A stretch of DNA of 57,360 bases, taken from NCBI GenBank assembly GCA_017624955.1, contig JAGAMA010000022.1:1-57360 (forward strand). Reading direction: 5' to 3'. Positions 1-57,360 of the stretch are shown in pieces (positions within the stretch are counted from its first letter, which is position 1; every line of letters begins with the position of its first letter). This DNA is from Alistipes sp. GTDB taxonomy: Bacteria; Bacteroidota; Bacteroidia; Bacteroidales; Rikenellaceae. The position numbers were made by a program, and so were the translations under genes. The notes beneath the pieces are model-generated. The model had not been told where the DNA came from and did no database searches. It saw nothing but the letters and a program-made list of their open reading frames with translations.

Positions 1-108
1 ATTTCGTTGACTGACAAAACACGCTTAAAAGACCTCTTCGACAAAACTAAATTTCAATATGACAAAGAACCTACCGACCCTAATGGGCAAAATTTATTTA
101 ATGTTTAA
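1..108 (+). CDS. C-terminal end of an unidentified protein (partial)
   Basis: Frame 1 is open from the first base to a TAA at 106-108, giving 35 residues ending in QNLFNV. The stretch is AT-rich and lysine/aspartate-rich, unlike the GC-richer genes from 466 onward, so it may belong to an accessory or transferred gene whose body lies outside the window. No family is recognisable from this tail. That it is coding rests only on the open frame and on a terminator about 165 bp downstream. Confidence 0.45.
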   Translation: MSLTDKTRLKDLFDKTKFQYDKEPTDPNGQNLFNV

Positions 109-190
109 CCAGTCCCAAATTTTTATGGGACACTAATGATCATTGATAATAAAATGAGGTGGGGGAGGAAATAGAATAGGGGTAGTAAGG

Positions 191-260
191 GCGATTAAGG
201 TAACTAAAGGAAATTAAAGGCAACTAAAGAGAATCTTTAGCAACCTTTAATAATCCTTAG
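191..260. repeat. Phased 10-bp repeat array with inverted second half
   Basis: Four units resembling TAAAGGNAAC repeat every 10 bp (191-230), then three units of the reverse-complement kind (CTTTAG, CCTTTA, CCTTAG) follow at the same period (231-260). The halves form an imperfect hairpin with about 21 of 28 pairs. The same 10-mer family recurs at 26871-26930, 34211-34270 and 52691-52734. Confidence 0.65.
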
Positions 261-271
261 TCTGCTTTTGT

Positions 272-304
272 TGTGGGTTACAAAGATGTAACCCACATTT
301 TTTT
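272..304 (+). terminator. Rho-independent terminator
   Basis: Perfect 10-bp stem TGTGGGTTAC/GTAACCCACA with a 6-nt loop, followed by seven T. It probably ends transcription arriving from the partial gene at the left edge and insulates mrp. Confidence 0.8.
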
Positions 305-327
305 GCGTTTTCCCATTATCCGCGATA

Positions 328-349
328 TATCAATGAATTATCATTGATA
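328..349. promoter_or_regulatory. Perfect palindrome upstream of mrp
   Basis: TATCAATGA and TCATTGATA are 9-bp arms around ATTA. The site is about 90 bp upstream of the mrp -7 element and overlaps the second 15-bp direct repeat. It could be an operator for a dimeric regulator. Function is inferred from symmetry only. Confidence 0.35.
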
Positions 350-436
350 ATAAATCGGGGGAAAAGGAAAGGGTGAAAAAATTTTAATCTACCTCCTTAT
401 CCCTCTTCACGATACCTTATATATAATAAATTTGCT

Positions 437-444
437 TATATTTG
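437..444 (+). promoter_or_regulatory. Promoter -7 element for mrp
   Basis: TATATTTG matches the Bacteroidetes -7 consensus TAnnTTTG and lies 21 bp before the mrp start codon, leaving a short leader. Confidence 0.55.
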
Positions 445-465
445 TAGGCTGAAAATTGTGTACTT

Positions 466-1518
466 ATGAAAGAGCAGATTTTAGGATTACTCCGCTCGGT
501 GGTTCATCCCGAGATAGGACAAGATATAGTAACAAGCGGCCTGGTGGAGCAGGTGGCTGCTTCCGAGGCGGCCATTACCGTGTCGGTGCGCTTTCCGAAG
601 AGCCGCGACCCCTTTGCCGTGAAGATTAAGAATCAGGCCGAGGCTATTCTCAAAGAGCATTTCCCGGAGGCAAAGGTGCTGGTGATGATCAAGGAGGGCG
701 GCCAGAAGAAGCTGCCCGATTTGAAGGAGAAGACGACCACGGGCGATATTACGAAGGTGATTGCCGTGGCTTCGGGCAAGGGCGGTGTCGGAAAATCGAC
801 CGTGGCGGCCAACTTAGCCGTGGCGCTGAAGAATATGGGTTTCCGCGTCGGTCTGCTCGATGCCGATATTTACGGTCCGTCGCAGCCCAAGATGTTCGGC
901 GTGGAGGATTACATCCCCGATGCCGAAGAGGTGGATGGCATGGATCAGATCGTGCCGGCCGTGGCCGAGGAGATTGAGATCATGTCGATCGGCTTCTTTA
1001 TCCGTCCGACCGATGCCCTGCTGTGGCGCGGTGCGATGGCTGTCAATGCGCTCAAGCAGATGATTCATCAGACCAAGTGGGGCCCGCTCGATTTCCTCGT
1101 TTGCGACCTTCCTCCCGGCACGGGCGATATTCACCTCTCGATTATCGGCGAGATGAAGATCAGCGCCGCCGTGATTGTATCTACCCCCCAGCAGGTGGCC
1201 GTAGCGGATGTGGTGCGTGGTGTGGAGATGTTCCGCAACGAGCAGGTTCATATTCCCGTGGCGGGCGTGATTGAGAACATGGCCTACTTTACCCCCGAGG
1301 AGCTGCCCGATAACAAATACTACATCTTCGGCAAGGGGGGTGCCCGCAAGGTGGCCGAGGAGTACGATGTTCCCTTCCTGGGTGAGATTCCGATCGTACA
1401 ATCGATCATGGAGGGTGGCGATACGGGTCGTCCGGGCTCTACGTTCGACGAACGGGTCGAGGAGGTGTATCGTGAAATTGCCGATAAGATTGTTGGCAAC
1501 GTGATGAAAAACGGTTGA
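466..1518 (+). CDS. mrp: Mrp/NBP35-family iron-sulfur cluster carrier ATPase
   Basis: Cytosolic P-loop protein (350 aa) thought to carry Fe-S clusters to apoproteins. Residues 1-90 form a MIP18/DUF59-type domain. The ATPase has a deviant Walker A (GKGGVGKS, residues 104-111), the LDADIYGPSQPKMFG segment and the CDLPPGTGD motif. The C-terminal CxxC that bridges a cluster in many Mrp/ApbC proteins is absent: the matching region reads NMAYFTPEELPDNKYY. As far as I recall, Bacteroidetes homologues share this, so a lineage feature is likelier than damage. It is transcribed alone from the TATATTTG promoter. A two-copy 11-bp repeat straddles its TGA stop. Confidence 0.93.
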   Translation: MKEQILGLLRSVVHPEIGQDIVTSGLVEQVAASEAAITVSVRFPKSRDPFAVKIKNQAEAILKEHFPEAKVLVMIKEGGQKKLPDLKEKTTTGDITKVIAVASGKGGVGKSTVAANLAVALKNMGFRVGLLDADIYGPSQPKMFGVEDYIPDAEEVDGMDQIVPAVAEEIEIMSIGFFIRPTDALLWRGAMAVNALKQMIHQTKWGPLDFLVCDLPPGTGDIHLSIIGEMKISAAVIVSTPQQVAVADVVRGVEMFRNEQVHIPVAGVIENMAYFTPEELPDNKYYIFGKGGARKVAEEYDVPFLGEIPIVQSIMEGGDTGRPGSTFDERVEEVYREIADKIVGNVMKNG

Positions 1519-1536
1519 TAAGCGGTTGATAAACGG
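1510..1536 (+). repeat. 11-bp tandem repeat across the mrp stop codon
   Basis: Two near-identical 11-bp units (AACGGTTGATA, AGCGGTTGATA) and a partial third overlap the last two codons and the TGA of mrp. This is one of several short-period arrays placed on stop codons in this window. Confidence 0.6.
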
Positions 1537-1897
1537 AGAAGATCTTTTAACAGATTTTGCTTGCTTTTTTCATTCGAAGTCGGCTTAATCGAACGAGGAG
1601 AATTTTCCAAATTTATTTTCTAAATTTTATTCATTGTTTATTCGTGCCGTTTAACACAAGGGATGTTTATAAGAAAAGGTTGTTGAGTTGTTGAAAAGAG
1701 TTCTTTACAGTTGTTTATTATTTCGCTTTCGAGTTGATTTTTAATCTCTTATAAAGAATTTTAATCAACAAAGAAAATAAAAAAAGAGGATAACTAAATT
1801 CGAAAAAAGTTCTCAACACCATCAACAGGCTTTATTTTAATTCCTTTTTATTTCTTATTTAAAATTGAATTAAAAAACTATAAAAAATAAAAAGCAA
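1537..1897. other. AT-rich intergenic region between mrp and nadA
   Basis: About 360 bp of strongly AT-rich DNA with no supported gene. It has many TTGTTGA/TCAACA words but no consensus DnaA box (TTATCCACA), no clear terminator for mrp and no clean TAnnTTTG element. It presumably holds the nadA promoter. Confidence 0.6.
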
Positions 1898-2827
1898 ATG
1901 GTTGAAAACCTCCTCTCGAAAATTGCTGACCTGAAAAAGGAGAAGAGAGCCGTGATCCTGGCCCACTACTACTGCAACCCCGAGGTGCAGGCCGTGGCAG
2001 ATTTCTTGGGTGACTCGTTAGCTTTGTCGGTCAAGGCGCAGTCGGTGGATGCCGATGTGATTCTGTTTGCGGGCGTGAACTTCATGGCCGAGACGGCCAA
2101 GGTGTTGTGTCCCGACAAGAGGGTGCTCATTCCGCGACCCGATGCGGGTTGTTCGCTGGCCGAGTCGTGCGATGCCAAGGATTTTGCCGAGTTTAAGAAA
2201 CGCTATCCCGGTCATAAGGTAGTCTCGTATGTCAATACGACCGTTGGTGTGAAGGCATTGACCGACATCTGCTGCACCTCGTCGAATGCCTTGCAGGTGG
2301 TAAATTCGATCCCCGAAGATCAGCCGATCATCTTTGCGCCGGATCGCAACCTGGGTTCCTACATTCAAAAGCTCACGGGGCGCGATAATATCGTGCTTTG
2401 GGATGGTGCCTGCCTGGTGCATGAGGAGTTCTCGTTGGAGGGGTTGAAGGCTTTGAAGGAGGCGCATCCTGCCGCCAAGGTGGTTGTGCATCCCGAGTGT
2501 AAGGCGGCGCTGGTTGAGGAGGCCGATTTTGTGGGCTCTACGGCCGCTATTTTGACCTATTGCGACCAGAGTGAGGCCGAGGAGTTCATCGTGGTCACCG
2601 AGGCCGGCATTTTGGCGGAAATGGAGAAACGCATGCCCCAGAAAAAGTTTATCCCGGCACCGACCGCGGATGCCGCATGTCGTTGCAACGAGTGCAAGGA
2701 GATGAAGAAGGTGACGCTCGAAAACATCATCTCGACGCTCGAAAATCTCTCGCCCGAGGTCCTCATTGACGAGCCGACTCGCAAAGCTGCCGAGAGAGCT
2801 ATACTTAATATGGTTGAAATTAAATAA
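1898..2827 (+). CDS. nadA: Quinolinate synthase A
   Basis: [4Fe-4S] enzyme of de novo NAD synthesis that condenses iminoaspartate with dihydroxyacetone phosphate to quinolinate. At 309 aa it has the normal length of the compact NadA form. Visible family segments are the N-terminal LAHYYCNPEVQ, PDAGCSLAESC, DICCTSSNA, the HPEC segment near residue 190, and AACRCNECK near residue 265. Conserved cysteines in these segments would supply the cluster ligands. nadB and nadC are not in the window. The start follows a very AT-rich leader, usual for strongly expressed Bacteroidetes genes. A 9-bp repeat array runs across the stop codon. Confidence 0.96.
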   Translation: MVENLLSKIADLKKEKRAVILAHYYCNPEVQAVADFLGDSLALSVKAQSVDADVILFAGVNFMAETAKVLCPDKRVLIPRPDAGCSLAESCDAKDFAEFKKRYPGHKVVSYVNTTVGVKALTDICCTSSNALQVVNSIPEDQPIIFAPDRNLGSYIQKLTGRDNIVLWDGACLVHEEFSLEGLKALKEAHPAAKVVVHPECKAALVEEADFVGSTAAILTYCDQSEAEEFIVVTEAGILAEMEKRMPQKKFIPAPTADAACRCNECKEMKKVTLENIISTLENLSPEVLIDEPTRKAAERAILNMVEIK

Positions 2828-2940
2828 GGAGATTAAAGAAATTAAAGATATTAAGGAAATTAAAGAAAAACAAAAATAAAAAACAAAAGAAAAACAAATC
2901 TTTAATATCATTAAACTCCTTAAAATCATTAAGTTCATTA
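2816..2940 (+). repeat. 9-bp phased repeat arrays after nadA
   Basis: Units close to GAAATTAAA repeat every 9 bp from 2816 across the nadA TAA to about 2866. After an A-rich spacer a second block of about five 9-bp units of opposite polarity (TCATTAAAC-like) fills 2886-2940. The blocks could pair as a long AT-rich hairpin. The second block ends just before the start of the S46 peptidase gene. Confidence 0.65.
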
Positions 2941-2956
2941 TAAAAAAAACAACAAT

Positions 2957-5083
2957 ATGAAGAGACTTATTTTATCGCTTTGTGCCGCCTTTGTAGCCCT
3001 GACGGCTACGGCCGATGAGGGTATGTGGCTGCTGCCCTACCTGAAGAAGATGAACCAGAAGGATATGCGCGAGAAAGGCTTCAAGCTCTCGGCCGAGGAT
3101 GTCTATTCGATGAACAAATCCTCGCTCAAGGATGCCATCATTATCTTTGGTGGCGGTTGTACGGGTGAGATCGTTTCGTCGGAGGGTCTTATCTTCACGA
3201 ACCACCACTGCGGCTTTGGTTCGATTCAGTCGCTCTCGTCGGTTGAGCATGACTACCTCAAGGATGGCTTCTGGGCGCGCAACCACCAGGAGGAGCTGCC
3301 CGCTCCGGGTCTGAAGGTGCGTTTCATCCGCCACATCCTCGATGTAACGCCCGAGATCGTGGGTAATGTACCCTCGATTGCTTCGGAGGAGGAGTATCAG
3401 CGCATCACGGGCGAGAATAAGAAGGCCCTGATCGAGGAGCTGCAGAAGAAGTACGAGGGTATGGATGTGATTATCCCCGCCTTCTTCGGTAACAACCAGT
3501 TCTTCGCCTTTATGATGGAGACTTACTCGGATGTTCGTTTGGTAGGTACGCCGCCGCAGTCGATCGGTAAGTTTGGTGGCGAGACCGACAACTGGATGTG
3601 GCCGCGCCATACGGGCGACTTCTCGATTTTCCGTGTCTATGCCGACGAGAACAACCGCCCGGCCGAGTATTCGCCCAACAACACCCCCTATCGTGCCGAG
3701 AAGTACCTCAAAGTAAACATCGAGGGTGTCAAGGAGGGAGATTTTGCGATGGTGATGGGCTTCCCCGGTTCTACGACGCGCTACATGACCTCGTACGAGA
3801 TCGACTACATGCTCTCGACCGACAACCCGCAGCGTATCTCGGTGCGTGGTGCACGTCAGGAGATCCTGGCCGAGGATATGGCAGCGAGCGACAAGGTACG
3901 CATTCAGTACGCTTCGAAATATGCTTCGTCGTCGAACTATTGGAAGAATTCGATCGGTATGTCGCAGGCCGTAACGAAGCTCAACGTGAAGGGCAAGAAG
4001 GAGGCTCAGGAGCAGTCGTTCCAGGCGTGGGCTGATCAGAATACGCTGCCCGAGGAGGGCTACATCGATGCCCTGCCGAAGATTAAGGATTATGTCGAGA
4101 AGTCGGCACCTGCCCGCAAGGATCTGCAGTATATCCAGGAGTCGATGATGCGTGCCATCGAGCTCTTGTCACTCGGTAGCGTATTGACCGATGGTCAGGG
4201 CGTGAAGAAGGAGGTAGATGCCACGAAGCTGATGGCCTATGCCAACCGCATCTACAAGGATTACAACGAGCCGACGGATCGCCGCGTAGCAAAGAAGATG
4301 CTTCAGATGGCGCGTAAAAACATGACTACGCTCCCTTCGTTCTATGCCGAGATTATCGACAAGGAGTTTGGTGGCGATATCAACAAATATGTCGATTATC
4401 TGTATGACAATACGGCCGTTGCATCGCCCGAGAAGTTGGAGGCACTGCTCAAGGATTACTCGGTGGAGAAGGCCGAGCAGGATCCCGTTGTTCCCTTCTT
4501 TAAGTCCGTCATGGAGCTGGCCGGTAAGCTACGCAAGGAGGCATCGGCACACACGCTGCTCTACGCCGAGGGTCACCGCAAATACATTGCCGGTCTGATG
4601 AAGCAGCAGCCCGACAAGGCGTGGGCTTCGGATGCCAACTTCACGATTCGTTGCACCTATGGAAATGTACTTCCCTACACCCCCGCCGATGGTATTCGTT
4701 ACAACTACTACACGACGTTGAAGGGTGTGATGGAGAAGGAGGATCCGAAGAATCCGATTGAGTTTACGGTACCCGAAAAGCTCAAGGATCTCTACCGCGC
4801 TGCCGACTATGGTCGCTATGCCAACAAGAAGGGTGAGCTGGTAACCTGCTTCCTGGCGAACCTCGATATTACGGGTGGTAACTCGGGTTCGCCTGTACTG
4901 AATAAGCGTGGCGAGCTGATCGGTTTGGCCTTCGATGGCAACTGGGAGGCGATGTCGGGTGATGTAGCCTTCGAGCCGGAGTTGCAGCGTATGATTGCCG
5001 TGGATGTACGCTATGTACTCTTCATCATCGACAAGTTTGCCGGTCAGCAGTGGCTGATCGACGAGATGGATATTGTAGAATAA
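2957..5083 (+). CDS. S46-family dipeptidyl-peptidase, DPP7-like
   Basis: Secreted serine exopeptidase (708 aa) that releases dipeptides in the periplasm. A signal peptide covers about residues 1-19. Catalytic triad: His in NHHCG (82-86), Asp221 in HTGDF, and Ser643 in GGNSGSP. The residue 18 after the serine, in FDGNW, is glycine. In Porphyromonas enzymes glycine here marks DPP7 (hydrophobic P1) and arginine marks DPP11 (acidic P1), so DPP7-like specificity is inferred. It sits alone between nadA and metG, and the metG promoter starts right after it. Length fits the family. Confidence 0.92.
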   Translation: MKRLILSLCAAFVALTATADEGMWLLPYLKKMNQKDMREKGFKLSAEDVYSMNKSSLKDAIIIFGGGCTGEIVSSEGLIFTNHHCGFGSIQSLSSVEHDYLKDGFWARNHQEELPAPGLKVRFIRHILDVTPEIVGNVPSIASEEEYQRITGENKKALIEELQKKYEGMDVIIPAFFGNNQFFAFMMETYSDVRLVGTPPQSIGKFGGETDNWMWPRHTGDFSIFRVYADENNRPAEYSPNNTPYRAEKYLKVNIEGVKEGDFAMVMGFPGSTTRYMTSYEIDYMLSTDNPQRISVRGARQEILAEDMAASDKVRIQYASKYASSSNYWKNSIGMSQAVTKLNVKGKKEAQEQSFQAWADQNTLPEEGYIDALPKIKDYVEKSAPARKDLQYIQESMMRAIELLSLGSVLTDGQGVKKEVDATKLMAYANRIYKDYNEPTDRRVAKKMLQMARKNMTTLPSFYAEIIDKEFGGDINKYVDYLYDNTAVASPEKLEALLKDYSVEKAEQDPVVPFFKSVMELAGKLRKEASAHTLLYAEGHRKYIAGLMKQQPDKAWASDANFTIRCTYGNVLPYTPADGIRYNYYTTLKGVMEKEDPKNPIEFTVPEKLKDLYRAADYGRYANKKGELVTCFLANLDITGGNSGSPVLNKRGELIGLAFDGNWEAMSGDVAFEPELQRMIAVDVRYVLFIIDKFAGQQWLIDEMDIVE

Positions 5084-5107
5084 TTTTTTAATCTACGATT
5101 AAAACAC

Positions 5108-5115
5108 TACTTTTG
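5108..5115 (+). promoter_or_regulatory. Promoter -7 element for metG-ilvE
   Basis: TACTTTTG matches TAnnTTTG and lies 29 bp before the metG start codon, immediately after the S46 peptidase gene. Confidence 0.6.
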
Positions 5116-5144
5116 CACCATTCAAATTCAAAACAGCTTAAAAC

Positions 5145-7187
5145 ATGGCAAAAGCATTCAAAAGATACCTCGTTACCTCGGCGCTGCCCTATGCCAATGG
5201 TCCGGTGCATATCGGCCACCTGGCGGGTGTTTATGTGCCGTCGGATATCTATACGCGCTACCTGCGTCTCAAGGGTGCCGATGTGATTTCGATCTGCGGC
5301 TCGGATGAGCACGGTGTGCCCATCACGATCAAGGCCCGCAAGGAGGGCGTTACGCCCCAGGATATCGTCGATCGTTACCACAACCTTATCAAGCGTTCGT
5401 TTGAGGGGCTGGGTATCTCGTTCGATATCTATTCGCGTACCACCTCGCCCACGCACAACAAGACCGCTTCGGATTTCTTCCGCAAGCTCTACGATGAGGG
5501 TAAGTTCATCGAGCAGAGCTCGGAGCAGTACTACGACGAGGAGGCCAAGACCTTCCTCGCAGACCGTTATATTGTAGGTACCTGCCCGAAGTGTGGCAAC
5601 GAGCGTGCCTATGGCGACCAGTGCGAGAAGTGTGGTTCGACCCTCTCGCCCGATGAGCTGATCGATCCGCACAGCGCCGTATCGGGTTCGAAGCCCGTAA
5701 AGCGTGAGACGAAGCACTGGTATCTGCCCCTGAACGACTATGAGCAGATGCTGCGCGAGTGGATTCTGGAGGGTCACAAGGAGTGGAAATCGAATGTCTA
5801 TGGCCAGTGCAAGAGCTGGTTGGATGGCGGCCTGCAGCCGCGTGCCGTGAGCCGTGACCTGGATTGGGGTATCCCCGTGCCGGTAGAGGGTGCCGAGGGT
5901 AAGGTGCTCTATGTGTGGTTCGATGCACCAATTGGCTATATCTCTGCAACTAAGGATCTTACGAACGAGTGGGAGAAGTATTGGAAGGATGAGGAGACGA
6001 AGCTCGTACACTTCATCGGTAAGGACAACATCGTCTTCCACTGCATCGTCTTCCCCTCGATGCTCAAGGCACATGGCGACTATATCCTGCCCGAAAATGT
6101 ACCCTCGAACGAGTTCCTGAACCTTGAGGGCGACAAGATCTCGACCTCGCGCAACTGGGCTATCTGGCTGCACGAGTACCTGGAGGAGTTCCCCGGTAAG
6201 GAGGATGTGCTGCGCTATGTACTTTGCGCCAACGCCCCCGAGACGAAGGATAACGACTTTACCTGGAAGGATTTCCAGGCGCGTAACAACTCGGAGCTGG
6301 TGGCTATCCTGGGTAACTTCGTAAACCGTGCCCTGGTGCTGACGCAGAAGTATTATAATGGTGTTGTTCCGGCCTGCGGTGAGCTGACCGACTACGACAA
6401 GGAGACCATTGCCGAGCTGCAGCAGATCAAGGCCCAGCTGGAGCGCAATATCGAGAATTACCACTTCCGCGAGGCGCTGAAGGATGCCATGAACTTTGCC
6501 CGCATCGGTAACAAGTACCTGGCCGATACCGAACCGTGGAAGGTGGTTAAGAGTGACCCGGAGCGCGTGAAGACGATCCTGAACATCGCCCTGCAGATTA
6601 CGGCCAATACGGCGATTGCCATTGAGCCTTTCATGCCCTTCACGGCTGCCAAGATGATCTCGATGCTTAACGTCGAGAAGTATTCGTGGGAGCAGATGGG
6701 TCAGATGGATCTCGTGACGGCCGGTCATACGATCGGTAAGGCGGAGCTTCTGTTCGAGAAGATCGAGGATGAGACGATCCAGAAGCAGCTCGATAAGCTC
6801 GCCGCCATTAAGGAGGCCAACTTAGCAGCCGAGAAAGCGCAAGAGGTTGAGGATCAGAAAGATAACGTATCGTTCGACGATTTCCAGAAGATGGATATCC
6901 GCGTTTCGACCATCCTGAAGGCCGAGAAGGTAGCCAAGACCAAGAAGCTGTTGAAGTTGTTGGTGGATACGGGTATCGACCAGCGCGAGATCATTTCGGG
7001 TATTGCCGAGCACTTCACCCCCGAGGAGCTAGTAGGCCGGCAGGTATTGGTATTGGTGAACCTGGAGCCGCGTGAGCTGAAGGGTACTTTGTCGCGTGGT
7101 ATGATCCTCATGGCCGAGGATGCTACGGGCAAGCTGCGCCTGTTGCAGCCCAACGAGCCGACCCACAACGGAGCAATTGTAGGATAA
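5145..7187 (+). CDS. metG: Methionyl-tRNA synthetase
   Basis: Class I aminoacyl-tRNA synthetase (680 aa) charging tRNA-Met in the cytosol. HIGH is at residues 22-25, the zinc knuckle CPKCG...CEKCG near 146-165, and the KMSKS-equivalent KISTS at 331-335. The C-terminal part (about 570-680, from [15 protein letters not shown]) is the tRNA-binding EMAPII/Arc1p-like domain that dimerises many bacterial MetRS. It is complete, with its own -7 element. It is followed after 8 nt by ilvE, so the two are co-transcribed. Confidence 0.98.
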
Positions 7188-7195
7188 GTTTAGCT

Positions 7196-8221
7196 ATGCA
7201 AACGGAAGAGAGGGAGTGGTCGGAGCTTAGCTTCGACTACTACACGACGGACTATAACATCCGTTACAGCTACCGACCCGATCGCGGCTGGAGCGAGATG
7301 CAACTCTCTGAGGATGAGTTTTTACCCGTTCCTCTGGCTGCTGCATGTCTGCACTATGGATCGTCGCTTTTCGAGGGGCTGAAGGCCTTTCGAGGTGCCG
7401 ATGGTAAGATTCGAATCTTCCGCCTGGAGGATACGGTCGAGCGCCTGCAGTCGTCGGCCCGCAGATTGTGTCTGCCCGTTCCGACCCGCATGATGATTAT
7501 CGAGGCCTGTACGGAGGTGGTGCGTAAGAACCTGCGCCACCTGCCCCCCTATGGCACGGGAGCAGCGATGTACCTGCGACCCGTTGAGATAGGTACTTCG
7601 ACCAGCTTTGGTGTGACCCCTTCGGCCAATGCCCTGTTTGTAGTATTCTGCTCGCCGGTCGGTCCCTACTTTAAGGAGGGTATTCGTCCGATTCAGGTGG
7701 CTGTGGATCGTGAGCAGGATCGTGTTTCGGCCAACGGTACGGGCGATGTGAAGATTGGCGCTAACTATGCAGCCAGCCTCCTACCCTACCAGCATGCCCA
7801 CGAAATGGGTTTCCAGAGCGTGCTTTTCCTCGATCCTAAGGAGCACAAATACCTTGACGAGTGCGTAGCGGCCAATTTCTTTGCCATCCGAGATGGTAAG
7901 TATATCACGCCCAAATCCTCGACGATTCTCCCCTCGATTACCAATAAGAGCCTTAAGCAGCTCGCCTTGGATATGGGGTTGGAGGTTGAGGAGCGCCAAA
8001 TCCCCGTTGATGAGTTGGCCACCTTTGAGGAGTGCGGATGTTGTGGTACGGGCGCTATCATCGCCCCGATCAGCGAGATTTACGACATGCAGACCATGAA
8101 GAGCTATTTCTATGGTCGTGAGGTCGGCCCGGTCAGCTTAGCGCTCTATCATAAGCTCCAGGACATTCAGTATGGTCTGGCCGAGGATATTCACGGCTGG
8201 AATACCATTGTTGAAGAGTAA
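7196..8221 (+). CDS. ilvE: Branched-chain amino-acid aminotransferase
   Basis: PLP-dependent class IV aminotransferase (341 aa) interconverting Leu/Ile/Val and their 2-oxo acids. It belongs to the longer, eukaryote-like BCAT group: GSSLFEGLKAFRG near residues 55-70 and Lys186 in GDVKIGANYAAS as the Schiff-base lysine. The CGCCGT stretch near residue 280 contains the CxxC-like cysteine pair typical of that group. It is the second gene of the metG operon. A 7-bp repeat array runs across its stop codon, then a strong terminator follows. Confidence 0.95.
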   Translation: MQTEEREWSELSFDYYTTDYNIRYSYRPDRGWSEMQLSEDEFLPVPLAAACLHYGSSLFEGLKAFRGADGKIRIFRLEDTVERLQSSARRLCLPVPTRMMIIEACTEVVRKNLRHLPPYGTGAAMYLRPVEIGTSTSFGVTPSANALFVVFCSPVGPYFKEGIRPIQVAVDREQDRVSANGTGDVKIGANYAASLLPYQHAHEMGFQSVLFLDPKEHKYLDECVAANFFAIRDGKYITPKSSTILPSITNKSLKQLALDMGLEVEERQIPVDELATFEECGCCGTGAIIAPISEIYDMQTMKSYFYGREVGPVSLALYHKLQDIQYGLAEDIHGWNTIVEE

Positions 8222-8250
8222 AGAGCGAAGAGCGAAGAGGAAAGAAAGAG
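8213..8250 (+). repeat. 7-bp purine repeat array across the ilvE stop codon
   Basis: About five units close to AAGAGCG repeat every 7 bp, starting in the last two codons of ilvE and including TAA. The array runs straight into the terminator stem. The same unit family occurs at the ends of murE, galE and glsB, always purine-rich in the mRNA sense. Confidence 0.75.
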
Positions 8251-8285
8251 AGGATTGTTCCACGGGGAACAATCCTCTTTGTTTT
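8249..8285 (+). terminator. Terminator of metG-ilvE
   Basis: Perfect 13-bp stem (8249-8261 with 8266-8278), loop ACGG, then TTTGTTTT. The stem tip and loop include the 16-mer TGTTCCACGGGGAACA, repeated exactly 47 bp further on. Confidence 0.85.
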
Positions 8286-8295
8286 GGGCCGTTTG

Positions 8296-8320
8296 TTGAA
8301 AATGTTCCACGGGGAACATT
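8296..8320 (-). terminator. Terminator-like hairpin downstream of mnmG
   Basis: AATGTTCC/GGAACATT (8301-8308 with 8313-8320) is followed on the minus strand by TTTTC, so it could end the pheS-mnmG operon. The core 16-mer at 8303-8318 equals that at 8256-8271 and is one base away from a perfect palindrome resembling bacterial parS sites. Confidence 0.55.
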
Positions 8321-8331
8321 CCCTCACTACC

Positions 8332-10215
8332 CTATCGCCCGAATTTTATCAGCAATACATTGACATCTGCCGGCGAAACACCCGGAATACGAGCCGCTTG
8401 GCCGATCGTCTTGGGTTGGATGCGCGAAAGCTTTTGGCGCGCCTCGATCGTCAGCGAGTTCATTCCTGTAAAATCAAACCCCTCGGGAATCGAAATCTCC
8501 TCCAAACGGTGCAACTTTTCGGCAATCTGTTTTTCGCGTTCGATGTAACCGCGGTATTTGATGCGAATCTCTGCCTCCTCGATCTCCTCGGCACAGATCT
8601 CCTCTTTTTGGATAAATCGTTCGAGTTTAGGTAGCACCCGGCGCACCCCTTCGAAGGTTACGCCGTTGCGCATTAAGAGGTCGGCGAGCTTTTTTCCCTG
8701 CGTCAAAGGGTCAGAACCGACCGAAATTAAATAGTCGTTAATTTCGGCTATTTTGACACTCTGTCCTTGTGCGAAGGAAATAAGCGATTCTACATTGCGA
8801 TTTTTTTTGGTGAATTCGCCGAATCTTTTGCGTGAAACAAGTCCGATTTCGTAGCCGAGCGGAGTCAATCGCGCATCGGCATTGTCCTGTCGAAGCAGGA
8901 TTCGATACTCGGCACGCGAGGTAAACATGCGGTAAGGCTCATCGACTCCCTTCGTTACCAGGTCATCAATCAGCACGCCGATATAGGCTTCGTCGCGGTT
9001 CAAAACCACGGCCTCCTCCCCTACTCGACTTCTGTGGGCATTGATGCCCGCCATCAGACCCTGCGCTGCAGCCTCCTCATAACCGGTCGTGCCATTGACC
9101 TGGCCGGCAAAATAGAGCCCCTCGACGAGCTTCGTCTCGAGCGTATGGTGGAGCTGTGTGGGCGGAAAATAGTCATATTCGATGGCATAACCGGGTCGAT
9201 AGATGTGCAAATCCTCAAAACCCTCGATTTTCTGCAACGCCTCCCACTGCACCTCCCACGGAAGCGACGACGAGAAGCCGTTCAGGTAGTATTCGTTCGT
9301 GCGTCTGCCCTCCGGCTCAAGGAAGAGCTGGTGCTCCTCCTTATCGGCAAAGGTGCGCAATTTGTCCTCAATAGAGGGGCAATAGCGCGGCCCGATGCCG
9401 TGAATCGTGCCATTGAAAAGGGGCGAACGGTCGAAACCCGTGCGCAGGGTGTCGTGTACCTCCTTCGAGGTGTAAACCAGGAAGCAAGGAAGCTGATTCT
9501 TAACGGGTTCGGTCTCCGACGAGAAGGAGAATTTCGAGGGGTTCTCATCCCCATATTGAGGCTCCATCAGCTCGAAATTGATCGTGCGCGCATCGAGTCG
9601 GGCGGGTGTTCCGGTCTTCATGCGCCCCACCTCAAAGCCCAACTCACGGAGTTGCTCCGTGAGGCCGTGCGAGGCTTGGTCGCCGGCTCGTCCACCCTCG
9701 GCCGACGAGGAGCCGATGTGCATCAGTCCACCGAGAAAAGTACCGGCCGTCAGGATCGCCTTCTCGCACGAGAATTCAATCCCCATTTGTGTCTTAACGC
9801 CTTGAATGCGAGGTGTTTGCGATGTTTTATCGAAGACAAGCTCCGCCACCGTGTCCTGCCATAGATAGAGGTTGGTCGTATTTTCGAGGCGGTGTCGCCA
9901 CTCGGCCGAGAAGGCCTCCTTGTCGCACTGCGCACGCGGACTCCACATCGCTGCCCCCTTTGAGCGGTTGAGCATGCGGAATTGGATCGACGTAAGGTCC
10001 GTGACGATACCCATCTGACCTCCCAGCGCATCAATCTCGCGGACAATCTGCCCCTTCGCTACCCCACCCACGGCCGGGTTGCACGACATCGAAGCGAGCT
10101 TGCCGAGGTCCATCGTGAGCAGCAGCGTGCGCGAACCAAGGCGGGCAGCCGCAGCAGCAGCTTCACACCCCGCGTGTCCGCCACCGATGACGATAATATC
10201 GTAGTGTAGGATCAT
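8332..10215 (-). CDS. mnmG: tRNA uridine-34 5-carboxymethylaminomethyl modification enzyme
   Basis: FAD-dependent partner of MnmE (GidA). The complex installs the cmnm5 group on wobble U34 of several tRNAs. At 627 aa it has normal length. The Rossmann FAD motif IGGGHAGCEAAAA is at about residues 7-20 and the GGVAKGQIVREID segment follows near 50. The C-terminal helical domain that contacts MnmE ends in the usual RIPGVSPADVNVLLI. It is the last gene of the pheS operon and its ATG overlaps the ybeY stop by 4 bp (TCAT on the plus strand), suggesting translational coupling. Confidence 0.98.
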   Translation of the reverse strand: MILHYDIIVIGGGHAGCEAAAAAARLGSRTLLLTMDLGKLASMSCNPAVGGVAKGQIVREIDALGGQMGIVTDLTSIQFRMLNRSKGAAMWSPRAQCDKEAFSAEWRHRLENTTNLYLWQDTVAELVFDKTSQTPRIQGVKTQMGIEFSCEKAILTAGTFLGGLMHIGSSSAEGGRAGDQASHGLTEQLRELGFEVGRMKTGTPARLDARTINFELMEPQYGDENPSKFSFSSETEPVKNQLPCFLVYTSKEVHDTLRTGFDRSPLFNGTIHGIGPRYCPSIEDKLRTFADKEEHQLFLEPEGRRTNEYYLNGFSSSLPWEVQWEALQKIEGFEDLHIYRPGYAIEYDYFPPTQLHHTLETKLVEGLYFAGQVNGTTGYEEAAAQGLMAGINAHRSRVGEEAVVLNRDEAYIGVLIDDLVTKGVDEPYRMFTSRAEYRILLRQDNADARLTPLGYEIGLVSRKRFGEFTKKNRNVESLISFAQGQSVKIAEINDYLISVGSDPLTQGKKLADLLMRNGVTFEGVRRVLPKLERFIQKEEICAEEIEEAEIRIKYRGYIEREKQIAEKLHRLEEISIPEGFDFTGMNSLTIEARQKLSRIQPKTIGQAARIPGVSPADVNVLLIKFGR

Positions 10216-10640
10216 AACGACCAGAATTTCAAATATTTATCCTCTTTACGGTGCATCTGGGCATTGGCTCTCGGCGTTTTATCCTTTTGGCCGCAGAGGT
10301 GCAATACGCCATGTACCACTACCCTACGCATCTCCTGGATTTTCGTGGCTCCATAGATGCGGGCATTGTCGGCTACGGTCTCCACATCGATAAAAATATC
10401 GCCCGAGACTACCCCACTTCCTTTCAGGTCGCTGTAGTCAAAGGTAATGATATCGGTAAAGTAGTCGTGTCCGAGGAACTCTTTGTTCATCTCCAGCAGA
10501 CGGGCTGCCGAGCAGAAGATGTAGTTTACATCCCCCAGCCGATAGCCTTCGGCCTCGGCCACCTCTTTGAGCCACGCCGCCGTGCGGCGCTTTTCGGGGA
10601 GGCGGTATGAGCAGTCGTCGGTATAGTATTTTACAGCCAT
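10212..10640 (-). CDS. ybeY: Endoribonuclease YbeY (rRNA maturation factor)
   Basis: Small zinc-dependent endoribonuclease (142 aa) acting in 16S rRNA 3'-end maturation and ribosome quality control. The motif HGVLHLCGQKDK (about residues 109-120) carries the first two metal histidines. In many bacteria the motif ends GYDH, but here the segment reads GQKDK and no third histidine follows directly. The nearest is in QMH further on, so the third ligand is uncertain. As I recall, Bacteroidetes homologues often read GYKDK. It lies 6 nt after the EnvC-like gene and overlaps mnmG by 4 bp. Confidence 0.93.
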   Translation of the reverse strand: MAVKYYTDDCSYRLPEKRRTAAWLKEVAEAEGYRLGDVNYIFCSAARLLEMNKEFLGHDYFTDIITFDYSDLKGSGVVSGDIFIDVETVADNARIYGATKIQEMRRVVVHGVLHLCGQKDKTPRANAQMHRKEDKYLKFWSL

Positions 10641-10646
10641 AGCGTG

Positions 10647-11768
10647 CTATTTTTTGAAACAGTTGGCGGCCGACATCGTCTCCTTGGGGTTGGGCGAATA
10701 GATGCCGAAAACGATCTTGTATTCGGTCTCCATCGTGGTTACATTGACGGCGGCACCCACCGTGCCCAAAGTCCCGTTTTTAGCCACTTTTTGACCCTTT
10801 TCAACGCTTGTCGAACCGAGGTTGGTGTAGGAGGTGATGTACTCGCCATGCGCCACAAAAACCTCGTATTTTGCCGTGATGCGGTTGCGTTTGATATCGA
10901 CCACCTTGCCCTCGTAGATCGAGCGTACGGCGGCCCCCTTTGCGCCTGTGATTTCGGCCATGTTGCCCTTGTAGCGCTTCACGCGACCACCCACCACGGG
11001 CAGGTTCAGGTTCTGCGTGCGCGCCGAGAACGAAGCTCCCTCCTTGTTGCCCTTCGTGAGCTTGCGCAGCTCGCTGATGGCCACCGAGAGTTGCTCCTCC
11101 TGCTCCATCTTGCGTTGCAGGGCCTGCTTCTCCTTGTTGGTCATCTTGCGGATCTCCTGCTTGGCCGCCGTGGCATCGCGTTGCAGGCGCTTCTTCTGCC
11201 CCTCGACCTTCTGCGATACGGAGTCAAGCTCCTTTTGGCGACTTTCGAGGCGCAGTTTCTCATCCGCCACGCTTGTTTTCAACTCGTTGATTTCGCGCAG
11301 CTTACGCTCACGAAGCGAGGCCATCTCACGCATCATGGTAAGGCGACGCGCCACATCGGCAAAGTTGCGCGACGAGAGGATGTAACTGATGTAGTTTTGC
11401 TGGCGGTAGTTGCGATAGGCTTCGCGCGCCAGATTGCTGTATTGTGTGCGGTTTTTGTCGAGCTCCTCCTGCAGGCTGTCGGCCATGGCATTGGAGCGAA
11501 GCACCTGCTTTTCGATGCGCGAGGCTTCCCGCTCGGTCTCCGAAAGGAGCTGGTTGCGCTGTGCAATTTGGCGCGCCAGGCGGCGGGCACGCTCCTCGGT
11601 TGTCTTGCGACTCTTCTGCAACTTTCCAATCGCCTCCTCTTCGGCGGCAATCTTCTTTTCAAGTGCTGCGATCGCCTTTTTCTTCTCCTCGACCTGACGA
11701 TCGGTCTGGGCGGTGGCTGTAAGGTTCACCGTCAGCAGTAAAACGCATATCGCCAAAAATCTTCGCAT
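10647..11768 (-). CDS. EnvC-like murein hydrolase activator with degenerate LytM domain
   Basis: Predicted secreted protein (373 aa). A signal peptide covers about residues 1-20 and a very long charged coiled coil about 21-250. The C-terminal peptidase-M23/LytM fold covers about 255-373 (NLPVVGGRVKRYKG to the end). The zinc-binding HxxxD and HxH motifs of active LytM enzymes are missing: the first region reads GGRVKRYKG and the second VFVAHGEYITSY. This matches EnvC-type activators, which stimulate amidases rather than cut murein. An amidase partner is not in the window. It lies 24 nt downstream of the TPR gene and 6 nt upstream of ybeY. Confidence 0.88.
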   Translation of the reverse strand: MRRFLAICVLLLTVNLTATAQTDRQVEEKKKAIAALEKKIAAEEEAIGKLQKSRKTTEERARRLARQIAQRNQLLSETEREASRIEKQVLRSNAMADSLQEELDKNRTQYSNLAREAYRNYRQQNYISYILSSRNFADVARRLTMMREMASLRERKLREINELKTSVADEKLRLESRQKELDSVSQKVEGQKKRLQRDATAAKQEIRKMTNKEKQALQRKMEQEEQLSVAISELRKLTKGNKEGASFSARTQNLNLPVVGGRVKRYKGNMAEITGAKGAAVRSIYEGKVVDIKRNRITAKYEVFVAHGEYITSYTNLGSTSVEKGQKVAKNGTLGTVGAAVNVTTMETEYKIVFGIYSPNPKETMSAANCFKK

Positions 11769-11792
11769 CGTGCGGTAGGGTAGGGGATTAGC

Positions 11793-13547
11793 TTATTTTT
11801 GTTCGCTCTTTTTCTCGACTTTGGGGCGCTTCATGCGCTCCTCGATCACCGCTTTGTCGTAGCCCTTGTCGAGCGCCTTTTTCCAATAGGTCTCGGCCAT
11901 AAACTGCTCACCCAGGGCGTGGAGAATATCGCCATAGTGGAGCAGCAGTTCCCGACTCTTTTGTCCATCGAGTGCCACGGCCTGGCGCATGAGTTGGCGC
12001 GCCTCCTCCAGGCGACCCAGCTTGAAGAGAATCCAGGCCTGGGTATCCATGTAGGTCGGGTTGCGGTCGGTAAGTTCAGTAACCCGCTCGGCCATCTTCA
12101 GGGCTTGCTCCAACTGCTTGCCCTCGAGCGAGAGGAAGTAGGCCCAGTTATTGAGTACCAGGACATTGTCGGGGTTGTACTTCAGCGCCTTTTTGTAGGC
12201 CTTGTAGCAATCCCGTCGGTACATCTTCTTAAGCAGGAAGCCCGAAGCCTCCTCCTGGGCGTGGTACACATCGCCGATTTGTCCCCAAATCTGGCTGCGG
12301 AGACTATCCGTATCGGCAAATTGGAGCGCCTTTTTGTAGCTCGATACCGCCCCGATAAAGTTATCCATGCGGTACTTCACGTTGCCCTCGGCCAGGTGAA
12401 GCTCGATCTTGTCGGGGAAGAGCGTAAGCGCCTCATTGACATACTTTTTTACCGAGTCGGGCCGCTCCAGGTAGCTCTCGATATCGATTACCGTGAGGTA
12501 GTACTCCGACACGGCCGGGCGATCCGATAGATGATTTTTGTAGTGCTTGAGCGCCTCCTCCAACTGCCCCGAGGCGATCAGGTGGTTGGCGTAAAGCTCC
12601 ACCACCCGTTTGTCGGTGGGGTAGCGGATTGCCAGCAGCGAGGCTAAGTCGTGCAGCTGAAAGTAGTTGGCGCGGTAGAAGTCGATCTCCGACGTGAAAA
12701 GCTCGAAGCGGCGGATCTTCTGCTCGAGGGGCATCTCCTCCGAGAGGAAGAGCTTGCGCGTGACCCACAGCATCGATCGAAAATCCTGACGGGCGTTGAA
12801 GAAGTCGGACATCGACATCAGCGTTTCGAGGTTCGTCGAGTCGATCTTCAGCGCGGTGTCGTAGGCTCGGCGCGCCAGCGAGTCCTTGCCCTGCACGCCG
12901 TAGAGCTCGGCCAAAACAACGTGATGTTCAGCCTCATAGGGCATCTCCTCGGCCAGCGTTTGAGCCTCCTGCAGGGCACGATCCGTCTGCTTGGTCTGGA
13001 TCAGCAGGTGGCGCTTCATCTTGCTCAGGTAGGGGTGGCGACCCATGCGCACCTCGGCCGAATCGAGCGTGGCGATGGCCGAGTAGGGTTGCTTGTTCTG
13101 CTCGTAGAGGGCCGCCAGGATGCGGTAGACATCCAGGTCCTTCGGATCCTGCTCGTTGAGCCTGCGGTAGAGGGGTAGCGCCTCTTCGTAGGCCTCGTTC
13201 ATGAGCAGTGTCTGCCCGTAGGTGCGCACATACCAGGGGTTGGTCGAATCGGCCGCATAGGCTCGTTCGGCCCAGGTGCGCGCCTCCTGCGGAGTGCGGC
13301 TCAGGTTGTTGGTGATGAGGGCGAAGTAGGCCGGTGCATAGCTTGAATCCTGTTGCACGGCCTGCTCCAGCAGGGCTCGTCCGCGTGCCGTATCCTGGTG
13401 GATGCGGAGCGCCTTGATGCCCTCCGTATAGAGAAAAACGCTTCGCAGCGAATCCCCCTCTTCGGGTCGTTGCGCTCCCACCCCTCCGACCGCAAAGGCG
13501 GTCAGAAAAAAGCCTAAGAGCGCAACTATTGCAACAAAGCGTTTCAT
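11793..13547 (-). CDS. Tetratricopeptide-repeat protein with signal peptide
   Basis: 584 aa with an N-terminal signal sequence (about residues 1-22) and at least eight degenerate TPR helix pairs from about 35 to the end. Clear repeat segments are AWAERAYAADSTNPWYV near 90, AYKKALKYNPDNVLVLNNWAYFLS near 440 and YMDTQAWILFKLGRLEEA near 490. It has a lysine-rich C-terminus. No catalytic domain is visible, so it is likely a periplasmic or outer-membrane-associated scaffold. Between pheS and an EnvC-like factor, a cell-envelope role is plausible but unproven. Confidence 0.88.
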   Translation of the reverse strand: MKRFVAIVALLGFFLTAFAVGGVGAQRPEEGDSLRSVFLYTEGIKALRIHQDTARGRALLEQAVQQDSSYAPAYFALITNNLSRTPQEARTWAERAYAADSTNPWYVRTYGQTLLMNEAYEEALPLYRRLNEQDPKDLDVYRILAALYEQNKQPYSAIATLDSAEVRMGRHPYLSKMKRHLLIQTKQTDRALQEAQTLAEEMPYEAEHHVVLAELYGVQGKDSLARRAYDTALKIDSTNLETLMSMSDFFNARQDFRSMLWVTRKLFLSEEMPLEQKIRRFELFTSEIDFYRANYFQLHDLASLLAIRYPTDKRVVELYANHLIASGQLEEALKHYKNHLSDRPAVSEYYLTVIDIESYLERPDSVKKYVNEALTLFPDKIELHLAEGNVKYRMDNFIGAVSSYKKALQFADTDSLRSQIWGQIGDVYHAQEEASGFLLKKMYRRDCYKAYKKALKYNPDNVLVLNNWAYFLSLEGKQLEQALKMAERVTELTDRNPTYMDTQAWILFKLGRLEEARQLMRQAVALDGQKSRELLLHYGDILHALGEQFMAETYWKKALDKGYDKAVIEERMKRPKVEKKSEQK

Positions 13548-13574
13548 CTTTTCGGTTATAAGGTTCGCGGCGGC

Positions 13575-14618
13575 TTACAGCGCGTCGTCGAACTGGTGCA
13601 GGAAGCGGACATCGTTCTCGAAGTAGAGGCGGAGGTCCTTCACGCCGTACTTCAGCATGGCGATACGCTCAATACCCATACCAAAGGCGAAGCCCGAATA
13701 CTTCTCGGGGTCGATATTGCTGGCCTTCAGCACGTTGGGGTCTACCATACCGCAACCCATGATCTCCAACCAGCCCGTACCCTTGCAGACGGGGCAACCC
13801 TTGCCACCGCACAAGTTACACGATACGTCGACCTCGGCCGAAGGCTCCGTGAAGGGGAAGTAGGAGGGGCGCATGCGGATCTGTGCCTGCTCGCCGAAGA
13901 TCTCCTTGGCGAAGTAGAGCAGCGACTGCTTCATATCGGCAAACGAAACACCCTCGTCAATATACAGACCCTCGATCTGGTGGAAGATGCAGTGTGCGCG
14001 GTACGAAATGGCCTCGTTGCGGAATACGCGACCCGGGCAGATGACGCGGATGGGCGGCTTTTGGTGCTCCATCGTGCGTACCTGGATCGACGAGGTGTGG
14101 GTGCGCAGCAGGATATCCTTCGGATTGGGCTCCGTGCCCTGCTTCTCGATGAAGAAGGTGTCCTGCATGTCGCGTGCGGGGTGTTCGGGCGGGAAGTTCA
14201 GCGACGTAAAGACATGCTGGTCATCCTCGATCTCGGGACCGTCGGCTACCGTGTAGCCCAGGCGTGCAAAGACCTCGACAATCTCGTTCTTGACGAGCGA
14301 GATGGGGTGGCGCGAACCAAGCTCCTCGGCCGTACCCGGGCAGGTCATATCGCCGATCGTGCAACCACACTCCGAAGCCGAGTTTTGCAACTCCTCGCGT
14401 AGGGTGTTGATACGCGTTACGGCCTCATTTTTGAGGGCGTTGAGTTTCTGACCCAGCTCGCGCTTGAGCTCGGGAGCTACGGTCTTGAACTCATCCATCA
14501 GGGCGGTCAGCTCACCCTTCTTGCCGAGGATGCGGATGCGGAATTCTTCGATCTCGGCGGCTGCTTTGGGTTTGAACTCTTCGACTTGTCGCAGAAGTTC
14601 GTTGATTTTTTCAATCAT
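13575..14618 (-). CDS. pheS: Phenylalanyl-tRNA synthetase alpha subunit
   Basis: Catalytic alpha subunit (347 aa) of the (alpha-beta)2 class II enzyme charging tRNA-Phe. An N-terminal coiled coil (residues 1-85) binds tRNA. Class II motif 2 lies around FRNEAISYRAHCIFHQIEG and motif 3 is GMGIERIAML near residue 316. A cysteine-rich insert, CNLCGGKGCPVCKG, near 270 could bind zinc and is common in this family. pheT is absent from the window. It is the first gene of a five-gene operon with a TAACTTTG -7 element 66 bp upstream. Confidence 0.97.
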   Translation of the reverse strand: MIEKINELLRQVEEFKPKAAAEIEEFRIRILGKKGELTALMDEFKTVAPELKRELGQKLNALKNEAVTRINTLREELQNSASECGCTIGDMTCPGTAEELGSRHPISLVKNEIVEVFARLGYTVADGPEIEDDQHVFTSLNFPPEHPARDMQDTFFIEKQGTEPNPKDILLRTHTSSIQVRTMEHQKPPIRVICPGRVFRNEAISYRAHCIFHQIEGLYIDEGVSFADMKQSLLYFAKEIFGEQAQIRMRPSYFPFTEPSAEVDVSCNLCGGKGCPVCKGTGWLEIMGCGMVDPNVLKASNIDPEKYSGFAFGMGIERIAMLKYGVKDLRLYFENDVRFLHQFDDAL

Positions 14619-14662
14619 ATTTTGAATGTTAACTCTTTTTTCGCTATTTTTGGGCGTTGTGA

Positions 14663-14679
14663 TTAGAACATAGTTCTAA
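14663..14679. promoter_or_regulatory. Palindromic operator-like site between pheS and the patatin gene
   Basis: TTAGAAC and GTTCTAA form perfect 7-bp arms around ATA. The site sits just downstream of the pheS -7 element, about where pheS transcription should start, and 28 bp before the divergent patatin gene. A repressor here could affect both. No regulator is encoded nearby. Confidence 0.4.
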
Positions 14680-14683
14680 CATG

Positions 14684-14691
14684 CAAAGTTA
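14684..14691 (-). promoter_or_regulatory. Promoter -7 element for the pheS operon
   Basis: On the minus strand TAACTTTG matches TAnnTTTG and lies 66 bp before the pheS start codon. Confidence 0.55.
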
Positions 14692-14706
14692 GTAAAAAAA
14701 GTTAGG

Positions 14707-17037
14707 ATGCGAAAATATCTGCTCATTATAGCCGCCTTAGTTTGGTTTTTCGTGCCGGTTTCGGCCACGAATAGCCCCAAAACGCCCGCTCGTCAGGGTG
14801 TCGGCCTTGTTTTGAGCGGTGGTGGTGCCAAGGGTTTGTACCATATCGGCGTGCTCGAAGCGCTCGAGGAGAGCGGTGTGCCGATCGATTATGTGGCCGG
14901 AACATCGATGGGTTCGATCATCGGAGCGCTCTACGCCGCAGGCTACTCGCCGCAGGAGATGCGCGAGCTGGCGCTCTCGGGTGCCATCCGGCAGTGGGTC
15001 TCGGGGCGCATCGATCCTACGATCTACATGCCCTATTACCGCCAGGTGGGTAACTCGCCCTCGTTTATCAACCTGTGGCTCGATTTTTCGGACGAGAAGC
15101 AGACCTTCCAGCTGCCCAAGAACCTGATCTCCTCGACCCAGATCGACATGGCGCTCATCGAGCTCTTTGCCCCGGCATCGACAGCAGCCGACAACGACTT
15201 CTCGAAGCTCATGATCCCGTTCCTCTGCGTGGCGGCCGACATGAATAAGCGCGCACCCGTTACGCTCGACGAGGGATCGCTGCCTGAGGCGATTCGATCG
15301 TCGATGGCTATTCCGTTGGCTTTCAAGCCCGTAAAGCGCGACTCGATGCTGCTATACGACGGCGGTATCTACGACAATTTCCCCTGGCGCGCCCTCGATC
15401 GGAAGCATAACCCCGAACTGCTGATCGGCTCGATCTGCACCTCGGGCGAGATGCAACCCGATGGCGAGGAGTCGCTCGTGGATCAGGCGGTGCTGATCGC
15501 CATGAGCGGATCGGACTACACGATGCCCGAGGATCGCTCGGTGACGATTCATCGTGCCGTGCAGGTCGGCATGCTCGACTTCGACAATGCCGAACCGGTG
15601 ATGCAGGCCGGCTATGAGGATGCCATGCGGCAGATGCCTGCCATCCTGGAGCGCATCCCTGCCGAGGCCCGCATGACAAAGGAGCAATACGCCGAGCGCC
15701 GTGAAAAATTCCGTCGCAAGTGTCCTCCGTTGATCTTCAACAACTACGAGATTGCAGGCGTGAACGATGAGCAGATCGCCTACATCCGTGACTATATGCG
15801 TACCGACCTGCACGGCAACGATCGCCAGCGCCAGATGAACCTGGAGCGCCTGCGCGAGAACACCTACCGCCTGCTCGTTACGGGTGATTATCAGATGGAT
15901 GTGCCGCGCGTAAGCTACGATAAGAAGAGCGAGCGTTACAGCTTCTCGGCCGAGCTTACGGCGCGTCCGAACCTCAAACTCACGATCGGAGGTAACATCT
16001 CTTCGACCGCCTTCAACCAGGCCTACATCGGTTTGAACTACCAGTCGTTCGGTCGTGCCGCCCACCGCTTCGGTGCCAACCTCTACCTCGGGCCGACCCA
16101 CACCTGGGGTTCGCTCGGCGGGCGCATGGACTTCTATTTCAACGACCCCTTCTTCCTGACCTACGCCTACAACTTCTCGACCGAGAACAACCGCCACGGC
16201 TCGTTTGGCCGCATCACGGAGATCGACAACACGCTGGCCGTGAAGCAGAGCGAGAGCTTCGGCTCGTTTGGTCTCGGCTTCCGCCTCACGCACCGTTCGC
16301 TCGTGGAGCTGAAGCTCCATGCGGGCCATAGCAACTACCACAATACCACCTCCTTAGATCTGGATCAGAGCGACCATACCCGCTTCTGGTTCTACGGAGC
16401 GAAGTTGGAGCTGGCCCGCAACACGCTCGATAAATTTATCTACCCGACACGCGGTTCGGAGCTCCACCTCTCGGCGATCTACCTCGGTGGCCGCGACCGC
16501 TATTCGTTGGAGGATCATAGCACCTTCCAGCCCGGCACGGGGCGCAGCTGGTACGGCGGGCGTTTCCAGTATGAGAAGATCTTCAACATGCCCTCCCCCT
16601 CCTGGTTTATGCTGGGTGTGAACCTCGATGCGGTCTATACCAACCATCCCAAGTTCACCTCCGAGGGTGCTACGCTCATGACCCTTCCGGCCTATGAGCC
16701 GATTCCCCATGCCCACATGGTCTTTATGCCCGACTTCTCGGCCAAGCGATTTGTGGCAGGTGGTTTGAATCCCACCTTCTCCTTCACGCCCAACTTCTTC
16801 CTGCGCACCGGCTTCTACGCCATGTACCGCAGCCGCAACGACTACGCCTCCGGCACCCTGGTTGATTGGGAGGATCGTCAGCTCAACTTCATCACCGAGG
16901 CCGCCTTGGTCTATCACACCCCCATCGGCCCCGTGAATCTCTCCCTCATCAAATACGGCATCGATAGTTGGAAAAACATGTATCTCATGTTTAATTTTGG
17001 GTATCCTATCTTTGCGCCCAAAGCCACCTTCTATTAG
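14707..17037 (+). CDS. Patatin-like phospholipase with C-terminal outer-membrane barrel
   Basis: 776 aa, exported (signal peptide about residues 1-21). Residues 30-240 form a patatin domain: oxyanion loop GGGAKGLYHIG (about 38-48), nucleophile Ser67 in GTSMG, and dyad Asp218 in DGG. A POTRA-like segment (about 345-400) and an Omp85/BamA-type beta-barrel rich in Tyr and Phe (about 410-776) follow, ending in aromatic FY. The layout matches PlpD-type class A surface phospholipases, so lipid hydrolysis at or beyond the outer membrane is inferred. It is a single gene diverging from pheS. A dispersed repeat starts directly after its TAG. Confidence 0.9.
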   Translation: MRKYLLIIAALVWFFVPVSATNSPKTPARQGVGLVLSGGGAKGLYHIGVLEALEESGVPIDYVAGTSMGSIIGALYAAGYSPQEMRELALSGAIRQWVSGRIDPTIYMPYYRQVGNSPSFINLWLDFSDEKQTFQLPKNLISSTQIDMALIELFAPASTAADNDFSKLMIPFLCVAADMNKRAPVTLDEGSLPEAIRSSMAIPLAFKPVKRDSMLLYDGGIYDNFPWRALDRKHNPELLIGSICTSGEMQPDGEESLVDQAVLIAMSGSDYTMPEDRSVTIHRAVQVGMLDFDNAEPVMQAGYEDAMRQMPAILERIPAEARMTKEQYAERREKFRRKCPPLIFNNYEIAGVNDEQIAYIRDYMRTDLHGNDRQRQMNLERLRENTYRLLVTGDYQMDVPRVSYDKKSERYSFSAELTARPNLKLTIGGNISSTAFNQAYIGLNYQSFGRAAHRFGANLYLGPTHTWGSLGGRMDFYFNDPFFLTYAYNFSTENNRHGSFGRITEIDNTLAVKQSESFGSFGLGFRLTHRSLVELKLHAGHSNYHNTTSLDLDQSDHTRFWFYGAKLELARNTLDKFIYPTRGSELHLSAIYLGGRDRYSLEDHSTFQPGTGRSWYGGRFQYEKIFNMPSPSWFMLGVNLDAVYTNHPKFTSEGATLMTLPAYEPIPHAHMVFMPDFSAKRFVAGGLNPTFSFTPNFFLRTGFYAMYRSRNDYASGTLVDWEDRQLNFITEAALVYHTPIGPVNLSLIKYGIDSWKNMYLMFNFGYPIFAPKATFY

Positions 17038-17169
17038 TTTTTCGATTTTATAGGGCAGATTTTGCACCTTACTTGTCCGGCCTGAATGGGAAATACGCTT
17101 AGTATGTCCCATCCAGGCCGAACTGCGGCGGCACAAAATCTGCTCCTCTAAAATCAAAAAACGGTCGTG
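17038..17169 (-). repeat. 132-bp dispersed structured repeat, copy 1
   Basis: It starts directly after the patatin stop codon. It is about 89% identical over 132 bp (14 mismatches, no gap by eye) to 26731-26862, and a diverged third copy lies at about 22848-22965. On the minus strand an outer stem GATTTTA...GCAGATTTTG/CAAAATCTGC...TAAAATC encloses an inner hairpin of about 18 bp (CGGCCTG/CAGGCCG, ATGGGA/TCCCAT, ATAC/GTAT). A reading frame with FLILEEQIL is open in all copies but has no credible start. Confidence 0.75.
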
Positions 17170-17188
17170 ATTTTCACGACCGTTTTTC
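17161..17188. terminator. Bidirectional terminator between the patatin and lacZ genes
   Basis: ACGGTCGTG/CACGACCGT (9 bp, loop ATTTT) is flanked by A/T tracts, so it can act on both converging genes. The left arm is shared with repeat copy 1; copy 2 keeps only this arm. Confidence 0.8.
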
Positions 17189-17222
17189 AACTTTCAACTT
17201 TTCAACTTTTCAACTTTTCCCT

Positions 17223-17225
<3 letters not shown>
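17186..17225 (-). repeat. 8-bp repeat array starting at the lacZ stop codon
   Basis: On the minus strand, right after TAA, AAAAGTTG-like units repeat about four times at 7-8 bp spacing and run into the terminator. The same words occur at the end of the murE array and near 52731. Confidence 0.7.
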
Positions 17226-20480
<3,255 letters not shown>

Positions 20481-20486
20481 CTAAGC

Positions 20487-20789
20487 CCTCCCTTTCCCAA
20501 CTGCTTCAACAGCCGAGTGCAGAGGTCGCTCGCGGACTATGCCGAGGCGCACAAGCAGTCATGGCAATTTATTGCCGTAAAGGGAGGGTTTGGGAGGGAA
20601 TGTAAGTATTTTGTATTTTTTAACAGCGAGAGCACATTTTCTCCACTTTGAAAGCAGCCTTTTAGACCACCGTAGGTGGTGTTGCAAAAGAAAATCCACC
20701 TCCAAGGCTTGCTTGGAAAGGTGGATTTTTCTTTTGCAAATAAGTTGCCTTCAGGCAACCGAAAGGCTGCACGGTGACGATGCCGTGCA
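20487..20789. other. Chain of hairpins between the lacZ promoter and the M13 peptidase gene
   Basis: About 300 bp without a supported gene hold several inverted repeats: CCCTCCCTTT (20487-20496) with AAAGGGAGGG (20580-20589); ACCACC/GGTGGT (20667-20681); a stem of about 25 bp at 20683-20740 (TTGCAAAAGAAAATCCACCT with its complement); GTTGCC/GGCAAC (about 20745-20760); and TGCACGG/CCGTGCA (about 20769-20789). The long stem may end the M13 peptidase mRNA. The whole may be a structured RNA or a compound extragenic repeat. Confidence 0.6.
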
Positions 20790-20806
20790 ATATTCAGTCG
20801 TGTGTC

Positions 20807-22828
20807 TTACCAAATAATCACGCGCTCCTCCTCGGGCATGAACATCTTGCCCTCCGTGATGCCGAAAGCATCGTAGAAGCTCTGGAGGTTCTTCAGCGTG
20901 GCATTTACGCGGTTCTCACCCAGCGAGTGTACATCGACCTTCGTCAGACGAGCCTTCTCGGCCTCGCGGATGTTCTGACCCCACAGGGCAGCATAGGCGA
21001 GGTAGAAACGCTGCTCGGCCGTGAAGCCGTCGATCGGCTCGGGAGTCGTCTCACCCAGGGCATTCTTCAGGGCCGTGAAGGCAACGCGCAGACCACCCTG
21101 GTCGGCGATATTCTCGCCCAGCGACAGGGCACCATCGGCCATCACGGCGGGGCTCTCGTCCGTAGCGGGCAGCACCTCGATCTTGTTGAACTGCTCAACC
21201 AACACCTGGCTCTTCTTCTGGAAGGCCTCGGCATCGGCCTCGGTCCACCAGTTGATCATGTTGCCATCCTTGTCGAAGTTGCGACCCTGGTCGTCGAAGC
21301 CGTGGGTCATCTCGTGGCCGATCACCACGCCGATAGCACCGTAGTTCACGGCATCGTCAGCCGTCGAGTTGTAGAACGGGGGCTGCAGAATAGCGGCGGG
21401 GAAGCAGATCTCGTTGGTCGTGGGGTTGTAGTAGGCATTCACGGTCTGGGGCGACATGAACCACTCGTCACGATCTACCTCCTTGCCGAGGCGCGAAAGG
21501 TTGTCGGCCGTGCTCCATGCCGAAGCACGCTTGATATTCTCCCAGTAGGTGAGCGCGGGGTCGATCTCGAGCGACGAGTAATCCTTCCACTTGTCGGGGT
21601 AGCCGATCTTCACCGTGAAGGTGGCGAGCTTCTCCTGGGCCTTCTGCTTCGTCTCGTCCGACATCCACTCCAGGGCATCGATGTGCTGACCCAAAGCCAC
21701 CTGCAGGTTCTTCACCAGCTCCGTCATGCGTACCTTATCCTCCGAGGGGAAGTACTTCGAAACGTAGATCTCACCCACGGCCTCCGAGAGGATGGCGTTG
21801 GGTACGGCCATGGCGCGCTTCCAGCGGGGCTTCATCTCCTCCACGCCGGTCATCTGACGGCTGAAGAAGTCGAACGAAGCGGCGTAGAGCTCGTCACCGG
21901 CATAACCGGCAGCGCTGCCCATCAGGCTCGCCTTCAGGTAGCTCTTCAGGGTCGAGAGCGGCTCGTTCTTGACCAGCTCGTTCACCAGGTCGATCACCTC
22001 GGGCTGCTCGACAATGATCTGCTCGAAGTCGCCCAGACCGATCGTGGTGCGGTAGGTCTCCCAGTTGAAGTTCTTGTAACGAGCCAAGAAGTCGCCCTTC
22101 GACATCGGGTTGTAGGAGGCGGCGATGTTGCGCAGCTCCACATTCGAGCGGAAGCGCTCGGCCATCTTCTTCTCGAAGGCCATCACTGCCTCGGCCTCAG
22201 CCTTGGCATTCTCGATGCCGGCGAGCGTGAAGATCTGCTCCAGGTAGGCTACATAGCCCTCGCGCTTCGAGGCGTGCTCCTCGTCGAGGTAGTAGTCACG
22301 GTTACCCATGCCGAGGCCCGACTGCGAGATGTAGAGCGTGTTGATCGTGCTGTTCATCAGGTCCGAGGTGACATACATGCCAAAGAGGGGGTTGCCCATC
22401 TTGAGGTGCATCTCGGCTACCACCTTGGCCAGCGACTCGCTGTCCGTGATGCCGTCGATCAGGGCAAAATCCGCAGCGAGAACCGATACGCCCTCCTTGT
22501 TCAGGCGCACCGAGTCGAGGCCCATCTTGTAGAGGTCCGAGATCTTCTGCTCTACCGAGCCGCTCTCGGCCGTCGTCTCGGCCATGGCGGAGAAGAGCTC
22601 GTTGATGCGCTTCTCGTTGTTCTCGCGCAGCACGTCAAACGAGCCGTAGCGGGCAAACTCGGGCTTCAGGGGGTTCTTCTTCTGCCAGCCACCCGTAGCA
22701 TACTGGTAGAAATCCTCAGCCGGCGACACAGTCGTGTCGAGGTTCGTCAGGTCGATAGCCGGCGTGTTGTTTTGATTGTTGCAACTTACCATAGTAATCA
22801 ATGCAGCAAAAAAGAGTAATTTCTTCAT
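20807..22828 (-). CDS. pepO: M13-family metalloendopeptidase lipoprotein (neprilysin/PepO-like)
   Basis: 673 aa from the ATG ending at 22828. This start gives a lipoprotein signal (ALITMVSC, Cys16); a longer upstream frame runs into repeat copy 3 and has no signal. Peptidase_M13_N covers about 40-415 and the catalytic domain about 465-670. HEMTH is at residues 505-509, and the downstream GENIADQGGL supplies the third zinc ligand (Glu) and Asp. It should be anchored in an envelope membrane and degrade short oligopeptides. It lies downstream of pgk but is separated from it by a terminator and a repeat. Confidence 0.94.
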   Translation of the reverse strand: MKKLLFFAALITMVSCNNQNNTPAIDLTNLDTTVSPAEDFYQYATGGWQKKNPLKPEFARYGSFDVLRENNEKRINELFSAMAETTAESGSVEQKISDLYKMGLDSVRLNKEGVSVLAADFALIDGITDSESLAKVVAEMHLKMGNPLFGMYVTSDLMNSTINTLYISQSGLGMGNRDYYLDEEHASKREGYVAYLEQIFTLAGIENAKAEAEAVMAFEKKMAERFRSNVELRNIAASYNPMSKGDFLARYKNFNWETYRTTIGLGDFEQIIVEQPEVIDLVNELVKNEPLSTLKSYLKASLMGSAAGYAGDELYAASFDFFSRQMTGVEEMKPRWKRAMAVPNAILSEAVGEIYVSKYFPSEDKVRMTELVKNLQVALGQHIDALEWMSDETKQKAQEKLATFTVKIGYPDKWKDYSSLEIDPALTYWENIKRASAWSTADNLSRLGKEVDRDEWFMSPQTVNAYYNPTTNEICFPAAILQPPFYNSTADDAVNYGAIGVVIGHEMTHGFDDQGRNFDKDGNMINWWTEADAEAFQKKSQVLVEQFNKIEVLPATDESPAVMADGALSLGENIADQGGLRVAFTALKNALGETTPEPIDGFTAEQRFYLAYAALWGQNIREAEKARLTKVDVHSLGENRVNATLKNLQSFYDAFGITEGKMFMPEEERVIIW

Positions 22829-22847
22829 TTCAATTTTGATTTTTGAA

Positions 22848-22965
22848 TTTGTATGCGGCACCTTTCGCCCCTCCTTGCCGTGCCAATCGGTCACATACGC
22901 TTTAGTATGCTCCCTCGTGCCACGACTGCGGAGTCGCAAAATCTGCTCGCCTAAAATCCAAAATT
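22848..22965 (-). repeat. Dispersed structured repeat, copy 3 (diverged)
   Basis: It shares with copies 1 and 2 the right end (GCAAAATCTGCTC, then CTAAAATC), the apical hairpin CATAC-loop-GTATG and an open minus-strand frame (FWILGEQIL versus FLILEEQIL). The left arm has diverged. It sits between pgk and the M13 peptidase gene and is flanked on both sides by AATTTTG-type 7-bp units (22831-22850 and 22989-23009). Confidence 0.55.
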
Positions 22966-23015
22966 GGGGTGCTATTAGGCGTTGTTCCAATTTTGAATGT
23001 TGAATTTTGCATTGA

Positions 23016-23043
23016 AAAAAGCCGCTCTAAAGGGAGCGGCTCT
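23016..23043 (-). terminator. Terminator of pgk
   Basis: AGCCGCTC/GAGCGGCT stem (23020-23027 with 23034-23041), followed on the minus strand by TTTTTTC, directly after the pgk stop codon. Confidence 0.8.
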
Positions 23044-23049
23044 TTTTCT

Positions 23050-24309
23050 TTAGTCGCGGATGGCCGCTACACCCGGCAGGTCGCCGAACTCGATGTACTC
23101 GAGCAGCGCACCACCACCGGTCGAGATGTACGAAACCTCGTCACCCAGGCCGAACTTATTGACGCAGGCTACCGAGTCACCACCACCGATGAGCGAGAAG
23201 GCACCGTTCTTCGTAGCCTCGGCGATCGCATCAGCCACGGCCTTCGAACCGGTCGAGAACTTGTTGATCTCGAATACGCCCACGGGACCATTCCAGAGGA
23301 TCGTCTTGCAACCCAGGATGTGCTCGCGGAAGGCAGCCTTACCACCGGCACCGATATCGACACCCTCCCACTCAGGATCGATGTCCATCACCGAAGCCTC
23401 CTTCGTGTTGGCCTCCTCCGAGAACTGATCGCAGGTCAGCGCATCGGGCGACATAACGAACTTCACACCCTTGGCCTTGGCCATCTCGAGGATCTCGAGG
23501 GCTACGGGGAACATATCGGGCTCGCAGATCGACTTACCGACCTTGCCACCCAGCGCACCGGCGAAGGTGTAGGTCATACCGCCACCGATGATGATCGAGT
23601 CGCACTTGTCCAACAGGGCCTTGATCACGCCGATCTTCGACGAAACCTTCGAACCGCCTACGATGGCGCAGAAAGGGCGCTGCGGCTTCTCCATCACCTC
23701 CGAGATAGCCTTTACCTCCTTCTCCATCAGGTAACCGAACATCTTGTCCTGGGGGAAGTACTCCGCGATCAGGTAGGTCGAAGCGTGCTTGCGGTGAGCC
23801 GTACCGAAGGCATCGTTGATGTAGCAGTCGGCATACGAAGCGAGCTTCTTCACGAACTCCTTCTGGGGCTCCTTCAGGGCCTTCTTGGCGGCATCCTTCT
23901 CCTCCTTCGTAGCGTCGGCCGCGAGACCACGGGGCTTGCCCTCCTCCTCGGCATAGAAGCGGAGGTTCTCGAGCATGATCACGTCACCTGCCTTGGCAGC
24001 GGCGCACATCTCGGCAGCCTTCTCGCCCATGCAGTCACCGGCGAACTGAACCTTCACGCCCAGATTCTTCTCCACGGCGGGGATGATCTGCTCGAGCGTA
24101 AACTTCATGTCGGGGTTCTTCTTCGGGCGACCCATGTGCGACATGAGGATCACGGCACCACCCTCGGCCAGCACCTTCTTGATGGTGGGCATGGCGGCAC
24201 GGATACGGGTGTCGTCGGTTACGTTACCCTCAGCATCTACGGGCACGTTGAAATCCACGCGGATAATCGCGCGCTTACCTTTGAAATCGTAATTGTCAAT
24301 CGAAACCAT
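23050..24309 (-). CDS. pgk: Phosphoglycerate kinase
   Basis: Glycolytic enzyme (419 aa) that transfers the acyl phosphate of 1,3-bisphosphoglycerate to ADP. The ATG ending at 24309 is chosen because the protein then begins [20 protein letters not shown], matching the family N-terminus. Diagnostic segments are [18 protein letters not shown], the substrate-binding [12 protein letters not shown], the [10 protein letters not shown] helix and the C-terminal nucleotide motif [16 protein letters not shown]. Transcribed alone, with a TATATTTG -7 element 43 bp upstream and a terminator right after it. Confidence 0.98.
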
Positions 24310-24352
24310 AGTCGTTTGATATTTAATGTTGTTACATGTCATATTTGCGGTG

Positions 24353-24360
24353 CAAATATA
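24353..24360 (-). promoter_or_regulatory. Promoter -7 element for pgk
   Basis: TATATTTG on the minus strand, 43 bp before the start codon chosen for pgk. Confidence 0.6.
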
Positions 24361-24364
24361 GTAA

Positions 24365-24399
24365 CAATTTTGAATTCTAAATTCTAAATCATGAATTTA
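24365..24399 (-). repeat. 7-bp repeat array at the original stop codon of the ABC permease
   Basis: Exactly five 7-bp units (35 bp) of the AATTTTG/TAGAATT family begin with the TAA at 24397-24399 in the sense of the permease gene. The array marks the ancestral stop codon, not the premature one at 24541. Confidence 0.65.
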
Positions 24400-24540
24400 A
24401 TTGTACCGCATCCACTTCCACAGCTCCTTGAGCGTCGGTTTTTTGCCATACATGAAGATACCCACGCGGTAGATCTTGGCGGCAAACCACACCAGGGCCA
24501 CAAACGAGGCGTAGAGCACCACGAGCGAGAGGACAATCTC
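24397..24540 (-). pseudogene. Untranslated C-terminal remnant of the ABC permease
   Basis: In frame with the permease after its TAG at 24541-24543, 47 more sense codons run to a TAA at 24397-24399. They encode a transmembrane helix (EIVLSLVVLYASFVALVWF) and a basic end (FMYGKKPTLKELWKW) typical of this permease family in Bacteroidetes. Replacing TAG by TGG (Trp) would restore a 438-residue protein. A G-to-A nonsense change or a sequencing error is the simplest explanation. Confidence 0.85.
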
Positions 24541-25713
24541 CTAGGTGGGGATGTCGTAGGGGATGCGGGCCATCATCACAATCGGCGAGGTGAGGGGGAT
24601 GACCGAGAACCAGAAGGCAAGCTTCGAGGTGGGGTCGTTGATCACGGCCAGCATCATCAGCAGACCTAAGATGATCGGCAGCGTGATCGGGGTCTGCAGC
24701 TGCGAGGCATCCTGCACATTATCCACGGCCGAACCCACGGCGGCAAACATCGCGGCGTAGAGCAGGAAACCGCCAAAGACGAAGAGAATCATCGAGACGA
24801 AGATCTTCATCAGGTAACCCGTGTCGGTCATGGCCGCTACGGCCTGCAACATTTCGGGGTCGAGGTCGGCACCCTCGATGGCCGCACCCTGCTCGATAGC
24901 CGTAGCCGAGGCCATCACATCCTCGGGCATCAGGTGGGGCACTACGAGCGTACCCATGCCGAGAATCAGCACACCCCAAATAATCACCTGCAACACCGCT
25001 ACCGAGCCTACGCCCAGGATCTTACCCATCATCAGATCGAAGGGCTTGACCGAAGATACCATCACCTCCAGCACGCGGTTGTTCTTCTCCTCGATGACCG
25101 ACTGCATCACCATCGAGCCGTAGATCAACAGGAACATGTAGAGCACAAAGGCGAGGATGTAGCCGATGGCCGTGGCGACAATCGAGGATTGCGCCTCGTT
25201 GGTTGTGGCCTCCTGCGACTTATCGTTGCGGAAGGTCTGCATCGATACCGAGGTCTCGATCTCGTCGAGAATCTCCTGCAGGTTCACGATGTCGTAGTGT
25301 TTGAGCTTCTCCTCCTCCAGGATATCCTCAATCTGTGAGCAGATATCCATCTCGAAGGTCATCGAGGTCGAGGAGTTGGCATAGAGCTGCACCCCTTTGG
25401 GGTTGTCGAGGATGTTGGGGGCGATGTAGAGAATCGCAAAGAGGTCGGTGCGTGTGCGACGCGCCTCCTCGAGGGGAATGTCGAGCGTTTCGAAGTGCAT
25501 CGTCTCGTTGCTTTGGAGGCGATCGCCGATGAGGTTGCTTGCATCCACCACGCCGATCTGCTTCTGGTCACCCTGCGAGAAGGACATGATGAGGGCCGGA
25601 GCCGCCATGAGGGCAATCATCAGCACGGGCATCAGGATCGTCGTGATGATGAAGCTCTTTTTGCGGACGCGCTCGTTAAACTCGCGCCCGATGATAAGAC
25701 CAATTTTATTCAT
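24541..25713 (-). CDS. ABC-2 type transporter permease, NatB-like, truncated by an amber codon
   Basis: The translated part is 390 aa and partners the ATPase encoded 12 nt upstream as a NatAB-type exporter. A first membrane helix (about 20-45) is followed by an extracytoplasmic domain (about 46-175). A helix bundle (about 178-385) includes GYILAFVLYMFLLIYGSMV and ends at MARIPYDIPT. The family normally continues into one more helix, which is present in frame after the TAG (24397-24540). The product therefore probably lacks its last membrane helix and may be non-functional. The base sequence should be confirmed before calling it a pseudogene. Confidence 0.88.
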   Translation of the reverse strand: MNKIGLIIGREFNERVRKKSFIITTILMPVLMIALMAAPALIMSFSQGDQKQIGVVDASNLIGDRLQSNETMHFETLDIPLEEARRTRTDLFAILYIAPNILDNPKGVQLYANSSTSMTFEMDICSQIEDILEEEKLKHYDIVNLQEILDEIETSVSMQTFRNDKSQEATTNEAQSSIVATAIGYILAFVLYMFLLIYGSMVMQSVIEEKNNRVLEVMVSSVKPFDLMMGKILGVGSVAVLQVIIWGVLILGMGTLVVPHLMPEDVMASATAIEQGAAIEGADLDPEMLQAVAAMTDTGYLMKIFVSMILFVFGGFLLYAAMFAAVGSAVDNVQDASQLQTPITLPIILGLLMMLAVINDPTSKLAFWFSVIPLTSPIVMMARIPYDIPT

Positions 25714-25725
25714 GGTACTATTGTT

Positions 25726-26646
25726 TTATAGCGAACCGTTTACGGCTCTAATAAAGATATCGTTCATCGAGGGGATCAATTCGCGGAACGAGCGCAGCTC
25801 GACCGCCTCGTTGGCAGCCGTAATCATGCGGCGCACCGCCTCGTCCTCCTCCACGCAGAGCTTCAGCGTGTTGTAGCCCGTCACGGACTCCACGCCCTCG
25901 AGGATCGTGCACTCCTTGCCGAGGGCCGAGCGCAACGCCTGCTCCTCGCCGCGATACGAGAGCTCAAAGATATTGGCTCCGTAGCTGCGACGAATCTCCT
26001 CCACATTGCCCGAGAGGATATTTTTCGAGCGGTTGATCAGCGTGATGTGGTCGCAAAGCTCCTCGACCGAGGACATGTTGTGGGTCGAAAAGATGATCGT
26101 TGCCCCCTTGTCGCGCAGGGCCAGAATCTCCTCCTTCAGGAGGTTGGCATTGATCGGGTCGAATCCCGAGAAGGGCTCATCGAAGATCAACAGCTCGGGC
26201 TCGTGCAGTACCGTGACGATAAACTGCACCTTCTGGGCCATACCCTTCGAGAGCTCCTCGACCTTCTTGTCCCACCACGACTCGATGCCGAACTTCTCGA
26301 ACCACACCTTCAGTCGCTTCAGTGCATCGCGGCGCGAAAGGCCCTTGAGGCGGGCAAAGAAGAGGGCCTGTTCGCCCACCTTCATCTTCTTATAAAGGCC
26401 GCGCTCCTCGGGCAGGTAACCGATGCGATAGACATCTTCGGCCTTCAGCTCCCGATCGCCGAACAATACGCGACCCTCATCGGGGGCGGTGATACGGTTG
26501 ATGATGCGGATCAGGGTCGTCTTTCCGGCACCGTTGGGGCCGAGCAATCCATAGACCGATCCGCGCGGAATCGTCAGCGACACATCGTCGAGAGCCGTAT
26601 GGCCGGCATAATGTTTCGAGACGTGTTCTACAGTAAGCAGACTCAT
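25726..26646 (-). CDS. ABC transporter ATP-binding protein, NatA-like
   Basis: 306 aa. The ABC domain covers residues 1-235: Walker A GPNGAGKTT near 36-44, a Q-loop region near 80, signature-like LSKGMAQKVQ near 134, Walker B LLIFDEPFSGFDP near 155 and a switch His in FSTHNMSS near 190. A C-terminal accessory domain (about 240-306) is typical of DUF4162-bearing NatA/CcmA-type exporter ATPases. It would energise export through the permease encoded next, which carries a premature stop, so this ATPase may be orphaned. TATATTTG lies 31 bp upstream of its start. Confidence 0.93.
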   Translation of the reverse strand: MSLLTVEHVSKHYAGHTALDDVSLTIPRGSVYGLLGPNGAGKTTLIRIINRITAPDEGRVLFGDRELKAEDVYRIGYLPEERGLYKKMKVGEQALFFARLKGLSRRDALKRLKVWFEKFGIESWWDKKVEELSKGMAQKVQFIVTVLHEPELLIFDEPFSGFDPINANLLKEEILALRDKGATIIFSTHNMSSVEELCDHITLINRSKNILSGNVEEIRRSYGANIFELSYRGEEQALRSALGKECTILEGVESVTGYNTLKLCVEEDEAVRRMITAANEAVELRSFRELIPSMNDIFIRAVNGSL

Positions 26647-26676
26647 GATTTTTTTGTATTAGTAACTAACCAACGG

Positions 26677-26684
26677 CAAATATA
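26677..26684 (-). promoter_or_regulatory. Promoter -7 element for the natAB-like operon
   Basis: TATATTTG on the minus strand, 31 bp before the ATPase start codon. Confidence 0.6.
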
Positions 26685-26730
26685 GTAAGAAAATCTGAAA
26701 AACAAATAAAAATTATCGAATTTCGATATA

Positions 26731-26862
26731 TTTTTCGATTTTATAGGGCATATTTTGCACCTTCCTTGTTCGGTCTGAATGGGCAGTACGCCAAGTACAG
26801 CCCATCCAACCCGAACTGCGGCGGCACAAAATCTGCTCCTCTAAAATCAAAAAATGGTCGTG
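26731..26862 (-). repeat. 132-bp dispersed structured repeat, copy 2
   Basis: Same length as copy 1 (17038-17169) with 14 mismatches. In the inner hairpin two pairs differ by compensatory changes: A-T to C-G in the GGGA/TCCC region (GGGC/GCCC here), and A-T to G-C nearer the loop. It includes the left arm of the terminator that follows copy 1 (ATGGTCGTG) but not the right arm. It lies between glsB and the ATPase gene. Confidence 0.75.
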
Positions 26863-26870
26863 GTACTGAT

Positions 26871-26930
26871 GCCCCCCTTAGTCACCTTTAGCCTCCTTTA
26901 GTTACCTTTAGCTCCCTTTAGTCCCCCTTA
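26871..26930 (-). repeat. Six-unit 10-bp phased repeat array
   Basis: Six consecutive 10-mers fit GYNNCCYTTA on the plus strand with no slippage (for example GTCACCTTTA and GCCTCCTTTA). In the sense of glsB they read TAAAGG-type, purine-rich. The array lies beyond the glsB terminator. The same family is at 34211-34270 with the opposite orientation relative to the upstream gene. Confidence 0.75.
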
Positions 26931-26970
26931 TAAAAAATGAAGGAGATTAAAGAACCACTCCTTAATCTCC
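26930..26970 (-). terminator. Terminator of glsA-glsB
   Basis: GGAGATTAA/TTAATCTCC stem (26942-26950 with 26962-26970), with TTCATTTTTT following on the minus strand, 12 bp after the glsB stop codon. Confidence 0.75.
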
Positions 26971-26981
26971 TCAAAATCTCT

Positions 26982-27033
26982 TTATCTTCTTTTTCTCTCC
27001 TCTCTCCTCTTCGCTCTTTGCTCTCTCCTCTTT
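26982..27033 (-). repeat. 7-bp purine repeat array inside the 3' end of glsB
   Basis: In glsB sense, AAGAGGA/GAGAGCA/AAGAGCG-like units repeat every 7 bp for about 50 bp up to and including the TAA. This is the unit family found just after the stop codons of ilvE, murE and galE, but here it is translated. Confidence 0.7.
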
Positions 27034-28007
27034 TTGATGCGGTCGAGGTGGTCGATCCAGGCGATGCGGAACTCCTCGCGGCGGGCACGGAGGTTATTTC
27101 GCCACCCCTTCCAGCGCATGTAGCGCTCCTTCTTCTCGGGGTAGATGTCGGGCACGGTCAGGAGGATACCCGTCTCCTCCACATCGCCGAAGTCGGGGTT
27201 CGACACCGTATCGAAGACCCTCATCGTGGGCGACAGATTCATGTAGGCGTTGATCAGCGGCGGAATATGCTCGTTGGACTTGCGAATCTCCTGCAGCAGG
27301 ATGTGGTAGTTCTCGTGGAAGTTCTCGCCCGAAAAGAGCTGCTCATAGAAGGGATCGTCGAGGTCGAGCTGCAGGGGGTGGATGCCCTCCACCAGCCTCT
27401 CCCGATCGGGGAAGTAGTGGTGCAGGAACCAAATCAGGGCGTTGCGGGCCTCGGTGCGGTAGGAGGTGTACATCGTCACCTTACCGAAGAGGTACTTGAC
27501 CTTGGGGTTGAGGACCAGCACGGCACCCAAGCCGTCCCACAGATTATCCAGCGCATAGATGCTCTTGCGGTTTTCGCGTGTCTGGTAGCCCACCTGCACA
27601 AACGAACGGCCCAGCTCCAAGGTGTGGGGCAGGTAGCGACGACGGAAGCGGGGGCTGAAGCGGAAATAGTGCTCGGTCGAGAGGTGGGGCGGGTTGGACG
27701 AGGTGCAGACAATAAAGCGGTAGCCGCCTACAATCTCCTCCCGCTCGGGGTCCCAGACGATGAGCTGGTAGTAACCTCCGGGAGCCATATCCTCGGCATC
27801 GATATCGACCTCCAGGCCGGTACCTCCTCCGGCGCGGCGGAAGGCCTCCTCGCGCAGACGGCCTACCTCGCGCATCAGGGCGGGGCACTCCTGGGCCGTG
27901 AAGATGTAGATCTCGTTGCCGGCGTGGTTCGTATCGCGCAGCTTACGCTCGGGGGTCAAACAGGCCTTGAGCACTTCGCGCTCAACGGGGGCGATGATAG
28001 GTTCCAT
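26982..28007 (-). CDS. glsB: Glycine-lipid N-acyltransferase GlsB (GNAT/hemolysin-like)
   Basis: 341 aa from the ATG ending at 28007. The fold is an OlsB-like GNAT acyltransferase (Acetyltransf_5): LREEAFR near 60, DIDAEDMAPGGYYQLIVWD near 75-95, EIVGGYRF near 103 and ELGRSFVQ near 140. In Bacteroides GlsB N-acylates glycine with 3-hydroxy fatty acids and GlsA then O-acylates the product; pairing with the gene 58 nt upstream supports this assignment over ornithine-lipid synthesis. The last 17 residues are almost only K, R, E, Q and A (KRREQRAKRREERKRR), encoded by a 7-bp repeat, and look like an accidental extension. Confidence 0.85.
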   Translation of the reverse strand: MEPIIAPVEREVLKACLTPERKLRDTNHAGNEIYIFTAQECPALMREVGRLREEAFRRAGGGTGLEVDIDAEDMAPGGYYQLIVWDPEREEIVGGYRFIVCTSSNPPHLSTEHYFRFSPRFRRRYLPHTLELGRSFVQVGYQTRENRKSIYALDNLWDGLGAVLVLNPKVKYLFGKVTMYTSYRTEARNALIWFLHHYFPDRERLVEGIHPLQLDLDDPFYEQLFSGENFHENYHILLQEIRKSNEHIPPLINAYMNLSPTMRVFDTVSNPDFGDVEETGILLTVPDIYPEKKERYMRWKGWRNNLRARREEFRIAWIDHLDRIKKRREQRAKRREERKRR

Positions 28008-28065
28008 GGGCGGTTTCTTGTTTCGTGTGTGGGGCAAAGATAGTTTTTTTATCCCTTTGATTGGT

Positions 28066-28887
28066 CTATTTGGACAACTCTTTTTCCAAATTGTAACATT
28101 TTTCGCGGATGTAGGCGACCTGTTCGCTGAGTGTTCCCACCGAGTGCAGCTCCTCGAGGGGGATCGGGCGGCCCACCTGCAGGCGGAAGTGGCGATCGTG
28201 TTGGGCGAACATTTCGTCGGGCAGCCACAGCATCTCGATATTGGCCTTCACACCGAGTTTTTTGCGGATATTACTCAGGTTGTAGAAGAAATTCGAGAGT
28301 CGTCCCTCGACAAAAATCGGCACAATCTGGCGCTGCGAGGCGTAGGTTTTTTTCAGGAAATTTTGCTTCCACTCGGTATCCTGAATGCGCCCGTCGATGC
28401 GTCTGGAGCACAAGCCGGCAGGGAATGTAAGAATCTGTTTGTCACCGAAGAAGGCCTCCTCGAATCGACGCGCATAGGCGGCCGATTGCGACCCGTGCTT
28501 ATTGACCGGAATCCACAGCTCCTCAAGGGGCGAGACGACGCGCAGAATGTCGTTCACGACCACCCGCACATCGCCGAAGTAGTCGATCAGCTTGTCGATC
28601 AGCATCAGGCCGTCCATACCGCCAAACGGATGGTTCGAGACGAAGAGGTAGCGACCGTCGCGCTCCAATTTTTCGAGCCCCTGGATCGAGTAGCTCACGC
28701 GCCAATCGCGGAAGCAGGCGCGGATGAAGGGTTGCGGAGCGAGGTCCCAATAGTTGTCATAGATGTGGTTCAGCTCATCCTCGTGGATCGTGCGGCGCAG
28801 CCAGTTGATGGCAAACGCGGGGATCTTATCGGCTATTTTGGGCGCCTTATCGCGGAGGACGGCGGCTACATCGACCTTTTTTGTCAT
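28066..28887 (-). CDS. glsA: Glycine-lipid O-acyltransferase GlsA (PlsC-like)
   Basis: 273 aa from the ATG ending at 28887 (MTKKVDVAAVLRDKAPK); this start lies 32 bp downstream of the TATATTTG promoter. It is a membrane-associated 1-acylglycerolphosphate acyltransferase fold. The catalytic block is NHPFGGMDG near 97-105, with five rather than four residues between His and Asp, as in the NHPLGGLDG type. FPAGLCSRR near 170 fits the later substrate-binding block. It should O-acylate the N-acyl-glycine made by GlsB to give di-acylated glycine lipids, abundant in Bacteroides membranes. Divergent from rsmH. Confidence 0.85.
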   Translation of the reverse strand: MTKKVDVAAVLRDKAPKIADKIPAFAINWLRRTIHEDELNHIYDNYWDLAPQPFIRACFRDWRVSYSIQGLEKLERDGRYLFVSNHPFGGMDGLMLIDKLIDYFGDVRVVVNDILRVVSPLEELWIPVNKHGSQSAAYARRFEEAFFGDKQILTFPAGLCSRRIDGRIQDTEWKQNFLKKTYASQRQIVPIFVEGRLSNFFYNLSNIRKKLGVKANIEMLWLPDEMFAQHDRHFRLQVGRPIPLEELHSVGTLSEQVAYIREKCYNLEKELSK

Positions 28888-28919
28888 GTTGATCGGCGTT
28901 GTTGATAAATTATTATCGA

Positions 28920-28927
28920 CAAATATA
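28920..28927 (-). promoter_or_regulatory. Promoter -7 element for glsA-glsB
   Basis: TATATTTG on the minus strand, 32 bp before the glsA start codon. Confidence 0.6.
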
Positions 28928-28993
28928 GGCATTCTTTTTTGAAAAATCCCTAACTTTACACCCAAATCAACCTTCGGTTGAGAACTTAAGACC

Positions 28994-29902
28994 ATGGAAC
29001 AAGCGACCTACCATATTCCGGTGCTGCTGGAAGCCTCTGTCGATCTGCTTGATATCAAGCCCGACGGATGCTACGCCGACCTCACGTTCGGGGGCGGCGG
29101 ACACTCGCGCCATATCCTTTCGAAGTTGGGCGAGGGGGGCTCTCTCTACGCCTTTGACCAGGATCGTGACACGCTGGCCAATGCGCCGCGTGACGACCGC
29201 TTCCACTATGTGGCAAGCAATTTCCGCTTTCTGCGCGGTGCCCTGCGTTGGCGCGGTGTGGAGGCCGTGGACGGCATCCTGGCCGACCTGGGTGTCTCGT
29301 CGCACCACTTCGATGCCGTGGAGCGTGGCTTCTCGTTTCGCGGCTCGGCGGCTCTCGATATGCGCATGAACCAGCGCGGACGACTCACGGCGGCCGATGT
29401 CGTGAACGACTACTCGAACGAGGAGCTGACGCGCATCTTCCGCGATTGGGGCGAGCTGGATACCCCCTGGAAGATCGCCTCCTGCCTGGAGCGTGCCCGC
29501 CAGAAGGGGCGCATCGAGACGACGGCCGAGTTGGTGGAGGCCGTGAAGCCTTGCACCCCGAAGAAGGATGAGTCGAAATTCCTCACGAAGCTCTTCCAGG
29601 CTCTGCGCATCGAGGTCAATGGCGAGATGGAGGCGCTGAAGATGGCCCTGGAGCAGAGTCTCAAGGTGCTGAAGCCGGGAGGTCGTCTGGTGGTCATCTC
29701 GTACCACTCGTTGGAGGATCGTCTGGTGAAGAACTTCCTGCGCAGCGGCAATTTCGAGGGCAAGGTCGAGAAGGACTTCTTCGGCCGTGCCACGACCCCC
29801 TTTGAGGTCATCACGCGCAAGGCCGTCACGCCCGATGAGGAGGAGTTGGAGCGCAACCCCCGTTCGCGCTCGGCCAAGTTGCGTGCCGCCATCAAACTAT
29901 AA
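28994..29902 (+). CDS. rsmH: 16S rRNA (cytosine-1402-N4)-methyltransferase
   Basis: SAM-dependent methyltransferase (MraW, 302 aa) that modifies C1402 in the ribosomal P site. Typical segments: HIPVLLEASVDLL at the N-terminus, SAM motif ADLTFGGGGHSRHIL near 28-42, DGILADLGVSSHHFD near 94-108, RGFSFR, LDMRMNQ and VISYHSLEDRLVKNF near 235. It is the first gene of the cell-wall/division run here. mraZ, which usually precedes it, is missing: the divergent glsA gene takes its place. A TAACTTTA box at 28951-28958 is a weak promoter candidate. Confidence 0.97.
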   Translation: MEQATYHIPVLLEASVDLLDIKPDGCYADLTFGGGGHSRHILSKLGEGGSLYAFDQDRDTLANAPRDDRFHYVASNFRFLRGALRWRGVEAVDGILADLGVSSHHFDAVERGFSFRGSAALDMRMNQRGRLTAADVVNDYSNEELTRIFRDWGELDTPWKIASCLERARQKGRIETTAELVEAVKPCTPKKDESKFLTKLFQALRIEVNGEMEALKMALEQSLKVLKPGGRLVVISYHSLEDRLVKNFLRSGNFEGKVEKDFFGRATTPFEVITRKAVTPDEEELERNPRSRSAKLRAAIKL

Positions 29903-29929
29903 CACACATCCCGTAAGTACCCAAGCCCG

Positions 29930-30442
29930 ATGTTGAAGGATCTCGATTTTCACCCCGAACGCCAGGAGGAGGAGCTGCGCCGCCAAGAGGAGGAGGCGCT
30001 GGCACGTCGTGTTCGTCGGGAGGTGCTGCGCGTACAAAGCGGTGAGGCCGATGCCGACATCGAGGCCGATCGTCAGGCCGAAGAGGAGGCTGCTGCCAGG
30101 GAGGCCGAGGAGCGTGTGCGCAAGGAGCGTCGCCGCAACAACCCCTTCTACCGCCTCGTCTCGGGTACGATCCTCGTGGGGGAGCACGCCTCGCGCAGCT
30201 ACCCCTACCTCATGACGATCGCCGTGATGTTCTTCCTCAACATCGTGGTTTTGTTTTGGTCGCTACACCTCGACCTGCGTTACTCGCGCCTGGAGCGTGA
30301 GGTGCAGAAGTTGCGTGAGCGGTCGATTCGCTACGAGGAGCAACGCTACCGAATGAGCACCCACTCGGCCGTCAGTCGGGAATTGGAGCTTCGCGGTATT
30401 CATCTTCAGGACCCCCGCACCCCGGGACAAATCATCCGTTAA
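29930..30442 (+). CDS. FtsL-like divisome protein with long charged N-terminal tail
   Basis: 170 aa. The first about 85 residues are cytoplasmic and almost wholly charged (E/R/A-rich, helical). A basic segment, one membrane helix (about 95-114, LMTIAVMFFLNIVVLFWSL) and a short periplasmic coiled coil (about 118-145) follow. Position between rsmH and ftsI and the topology identify it as the FtsL equivalent, which in well-studied bacteria joins the FtsQ-type partner and activates FtsWI. The N-terminal tail is longer than in classical FtsL (about 120 aa). It overlaps no gene and is 3 nt from ftsI. Confidence 0.8.
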   Translation: MLKDLDFHPERQEEELRRQEEEALARRVRREVLRVQSGEADADIEADRQAEEEAAAREAEERVRKERRRNNPFYRLVSGTILVGEHASRSYPYLMTIAVMFFLNIVVLFWSLHLDLRYSRLEREVQKLRERSIRYEEQRYRMSTHSAVSRELELRGIHLQDPRTPGQIIR

Positions 30443-30445
30443 ACC

Positions 30446-32713
30446 ATGGCCGAGCAGGAACCTTCACAAATCAAGAGCGACATCCTGATGCGCGTGCGTG
30501 GCCTCTACCTCGTCTTTATCGTGGTGGTGGTCATCGTGCTCATGCGCCTCTGCTATGTGCAATTCCTGGCCCCCGAGACACGCCACAACGCCAAGCGCCT
30601 CTCGACCCGCATCTTCTTGCCCGATACGGTCTATGCCCAGCGCGGTTCGATCCTCTCGCGTGACGGGGAGCCGTTGGCAAGCTCGATCTTCCGCTATCAG
30701 CCCCACTTCGACTTCGCCTCGGAGGGGTTTGCCGATGAGGAGACCTTCCTCACGCAGTCCGATTCGTTGGCCAAGCTGCTCTCGGCCTATTTTGGGGATC
30801 GGAGTGCGGCTGAGTATCGCCGTCTGTTGCGCTCGAAGCGCGACTCGGCCCGTCGCTATCGCCTGGGCGAGGAGCACGACACGACCTACTACCGCGAGGA
30901 TGAGGGGGTGCTGCTGTTGCTCTTGGACCTGATGACGGGGCGTGCGAAGGTGACCGAGCGGGTGCGCGACACGCTGCGCAACCACCGTCCGACGAAGATC
31001 CTGCCCCGCGATGTGGATTATGGCGAGTGGGAGGTACTGCGCAAATACCCGATTCTGAACTACAACATGGGTGTCACCTACGCCCTCTCGGAATACGATC
31101 GAAGAATCTACCCGCAGGGGGATTTGGCACGCCGCCTGATTGGTCGCACGGGTACGGCAGGCAACTACGGCCTGGAGTTACTCTACGACGAGCAGCTCAG
31201 GGGCGAGCATGGCTTCTCGGTGCGACAGCGCATTGCGCGCGGCTTCTCGACCCGCGTGGCGGGTGCCGAGCACCGCGATGCGGTGGATGGCATGCATGTC
31301 GTGACGACGATCGACCTGAATCTGCAGGATGTGGCCGACCGTGCCCTCCGTGCCCAGCTCGAAAAGCAGAACGCAACCTGGGGCACGACCCTCGTCATGG
31401 AGAGCCGCACGGGCGAGATTCTGGCCATGGCCAACCTCGGTCGCTCGGCCGATGGTCGCCTGACGGAGCGCGAGAACTACGCCTTGGGCTACTCGATGGA
31501 GCCCGGTTCGACCTTTAAACTGGCGACGGTGCTGACCCTGTTGGATGATGCCGGGATGTCGCCCGACAGGGTGTATGAAACGCACGACGGCAACCCCGTG
31601 AAGGTGGGTCCGGCGGAGAATATCCGCGACTCGCACCGTGGTGACCACGAGATCGCCCTGAAGCGTGCCGTGGCCGGTTCATCGAATGTCTACTTTGCCA
31701 AGGCCGTGTGGGAGTACTACGGGCAGACGGGCAAGAAGCAACAATTCTCGGACCACCTGCATCGGGTGCTGGGGTTGGGCGAGACGACGGGCTTGGATTC
31801 GCTCGGCGAGCGCAAACCCTCGGTCACAACTGCATGGAAGGTGCCCGACCCGGGGATCATGCTGGTCAAGATGTCCTACGGCTACCGCGTGCAGATGACC
31901 CCGATGCAGATGCTCACCTTCTACAACGCGGTGGCAAACGACGGAAAGAAGATTGCCCCCGTGCTGGTCAAGGAGCTTCGGCGCGGCGATCGCACGGTGA
32001 CCGAATTTAAGACCCATACGCTGCGCGAGAAGATCTGCTCGGATCAGACGCTTGCCATTGTCCGCGACTGCCTCGAGGAGGTGGCCAAGACGGGTACGGC
32101 TGCGGCCTTCTTCAGCGATACGACCCGTCTGCGCGTGGGAGCCAAGACGGGTACGGCACAGATCACCTCGGGCGAGGCGGGACACTACCTCGGCTCGATG
32201 GTGGCCTACTTCCCGGCCGAGAACCCCCGCTATACGGTGCTGACCACGATCCGCACCAAGCAGCAGGCGGGCAAAGCCTACTACGGAGCTTCGTTGGCCG
32301 GTCCGGTGGTGAAGCGTGTGGTGGATTACCTCTTTGCGCGTGACGAACAGTGGGCCTCGGAGCTGGATAGCGACCGCGCACACCATCGTCCCGAGCAGTT
32401 CAAGGGCGGTGCGATCAACCAGCTGCGCGAGGTGGCCGATCGCCTGGCCGCGGATGTGCGCTTTGACGAGCGCCGCGGGTGGGGTAGTGCCACGGTGGAC
32501 AGCCTTGCGGCGGTCGATATCAAGAGCCTTCGACCTGAGCGCGGCGTGATGCCCGATGTGCGGAGGATGGGGCTCAAGGATGCCCTCTTCCTGCTCGAGC
32601 AGTGTGGCCTGCGCGTCACGGTGGAGGGGAGTGGCGCGGTGCGTGAGCAGTCGATCGCCCCGGGTCAGCCGATCCGTGGGGGCGAGGCGGTGCTGATTCG
32701 CCTGAGAAGATAA
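30446..32713 (+). CDS. ftsI: Septal peptidoglycan transpeptidase, class B PBP with PASTA domain
   Basis: 755 aa (PBP3-type). A membrane anchor (about 14-36) precedes the PBP dimer/pedestal domain (about 50-290). The transpeptidase domain (about 310-640) has SxxK with Ser355 and Lys358 (PGSTFK), SSN in AVAGSSNVYF and GAKTGTAQI. One C-terminal PASTA domain (about 695-755, from GVMPDVRRMGLKDAL) follows. It crosslinks septal murein with FtsW, encoded downstream. The PASTA domain is usual for Bacteroidetes FtsI. It is tightly linked to its neighbours (3 nt from ftsL). Confidence 0.95.
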   Translation: MAEQEPSQIKSDILMRVRGLYLVFIVVVVIVLMRLCYVQFLAPETRHNAKRLSTRIFLPDTVYAQRGSILSRDGEPLASSIFRYQPHFDFASEGFADEETFLTQSDSLAKLLSAYFGDRSAAEYRRLLRSKRDSARRYRLGEEHDTTYYREDEGVLLLLLDLMTGRAKVTERVRDTLRNHRPTKILPRDVDYGEWEVLRKYPILNYNMGVTYALSEYDRRIYPQGDLARRLIGRTGTAGNYGLELLYDEQLRGEHGFSVRQRIARGFSTRVAGAEHRDAVDGMHVVTTIDLNLQDVADRALRAQLEKQNATWGTTLVMESRTGEILAMANLGRSADGRLTERENYALGYSMEPGSTFKLATVLTLLDDAGMSPDRVYETHDGNPVKVGPAENIRDSHRGDHEIALKRAVAGSSNVYFAKAVWEYYGQTGKKQQFSDHLHRVLGLGETTGLDSLGERKPSVTTAWKVPDPGIMLVKMSYGYRVQMTPMQMLTFYNAVANDGKKIAPVLVKELRRGDRTVTEFKTHTLREKICSDQTLAIVRDCLEEVAKTGTAAAFFSDTTRLRVGAKTGTAQITSGEAGHYLGSMVAYFPAENPRYTVLTTIRTKQQAGKAYYGASLAGPVVKRVVDYLFARDEQWASELDSDRAHHRPEQFKGGAINQLREVADRLAADVRFDERRGWGSATVDSLAAVDIKSLRPERGVMPDVRRMGLKDALFLLEQCGLRVTVEGSGAVREQSIAPGQPIRGGEAVLIRLRR

Positions 32714-32735
32714 AAAAGTGAAAAACAAGATAACG

Positions 32736-34181
32736 ATGAAAGAACTTTCAACCTTGCTGCATGGTGTGCAGGTCGTAGCCCGCGAGGGTGCTGCGGAGGT
32801 GCAGGTTGCGGAGCTTGTCTTCGACTCGCGCCGCGTGGTTGCAGGCAGTTGCTTCTTTGCCGTGCGCGGTACGGCGACGGATGGTCACCGCTTTATCCCG
32901 ATGGCCCTGGAGCAGGGCGCTGTGGCTGTGGTGTGCGAGGAGTTGCCTGCTAAGATCGATCCCCGCGTGGCGTATGTCGTGGTGGAGGATAGCGAGCAGA
33001 CGATGGCCTGCATGGCCTCGGCCTTCTACGACGATCCGAGCCGTGAGCTGAAGCTGGTGGGCATCACCGGCACGAACGGCAAGACCACTACCGCTACGCT
33101 CCTCTATGAGTTGGTGCGCAAGTTGGGCTACCGTGCTGGATTGATCTCGACCGTGGTCTATAAGATCGACGACAGGGAGATCCCCTCGACCCATACGACC
33201 CCCGACACGATTCGCCTGAACAAGATGTTGCGCGAGATGGTCGATGCGGGGTGTGACTACTGCTTTATGGAGTGTTCGTCGCACGCCATCGTGCAGCGCC
33301 GCACCTACGGACTGCACTTTGCGGGAGGCCTCTTTTCGAACCTCACGCACGACCACCTCGACTACCACAAGACCTTTGCCGACTACCTGAAGGCCAAGAA
33401 GGGCTTCTTCGATGCCCTGCCCAAGAGCGCCTTTGCCCTCACGAACGGGGACGATAGGAACGGTGCGGTGATGGTGCAGAACTGCCGCGCCAAGGTGAAA
33501 AACTACTCGCTTCGCTCGATGGCCGACTACCGTTGCAAGATCGTGGAGATGCACCTCGACGGGATGTTGTTGCAGGTGGACGGGCGCGAGCTGTGGACCT
33601 CGCTGACGGGTCGCTTCAACGCCTCGAACCTCTTGGTCGTGTATGCAGCGGCTGTCGAGTTGGGCTTTGAGAAGGAGGAGGTGCTGACGGCACTGAGCCT
33701 GCTGCAACCCGTGAGCGGTCGTTTCGAGTGCATCCGATCCCGTGGGGGTGTGATCGGTGTGGTCGATTACGCCCATACGCCCGATGCGTTGGAGAATGTG
33801 TTGCAGACGATCGACGAGATTCGCTCGGAGCAGAGCTCGCTCATCGTGGTCTGCGGTTGTGGCGGTAATCGTGACCGTGAGAAGCGACCCGAGATGGCCC
33901 GCATCGCCGCATCGCACGCTACAACGACGATTCTCACCTCCGACAACCCGCGCCACGAAGATCCCGAGGCGATTCTCGATGAGATGGAGCAGGGAATGCC
34001 GCAGGGGGCGCGTTACCTGCGCATCACGGATCGCGCGGCGGCCATTCGTACGGCCGTCATGCTTGCCAAGGAGGGCGATGTGGTGCTCGTGGCCGGCAAG
34101 GGACACGAGAATTACCAGATCATCGGCGATGAGAAGCATCCGTTCGATGACCGCGAAGAGTTACGCAAAGCCTTTGAATAA
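32736..34181 (+). CDS. murE: UDP-MurNAc-L-Ala-D-Glu ligase, meso-diaminopimelate type
   Basis: Adds the third residue of the stem peptide in the cytosol. The ATG at 32736 (481 aa) is preferred; a GTG at 32718 would add six residues. The P-loop is GITGTNGKTTT near 108-118. The DNPR motif at 403-406 marks binding of meso-diaminopimelate rather than lysine, so the murein should be DAP-type. The central and C-terminal Mur-ligase domains are complete. A three-part repeat region separates it from mraY, interrupting an otherwise compact cluster. Confidence 0.96.
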   Translation: MKELSTLLHGVQVVAREGAAEVQVAELVFDSRRVVAGSCFFAVRGTATDGHRFIPMALEQGAVAVVCEELPAKIDPRVAYVVVEDSEQTMACMASAFYDDPSRELKLVGITGTNGKTTTATLLYELVRKLGYRAGLISTVVYKIDDREIPSTHTTPDTIRLNKMLREMVDAGCDYCFMECSSHAIVQRRTYGLHFAGGLFSNLTHDHLDYHKTFADYLKAKKGFFDALPKSAFALTNGDDRNGAVMVQNCRAKVKNYSLRSMADYRCKIVEMHLDGMLLQVDGRELWTSLTGRFNASNLLVVYAAAVELGFEKEEVLTALSLLQPVSGRFECIRSRGGVIGVVDYAHTPDALENVLQTIDEIRSEQSSLIVVCGCGGNRDREKRPEMARIAASHATTTILTSDNPRHEDPEAILDEMEQGMPQGARYLRITDRAAAIRTAVMLAKEGDVVLVAGKGHENYQIIGDEKHPFDDREELRKAFE

Positions 34182-34306
34182 GAGGAAAGAGCAAAGAGGA
34201 AAGAGAGTTGAAAAGCTTTAGCTGCCTTTAGTCACCTTTAGCAACCCTTAACTCCCCTTAGCCCCCCTAATTTTGAATTTTGAATGCTAAATTTTGAATT
34301 TGTAAT
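34179..34306 (+). repeat. Composite repeat region filling the murE-mraY gap
   Basis: Almost the whole 125-bp gap consists of phased short repeats. Four 7-bp AAGAGNA units start at the murE TAA (34179-34208) and end in GTTGAAAAG. Six 10-bp GYNNCCYTTA units follow (34211-34270), then five 7-bp AATTTTG-like units up to the mraY ATG (34270-34306). Each family also occurs alone elsewhere in the window. Confidence 0.75.
34268..34275 (+). promoter_or_regulatory. Possible promoter -7 element for mraY
   Basis: TAATTTTG matches TAnnTTTG, 31 bp before the mraY start, at the junction of the 10-bp and 7-bp arrays. The AT-rich array makes a chance match likely. Confidence 0.3.
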
Positions 34307-35536
34307 ATGTTTTACCACCTGTTTAAGTATTTAGACGAAGCCTTTAACCTCCCCGGATCGGGAGTTTTCCAATACATTTCGTTCCGTTCGGCAGCGGCGA
34401 TTATCGTGGCGCTGCTCATCGGCATCATCTTCGGTCGTGCGATCATCGACTTCCTGCGCCGTAAGCAGATTGGCGAGGAGATCCGCGACTTAGGGCTGGA
34501 GGGTCAGCTCCAAAAGCGCGGCACGCCGACCATGGGCGGTGTGATTATCCTCCTTTCGATCCTCGTGCCGACACTCCTGTTCGGTCGCCTAGACAATATC
34601 TACATCCAGCTTATGATCGTCTCGACCATCTGGTTAGGGTTGATTGGCGGTCTGGATGACTACATCAAGGTCTTCCGCCACCACAAGGAGGGTCTGAAGG
34701 GTAGTTTCAAGATCGTGGGACAAGTGGGCCTGGGTCTGATCGTGGGAACGACCATGTGGCTTTCGTCCGATATCGTGGTGCGCGAGGAGCAGCCGCAACC
34801 CGAGCAACCGACTATCGAGCAGGGCTACACCGTGGAGGAGGGCTTCCTGGTGCGCCCGAACGATGTGAAGACCACCAAGACGACAATCCCCTTCTTCAAG
34901 AACAACGAGTTGGATTACAGCTGGTTTACGGGTGGTCACGAGCTGCTGGCCTGGCTGCTGTATGTGCTGGTGGCCATTTTTGTCGTGACGGCCGTGTCGA
35001 ATGGGGCCAACCTGACGGATGGTCTGGATGGTCTGGTGACGGGTGTCTCGGTGCCGATTGTCGTGGTGCTGGGTGTCCTGGCCTACCTGTCGGGTCACAT
35101 CGTCTATGCCGACTACCTCAACATCATGTATATCCCCGATAGTGGTGAGTTGGTGGTCTTTGCCTCGGCCATGGCGGGTGCCTTGGTCGGCTTCCTGTGG
35201 TACAACTCCTTCCCGGCGCAGATCTTCATGGGCGATACGGGTTCGCTCTCGATCGGTGGTGTGATTGCGGTCTTTGCCCTCTGCATCCGCAAGGAGCTGT
35301 TGCTGCCCCTCTTGTGCGGTATCTTCCTCGTGGAGAGCTGCTCGGTGATGTTGCAGGTGGGTTACTTCAAATATACGAAGCGCAAGTATGGCGAGGGTCG
35401 TCGTATCTTCCTCATGTCGCCCCTGCACCACCACTACCAGAAGAAGAGCATCTTCGAGACGAAGATCGTCATCCGCTTCTGGATCATTTCGCTGCTTCTG
35501 GCAGCCATGACGCTTGTAACTCTTAAAATTCGATAG
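34307..35536 (+). CDS. mraY: Phospho-N-acetylmuramoyl-pentapeptide transferase
   Basis: Polytopic inner-membrane enzyme (409 aa) that makes lipid I from UDP-MurNAc-pentapeptide and undecaprenyl phosphate. About ten membrane helices. Family motifs: [12 protein letters not shown] near 67-78, the Asp pair in [11 protein letters not shown] near 107-117, NLTDGLDGL near 235 and [12 protein letters not shown] near 307. An insertion of about 50 residues between helices (about 160-210, [18 protein letters not shown] onward) matches the longer loop seen in Bacteroidetes MraY. It is followed after 2 nt by murD. Confidence 0.97.
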
Positions 35537-35538
35537 CG

Positions 35539-36882
35539 ATGAAACGATTGGTAGTTTTGGGTGGCGGCATCAGCGGCTACGGCTCGGCCATCTTGGCCAA
35601 GAAGGAGGGCTTTGAGGTCTTCCTGTCGGATCGTGGCAAGATTGCCGAACGCTACAAGCAGAAGTTGGAGGAGTGGGGTGTCCCCTACGAGGAGGGGAGC
35701 CACGACGAGGAGCGTATCCTCGCGGCCGACGAGGTGGTCAAGTCGCCCGGTATTCCCGACACGGCTCCGATCGTGAAGATGATCCGCGAACGAGGTATCC
35801 CCGTCATTTCGGAGATGGAGTTTGCGGGGCGCTATATGGGCGATGCGAAGTGCATCTGCATCACCGGCTCGAACGGCAAGACGACCACCACATCGCTCAT
35901 CTACAAGATTATGTGCGATGCGGGGATGAATGTGGCCCTGGGTGGAAATATCGGTGAGAGTTTTGCCTACTCGGTGGCTACGGGGCAGTACGATTGGTAT
36001 GTGCTGGAGCTTAGCTCGTTCCAGCTCGACGGCATGTTCCGCTTCGGGGCGCATATCGGCCTGTTGATGAACATCACACCCGACCACCTCGATCGCTACG
36101 ACCACTGCTTCCAGCACTATGTCGATTCGAAGATGCGCATCACGCAGAACCAGACCGAGGAGGATTTCTTCATCTTCTCGGGTGATGATTCGGTGATTGG
36201 TGGCGAGCTTTCGAAATATGGGCTGAAGGCCCGGCAGCTCCCCTTTACCGCCTCGGCCGAGGCGGCCTGCGAGGGTGGTCATTTCGACGGCAAGCAGTGT
36301 AGAGTCGTGCTGGGCGAGAAACGTCTGACACTCGATGCGGAGCGGATGCAGATCAAGGGTCTGCACAACTGCTACAACGCCATGGCGGCCGCCCTGGCTA
36401 CCCTCGCGGCGGGTGTCTCGGTCGAGCAGGTCGAGCGCTCGATCTACGCCTTCTCGCCCGTGGAGCACCGCCTCGAGCCGGTCAAGGAGGCCGACGGGGT
36501 ACTGTGGATCAACGACTCGAAGGCGACCAATGTCGATTCGGTGTGGTACGCCTTAGAGAGCATGACGCGCCCCGTGGTGTGGATCGCCGGCGGTACGGAC
36601 AAGGGCAACGACTACGCCCCTTTGATGCCCTTCGTGCGCGAGAAGGTGCATACGCTCGTCTGCATGGGGTTGGATAATGCGAAGCTCCTGCGTGACTTTA
36701 CGGGCGTAGTGCCCGAGGTGATTTCGACCGCCTCGCTCGACGAGGCGATGACTGCGGCCCGAAAAGCGGCCCGCAGGGGGGATGTGGTGCTTTTGTCGCC
36801 CGCCTGCGCCAGCTTCGACCTCTTCAAGAACTACGAAAACCGTGGCGAGCTGTTCAAGCAGTGGGTCATGGAGCATGTATAA
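35539..36882 (+). CDS. murD: UDP-N-acetylmuramoylalanine--D-glutamate ligase
   Basis: Cytosolic Mur ligase (447 aa) adding D-glutamate to UDP-MurNAc-L-Ala. Rossmann-type UDP-binding N-terminus (LVVLGGGISGYGSAILA), ATP loop CITGSNGKTTTTSLI near 110-124, LELSSFQLDGM near 155, the ATP/metal segment NITPDHLDRYD near 174, and C-terminal LWINDSKATNVDS near 320. Length and motifs are normal. It lies 2 nt after mraY and 30 nt before ftsW. Confidence 0.97.
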   Translation: MKRLVVLGGGISGYGSAILAKKEGFEVFLSDRGKIAERYKQKLEEWGVPYEEGSHDEERILAADEVVKSPGIPDTAPIVKMIRERGIPVISEMEFAGRYMGDAKCICITGSNGKTTTTSLIYKIMCDAGMNVALGGNIGESFAYSVATGQYDWYVLELSSFQLDGMFRFGAHIGLLMNITPDHLDRYDHCFQHYVDSKMRITQNQTEEDFFIFSGDDSVIGGELSKYGLKARQLPFTASAEAACEGGHFDGKQCRVVLGEKRLTLDAERMQIKGLHNCYNAMAAALATLAAGVSVEQVERSIYAFSPVEHRLEPVKEADGVLWINDSKATNVDSVWYALESMTRPVVWIAGGTDKGNDYAPLMPFVREKVHTLVCMGLDNAKLLRDFTGVVPEVISTASLDEAMTAARKAARRGDVVLLSPACASFDLFKNYENRGELFKQWVMEHV

Positions 36883-36912
36883 TCGGTAACGCAACAACCC
36901 AACGAGCAAAGC

Positions 36913-38172
36913 ATGGCAAGCGCAACCCATACGAGCGAGGAGCAGCCGCGCCGCCGTTACTTTACGGGCGACAGGGTGCTGTGGATCATCGTGGCCGTAT
37001 TGGCCGTGGTGTCGGTCCTGGTGGTCTACTCTTCGACCGCCAAGATGGCCTATGATGCCCACACGGTGCGCACAACGGCCCACTTCCTGCGTCAGCAGCT
37101 GCTCATTCTCTTCCTCAGCATGGGTATTATGGTGGTGGTGCAGCGACTCAACAGCTCGTTCTACCACGCGGCAGCGCGGTGGGTCTACTACCTCAGCCTG
37201 CTCCTTACCTTGGCGGTCTATTTCCTGGGCCACACCACGAATGGCGCTGCGCGCTGGATCCCGATCGGCCCCTTCCAATTTCAGCCCTCCGAGGCGCTGA
37301 AGGTGGCGACGGTCATGTTCTTAGCCATGCAGTTGGCCGCCCGTCAAACCAAGATCGACAAGCTGCGCATCGTCCCCTCGTGGCGCTTCTGGACCTGGCG
37401 CACGGATCGGGTGCAACGGCGCATCTGGCGCGAGGGTACTTACCCGATTCTGCTGCCCGTCGTGGCGGCTTGTGCCGTCATCGTGCCGGCTCACACCTCA
37501 TCGGCGGCGCTGCTGTTCCTGGCTACCTGGGTCATGATGCTTGTGGGGCGTGTGCGTGGTGGGGAGCTGATGAAACTCATCGGCTGGGCCTTGGTGGGCT
37601 TCTGCCTGCTCATGGCGCTCAACCTCGGACGAGGTGCTACGGCCGAAGGCCGCCTATCGACCTGGGTCAAGCTGTGGGTTTTGCCGCAAGATACGAAGCC
37701 GATCGAGGATTTGACCGATACCGAACGCTCGATGATTGCCATCCACAACGGCGGCGTGCTGGGTGTTGGGGCGGGGCAGAGTGCCATCCGTGTCGAGATG
37801 ATCCACCCCGAGAGCGACTACGCCTTTGCCTTCTTTGTCGAGGAGTACGGCATGCTGCTCGGCCTGGCGCTCATGATGCTCTATCTGTGGATCTTCTTCC
37901 GCGCCATCGAGATCTTCCGACGGTGTGGCACGGCCTTCCCGGGACTTTTGGTGTTGGGGCTGGCGCTTATGATCACCTGCCAGGCCCTGCTGCATATCAT
38001 GGTTACGGTGAACCTGATCCCCGAGACGGGTCAGACCCTGCCGCTGATCTCGCGCGGTGGCTCTTCGACCCTCTTCACAGCTATTGCGCTGGGTATGATC
38101 CTCAGCGTGAGCCGCCAAAACGAGGAGCACTCCCACCTCAGACCCAAGAGCGAGAGTATGTTGGAAAAATAG
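36913..38172 (+). CDS. ftsW: Lipid II polymerase FtsW (SEDS family)
   Basis: Integral-membrane peptidoglycan glycosyltransferase (419 aa) of the septum, partner of FtsI. About ten helices. Hallmarks: GAARWIPIGPFQFQPSE (about 112-128), the family stretch SAIRVEMIHPESDYAFAFFVEEYG (about 290-315), and ETGQTLPLISRGGSS (about 372-386). The first 15 residues are a polar tail. murG, murC, ftsQ, ftsA and ftsZ, which usually follow ftsW in this phylum, are absent; an S4-domain gene follows after 6 nt instead. Confidence 0.96.
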   Translation: MASATHTSEEQPRRRYFTGDRVLWIIVAVLAVVSVLVVYSSTAKMAYDAHTVRTTAHFLRQQLLILFLSMGIMVVVQRLNSSFYHAAARWVYYLSLLLTLAVYFLGHTTNGAARWIPIGPFQFQPSEALKVATVMFLAMQLAARQTKIDKLRIVPSWRFWTWRTDRVQRRIWREGTYPILLPVVAACAVIVPAHTSSAALLFLATWVMMLVGRVRGGELMKLIGWALVGFCLLMALNLGRGATAEGRLSTWVKLWVLPQDTKPIEDLTDTERSMIAIHNGGVLGVGAGQSAIRVEMIHPESDYAFAFFVEEYGMLLGLALMMLYLWIFFRAIEIFRRCGTAFPGLLVLGLALMITCQALLHIMVTVNLIPETGQTLPLISRGGSSTLFTAIALGMILSVSRQNEEHSHLRPKSESMLEK

Positions 38173-38178
38173 TGAACT

Positions 38179-38583
38179 ATGGAGGATATTCGTTTAGATA
38201 AATACCTGTGGGCGGTGCGTGTCTTTAAGACGCGCAGCGATGCCGCCGATGCCATCCGCAACAACCGCGTGATGGTCAATGATGCCTATGCCAAGCCCTC
38301 GCGCGAGGTAAAGATCGGCGACCGGATCTCGGTGCGCCGTCAGGCAGTCACCTATCAATATAAGGTATTGGACCTTGTCTCGAGCCGTCAGGGGGCGAAG
38401 AATGTTCCCCTCTATTGCCTCGACATTACGCCCGAGGAGGAGAAAGCAAAACTCAATGTACCGCGCGAGACGATCTTCGTCTTCCGCGATCGCGGCACGG
38501 GTCGCCCTACGAAGAAGGAGCGCCGCGACCTGGACTCGCTCATGGAGGGATTCTTCTACGACGATTCGGACGACGAGGATTAA
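38179..38583 (+). CDS. hslR: Heat-shock protein 15-like S4 RNA-binding protein
   Basis: 134 aa. The N-terminal S4 domain (about residues 4-60, IRLDKYLWAVRVFKTRSDAADAI) is followed by a basic region and an acidic tail (YDDSDDED). In E. coli Hsp15 rescues stalled 50S subunits carrying nascent chain-tRNA, and a related role is inferred. It lies 6 nt after ftsW on the same strand, so it is probably the last gene of this transcription unit. A terminator follows 27 nt after the stop codon. Confidence 0.9.
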   Translation: MEDIRLDKYLWAVRVFKTRSDAADAIRNNRVMVNDAYAKPSREVKIGDRISVRRQAVTYQYKVLDLVSSRQGAKNVPLYCLDITPEEEKAKLNVPRETIFVFRDRGTGRPTKKERRDLDSLMEGFFYDDSDDED

Positions 38584-38609
38584 CGGTGCGGATACATACC
38601 TGTTAAAAC

Positions 38610-38647
38610 AGCGTGTTTCAACTTTTGGGTTGGGCACGCTTTTTTTA
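38610..38647 (+). terminator. Terminator after ftsW-hslR
   Basis: AGCGTG/CACGCT (38610-38615 with 38635-38640), extended by CAAC/GTTG and G-T pairs, then eight T. Confidence 0.75.
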
Positions 38648-38779
38648 TCCCCCAAAGGAGCCAAATCGGGATTTTTACCCCTTTCATGCGAAAATTTCCA
38701 CGCCCGACGCCTTATTTTTTAAGAACTTTGATCTTGTCGAGTCACAACCTCGGCAGATGAACCTTAAAAACTTCCGACC

Positions 38780-39814
38780 ATGAAAAAACTGCTCCTTCTG
38801 ATCCTCCTTTGGATGCCCCTGACACTTGTGCAGGCCGCCGAACGCATGTTTGTCGTGGCCCAAGACGGCTCGGGCGACTTTACCTCCCTGCAGGCGGCTA
38901 TCAATGCCGTTCCCGACCACAGCGTAGAACGCTATACGATTCTTATCAAGGCGGGGCTTTACGACGACGAGAAGCTCATCATCCACGCCTCGAAACCCAA
39001 CATCACGCTGCGCGGCGAGGGGCGTAACCGCACGGTAATCAGCTACCACATGTACAACGGCCCCAGCCCCGAAACGCGCGGCCAGTTGCCCGTATCGCTC
39101 TGGAAGAAGTGGAACTACGACCCGATGCTGGTGCGCACCTCGGCTACGCTGACCATCCTTTCGGACCATTGTCTTCTCGAGCACCTCACGCTGCAGAACT
39201 CGCACGGCCCGGGTGGGCAGGCGCTGGCAGTCACGGTGCGCGGAAACCGCACGATCTTCTACGATTGCAACCTCTTGGCCTACCAGGATACCATCTATCT
39301 GTGGGAAGCGGGCAAGCAGACCTACTTCGAGAAGTGCCTGGTGGTCGGCCGTACCGATTATATATATGGCGGCGGCATCGGCTATTTCTACCGATGCGAG
39401 ATCAGCAGCTACGGCGGCGGCTGGGTAACGGCCCCCTCGACCTCGATCAATCAGCCCTATGGTTTTATCTTCGACCGTTGCCGTTTCACCTACCGCGACA
39501 ACTCGCCCAATGAGGGGGACGACGGGCAGCCCTATGCCCTCGGTCGCCCGTGGCACAACTATCCCAAGGTGGCCATCCTGCGTTCGAAGATATCGAAGGA
39601 GGTACACCCGATGGGTTGGTTGCCGTGGAATATGCGCTATGCACCTACCAGCCCCGATCTGCACCTCTACGAGTACCGCAATCGCGGGCGAGGTGCCGAT
39701 ATGAGTGAGCGTATTGATTGGGTAGGTTTGCGGGCATTGAGCGATCAGGAGGCTGATAATTACCGCATTGAGCGCGTTTTTGGTGAGCATCCGAAAAATT
39801 GGCATAAAGAGTAA
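38780..39814 (+). CDS. Secreted pectinesterase, carbohydrate esterase family 8
   Basis: 344 aa with a signal peptide (about 1-20). Right-handed beta-helix enzyme that removes methyl esters from homogalacturonan. Catalytic set: Asp170 in YQDTIY (acid/base), Asp193 in GRTDYIYG (nucleophile; the usual motif is GxVDFIFG) and Arg256 in LGRPW. The threonine before the nucleophile and tyrosine after it are mild deviations. It starts the polysaccharide-utilisation locus, 20 nt upstream of an acetyl-esterase. No pectate lyase or galacturonase is in the window. Confidence 0.92.
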   Translation: MKKLLLLILLWMPLTLVQAAERMFVVAQDGSGDFTSLQAAINAVPDHSVERYTILIKAGLYDDEKLIIHASKPNITLRGEGRNRTVISYHMYNGPSPETRGQLPVSLWKKWNYDPMLVRTSATLTILSDHCLLEHLTLQNSHGPGGQALAVTVRGNRTIFYDCNLLAYQDTIYLWEAGKQTYFEKCLVVGRTDYIYGGGIGYFYRCEISSYGGGWVTAPSTSINQPYGFIFDRCRFTYRDNSPNEGDDGQPYALGRPWHNYPKVAILRSKISKEVHPMGWLPWNMRYAPTSPDLHLYEYRNRGRGADMSERIDWVGLRALSDQEADNYRIERVFGEHPKNWHKE

Positions 39815-39834
39815 TAAGCTAAAGGTATGCAAAG

Positions 39835-41142
39835 ATGAAGAGATTCGGTTTTTTATTGTGTGGAATGTTGCTGCTTTGCCTGGGGGCAAAGGCTGAAAAC
39901 TATCCCTATCGCAGCGATGTGTTGTGGGTAACTGTGCCCGATCATGCCGATTGGTTGTATGAAATCGGCGAAAAGGCGACCATCGAGGTCCAATTCTATC
40001 AATACGGCATACCACAAGATGGTGTGACGGTCCATTACGAAATAGGAAATGATTTGATGCCTGCCGATGCCAAAGGCGAAGTGGTCTTGAAGCGGGGTAA
40101 GGCTACGATCGTGATGGGCACCATGAAGGAGCCCGGATTCCGTGATTGCCGCATGAGTGTCAAATTGGGGAATCAAACCTACAAGCACCATATCAAGGTG
40201 GGCTTCTCGGTCGATAAGATTCAACCCTATACACAAATGCCGACCGATTTTGAGGCCTTCTGGCAGAAGAATAAGGAGGAGCTGGCCGCTTTGCCCCTGA
40301 CCTACACCAAGGAGCGGGTCGAGGAGTACTGTACCGAAACGACCGATTGTTACCTCATCAAACTGCCTGTAAACAAACGCGGACAAGCGGTCTATGGTTA
40401 TCTGACCTATCCGAAGCATGCCCAAAAGGGGAGTCACCCCGTGGTGCTGTGCCCTCCCGGAGCAGGTATCAAGACCATCAAGGAGCCGATGCGAAACCGA
40501 TATTACGCCGAGCAGGGGTGCATCCGCCTCGAGATCGAGATCCACGGACTAAATCCCACGATGACCCCCGAAGAGTTCAAGGAGATCAGTACAGCCTTTG
40601 GTCATGAGAGCAATTATCTCAACATTAACCTGGAGAACAAGGATAATTACTACATGAAGCGGGTTTACCTGGCTTGTGTACGCAGCATCGATTTGCTGAC
40701 CTCGTTGCCCGAATGGGATGGCCGGAATGTCATCGTGCAGGGCGGAAGCCAGGGCGGAGGCTTGGCCTTGGTAACGGCCGGCCTTGATGAGCGTGTCACG
40801 CAGTGCGTGGCCAATCATCCGGCCTTGAGCGATATGGCCGGTTTTGAGGCCGGACGCGCCGACGGCTATCCGCACTTCTCGCGTACTCCGGGTATGACGA
40901 CTTCCGACAAGGTAAAGACGATGGCCTATTACGATGTGGTCAATTTTGCCCGCCTGGTGAAGGCTGAAACCTATCTTACCTGGGGATTCAACGACGATGT
41001 ATGTACGCCCACGACCAGCTATGCCACCTATAATGTGCTGACCTGTCCCAAGGAGGCACTCATTACGCCCATCAACGAACATTGGACGACGGATGTCACG
41101 GCACGCGGTCAATTGGCGTGGATCTTAAAACACCTGAAGTAA
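39835..41142 (+). CDS. Acetylxylan esterase-like hydrolase (AXE1 family, CE7-like)
   Basis: 435 aa with a signal peptide (about 1-20) and an N-terminal beta-sandwich (about 25-125). An alpha/beta-hydrolase of the acetylxylan-esterase/cephalosporin-deacetylase type covers about 130-435. The catalytic triad is Ser305 in GGSQGG, Asp387 or Asp388 in FNDDVCTP, and His416 in NEHWTT. It should remove O-acetyl groups from glycans in the periplasm. Next to a pectinesterase, acetylated pectin is a plausible substrate, but xylan cannot be excluded. A 227-nt gap separates it from susC. Confidence 0.88.
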   Translation: MKRFGFLLCGMLLLCLGAKAENYPYRSDVLWVTVPDHADWLYEIGEKATIEVQFYQYGIPQDGVTVHYEIGNDLMPADAKGEVVLKRGKATIVMGTMKEPGFRDCRMSVKLGNQTYKHHIKVGFSVDKIQPYTQMPTDFEAFWQKNKEELAALPLTYTKERVEEYCTETTDCYLIKLPVNKRGQAVYGYLTYPKHAQKGSHPVVLCPPGAGIKTIKEPMRNRYYAEQGCIRLEIEIHGLNPTMTPEEFKEISTAFGHESNYLNINLENKDNYYMKRVYLACVRSIDLLTSLPEWDGRNVIVQGGSQGGGLALVTAGLDERVTQCVANHPALSDMAGFEAGRADGYPHFSRTPGMTTSDKVKTMAYYDVVNFARLVKAETYLTWGFNDDVCTPTTSYATYNVLTCPKEALITPINEHWTTDVTARGQLAWILKHLK

Positions 41143-41220
41143 GGTCGTGTGTTTTTTCGTAAAGCGTTGAGAATGAATAAACTTTGAATTTTTCTCGGTC
41201 GATGCGCAAAATATTCACCT

Positions 41221-41260
41221 GAAAAAATGTGAAAAATTACACCTATTTGCGAAAAATTAC
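41221..41260 (+). promoter_or_regulatory. Direct repeats upstream of susC, candidate regulator-binding site
   Basis: GAAAAATTAC occurs at 41231-41240 and 41251-41260, exactly 20 bp apart, with a degenerate copy (GAAAAAATGT) at 41221-41230. Two helical turns between direct repeats suits a dimeric AraC-type regulator such as the C-terminal domain of the hybrid sensor encoded at 47009-51298. Distance to the susC start is about 110 bp. Confidence 0.45.
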
Positions 41261-41369
41261 CACATACAAAAGCGACGAATTGAGGAAATTTGTACTACGA
41301 AAAGGTGATAAATGGATAGAAAGAAACATTCAAAATAAATCCTACAACTAAATTAATGTCTAACCTTAA

Positions 41370-44300
41370 ATGACAAGAATGATGAAACAAAACTCTACTC
41401 ATGGCGCATTCTCGGCATTTGTTCGGAAGCTATCGCTTGTGATCTGCTTCTTGAGCATCTCCGCGTTTGCATTCGCCCAGTCCAAGGTGACGGGTACGGT
41501 GAAAGATTCGGCCGGTGAGCCGATCATCGGTGCCAGTGTGATTGTTGAGGGCACGACGACAGGTACGACGACCGCTGCGGACGGTACCTTTACGCTCAAT
41601 GTCCCCAAGAACGCAGTGCTGGCCGTTTCGTACATTGGTTACGAGGGCGTATCGCAATCCGTAGCCCCCGGCCAGACGAAGGTCGATTTTGTCCTCACAG
41701 CTGCGAATACGGAGCTTGACGAGGTGGTTGTAATCGGTTATGGTACGGTAAAGCGTCGTGACCTTACGGGTGCCGTAGCTTCGGTGTCGGGTGAGAAACT
41801 TGCAGCCAACCCCGTATCGGATGTGGCACAGGCCCTGCAAGGTAAACTGCCGGGTGTAAACGTTATTACGCAGGACGGTCGTCCGGGTGCCGAGGTGGCA
41901 GTTCGCGTGCGTGGTGGTGGTTCTATTACGCAGTCGAACAATCCTCTCTTCGTGGTGGACGGTTTCCCCGTAAGTTCGATTTCGGACATCCCCGCTTCGG
42001 AGATTGAGTCGATTGACGTGCTGAAGGATGCCTCGTCGACGGCTATCTATGGTGCTCGTGGTGCTAATGGTGTTATCCTCGTTACGACGAAGGGTGCCAA
42101 GGCCGGTACGGTAAAGGTGACCTACGATGGTTATGTACAGGTAAAGAAGGTGGCCAAGACCCTGGAGACCCTCTCGGCTCAGGAATATGTATTGCACAAC
42201 TGGAGCTATGCCGCTTCGCGTGGTTCGGCCAACCAGGATGCAGTAGAGAAGTATTTCGGCCTCGGTTCGAAGTATGGCAATCACTATGACGACTACGCCA
42301 ATGTAGCTGCTCACAACTGGACGGATGATGTACTCCGCACGGCCTTTACCCACAGCCACACGGTTAACGTATCGGGCGGTACGGAGAAGACCCAGGCTGC
42401 TGCCACGTTGAGCTTCGTGGATGATCAGGGTATCAAGATTAACTCGGATCTAAGCCGCGTGAACGCTTCGTTCAAGATTCGCCAGCAGCTGGCTAAGCGC
42501 CTACACCTGGATTTCGATATCCGCTACAACGAGCGCAACCAGAATGGTCGTGAGAGCACGACGAGCGGTAAGGGTTCGGATGTGTCGGGTGCCTATTTCT
42601 ATAAGCCGATCGACAATCCGCTGGGTGGTGTAAATTACTCGGATGTGGCTTCGGGCTTCTCGTTCGGTATTGCCAACATCGACGATTTCCATAATCCGGT
42701 TGAGATGATCAACAACATCGTAAACAAATCAACGAGTCGTTCGTTCCGTGGTTCGGCTGCTCTTTCGTGGGAGATTATTGATGGTCTGACGGCTCGCACC
42801 GAGCTTTCGTTGAACCGTGGCAGCTCGAAGAATCGCTATTTCGACGGCGGTTATACGAGCGGTACAAAGTCGGCTACGCTGTCGCGTGGCGAGAGCCAGG
42901 GCATGCGTTCGCTGACGACGATCAACTACGATTTCAACCTGGGTGAGAATCACAAGTTCTCGGTGCTGGTTGGTAATGAGATTATCGAGCAGGAGTCGGA
43001 GTCTTCGTCGCTTTCGGGTACGGGCTTCCCCGACACCTTCGATTTCGGTACGGCTATGGGTCTGATTCACACCGCTACGCAGCAGTTCTCGGCTACGAAC
43101 TCGGTGGGCGTACCTGACCACACCACCTCGTTCTTTGGTCGTATCAACTATACGCTCTTCGATCGCTTCCTCTTCACGGCTACGATGCGTGCCGATGGTT
43201 CGTCGAAGTTTGCTCCCGATCATCGTTGGGGTTACTTCCCCGCAGGTGCTGTCGCATGGCGTCTGTCGGATGAGGCTTGGCTGAAGGATGTAGATTGGCT
43301 CTCGAACCTGAAGTTGCGTCTGTCGTATGGTACGTCGGGTTCGGATAACATCAGCTCGAACCTCTGGCGTGAGACTTGGAAGTCGCTTGGCTCGGGTAGT
43401 AACCGTCTCCCGATCAATGGCGAGTTCTCGGCTTTCTATCGTCCGGATGGTCTGTTGGCCAATAACGACCTGAAGTGGGAGACCACCATTTCGCGTAACA
43501 TCGGTGTAGATTTCGGTTTCTTCAACCACCGTTTGACGGGTGCTTTGGAGGTTTACTGGAATACGACGAAGGATCTGTTGATGGCTGTTCCGGTAGATAA
43601 CACGACCGGTTACTCGTACCAGTTCCAGAACTTCGGTAAGACCTCGAACAAGGGTTTCGAGCTCTCGCTCAATGCCGTTATCGTAGATAAGAAGGATCTG
43701 AAGTTCTCGGTAGGTGCTATCTACAACTACAACAAGAACAACCTGGATGAGCTGCCCAACGCTTCGCAGTATGATTACTCGTCGTACTGGGGTTCGTCGG
43801 CTCAGGTACCGGCTAACGACTTTACCTTCATCGAGGGTCAGCCGATCGGTATCGTTCGCGGTTATATCTACGAGGGCTTCTATACCACTTCGGACTTCAA
43901 CTATGTCGATGGTAAGTATATCCTGAAGGAGGGTACGGCCGATATCACGAAGGCCATCACCGCTACCTACATGCATCCGTTCGATATTCCGTCGGGTCAG
44001 ACCGCCTTCCCAGGTGCTCCGAAGTACCGCGATATGAATGGTGACGGTCTGGTGAACCTGGATGATGCCACCTCGCTGGGCGACGTAATGCCCAAGCACA
44101 CGGGTAGCTTCTCGCTCAACCTGAATTGGAAGAACTTTGATCTGTCGGGTAACTTCACCTGGACGGCCGGTGGTAAGGTTTACAACGTAAACGCCATGAT
44201 CAACGCGTCGGGTAACGAGTATGACGGTATTGGTCGTCAGCGCCCCGATTGGTACGCCGATACCTATAAGATCTATACGGTGAACAGTGCCGGTGATCTG

Positions 44301-44681
44301 CAGTTTGTATCGACCCCCGCCGAGCTGGATAAGCTGAATGCCGGTGCCAAGTATCACCTGCCCTACAACCAGTCGGGTATCGTTTCGTCGCAGTGGCTTG
44401 AGGATGGCTCGTACCTGCGTCTGCAGACCCTGACGTTGGGTTACACGCTGCCGAACAAGGTGGTTAAGAAGATCGGTATCGATCGCATCCGTGTTTACTT
44501 CACGGCCAACAACCTCTTCACGTTGACGGGCTATTCGGGCATCGATCCCGAGGTGAATGCCTACACGAGCGGCCGTTCGGGCTTCATGAGCGATCTGCGT
44601 ATCTTCCCGACGATGAACATGGACTTCGGTGCCTACCCGCGCGCTCGCACGTTCACTTTTGGTGCCAACATCACGTTCTAA
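41370..44681 (+). CDS. SusC-like TonB-dependent outer-membrane transporter
   Basis: 1103 aa. Signal peptide (about 1-35, ending SAFAFAQ), a carboxypeptidase-D-like regulatory domain (about 38-115, KVTGTVKDSAGEPIIGASV), plug domain (about 120-240, with SIDVLKDASSTAIYGARGANGVI) and a 22-strand barrel to the terminal aromatic ITF. It imports oligosaccharides with the SusD lid encoded 36 nt downstream. In-frame ATGs at 41379 and 41382 are alternative starts with little effect. Binding specificity cannot be read from sequence; the neighbouring esterases suggest a pectin-type or acetylated glycan. Confidence 0.95.
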   Translation: MTRMMKQNSTHGAFSAFVRKLSLVICFLSISAFAFAQSKVTGTVKDSAGEPIIGASVIVEGTTTGTTTAADGTFTLNVPKNAVLAVSYIGYEGVSQSVAPGQTKVDFVLTAANTELDEVVVIGYGTVKRRDLTGAVASVSGEKLAANPVSDVAQALQGKLPGVNVITQDGRPGAEVAVRVRGGGSITQSNNPLFVVDGFPVSSISDIPASEIESIDVLKDASSTAIYGARGANGVILVTTKGAKAGTVKVTYDGYVQVKKVAKTLETLSAQEYVLHNWSYAASRGSANQDAVEKYFGLGSKYGNHYDDYANVAAHNWTDDVLRTAFTHSHTVNVSGGTEKTQAAATLSFVDDQGIKINSDLSRVNASFKIRQQLAKRLHLDFDIRYNERNQNGRESTTSGKGSDVSGAYFYKPIDNPLGGVNYSDVASGFSFGIANIDDFHNPVEMINNIVNKSTSRSFRGSAALSWEIIDGLTARTELSLNRGSSKNRYFDGGYTSGTKSATLSRGESQGMRSLTTINYDFNLGENHKFSVLVGNEIIEQESESSSLSGTGFPDTFDFGTAMGLIHTATQQFSATNSVGVPDHTTSFFGRINYTLFDRFLFTATMRADGSSKFAPDHRWGYFPAGAVAWRLSDEAWLKDVDWLSNLKLRLSYGTSGSDNISSNLWRETWKSLGSGSNRLPINGEFSAFYRPDGLLANNDLKWETTISRNIGVDFGFFNHRLTGALEVYWNTTKDLLMAVPVDNTTGYSYQFQNFGKTSNKGFELSLNAVIVDKKDLKFSVGAIYNYNKNNLDELPNASQYDYSSYWGSSAQVPANDFTFIEGQPIGIVRGYIYEGFYTTSDFNYVDGKYILKEGTADITKAITATYMHPFDIPSGQTAFPGAPKYRDMNGDGLVNLDDATSLGDVMPKHTGSFSLNLNWKNFDLSGNFTWTAGGKVYNVNAMINASGNEYDGIGRQRPDWYADTYKIYTVNSAGDLQFVSTPAELDKLNAGAKYHLPYNQSGIVSSQWLEDGSYLRLQTLTLGYTLPNKVVKKIGIDRIRVYFTANNLFTLTGYSGIDPEVNAYTSGRSGFMSDLRIFPTMNMDFGAYPRARTFTFGANITF

Positions 44682-44717
44682 GTTAAGAGTTGAATTGCAA
44701 AAACGACATTTAAATAT

Positions 44718-46844
44718 ATGAAACGCATTTTAAACACCATATTGGTTGTAGCGGCTCTCTTTACGCTGACGAGCTGCGAGGACTACCTGGAGACGAACTC
44801 TCCGAGCGTAGTGGACCGAGACTTTGTTTTCCAGAACGAGGAGTCGGCACGTGCTGCCCTTTACTACGGTTATTCGACCCTGCAGAACTGCCGTTCGTTG
44901 CACTCGGTCGGTTTCTTCTGGACCCCGATTTGGGGCTCGGACATCGAGGATGCCCAGGATTCGTATAGCGAGGGTTCGGCCGGTTGCTTGGAGAAGACCT
45001 TCTATCCCACCGGTACGGCAAACTATAACATCAACTCGGGTGAGGGCACTGAGGTTTTCGAGCAGCTTTACAACACGATTGCTGTAGCTAACTCGCTCAT
45101 CACGAGCTACGAGGCGATGGCAAACTTTGAGTCGGAGATCATGACCGATGAGCCCAACTCGCTGTCGGATATCTACGGTCAGGCAGTTGCGCTGCGTGCA
45201 ACGTGCTACTATGAGCTTTGCCGTTGGTATGGTGATGTGCCCCACTCGCTGGTAGCAGGTCAGCAGGCTCAGGGTCTTACGTCGCGTTATGCCATTTACG
45301 ATTACCATGTAAAGAAGCTCATCGAGGTTGAGCCGCACATGTTCCGTCCGGGCGAGGGTACGACCCGTGCCGATGTGATGAACCGTACTTATGTACAGGG
45401 TCTGATCGGCCGTATCTGCCTTTACAACGGTGGTTACCTGACGCGCCGCACTGACCTGGGTGCCGACTTCTATGTTGATGGCGATGGTAATGTGCTCTCA
45501 TTTGATGATTGGTCGGTAGAGAAGAATGGTGCCGTTTATGGTCGTCGTTCGGATTGGAAAGAGGTCTTCGCTATTGGTAAGCAGTATCTTCAGGAGCTGG
45601 CAAACAACTCGGGCTCGGTGGTTCTTCACACAACTGACCCGCGTGGTGAGAAGGTGGGCGATCGCACCTACGGTAACCCCTTCCAGTATACCTTCCAGCA
45701 GATGCATGCCGGTGATAACATTACGTTGGCTGACGAGTCGATTTATGAGATTCCGATGATGTACCTCCATGGTTCGGATCGTCCGGCCTATATCGGTCGT
45801 CCTTCGTCGGGTGGTAACGGCGGTGCTCCTTGCGTAGCTTGCGGTCAGGACCGTGTGAATGCTCACTTCTACTATGGTTGGTTCGACAACAACGATATGC
45901 GTCGTGATGCTTCGGTTTGCGTAACCGGTTCGACCGGTGGTGGCCAGGAGAAGATGCAGTCGTTCGAGCGTTCGGCTTGGGGTGCAGGTTGCGGCCCGGG
46001 TACCAACAAGTGGGACTGGAACCGTCTGCCTTCGCCTGATACGAGCTCGTATGGTACATCGGGTATCAATGTAAGCTACATGCGTATTTCGGATGCCTAC
46101 CTGATGTTGGCTGAGATCTGCGCTGCTTTGGGTGACGATGCCACGGCCAAGACCTACCTGGGTAAGGTTCACCACCGTGCATTCCCCGGTAACAACGACC
46201 CGAACTTCAATACCTACATTACCGAGTGCGGTGGTTTGTACAAGGCTGTTATTAAGGAGCGTGCTCTGGAGTTTGTAGGCGAGGGTGACCGTCGCTGGAC
46301 GCTGATCCGCACGGGTATGCTGCCCGAGGCTGCTGTTCAGGTGCGTAAGGATATGACCAAGCTCATTGACGATGTGGTTGCTCAGGGTTACCATGAGTTT
46401 GCTAATGGCAACCAGATTCCGGCTTATGTATGGACCAAACAGGTGGATGCTCGCGCTCAGTATGGTTATCGTTTGACGGCGCAGTGCCCCGATGAGAGCG
46501 ATCCGGTTCTCTTCCCGGGTTGGCGTGGTCAGCACGACGATTGGGGTGGCTTGATTCCCTCGTATGCCAGCGTAACGGCAACGAACGTGGCTATTAAGGG
46601 TCTGTTTGAGTACATCGCTCCCGGTTCGGAGGAGGCTCAGGCACTCGAGGCTGAGGGTTATGTACAGACACCGTGGGCTGTCGATATGAACAAGCACCGC
46701 GAGTCGTATGCCACCAAGCTGCTGGCCGGTTACACCGATCAGGATCTCGCAGCGAAGAACCCGCCGATCTACCTGAAGCCCTACCTGGCTAAGGTGGTTC
46801 TGAACTCGAAGATTTCGAATGGCTACGGTTTCCGTCAGGAGTAG
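44718..46844 (+). CDS. SusD-like surface glycan-binding lipoprotein
   Basis: 708 aa with a lipoprotein signal (LTSC, Cys20). RagB/SusD fold: N-terminal TPR-like helices (about 40-330) and the C-terminal SusD domain with the conserved end-part KERALEFVGEGDRRWTLIRTG near 515-535. It is longer than archetypal SusD (about 550 aa) because of insertions in the middle (about 290-440). It caps the SusC barrel at the surface. A strong terminator follows. Confidence 0.94.
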   Translation: MKRILNTILVVAALFTLTSCEDYLETNSPSVVDRDFVFQNEESARAALYYGYSTLQNCRSLHSVGFFWTPIWGSDIEDAQDSYSEGSAGCLEKTFYPTGTANYNINSGEGTEVFEQLYNTIAVANSLITSYEAMANFESEIMTDEPNSLSDIYGQAVALRATCYYELCRWYGDVPHSLVAGQQAQGLTSRYAIYDYHVKKLIEVEPHMFRPGEGTTRADVMNRTYVQGLIGRICLYNGGYLTRRTDLGADFYVDGDGNVLSFDDWSVEKNGAVYGRRSDWKEVFAIGKQYLQELANNSGSVVLHTTDPRGEKVGDRTYGNPFQYTFQQMHAGDNITLADESIYEIPMMYLHGSDRPAYIGRPSSGGNGGAPCVACGQDRVNAHFYYGWFDNNDMRRDASVCVTGSTGGGQEKMQSFERSAWGAGCGPGTNKWDWNRLPSPDTSSYGTSGINVSYMRISDAYLMLAEICAALGDDATAKTYLGKVHHRAFPGNNDPNFNTYITECGGLYKAVIKERALEFVGEGDRRWTLIRTGMLPEAAVQVRKDMTKLIDDVVAQGYHEFANGNQIPAYVWTKQVDARAQYGYRLTAQCPDESDPVLFPGWRGQHDDWGGLIPSYASVTATNVAIKGLFEYIAPGSEEAQALEAEGYVQTPWAVDMNKHRESYATKLLAGYTDQDLAAKNPPIYLKPYLAKVVLNSKISNGYGFRQE

Positions 46845-46896
46845 CTTGTGAAAAGAAAACCTTCACATAGGTTTAGTTAGTTAAAATTAGGTGAGG

Positions 46897-46935
46897 AGGC
46901 CCGTTTGGTAGTGATACCGAACGGGCCTTGTTTTA
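46897..46935 (+). terminator. Terminator after susCD
   Basis: 14-bp stem AGGCCCGTTTGGTA with TACCGAACGGGCCT (one G-T pair), loop GTGA, then TTGTTTTA. Confidence 0.85.
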
Positions 46936-46944
46936 TGGCTTGTG

Positions 46945-46991
46945 GCAAAATAGAGGGTGTGGCCTTCAAGTTGAAGGCCACACCCTCTATT
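46945..46991 (-). terminator. Terminator of the hybrid two-component regulator gene
   Basis: Perfect 19-bp stem (46949-46967 with 46973-46991) followed on the minus strand by TTTTGCC. It lies just beyond the susCD terminator, so the convergent transcripts end separately. Confidence 0.85.
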
Positions 46992-47008
46992 AGCTTATCA
47001 TCGCGGGA

Positions 47009-50000
47009 TTATTTCTTCACCTGAGAGGGCAGTATATCGAAGCGTTTCTTAAAGCACTTCGAGAAGTAGCGCGGGTCGGAGAAGCCGACCATGTAGCTCA
47101 CCGACGAGACATCGTAAGCCCCCGAGGCGAGGAGCTGGTGGGCGCGTTTGAGGCGCATTTCGCGGATAAACTCAACGGGCGTGATACCCAGCAACGCCTT
47201 GATCTTATTGTAGAAGGTCGAGTGGGCCATGTTCAACTCGCGGGCAAACTCCTCGATCGTGATCTCCGTGTTGTCCATGTGCTTCTCGATGACGGCCATG
47301 AGGTGCTTCATAAACTCCTCATCCTGCGAGAGGAGGTGCGGTTGTACGGGCGAGATCTCCTCCAGGCGGCTGTTGGGCGCGGTGAGCTGGCTGAGGAATC
47401 GCTCACGCATGGTGCGATAGTGGTTCAGCAGGTTACGAATACGCGCCTTGAGGTAGGAGCCGACAAAGGGCTTGGTGATGTAGTCGTCAATGCCCTGCTC
47501 AAGGCCCGAAATGCGGTCGTCGAGCGACGATTTGGCCGAGAGAATCACAATGGGCAGGTGGCACAACGCTGCATCGGATTTGATGCGCGAAACCATCTCC
47601 AGACCATCCATAACAGGCATCATCACATCGGTCAGGATTAGGTCGGGGGACTCCGTGCGGGCCAACTCCAGACCCTCGGCACCGTTGGCCGCCGTCACAA
47701 CGCGGTATTCCGACGAAAGGATGTCGTTCAGCACCGTGCGCAGCTCCTGGTTATCCTCCACTACCAGCAGGGTCATCTTCTCGTTGTCATCGGGCGGAAT
47801 CGGGAGCGTATCTGCCTCGGTGGCGCTTCCTGCGGTGGGTTCGCTGATGACCAACTCGGCGTGCGCAAGGCGGGCGTAGTGGTTGCGGCAGATCGGCAGT
47901 TGCACCGTAAAGCAGGAGCCGACCCCCGGGGTGCTCTCCACCTCGATCGTGCCCTCCATCAGGTCGATCAGCTCCTTGATGAGCGATAGCCCGATACCCG
48001 ACGAGGGGAAGTTGGTCGTACCCAAGATGTTCTCAAAGCGGCGGAAAAGGCGCTCCTTGGCCTTTTGATCCATGCCGATACCCTCGTCCGAAACGATAAT
48101 CGTCAGCTGCTGCGTGTCGGCCGAGACGCTGAAGTGAATGCCTCGCCCCACGGGAGTGTATTTGAAGGCGTTGGAGAGCAGATTGACGCAGATTTTCTCC
48201 ACCTTATCCCGATCCATCCACCCTAAAAGTCCCGCTTCGGGGAGCCGGATGGTGTATTCGTTGCGGTTGCGCTCGGCCATCAGGTGGAAATTCTCGGCAA
48301 TGCGTTGCAGCAGGGGGAGCAGTTCGACCTGCTCGACGAGGAGCTTCATCTTGCCGTTCTCGATCTTTCTGAAGTCGAGAATCTGGTTGATGAGGCGCAA
48401 CATGCGTTGCGTATTTTGCTGGACGATGCCGAGGTAGTTGCGCGCCTTGTCGCTCAGCGCCTCATGCTCCAGCACCTCATCCACGGGCGAGGCGATCAGC
48501 GTCAGCGGGGTGCGCAACTCGTGCGAAACATCGGTGAAGAAGCGCAACTTGATGTCGGTGAGGTGTTGTTCGATGTCGATGCGGCTGCGCAGTCGGTAGA
48601 TGTGCAGGTAGACCGAGAGGGCGGTCAGTATCAGTGCCATGACGGCCAGCGCAATGAGCAGCATGGCCCACAGGGTCTCCCTAAAGCGCGGCGTAACGAC
48701 CACTTCCAGTGAGCGCAGGTTATCGACCTTCACGCCATCGCTGTTGGTCGAGTAGACCTCGAAGCGGTATTTGCCGGGGCACAGATCGGTATAGGAGGCC
48801 GTGTGGTGTCCGACCACGCGATTCCACTCCGTCTCCATCCCCTGCATGCGGTAGTGGTACTCGATGGTGGTGGGGTTGGCATAGTCGAGCGCAGCAAATT
48901 GAATCTGGATATCGCGCTCCTCGGGATTCAATTCGATCCGGTTGAGGTGGTCAACCATCCGCTCTTCGCCCGTTCCGGAGATGTTGAGCGCAGAGAAGGC
49001 GATGGGCGGCACATAGCTGCTTTTTTGGGGCGCATCGGTTCGGATGAGGGCGATACCTCCGTTGGTGCCGACAACAAGATCGTTGCCGAGGAAGGTCGGT
49101 TGGGTCTCGGTGTAGATGCGTTGGCGTTCGCCGTAGGATTCGAAGCTCTCCGTCTTCGGGTTGAAGCGGTTGATGGAGTTCTCGCTGATGACCCACAACA
49201 TGCCGTTTCGGTCTTCGCGCATGGTATGCGTAAGCTCCGATTGCAGGCCGTATTTATTGTTGAAGGTATGGAATCGGATCGAATCGCTAAGCAGCGAGGG
49301 TGAAAGCACGCGGCAGATACCACCCGTAAAGCTCATGGCGTAGCAGTCGCCTCGGCTATCGGCGAACATCGAGTGGATATCGTTGGCCGGCAGGCTGTAC
49401 GAATCTTCGGGGCGCATGCGGTTGATATAGAAGGGAACCCGGTCGCCCTCCGTGAAGTCGAGCGGGAAGGTGATCAATCCGCTGATGGTACCCAGCATCA
49501 GGGCATCATCCTTCTCCTCAATGGCGCGGATGTTGGCTCCATGCTCGATCGGATATTGGCTGAAGTAGTTTTCGGCGTGTAGGAAACGCACCTTTCCCGC
49601 ATCCTGTTGAACGAGGTTGATACCTCCATCATAGGATCCGACCCACAGCCGGTTGCGACTATCGATAAACAGGTCGAAAACACTATCTCCACTGATGCTG
49701 AAGGGGTCATTCGGGTCGTGTCGGTAGTGGGTGATGCGGTAGCGATTTTCGCCCACGGGCTGCAGGTGGCACAACCCTCGCAGGCGGGTACCCATCCACA
49801 AGTCACCCTCTTTGGTCTCAAGGATTTTGTAAACATTGCCTACGAAGCGTGTCGGTGTTTTGTAAATCGCTCCATCGCTGCCGAGATAGCCTTCCAGGGT
49901 AAGGTCGGCATTGAAGATGCGCACATACCCGCCTTTGGTGGCCACCCACAAGCGGTTGTGTCGGTCGGTCATCAAGGCGCGGGTATCATGCCCCGCATCG

Positions 50001-51298
50001 AGCGTGCGATACCGAATGTCGTCAGGGCGTAGTGTAATACGATAGAGGCCCGATGTGCCCGTGTACCATAAGTTGCCCTGTCGATCCAGGAAATGGAGCA
50101 ACATGGTCGGCGTAAAGCGCGTTTCGGGGAGGGCGGGGTCGGCGTAGTAGGTTTTCAGGCATTGCTCCTTATAGTCGAAATAGCCGAGCGTACCCCTTCT
50201 TGGCAGCACCCAAAATGTACCATTCGTATCCTCAAAGCAGAAGGGGATGCTTTCGGCCGAGGCGTATGGAATATCCTCTTTGGGGGATTGCAGGTATTGC
50301 AAATCGCCCTGCTGTAAATCGTAGCGCACGATACCCTCGCCGTAGGTGTTCATCCAAAGCTGTTTCCGGCTATCGAGAAAGAAGTTAGAAACGTGGGTAT
50401 TCGGAGTGCTGCATCGAGCGAGGTCTATGTGCACGAAGCGCCGATTTAGCGGGGTGTAGATCCAGGCTCCACGATGGGTGGCGATGGCAATACGTTCCTT
50501 ATCGAGCGTCATCACAAAGTCGGCCGTACCGATCTGTTCGGGCAACGAAATACGCTCTATCGAGCCGCTTTTGGTGGAGATCAATAGCAGCTGTTTGTGG
50601 TCGGTCAGCAGACAAATGCGGTTCGTGTAGCGGGTTGCAGATAAGATCTGCACCCCCTCCGACATGGCTACTTCGCGCTCGCCGATAAAGAGCTTTCGAT
50701 CGCCCACCAAGCAGATTTCCTCCTCCTCGCTCAGAAGTACATCTACGATTTTCGAGATTCCCAGCGGATTCTCCCCCTGCTTAAACCAGTGGGTGCGAAT
50801 ACCTCTTCCCTGTTCGATGTCGAGTTGCGCTTCGTTGATTTGCACCACGCGGTCGTTCGACACCAAAATCGTTTGGCCGTTTTCGAAGGTTTTGAGCAGG
50901 CGAAAGGAGGGTTTCGATGTGGTATTGTTGATCTGCTCGAGGGGGAGATAGTAGAATCGTTCCCGAATGGGATCGAAGAGGTAGAGGTTGTGCTCGTGGT
51001 CGCGGCAGTAGATCATGCCGCTCTTGCCAATGACGATTTCGAGGATGCGGTTACTCTCCATCACACACTCCTCGCCCGGGTAGGTCTTGTAGTTCTTGAA
51101 GGTGTAGCCGTCGAAGCGGTGCAGACCGTTCCAGGTCGAGAACCAGAGGAAACCGCGCTCATCCTGGCGGATGTCGGTCACCATGTGCTCGGAGAGCTCA
51201 TGCGAATAGTTCTGCATGCGCAGTGCCGACTGTGCCGCCATTCGTTGAATCGGCAGCAACAGCATCAAAACGCTCCACAAAGCCCAAATGCATCTCAT
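47009..51298 (-). CDS. Hybrid two-component system sensor/regulator (HTCS)
   Basis: 1429 aa from the ATG ending at 51298, giving a signal peptide (about 1-22) and placing the start 23 bp after a TACCTTTG promoter. Periplasmic sensor of 14 or so Reg_prop propeller blades (about 25-735) and a Y_Y_Y domain (about 755-845), membrane helix (about 855-880), HisKA with His926 in SHELRTPLT, HATPase_c (about 1030-1145), receiver with Asp1224 in LILTDVMMP, and an AraC-type DNA-binding domain (about 1325-1429). One polypeptide senses a glycan fragment and activates the locus. It converges on susCD, presumably its target. Confidence 0.94.
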   Translation of the reverse strand: MRCIWALWSVLMLLLPIQRMAAQSALRMQNYSHELSEHMVTDIRQDERGFLWFSTWNGLHRFDGYTFKNYKTYPGEECVMESNRILEIVIGKSGMIYCRDHEHNLYLFDPIRERFYYLPLEQINNTTSKPSFRLLKTFENGQTILVSNDRVVQINEAQLDIEQGRGIRTHWFKQGENPLGISKIVDVLLSEEEEICLVGDRKLFIGEREVAMSEGVQILSATRYTNRICLLTDHKQLLLISTKSGSIERISLPEQIGTADFVMTLDKERIAIATHRGAWIYTPLNRRFVHIDLARCSTPNTHVSNFFLDSRKQLWMNTYGEGIVRYDLQQGDLQYLQSPKEDIPYASAESIPFCFEDTNGTFWVLPRRGTLGYFDYKEQCLKTYYADPALPETRFTPTMLLHFLDRQGNLWYTGTSGLYRITLRPDDIRYRTLDAGHDTRALMTDRHNRLWVATKGGYVRIFNADLTLEGYLGSDGAIYKTPTRFVGNVYKILETKEGDLWMGTRLRGLCHLQPVGENRYRITHYRHDPNDPFSISGDSVFDLFIDSRNRLWVGSYDGGINLVQQDAGKVRFLHAENYFSQYPIEHGANIRAIEEKDDALMLGTISGLITFPLDFTEGDRVPFYINRMRPEDSYSLPANDIHSMFADSRGDCYAMSFTGGICRVLSPSLLSDSIRFHTFNNKYGLQSELTHTMREDRNGMLWVISENSINRFNPKTESFESYGERQRIYTETQPTFLGNDLVVGTNGGIALIRTDAPQKSSYVPPIAFSALNISGTGEERMVDHLNRIELNPEERDIQIQFAALDYANPTTIEYHYRMQGMETEWNRVVGHHTASYTDLCPGKYRFEVYSTNSDGVKVDNLRSLEVVVTPRFRETLWAMLLIALAVMALILTALSVYLHIYRLRSRIDIEQHLTDIKLRFFTDVSHELRTPLTLIASPVDEVLEHEALSDKARNYLGIVQQNTQRMLRLINQILDFRKIENGKMKLLVEQVELLPLLQRIAENFHLMAERNRNEYTIRLPEAGLLGWMDRDKVEKICVNLLSNAFKYTPVGRGIHFSVSADTQQLTIIVSDEGIGMDQKAKERLFRRFENILGTTNFPSSGIGLSLIKELIDLMEGTIEVESTPGVGSCFTVQLPICRNHYARLAHAELVISEPTAGSATEADTLPIPPDDNEKMTLLVVEDNQELRTVLNDILSSEYRVVTAANGAEGLELARTESPDLILTDVMMPVMDGLEMVSRIKSDAALCHLPIVILSAKSSLDDRISGLEQGIDDYITKPFVGSYLKARIRNLLNHYRTMRERFLSQLTAPNSRLEEISPVQPHLLSQDEEFMKHLMAVIEKHMDNTEITIEEFARELNMAHSTFYNKIKALLGITPVEFIREMRLKRAHQLLASGAYDVSSVSYMVGFSDPRYFSKCFKKRFDILPSQVKK

Positions 51299-51321
51299 AG
51301 AATTATCCCCGCTATATTGAC

Positions 51322-51329
51322 CAAAGGTA
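51322..51329 (-). promoter_or_regulatory. Promoter -7 element for the HTCS gene
   Basis: TACCTTTG on the minus strand matches TAnnTTTG, 23 bp before the chosen start codon. Confidence 0.6.
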
Positions 51330-51364
51330 CGAATTTTTCGTAAGATTATCAAGGCCGAACCGCT

Positions 51365-51400
51365 TATAAAAAAAAGAGTTGCCCAACGGCAACTCTTTTT
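51365..51400 (-). terminator. Terminator of rplY-pth
   Basis: 13-bp stem (51371-51383 with 51388-51400, AGAGTTGCC/GGCAACTCT core), loop CAAC, T-run on the minus strand. It overlaps the pth stop codon by two bases. Confidence 0.85.
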
Positions 51401-51962
51401 ATTTCTTGTTGAAGTTGTTCATCGTCATCTGGCAGCCGACCGAGACAAACGAGAGGATCGCATCGCCGAAGAGTTTCAACCGTTCGGGCATCGCCTTCAG
51501 CTCCTCGTCCGACCACTTGCCCAGCACATAATCGACCTGGTGGCCGCGCGGGAAGTCGCCCCCCACGCCGAAGCGCATGCGGGCAAAGGACTCCGTGCCC
51601 AGGAGCTCGGCGATATTCTTCAGGCCGTTATGGCCACCGGCCGACCCTTGCGGGCGCAGGCGCAACTGACCAAACGGGATGGCGATATCGTCCGAAATGA
51701 CGAGCAGGTTTTCGGGCTTGATCTTCTCCTGCTCCATCCAGTAGCGTACGGCCTTGCCCGAGAGGTTCATGTAGGTCGAGGGCTTCAAGAGAAGCACCGT
51801 GCGACCGCGATGACGCAGGGTGGCCATATCGCCGTAGCGGACGGTCGAAAACGACGTGTTGGACACCCCGGCAAGGGCATCCAACACGCTGAATCCAATG
51901 TTGTGACGGGTATCGGCATACTCTGCGCCGATGTTTCCCAATCCAACAATGAGGTATTTCAT
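51399..51962 (-). CDS. pth: Peptidyl-tRNA hydrolase
   Basis: Releases peptides from tRNAs that drop off the ribosome (187 aa, normal length). N-terminal VGLGNIGAEYADTRHNIGF holds catalytic His20. KPSTYMNLSGKAV near 60-72 and GSAGGHNGLKNI near 106-117 are the tRNA/peptide-binding loops, and RMRFGVGG follows near 128. It is co-transcribed with rplY 12 nt upstream; the rplY-pth pairing is common in bacteria. Confidence 0.97.
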   Translation of the reverse strand: MKYLIVGLGNIGAEYADTRHNIGFSVLDALAGVSNTSFSTVRYGDMATLRHRGRTVLLLKPSTYMNLSGKAVRYWMEQEKIKPENLLVISDDIAIPFGQLRLRPQGSAGGHNGLKNIAELLGTESFARMRFGVGGDFPRGHQVDYVLGKWSDEELKAMPERLKLFGDAILSFVSVGCQMTMNNFNKK

Positions 51963-51974
51963 GCTGCGCTAAGA

Positions 51975-52547
51975 CTATTTCTCGGCGGCAGCGGCACCAC
52001 GAGCAGCACGGGTCATGCGAACGGCGCAGACAGCGGTCGTAGCGGGCGTCACGAACTTCAGGTTCTCCATGTTCAGGTCGCCAACGAAAATCGTCTTACC
52101 CAGACCCAGCGTCGTTACATCAACAACGATCTCATCGGGCAGGTTCTCGGCCAGAGCGCTTACGGTCACCTTGCGAGCCGACAGCACGAGCTTACCACCG
52201 ACCTTCACACCCTCGGCGTTACCCGTCAGACGAACGGGAACAGCTACCGATACGGGCTTGCCGTCAGCGATGCGGAAGAACTCAACGTGGAGCAGCTCCT
52301 CGCGTACGGGGTGCCACTGAACCTCACGCATTACGGCCTTCTCGACCTTCTCGCCGAAGTGGAACTCAACGATGTACGAGTTGGGGGTGTAGATCAGCGA
52401 CTTGATCTCACGGGGATCGATGGTGAAGTTTACGGTCTCACCGTTACCACAAAGTACGCAGGGTACCATACCCTCGCGACGAACAGCCTTGGCTGCCTTC
52501 TTGCCGAAGTCGTTACGCTCAACGGCATTTACAACGATAGTTTTCAT
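51975..52547 (-). CDS. rplY: 50S ribosomal protein L25 (Ctc/TL5 form)
   Basis: 190 aa: the long CTC-type L25 with N-terminal 5S rRNA-binding beta-barrel (about 1-95) and C-terminal TL5 domain (about 96-180). It sits in the large subunit on 5S rRNA and is stress-linked in some bacteria. The tail is Ala-rich (TRAARGAAAAEK). A TACTTTTG promoter and a hairpin leader precede it, suggesting possible autoregulation. Confidence 0.96.
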   Translation of the reverse strand: MKTIVVNAVERNDFGKKAAKAVRREGMVPCVLCGNGETVNFTIDPREIKSLIYTPNSYIVEFHFGEKVEKAVMREVQWHPVREELLHVEFFRIADGKPVSVAVPVRLTGNAEGVKVGGKLVLSARKVTVSALAENLPDEIVVDVTTLGLGKTIFVGDLNMENLKFVTPATTAVCAVRMTRAARGAAAAEK

Positions 52548-52580
52548 GGTGTATGAAAATGTTTAAAAAGTTAAACCACC

Positions 52581-52625
52581 GACGGTTCTCAGCATAATTT
52601 CGGGGAATTATGCCCCAATACCGTC
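52581..52625 (-). promoter_or_regulatory. Structured 5' leader of rplY
   Basis: In the rplY mRNA an outer stem GACGGT/ACCGTC (52620-52625 with 52581-52586) encloses an inner perfect stem GCATAATT/AATTATGC (52606-52613 with 52592-52599). It lies between the promoter and the start codon, with no T-run after it, so regulation through translation or protein binding is likelier than attenuation. I do not recognise it as a known leader. Confidence 0.5.
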
Positions 52626-52637
52626 TGTTTGGGAGTG

Positions 52638-52645
52638 CAAAAGTA
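52638..52645 (-). promoter_or_regulatory. Promoter -7 element for rplY-pth
   Basis: TACTTTTG on the minus strand, 90 bp before the rplY start codon, giving room for the structured leader. Confidence 0.6.
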
Positions 52646-52690
52646 CAACGAAGAATCGGAAAATCAAAATTATTTGATAAAGAATGAGCT

Positions 52691-52734
52691 ACAAGGGCGG
52701 AAAAGGCGGCGAAAGGTGACTAAGGGAAGCTAAC
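52691..52734 (+). repeat. 10-bp phased repeats upstream of the sigma-factor gene
   Basis: About four units of the TAAAGGNNRC family (for example GAAAGGTGAC) repeat every 10 bp, followed by CTTTTCAACTTTT, the complement of the AAAAGTTG unit found after lacZ. The array lies between the divergent rplY and sigma promoters. Confidence 0.6.
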
Positions 52735-52753
52735 GCTTTTCAACTTTTTTTGC

Positions 52754-52761
52754 TAATTTTG
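52754..52761 (+). promoter_or_regulatory. Promoter -7 element for the ECF sigma gene
   Basis: TAATTTTG matches TAnnTTTG, 35 bp before the start codon at 52797. It resembles a housekeeping promoter; no clear ECF-type autoregulatory motif is seen. Confidence 0.5.
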
Positions 52762-52796
52762 TAACCAAACGGCCATTGGGTGGTCTAATCCGATAG

Positions 52797-53345
52797 ATGA
52801 CACACCACGACGAGCAACGATTGATTCGCAAAGTGTTGGAGGGCGATGCCGAGGCCTTTGCCCCCTTAGTCGAGCGGTACAGCCGCCCGATCTTCGCCCT
52901 CGTTGTCGGCATTGTGGGACAGCGGGAGGAGGCCGAGGAGCTGACACAGGATATCTTCCTCAAGGCCTATACGCACCTGGCGAGCTATGGCTCGCGCAGT
53001 GCCTTCTCGACTTGGCTCTACCGCATCGCCTGTAACACGGCGCTCACGGCCGTAAAACGCCGACAACGCCGCTTCGCGCTCTTCGACTTCAGCCGCGCGG
53101 AGCGCCTGCCCGAGCTTTCGGATGATGGGGAGCTGACGGAGCTCAGCGAAGCACAGGAGCAGGCCCTTCGGGCGGCGCTCGATCGCCTCGAGGCCGACGA
53201 GCGGGCGTTGATACAGCTCCACTACTACGAAAACCGCCCCTTGAGTGAGTGTGGCGAAATCCTCTCACTCACCGAAAACAATACGAAGGTGCGCCTGCAC
53301 CGAATCCGCAAAAAATTAGGAGTATGGATAACCGAAAAACAATAA
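52797..53345 (+). CDS. ECF-type RNA polymerase sigma factor
   Basis: 182 aa. Sigma-70 region 2 covers about 20-88 (FAPLVERYSRPIFALVVGIVG, EELTQDIFLKAY, STWLYRIACNTA). A short variable linker and region 4 (about 120-175, EADERALIQLHYYENRPLSECGEIL) follow. It would direct RNA polymerase to a small regulon. The next gene overlaps its end by 22 bp and encodes a one-TM protein, the usual arrangement for a membrane-tethered partner. The inducing signal is unknown. Confidence 0.94.
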   Translation: MTHHDEQRLIRKVLEGDAEAFAPLVERYSRPIFALVVGIVGQREEAEELTQDIFLKAYTHLASYGSRSAFSTWLYRIACNTALTAVKRRQRRFALFDFSRAERLPELSDDGELTELSEAQEQALRAALDRLEADERALIQLHYYENRPLSECGEILSLTENNTKVRLHRIRKKLGVWITEKQ

Positions 53346-53656
53346 GCGACAGCGAGTTGCGCCGTGTGGTGCAGGCTCGAAAGCAGCCCTACGAGCCGGC
53401 CTTTATGACCGAGAAGATCATGCGCGAGGTGAGGCGTGAGCAGGAGCGGATGCTCCGCCGTGAACGCCGCCTCTTCTTTGCCCCCGTGGTGGTGGCGATT
53501 GTGGTGTTGCTGGCCCTCGGAGCCTATGTGATGGTACACGCCTCGCAGGCGGTTGTCACACCCTGTGACGAGATGGCCTCCATGCTCCTCGTGGGCTTCT
53601 ACCTGCTCTACGAGTTGCAACGCTGGCTGTGTAAAAAATGGGGAATTCCCGAATAG
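53324..53656 (+). CDS. Small single-pass membrane protein, possible anti-sigma factor
   Basis: 110 aa from ATG 53324, which has AGGAG just upstream (53319-53323). A longer frame exists but starts inside region 4 of the sigma gene. Residues 1-45 are charged and cytoplasmic (SDSELRRVVQARKQ, EVRREQERMLRRERR). One helix covers about 47-70 (APVVVAIVVLLALGAYVMV), with a short hydrophobic second segment near 84-98. It has no ZAS zinc motif. Overlap with the sigma gene and topology suggest it controls that sigma factor. No sequence family is recognised. Confidence 0.7.
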   Translation: MDNRKTISDSELRRVVQARKQPYEPAFMTEKIMREVRREQERMLRRERRLFFAPVVVAIVVLLALGAYVMVHASQAVVTPCDEMASMLLVGFYLLYELQRWLCKKWGIPE

Positions 53657-53721
53657 AAATTTAGAATTTAGAATTCAAAATTAAGAATTATTTTAGTGGG
53701 CGCAGTAGGCTTAGTAGGCCC
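53654..53721 (+). repeat. 7-bp array at a stop codon followed by a 9-bp array
   Basis: TAGAATT-like units repeat about every 7 bp from the TAG stop of the small membrane protein to about 53696, then three 9-bp units AGTRGGCNY fill 53695-53721. The 7-bp family is the one found after the ABC permease and before mraY. Confidence 0.6.
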
Positions 53722-53826
53722 GGTTTGTAACCTTTTTCGCACTTTGCAGTCTAACCCATTGAACGCAAAACCGGTAGCGCAAGAAATGAGAAAACAAAAG
53801 TAAAACCTTAAAAAAAACAAATAATT

Positions 53827-54189
53827 ATGTTTGATGTAATCTTGACATTGGTTGTCGCTGTGGCGATTTATAAAATTGTCGAATTGTCGCTGACTCGTTT
53901 CGAGCGACTGAAGGCGCTACAAAAACTCGAAGGGCAGGATCTGGTGGAGTATCTGGGTAAGGCTGCACCGCAGGTGGATTCACTGAAACAGACGATGTGG
54001 TGGCTGATGCGTATTGGCAGTATTGTACTCGGTGTCGGTGTCGGCTTTTTGCAGTCGTTTTGGGTGGCGAATCTTCCCGAAGGTCCCTTTGGCGATACGC
54101 CGGAAATAATGCTTGTGGGCGGTATGATGCTCGGCGGTGCTTTGTTCCTGATTATCGAACTCTTCATCGAGCGCAAACTCCGCAAATAG
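53827..54189 (+). CDS. Small membrane protein (DUF6249-like)
   Basis: 120 aa with a membrane-skimming or single N-terminal helix (about 3-20), an amphipathic charged stretch (about 24-55) and two further membrane helices (about 58-78 and 94-113) ending in a basic RKLRK. The topology and its position behind an ECF sigma gene resemble DUF6249 proteins common in Bacteroidetes. It may belong to the regulon or be part of the sigma-control module. The 170-nt gap upstream contains the 7-bp and 9-bp arrays. Function unknown. Confidence 0.75.
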   Translation: MFDVILTLVVAVAIYKIVELSLTRFERLKALQKLEGQDLVEYLGKAAPQVDSLKQTMWWLMRIGSIVLGVGVGFLQSFWVANLPEGPFGDTPEIMLVGGMMLGGALFLIIELFIERKLRK

Positions 54190-54214
54190 ACAAGAACCAA
54201 CCACTTTTAACAAC

Positions 54215-54249
54215 AAGCGAGGGTGTCCCGTTATAGGACACCCTCGCTT
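54215..54249. terminator. Bidirectional terminator between the DUF6249-like gene and galE
   Basis: Perfect 14-bp stem AAGCGAGGGTGTCC/GGACACCCTCGCTT with a 7-nt loop. On the galE side it is reached directly after the 7-bp repeat array. Confidence 0.85.
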
Positions 54250-54284
54250 ATCTTTGCTCTTTGCTCTTCACTCTTTCCTCTTTA
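54250..54284 (-). repeat. 7-bp purine repeat array starting at the galE stop codon
   Basis: Exactly five 7-bp units (TAAAGAG, GAAAGAG, TGAAGAG and two CAAAGA-type units) begin with the TAA of galE and end where the terminator stem begins. Confidence 0.75.
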
Positions 54285-55313
54285 TTCAATGCCTCTTACA
54301 TGCTTCTCCCAGGCCCAGGCCGAGCGGAGCGTGTCGTCGAGGTTGCGCGTAGCCTTCCAGCCCAGCTCCTCGTTCGCCAGGGTCGGGTCGGCCCAGATGG
54401 CGATGATATCGCCCTCGCGGCGGTCGGCAATCTTGTAGTTGAGTTTCAGCGAGTTGGCCTCCTCGAAGCGGTGCACCAGCTCCAGCACCGAGACACCGTT
54501 GCCCGTGCCGACATTGAAGACCTCGTAATTCTGCTTGTTCTTCCCCTCGATCATACGGGTAATGGCTACGACATGGGCGCGCGCCAGATCCACCACATCG
54601 ATATAGTCGCGGATGTTCGAGCCGTCGGGGGTGGGGTAGTCGTTGCCGAATACCGAGAGGCACTCGCGGATGCCGGCAGCGGTCTGCGTCACGAAGGGGA
54701 CAAGGTTCTGCGGTACACCGCGCGGCAGCTCACCGATGAGGGCCGAGGGGTGTGCACCGATGGGGTTGAAGTAGCGCAGGGCGATACCCTTCAAATCGCC
54801 ATAGGCACGCACCGAGTCGCGCAGGATATCCTCGCACATGGTCTTCGTATTGCCGTAGGGCGAGGTGGCCGGCTTGCGGGGCGTTTGCTCCGTTACGGGC
54901 TGCTTGTCGGGCTCGCCATAGACCGTACACGACGACGAGAAGACGATGTTGTGACGGCCGTAGGTGCGCATCAGCTCGATGATGTTCATCAGCGACGTAA
55001 GGTTGTTGCGGTAGTACTCCAACGGCTTCTGCACCGATTCGCCCACAGCCTTGTAGGCGGCAAAGTGAATCACCGAGTCGAACTCATATTTTTCGAACAG
55101 CTCCTTGGCCAAACGCTCCTTGTCGCAGCAATCGACCTCGACAAAGGGAACCTCTACGCCCGTAATTTTGCGGACACCCTCGACAGCGCCCAGGTCGCTA
55201 TTTGAAAGATTGTCGGCAATCACTACATCGTAGCCCGCCTCGATGAGCTCCACAGCCGTGTGCGATCCGATATACCCCGCGCCACCGCTGACCAATACAC
55301 AATGCTTCTTCAT
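54282..55313 (-). CDS. galE: UDP-glucose 4-epimerase
   Basis: Extended short-chain dehydrogenase (343 aa) interconverting UDP-glucose and UDP-galactose with bound NAD. GGAGYIGSHTAVELIEAGYD (about 11-30) is the NAD motif. Catalytic Tyr153 and Lys157 lie in the YGNTK element, preceded by SSSCTVYG near 125. Length normal. It is transcribed alone and provides UDP-galactose for glycan synthesis or uses galactose released by enzymes such as the GH2 enzyme. Its TATCTTTG promoter lies back-to-back with that of kbl. Confidence 0.97.
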   Translation of the reverse strand: MKKHCVLVSGGAGYIGSHTAVELIEAGYDVVIADNLSNSDLGAVEGVRKITGVEVPFVEVDCCDKERLAKELFEKYEFDSVIHFAAYKAVGESVQKPLEYYRNNLTSLMNIIELMRTYGRHNIVFSSSCTVYGEPDKQPVTEQTPRKPATSPYGNTKTMCEDILRDSVRAYGDLKGIALRYFNPIGAHPSALIGELPRGVPQNLVPFVTQTAAGIRECLSVFGNDYPTPDGSNIRDYIDVVDLARAHVVAITRMIEGKNKQNYEVFNVGTGNGVSVLELVHRFEEANSLKLNYKIADRREGDIIAIWADPTLANEELGWKATRNLDDTLRSAWAWEKHVRGIE

Positions 55314-55349
55314 GATACGAAAATGATGGAAAAATGTTTATTTCTACCG

Positions 55350-55357
55350 CAAAGATA
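55350..55357 (-). promoter_or_regulatory. Promoter -7 element for galE
   Basis: TATCTTTG on the minus strand, 36 bp before the start codon. Confidence 0.6.
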
Positions 55358-55380
55358 GTGGAAAATCAAAACAAAGTCAT

Positions 55381-55388
55381 TATATTTG
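55381..55388 (+). promoter_or_regulatory. Promoter -7 element for kbl-lrp
   Basis: TATATTTG, 46 bp before the kbl start codon, 23 bp from the divergent galE element. Confidence 0.6.
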
Positions 55389-55434
55389 CTAACAATTTGA
55401 CAGAAAAAATCAATCAAACATAACAATTCGAGTC

Positions 55435-56622
55435 ATGTACACAAAAATGCAAGCTCATTTGCAGCACGAATTGGACGAAATCCGTGCCGCAGGTCTCTAC
55501 AAAACCGAGCGCGTAATTTGCTCGCCGCAGCGTGCCGCAATCGAGGTGGCAGGCCGCGAGGTGCTGAACTTCTGCGCCAACAACTACCTGGGTCTTTCGG
55601 ACAATAAGCGCCTGGTGGAGGCCGCCAAGCGTGCCATGGACGAGCGCGGCTACGGCATGTCGTCCGTGCGCTTCATCTGCGGCTGCCAGGATATGCACAA
55701 GGAGCTTGAGAAGGCTATTTCGAACTACTTCGGCACGGAGGATACGATCCTCTACGCCGCCTGCTTCGATGCCAACGGTGGTGTCTTCGAACCGCTCTTC
55801 ACGGAGCAGGATGCCATCATCTCGGATGCCCTGAACCACGCCTCGATCATCGACGGTGTGCGCCTCTGCAAGGCGGTGCGCTACCGCTACGCCAATGCCG
55901 ACATGGCCGACCTCGAGGAGTGCCTTAAGAAGGCCCAGGCACAGCGCTTCCGCATCATCTGCACCGACGGTGTCTTCTCGATGGACGGCAACGCCGCTCC
56001 GCTGGATAAGATCGTCGAGCTGGCCGAGAAATATGATGCCATGGTGATGGTCGATGAGTGCCACTCGGCAGGTGTACTCGGCAAGACGGGTCGCGGTATC
56101 ACGGAGCTGTACGACCTGCGCGGTAAGGTGGAGATCCTGACCGGTACGCTCGGCAAGGCCTTCGGTGGTGCCGTGGGCGGCTTCACGACGGGTAAGAAGG
56201 AGATTATCGACATGCTGCGCCAGCGTTCGCGCCCCTACCTCTTCTCGAACTCGCTGCCCCCCGCAGTCGTAGGTGCCGGTATCGAGATGTTCAAGATGCT
56301 GGAGGAGAGCGATGCCCTGCATGACAAGCTGGTGGAGAATGTGGCCTACTTCCGCGAGAAGATGATGGCTGCAGGCTTCGATATCAAGCCCACGCAGTCG
56401 GCCATCTGCGCCGTGATGCTCTACGATGCCAAGCTCTCGCAGGATATGGCTGCCAAGCTGCAGGAGGAGGGTGTATTCGTAACGGGCTTCTACTACCCCG
56501 TAGTACCGAAGGGTCAGGCCCGCATCCGCGTACAGGTTTCGGCCGGCCACGAGCGCGAGCACCTCGATCGTTGCATCGAGGCCTTCGTGAAGGTAGGCAA
56601 GGAGCTGGGCGTACTGAAATAA
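55435..56622 (+). CDS. kbl: Glycine C-acetyltransferase (2-amino-3-ketobutyrate CoA ligase)
   Basis: PLP-dependent alpha-oxoamine synthase (395 aa) that cleaves 2-amino-3-ketobutyrate with CoA to glycine and acetyl-CoA in threonine breakdown. Close to E. coli Kbl throughout (VLNFCANNYLGL, SSVRFICG, SDALNHASIIDGVRLC, RQRSRPYLFSNSL). PLP lysine is Lys241 in TGTLGKAFGG. The related serine palmitoyltransferase of Bacteroidetes is the main alternative, but the near-complete match to Kbl motifs argues against it. tdh is not in the window. An Lrp-family regulator follows 44 nt later on the same strand. Confidence 0.93.
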   Translation: MYTKMQAHLQHELDEIRAAGLYKTERVICSPQRAAIEVAGREVLNFCANNYLGLSDNKRLVEAAKRAMDERGYGMSSVRFICGCQDMHKELEKAISNYFGTEDTILYAACFDANGGVFEPLFTEQDAIISDALNHASIIDGVRLCKAVRYRYANADMADLEECLKKAQAQRFRIICTDGVFSMDGNAAPLDKIVELAEKYDAMVMVDECHSAGVLGKTGRGITELYDLRGKVEILTGTLGKAFGGAVGGFTTGKKEIIDMLRQRSRPYLFSNSLPPAVVGAGIEMFKMLEESDALHDKLVENVAYFREKMMAAGFDIKPTQSAICAVMLYDAKLSQDMAAKLQEEGVFVTGFYYPVVPKGQARIRVQVSAGHEREHLDRCIEAFVKVGKELGVLK

Positions 56623-56666
56623 GCGTACACACACAACACAATCCATAACACCCAAACACGCTTTTT

Positions 56667-57161
56667 ATGATGAAAACGATCAATCTGGATGCCATTGACC
56701 GCAAGATCCTGAAATTCCTGGTTAAGAATGCCCGTATGCCCTTCCTGGAGATCGCCCGCGAGTGCGGTATCTCGGGCGCGGCTATTCACCAGCGCATCCA
56801 TAAGCTCACCGAGGCCGGTGTGATCCAGGGCAGCTACATGGTAGTCAATCCCAAGATGCTGGGCTTTGATGTCTGCGCCCATATCAACATTTCGCTCAAG
56901 GATCCGCAGCAGCTGCAGCAGGTCATCGAAGAGCTGCAGGAGATTCCCGAGATTGTGGAGGCTCACTTCATTACCGGTAAGGGCAGTATCCAGGTTAAGC
57001 TCTACTGCCTCGATAACGAGCACCTGATGCACACGGTCTATGACAAGGTGCTGCGCATCCACGGCATTTCGGCCACGGAGACCATCATTTCGCTGCGCGA
57101 GGTCTTCCGTCGTCCGCTCGCTGTGGAGTATATCGACGACCTACCCGCCAAGCGCCGCTAA
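56667..57161 (+). CDS. Lrp/AsnC-family transcriptional regulator
   Basis: 164 aa. An N-terminal winged helix-turn-helix (about 6-62, LDAIDRKILKFLVKNARMPFLEIARECGIS) is followed by a RAM/AsnC ligand-binding domain (about 70-150). Such proteins sense amino acids and control their metabolism. Lying directly behind kbl, it may adjust threonine/glycine breakdown and its own synthesis. The last residues are basic. No separate promoter is obvious, so co-transcription with kbl is likely. Confidence 0.92.
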   Translation: MMKTINLDAIDRKILKFLVKNARMPFLEIARECGISGAAIHQRIHKLTEAGVIQGSYMVVNPKMLGFDVCAHINISLKDPQQLQQVIEELQEIPEIVEAHFITGKGSIQVKLYCLDNEHLMHTVYDKVLRIHGISATETIISLREVFRRPLAVEYIDDLPAKRR

Positions 57162-57188
57162 GCGAGCCGAGCCAAGATAAGATAAGCG
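57159..57188 (+). repeat. 5-bp repeat array starting at the lrp stop codon
   Basis: Thirty bases starting with the TAA fit six 5-bp units (TAAGC, GAGCC twice, AAGAT twice, AAGCG), overlapping the start of the terminator stem. Confidence 0.55.
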
Positions 57189-57218
57189 TGTGTCCTGATG
57201 GGCACACGCTTATTGTTT
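57182..57218 (+). terminator. Terminator of kbl-lrp
   Basis: 14-bp stem (57182-57195 with 57200-57213, one G-T pair; ATAAGCGTGTG/CACACGCTTAT), loop TGAT, then TGTTTAT. Confidence 0.85.
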
Positions 57219-57262
57219 ATGGTAATGATGCCAAAAGTGGCGCTTTTTAGATTCTAAATTAT

Positions 57263-57297
57263 GGGCGAGAAACGTAGTATTTCTCGCCCTATTTTTT
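57263..57297 (+). terminator. Second strong terminator with no visible gene before it
   Basis: GGGCGAGAAA/TTTCTCGCCC perfect 10-bp stem, 7-nt loop, then TATTTTTTG. Only 49 bp separate it from the lrp terminator. It may be a fail-safe terminator or the 3' end of a small RNA. Confidence 0.7.
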
Positions 57298-57333
57298 GCT
57301 TGCCTTTCCCTGATTACTTTGCAGAAAAAGATA

Positions 57334-57358
57334 CCATTTCACAAAGTCTTTGAAATGG
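57334..57358 (-). terminator. Inverted repeat at the right edge
   Basis: CCATTTCA/TGAAATGG arms with a 9-nt loop; on the minus strand the arm is followed by TATCTTTTTC. It could be the terminator of a minus-strand gene beyond the window, or part of that gene. Confidence 0.35.
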
Positions 57359-57360
57359 CC

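Follow-up and report, generated by a model that had tools for sequence, protein, structure and literature searches.

Short tandem arrays gather at the 3′ ends of genes in the window, the whole 57,360-nucleotide stretch of DNA analyzed here, and in the Alistipes-like genome under study, referred to in the following as G000. On balance, these arrays are probably arms, intact or in remnants, of short intergenic blocks that form hairpins, have arms that turn over and recombine, and are tolerated just outside open reading frames (ORFs). Spacers with several arrays are inverted, nested blocks with outward polarity; unit families are swapped between related genomes, and array-bearing spacers are longer in many cases. 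For one family, AGTTG, sequence comparison indicates dispersed copies of one core, a covarying hairpin and both orientations at orthologous loci. Single arrays would belong to such blocks as well, and the families in the window would behave like the AGTTG family. Since the orientation of the AGTTG core differs between related species, repeat-bearing gene ends resemble small hot spots of recombination and not a new signal at stop codons.

Arrays in the window

A preliminary description of the window had listed ten genes with short-period arrays exactly on their stop codons. Arrays were located at all ten places; at eight of them the units belong to families that recur in the genome, bearing out the claim that the same families are found at unlinked genes, whereas those at mrp and lrp do not. 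The features are as follows.

197–229, + strand: TAAAGG 10-bp array upstream of mrp, absent from the earlier list
1505–1536, + strand: 11-bp array at the mrp end, real and outside the recurring families
2824–2941, + strand: inverted block at the nadA end, with a 9-bp purine array (2825–2868), an A-rich middle and a complementary 9-bp array (2898–2940)
8214–8239, + strand: AAGAGNR 7-bp array across the ilvE stop, then a terminator-like hairpin at ≈8250–8277 (placed by eye)
17192–17219, − strand: AAAAGTTG 8-bp array 3′ of the lacZ stop, then a terminator-like hairpin
24366–24389, − strand: AATTTAG 7-bp array of the permease, starting 7 bp past the stop at 24397–24399
26871–27031, − strand: block at the glsB end, with an AAGAG array in the coding end (26994–27031), a hairpin of 9-bp units (26941–26971) and a 10-bp CTAAAGG array (26871–26923)
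34180–34285, + strand: block in the murE/mraY spacer, with an AAGAG array (34180–34205), a 10-bp CCTTTAG array (34225–34268) and an AATTTTG array (34269–34285)
52709–52754, no strand: degenerate 9/10-bp block in the divergent spacer 52548–52796, below the array threshold
53658–53719, + strand: AATTTAG 7-bp array, then weak 9-bp units, 3′ of the stop of a small protein
54251–54283, − strand: AAGAGNR 7-bp array across the galE stop, then a terminator-like hairpin with a stem kept in the related genomes G102 and G114
57163–57186, + strand: 5-bp array at the lrp end, at the threshold score

The recurring families, assigned by hand-written patterns, are AAGAGNR (7 bp; ilvE, glsB, murE and galE), the 9-bp nadA unit, the 8-bp lacZ unit and AATTTAG (7 bp; permease and small protein). 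The arms of the nadA-end block are 43 nt long and 74% complementary. Placement exactly on the stop is a loose description for glsB, where the 7-bp AAGAG array lies within the coding end and is translated, giving the protein tail RREQRAKRREERKRR. The permease frame reaches the stop at 24397–24399 only if the in-frame TAG at 24541–24543 is passed over, which fits the earlier wording that the array sits at an original stop. Scans of the window with Rfam at gathering thresholds and for tRNAs gave no matches.

The same places differ between relatives. At ilvE, the G103 ortholog has an array of the same AAGAG family and the G102 ortholog has none. The lacZ end carries 7-bp AAAGTTG units in G102 and AAGAG plus 9-mers in G103, and the small-protein end carries AATTAAG in G102 and CTTAAGG 10-mers in G103. 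The murE/mraY spacer, which is 125 bp long here, with no inverted repeat of at least 10 nt inside the block, is 31 bp and array-free in G102; in G103 it measures 178 bp and holds a block of this kind. At the place matching the degenerate block at 52709–52754, G103 has an AAGAG/CTTAAGG inverted block. Of the mrp 11-mer, G102 and G114 each have about two imperfect units, and G103 has none. The 5-mer at lrp was not seen at the orthologous stop in any of these three genomes, G103 having other arrays from 73 bp downstream; the array at the lrp end is probably a local or chance feature.

Placement, polarity and terminators

The survey of G000 covered 857 of 2,106 kb (≈41%), with arrays defined by a period of 5–12 and a score of at least 12, and used our own gene caller, which may miss short genes. 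Of the 255 stops next to a spacer of 80 bp or more, 57 had an array within 60 bp, compared to 13 of 291 starts (p = 2e-10; p = 2e-9 in G103). When the G000 spacers were shuffled, ten times each, at most 0.5 arrays per spacer class appeared, that is, almost none; coding sequence was shuffled once, on a smaller sample. The claimed 3′-end enrichment is real and strong: the check proposed for it, periodicity around stops against starts and shuffled spacers, found it across the surveyed 857 kb. The number of arrays per kb was 2.60 in convergent spacers, 1.21 in tandem spacers of at least 80 bp, 0.43 in shorter tandem spacers, 0.46 in divergent spacers and 0.018 in coding sequence; the contigs surveyed were those holding repeat matches, and absolute densities may be high, but the contrasts between spacer classes should be unaffected. 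We judged that a repeat-generating process tolerated outside ORFs, one of the two explanations offered earlier, is needed. Period 7 accounted for 50 of the 125 G000 arrays, the remainder having periods of 8 to 12. Almost no arrays were seen in several sampled relatives (≈40–80 kb sampled from each array-poor genome), and the stretches from G105 and G076, mostly picked near AAGAG matches, are biased upwards.

The array start falls between −20 and +9 of the stop in 40 of the 57 stop-associated arrays, and position is often kept at orthologous stops although the families are swapped. Where a hairpin is present, it lies farther away at array stops than at others (median 44 vs. 24 nt in G000 and 55 vs. 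22 nt in G103). These observations agree with an mRNA 3′-end signal at the stop, acting in ribosome clearance, stability or processing, with a conserved position and an interchangeable sequence. Such a signal nevertheless seems highly unlikely: the majority of stops lack arrays, orthologs differ in array presence (8 sites are particular to G000 and 11 to G103, of 103), several sampled relatives are nearly array-free, the glsB array is translated, and some starts are also flanked by arrays. The latter are mirror-orientation copies of the same units, found upstream of starts and also within some of the divergent spacers, in which multiple arrays make up an inverted block; they rule against stop-codon recognition as the main reading, and the stop codon is probably not the recognized thing. 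The specific mRNA 3′-end role suggested earlier was not borne out either; tandem stops with arrays have fewer terminator-like hairpins than those without (1 of 21 vs. 63 of 132 in G000; 7 of 26 vs. 33 of 88 in G103). Correspondingly, the statement that arrays lead directly into a terminator holds at convergent ends and fails at tandem ones.

The outward strand had more G than C in 51 of 57 stop arrays (4 reverse, 2 ties) and 12 of 13 start arrays in G000. Among the 121 stop arrays of three genomes, 107 had this excess, 7 the opposite and 7 a tie; among the 28 start arrays, the numbers were 23, 4 and 1. Polarity on the sense strand thus flips between stops and starts, a misfit for one transcription-coupled strand bias. 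One alternative is that the arrays are Rho insulators: read inward, they would give C-rich, G-poor RNA that loads Rho and halts antisense or read-through transcription entering the ORF, while the C-poor outward strand would spare the gene's own transcript. Apart from the outward excess of G, this idea is favored by a C content of 0–5% in the three commonest stop families, by the greater frequency of arrays at convergent than at tandem stops in G000 (34 of 102 vs. 23 of 153, p = 6e-4) and by the shortage of terminator-like hairpins at tandem array stops (8 of 47 vs. 96 of 220, G000 and G103 together). However, G103 shows no significant excess at convergent stops (26 of 84 vs. 28 of 114, p = 0.20), and convergent array stops mostly retain a terminator-like hairpin (39 of 57 vs. 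75 of 129). Furthermore, AATTAAG, the commonest stop family, has 9% G on the outward strand, so that its inward RNA would be C-poor, and the murE/mraY spacer contains a pyrimidine array. The inverted architecture also accounts for the polarity, and we regard Rho insulation as improbable.

Inverted blocks and the AGTTG element

In spacers with at least two arrays, a purine-rich array was on the left and a pyrimidine-rich one on the right in 23 of 27 cases in G000 and 36 of 42 in G103. Consecutive pairs of arrays on the + strand, counted over both genomes, were purine–pyrimidine in 61 cases, pyrimidine–purine in 8, purine–purine in 23 and pyrimidine–pyrimidine in 27, and 7-mers lay outside 9/10-mers in 20 of 21. 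In many blocks, the arms come from different families. The predicted folding of array regions was stronger than that of their own shuffles, with medians of −8.7 vs. −4.2 kcal per 100 nt in G000, −5.5 vs. −3.2 in G103 and −5.6 vs. −4.3 in G102. Reversal improved the alignment for 7 of 44 syntenic spacers in which both sides had arrays, for none of 19 in which one side did and for none of 81 array-free ones; four of the seven scored above 40, and three of those four are AGTTG elements.

Only one array was detected in 60 of the 87 array spacers in G000 and 42 of 84 in G103. No block is visible in these 60, which count against the block reading. The single array pointed away from the nearest ORF in 46 of the 60 spacers in G000 and in 35 of the 42 in G103.

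The AGTTG family, with AGTTGAA arms, is a dispersed element whose terminator-like hairpin covaries and whose core is conserved at unlinked loci; this core was not found within the window. Among the matches listed, the element occurs in 5 of 12 genomes searched, and convergent genes flank 48 of 52 copies. These 52 copies (12 + 40, from G000, G103, G102 and G101) exclude five partial or contig-edge matches, weaker ones and all those from G114. Compensatory changes affect 7 of 22 core pairs (shuffled mean 0.8, with 0 of 500 shuffles reaching 7) and, by inspection, stem from three of 12 sequences. Orthologous loci were grouped by flank matches, and both core orientations were present among relatives at 11 of 16 unambiguous loci among the matches listed; three of the 11 depend partly on one flank, and one ambiguous six-copy group (around G000:C3) was excluded. 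Inverted cores at five loci have identities of 0.88–0.99, compared to a median of 0.80 and a 90th percentile of 0.87 for non-orthologous pairs (51 of the 52 cores were extractable). As a group, the inverted orthologs are only modestly above non-orthologous pairs (p = 0.015), several identities being 0.64–0.75, and some apparent inversions could be assembly choices, because the compared genomes are mostly MAGs.

No mobilizing enzyme was found. Y1 transposases (PF01797) were absent from 14 of 14 genomes, with 5 of 14 control genomes positive, and mobilization of the RAYT/REPIN type was rejected on these grounds. No target-site duplication was identified in array-free orthologous spacers, most of which are too diverged to place borders. 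A cross-phylum plasmid search with one AGTTG query gave no matches, although the BLAST low-complexity filter may mask such queries.

Family turnover, possible origin and known repeats

At 10 of the 22 array sites shared by orthologs in G000 and G103, the two arrays belong to different families (co-occurrence p = 8e-4; two of the ten pairs include an array labeled "other"). The lengthening of array-bearing spacers is clear when G103 is compared with G102 and mixed in the other two comparisons, and unit numbers vary between orthologs. Identical adjacent spacers exceeded expectation for CTAAAGG (25 of 74 vs. 6.2), TTAAGGG (6 of 10 vs. 1.1), GATTAA (13 of 14 vs. 6.4) and CAGT (5 of 22 vs. 0.9). 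AAGAG (20 of 80 vs. 19.7 expected) and AATTAA (11 of 23 vs. 10.6 expected) gave no such signal of local duplication, and no conserved core was found for the AAGAG, AATTAAG or 10-mer families.

The duplication signal in four families, the variable unit numbers, the near absence of arrays from coding sequence (0.018 per kb) and the single arrays in most G000 array spacers (60 of 87) would all follow if polymerase slippage occurred everywhere and purifying selection removed arrays outside spacers, most of the survivors being just past stops, without any element or function. We consider this unlikely, in view of the outward polarity, the nested inverted order, the different families at one stop, the lack of a local-duplication signal in AAGAG and AATTAA arrays and the conserved AGTTG cores common to unlinked loci. 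The shared cores also contradict a local microsatellite grown by slippage only, for which likeness between neighboring units was seen only in CTAAAGG, TTAAGGG, GATTAA and CAGT. The earlier judgment that local slippage alone is insufficient thus stands, on the AGTTG cores and the random AAGAG spacers.

For the hairpin-forming blocks that we favor, a tentative and rather doubtful mechanism is replication-coupled template switching at the hairpin, inverting the centre of a terminator cassette and copying repeat growth between arms. Some blocks would be built around a terminator and placed between ORF ends. Their two arms may pair or recombine during replication, by template switching or inverted-repeat recombination, which would flip the centre and could copy the growth of an array from one arm to the other; slippage would alter unit number within arms, and block copies would spread through the genome. 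That arrays begin at stop codons would reflect their intolerance in coding sequence and promoter regions, with the ORF end setting a bound on growth. If true, template switching would yield arrays that face outward symmetrically at the ends of ORFs, and the similar heptamer polarity in Xanthomonas and Nostoc could have the same explanation. Heptamers near ORF ends have been reported before in these organisms and in Beggiatoaceae, with no known function; the inverted nested blocks, the in-place swapping of families and an AGTTG centre in both orientations provide a testable model for the origin of such repeats and their outward direction. The prediction of operons and terminators in these genomes has to reckon with the repeats, which reshape spacers and, at glsB, even the end of a protein.

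In Nostoc, heptamer arrays (STRR) reportedly carry embedded small hairpin elements (SDR) with compensatory stem changes; the organisms here are different, and the sequences probably are too. The preliminary remark that no description was known is too strong. Rehm et al. 2015 (PMC4692102) describe heptamer arrays in Xanthomonas and Nostoc; on the coding strand, they lie no more than 50 bp from a stop, which some of them overlap, and on the non-coding strand they are 0–50 bp upstream of a start. According to the same text, these GGGNATC and GGGGA(C/T)T heptamers contain a variable position, are mostly intergenic and rare between divergent genes, and differ in length among relatives. Our arrays are likewise mostly intergenic, near ORF ends and of fixed polarity, with period 7 well represented, but they comprise many unrelated families with periods of 7 to 10 and few G-tracts, exchange families site by site, form nested inverted blocks and, in one family, have an inverted centre. 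By inspection, GGG runs are missing from the units of the commonest stop families (AATTAAG, AGTTG and AAGAG), which are thus not G-quadruplex-capable units of the Xanthomonas/Nostoc type, and are present in some 10-mers.

MacGregor 2015 (PMC4679880) describes TAACTGA repeats in Beggiatoaceae, Cyanobacteria and some Bacteroidetes, and larger assemblages of other heptamers in Bacteroidetes. TAACTGA arrays, as presented there, are intergenic heptamers with a patchy phylogenetic spread, like ours; they form one family, in the main genome mostly just upstream of starts, whereas the arrays here gather at stops and comprise many families. REPINs, as outlined in a PLoS Genet 2011 paper (PMC3116915), which also mentions SDRs, are dispersed intergenic inverted pairs with predicted hairpins that accompany RAYT (Y1) transposases. 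AGTTG elements are also dispersed and intergenic. They have a covarying hairpin and inverted arms, but these arms are arrays of 7–10-bp units rather than REPs, and no RAYT (Y1_Tnp) was found in the 14 genomes searched. In the invertons of gut bacteria, as summarized in PMC11892184, a segment between inverted repeats occurs in both orientations. The AGTTG core does so too, in this family only and between species; unlike in invertons, the segment that occurs in both orientations consists of a terminator-like hairpin flanked by convergent genes.

Tandem arrays at stop codons

The window, contig C11, comes from an Alistipes-like member of the Rikenellaceae whose genome, here G000, amounts to 2.1 Mb in 42 contigs and is 93.5% complete. 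Its closest named relatives by murE are MAGs labelled Alistipes sp. or Rikenellaceae bacterium; those most used for comparison were G103 (RGIG1820), G102 (SIG171) and G101 (RGIG7716). The preliminary description had placed short-period tandem arrays on the stop codons of ten genes (mrp, nadA, ilvE, lacZ, an ABC permease, glsB, murE, a small membrane protein, galE and lrp), and, with corrections, an array was found at each. NadA, IlvE, GlsB, MurE and GalE scored above curated NCBIfam cut-offs and the beta-galactosidase slightly under; mrp (ApbC-like) and the Lrp/AsnC regulator had clear relatives under the cut-off, the permease gave only a weak NCBIfam match, and the small protein had no NCBIfam match. 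The permease frame contains an in-frame TAG (24541-24543), followed by 47 further codons and a stop at 24397-24399; the TAG may be a sequencing error, a nonsense change or something else.

Arrays of period 5-12 were located with match +1 and mismatch -2, and counted at a score of 12 or more. In the G000 sample (857 kb) a purpose-written caller identified 655 genes.

Arrays scoring 12 or more in G000, by location
Convergent spacers: 47 arrays in 78 spacers
Tandem spacers of 80 bp or more: 65 arrays in 153 spacers
Tandem spacers under 80 bp: 3 arrays in 293 spacers
Divergent spacers: 10 arrays in 74 spacers
CDS: 13 arrays in 712 kb

The 80-bp split of the tandem class is partly circular, because spacers grow longer through arrays. 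Shuffled G000 spacers contained at most 0.5 arrays per class. The association with stops held against starts: counting only those bordering a spacer at least 80 bp long, an array lay within 60 bp of 57/255 stops and 13/291 starts in G000 (p = 2e-10), and the same count gave 54/198 and 12/208 in G103. G102 was far poorer (10/151 stops, 3/183 starts). At 40 of the 57 array-bearing G000 stops, the array started at a position from -20 to +9 relative to the stop codon. Divergent spacers in G103 also carried arrays (13 arrays in 8 of 49 spacers). At glsB, the AAGAG array (window 26982-27031) is stop-free in that frame and is translated as part of the protein tail; the G103 tail includes a repeating EQRAKRK-like stretch, and the G102 tail is different.

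Rehm et al. 2015 (PMC4692102) reported where heptamer arrays lie in Xanthomonas and Nostoc and which way they point, and found no function for them. TAACTGA repeats are described, and heptamer assemblages in Bacteroidetes mentioned, by MacGregor 2015 (PMC4679880). Nothing on such arrays in Alistipes was found in the open-access literature searched, which is not proof of absence.

Inverted blocks and unit families

Only one array was detected in most array-bearing spacers of G000 (60/87) and G102 (17/19), and in half of those in G103 (42/84). Where several occurred, the order was purine 7-mers, purine 9- or 10-mers, a centre, pyrimidine 10-mers and pyrimidine 7-mers, with parts often missing. 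A purine array lay left of a pyrimidine array in 23/27 multi-array spacers in G000 and 36/42 in G103; consecutive pairs were ordered purine–pyrimidine in 61 cases and pyrimidine–purine in 8, with 23 and 27 like–like pairs. The arrays were also nested: in neighbouring 7-mer and 9/10-mer arrays of the same orientation the 7-mer was outermost in 20 of 21, and the median distance to the closest ORF end was 3 bp for 7-mers and 75 bp for 10-mers. Lone arrays mostly pointed outward, that is, away from the ORF (46/60 in G000, 35/42 in G103). The polarity noted in the preliminary description is accounted for by this inverted architecture, since a purine array follows the left ORF and a pyrimidine array precedes the right ORF, on either strand. 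The clearest inverted case in the window is the nadA block, with arms of 43 nt that are 74% complementary. The murE block has mirror polarity and arms unlike each other, with no inverted repeat of 10 nt within the block.

Read outward, the main units were AATTAAG/AATTTAG, AGTTGAA and AAGAGNR (period 7), GTTACANN (period 8), ATTAAAGAN and CAGTNGGCN (period 9) and CTAAAGGNNR (period 10). These families are lineage-specific. The AAGAG pattern gave 47 overlapping matches in G000 and none in 17 other genomes of the genus in that sample. It was matched in 8 of 101 genomes of the family, well above the backward control in a second genus (20, 10 and 7 matches in G076, G100 and G088) and at the control level in four further genomes with one match each. 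In the genomes reached via murE loci, its matches were numerous in G103 (143) and G105 (37) and few or lacking in 13 others. The CTAAAGG pattern occurred in 3/61 genomes of the genus, one with a single match. Samples of about 40-80 kb contained 0 or 1 arrays in G054, G087, G084, G095, G003, G008 and G020, and three in G013. Within or next to AAGAG arrays there is also another motif, AAAGTCAAGCNNCCGAAGG-like and containing a small hairpin, at the murE 3' end in L031 and in G103:C39 near 19754. A Y1 transposase was considered as mobiliser; none was found in the 14 genomes searched.

The preliminary description also had the arrays of ilvE, lacZ, glsB, galE and lrp leading into terminators. Such a link fitted convergent stops, where a terminator-like hairpin was about equally frequent with an array (39/57) and at others (75/129), and did not fit tandem stops, where the hairpin was less frequent with an array (1/21 with an array vs 63/132 others in G000; 7/26 vs 33/88 in G103); 15/255 and 11/198 shuffled spacers scored in G000 and G103, respectively. 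By these frequencies, arrays are not just components of terminators. A Rho-based insulator, a less likely rival reading, would be in keeping with the C-poor outward strand of the arrays.

Turnover at orthologous sites

G000 and G103 share 103 orthologous 3' ends at which at least one of the two genomes has a spacer of 60 bp or longer. Arrays were found in neither genome at 62 of these ends, in one only at 19 and in both at 22, of which 10 bore unlike families. This co-occurrence of unlike families exceeded chance (p = 8e-4, spacer type uncontrolled), suggesting that sites are predisposed to arrays. For G000 and G102 the counts were 64, 15 and 10, with unlike families at 4 of the last (p = 0.015). 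The galE end carries AAGAG in G000, AATTAAG and 9-mers in G102, AATTTAG in G103 and no array in G114.

Where only one genome had the array, its spacer was longer by 75 to 170 bp in 11/12 cases for G103 and G102 (one was shorter), clearly longer in 6/12 for G000 and G102 (the rest similar or shorter), and clearly longer in 2/7 for G000 and G103. Median length differences between array-free tandem spacers were 1, 2 and 3 bp in the three comparisons. Other repeats contribute part of the extra length. The murE/mraY spacer is shortest in G102 (31 bp) and measures 125 bp in G000 and 178 bp in G103; in a different Alistipes MAG (L036) it contains approximately three copies of a repeat some 50 bp long, 3' of the murE match. 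In the divergent spacer at 52548-52796 the flanks align between G000 and G103 and the intervening block differs. Another dispersed repeat is palindromic and about 130 bp long (window 17038-17169, 26731-26862 and 22840-22963; copies 89% and 72% identical); it has many matches in G101, G102, G103 and G114, in spacers and sometimes adjoining arrays.

Local duplication was evident in CTAAAGG spacers, where neighbours were identical in 25/74 cases vs 6.2 expected, and likewise for TTAAGGG, GATTAA and CAGT; it was not seen for AAGAG (20/80 vs 19.7 expected) or AATTAA.

The AGTTG element and inversion of its core

An all-against-all spacer comparison revealed a dispersed element with a core of about 110 bp and AGTTGAA arms; the core is absent from the window. 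The element was matched in G000, G103, G102, G101 and G114 and in none of the remaining seven of 12 searched genomes. Convergent genes flank 48 of the 52 copies examined with their flanks; three of the others lie in tandem spacers and one at the end of a contig. In several copies the arrays span the whole distance from stop to stop. Within the core is a hairpin in two parts, with tracts of A and of T. Compensatory changes occurred in 7/22 pairs among 12 copies (shuffled mean 0.8; 0/500 shuffles reached 7), tracing by inspection to three sequences.

Comparison of flanks between genomes gave 43 pairs, which are not independent; orientation was inverted in 24 of them and shared in the other 19. 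Sixteen loci were unambiguous, and both orientations occurred at 11 of these; for three of the 11 the assignment depends in part on a single flank. Core identity of inverted orthologs reached 0.95-0.99, and non-orthologous copies had a median of 0.80 and a 90th percentile of 0.87. Five loci had inverted pairs above that percentile, and there the core therefore turned and was not replaced; at other loci, with inverted-pair identities down to 0.64, turning is doubtful. As a group, inverted orthologs had only modestly higher core identity than non-orthologs (p = 0.015); for same-orientation orthologs the same comparison gave p = 4e-6. The hairpin loop alone was reversed at one locus (G102:C3@19441 vs G103:C15@362426). 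Across all families, syntenic spacers aligned better reversed in 7/44 cases with arrays on both sides, 0/19 with arrays on one side and 0/81 without; only 4 of the seven had an alignment score >40, three of these being AGTTG elements. Nothing on inverting heptamer-flanked terminators was found in the open-access literature searched, which is not proof of absence.

From these patterns, which are what the comparisons establish directly, we infer a model in which nearby inverted arms would exchange templates during replication, or recombine, and thereby flip the centre. Template switching could also carry a change in one arm over to its partner, and slippage, to which the local duplications point, would change the number of units. 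Most arrays are excluded from coding sequence.

The flanks of one AGTTG copy (G000:C3:29369-29475) match different copies elsewhere, two in G101 and one in G103:C8, as if a rearrangement breakpoint lay at the element. A copy on G103:C16 is tied to the same group through G101 and G102.
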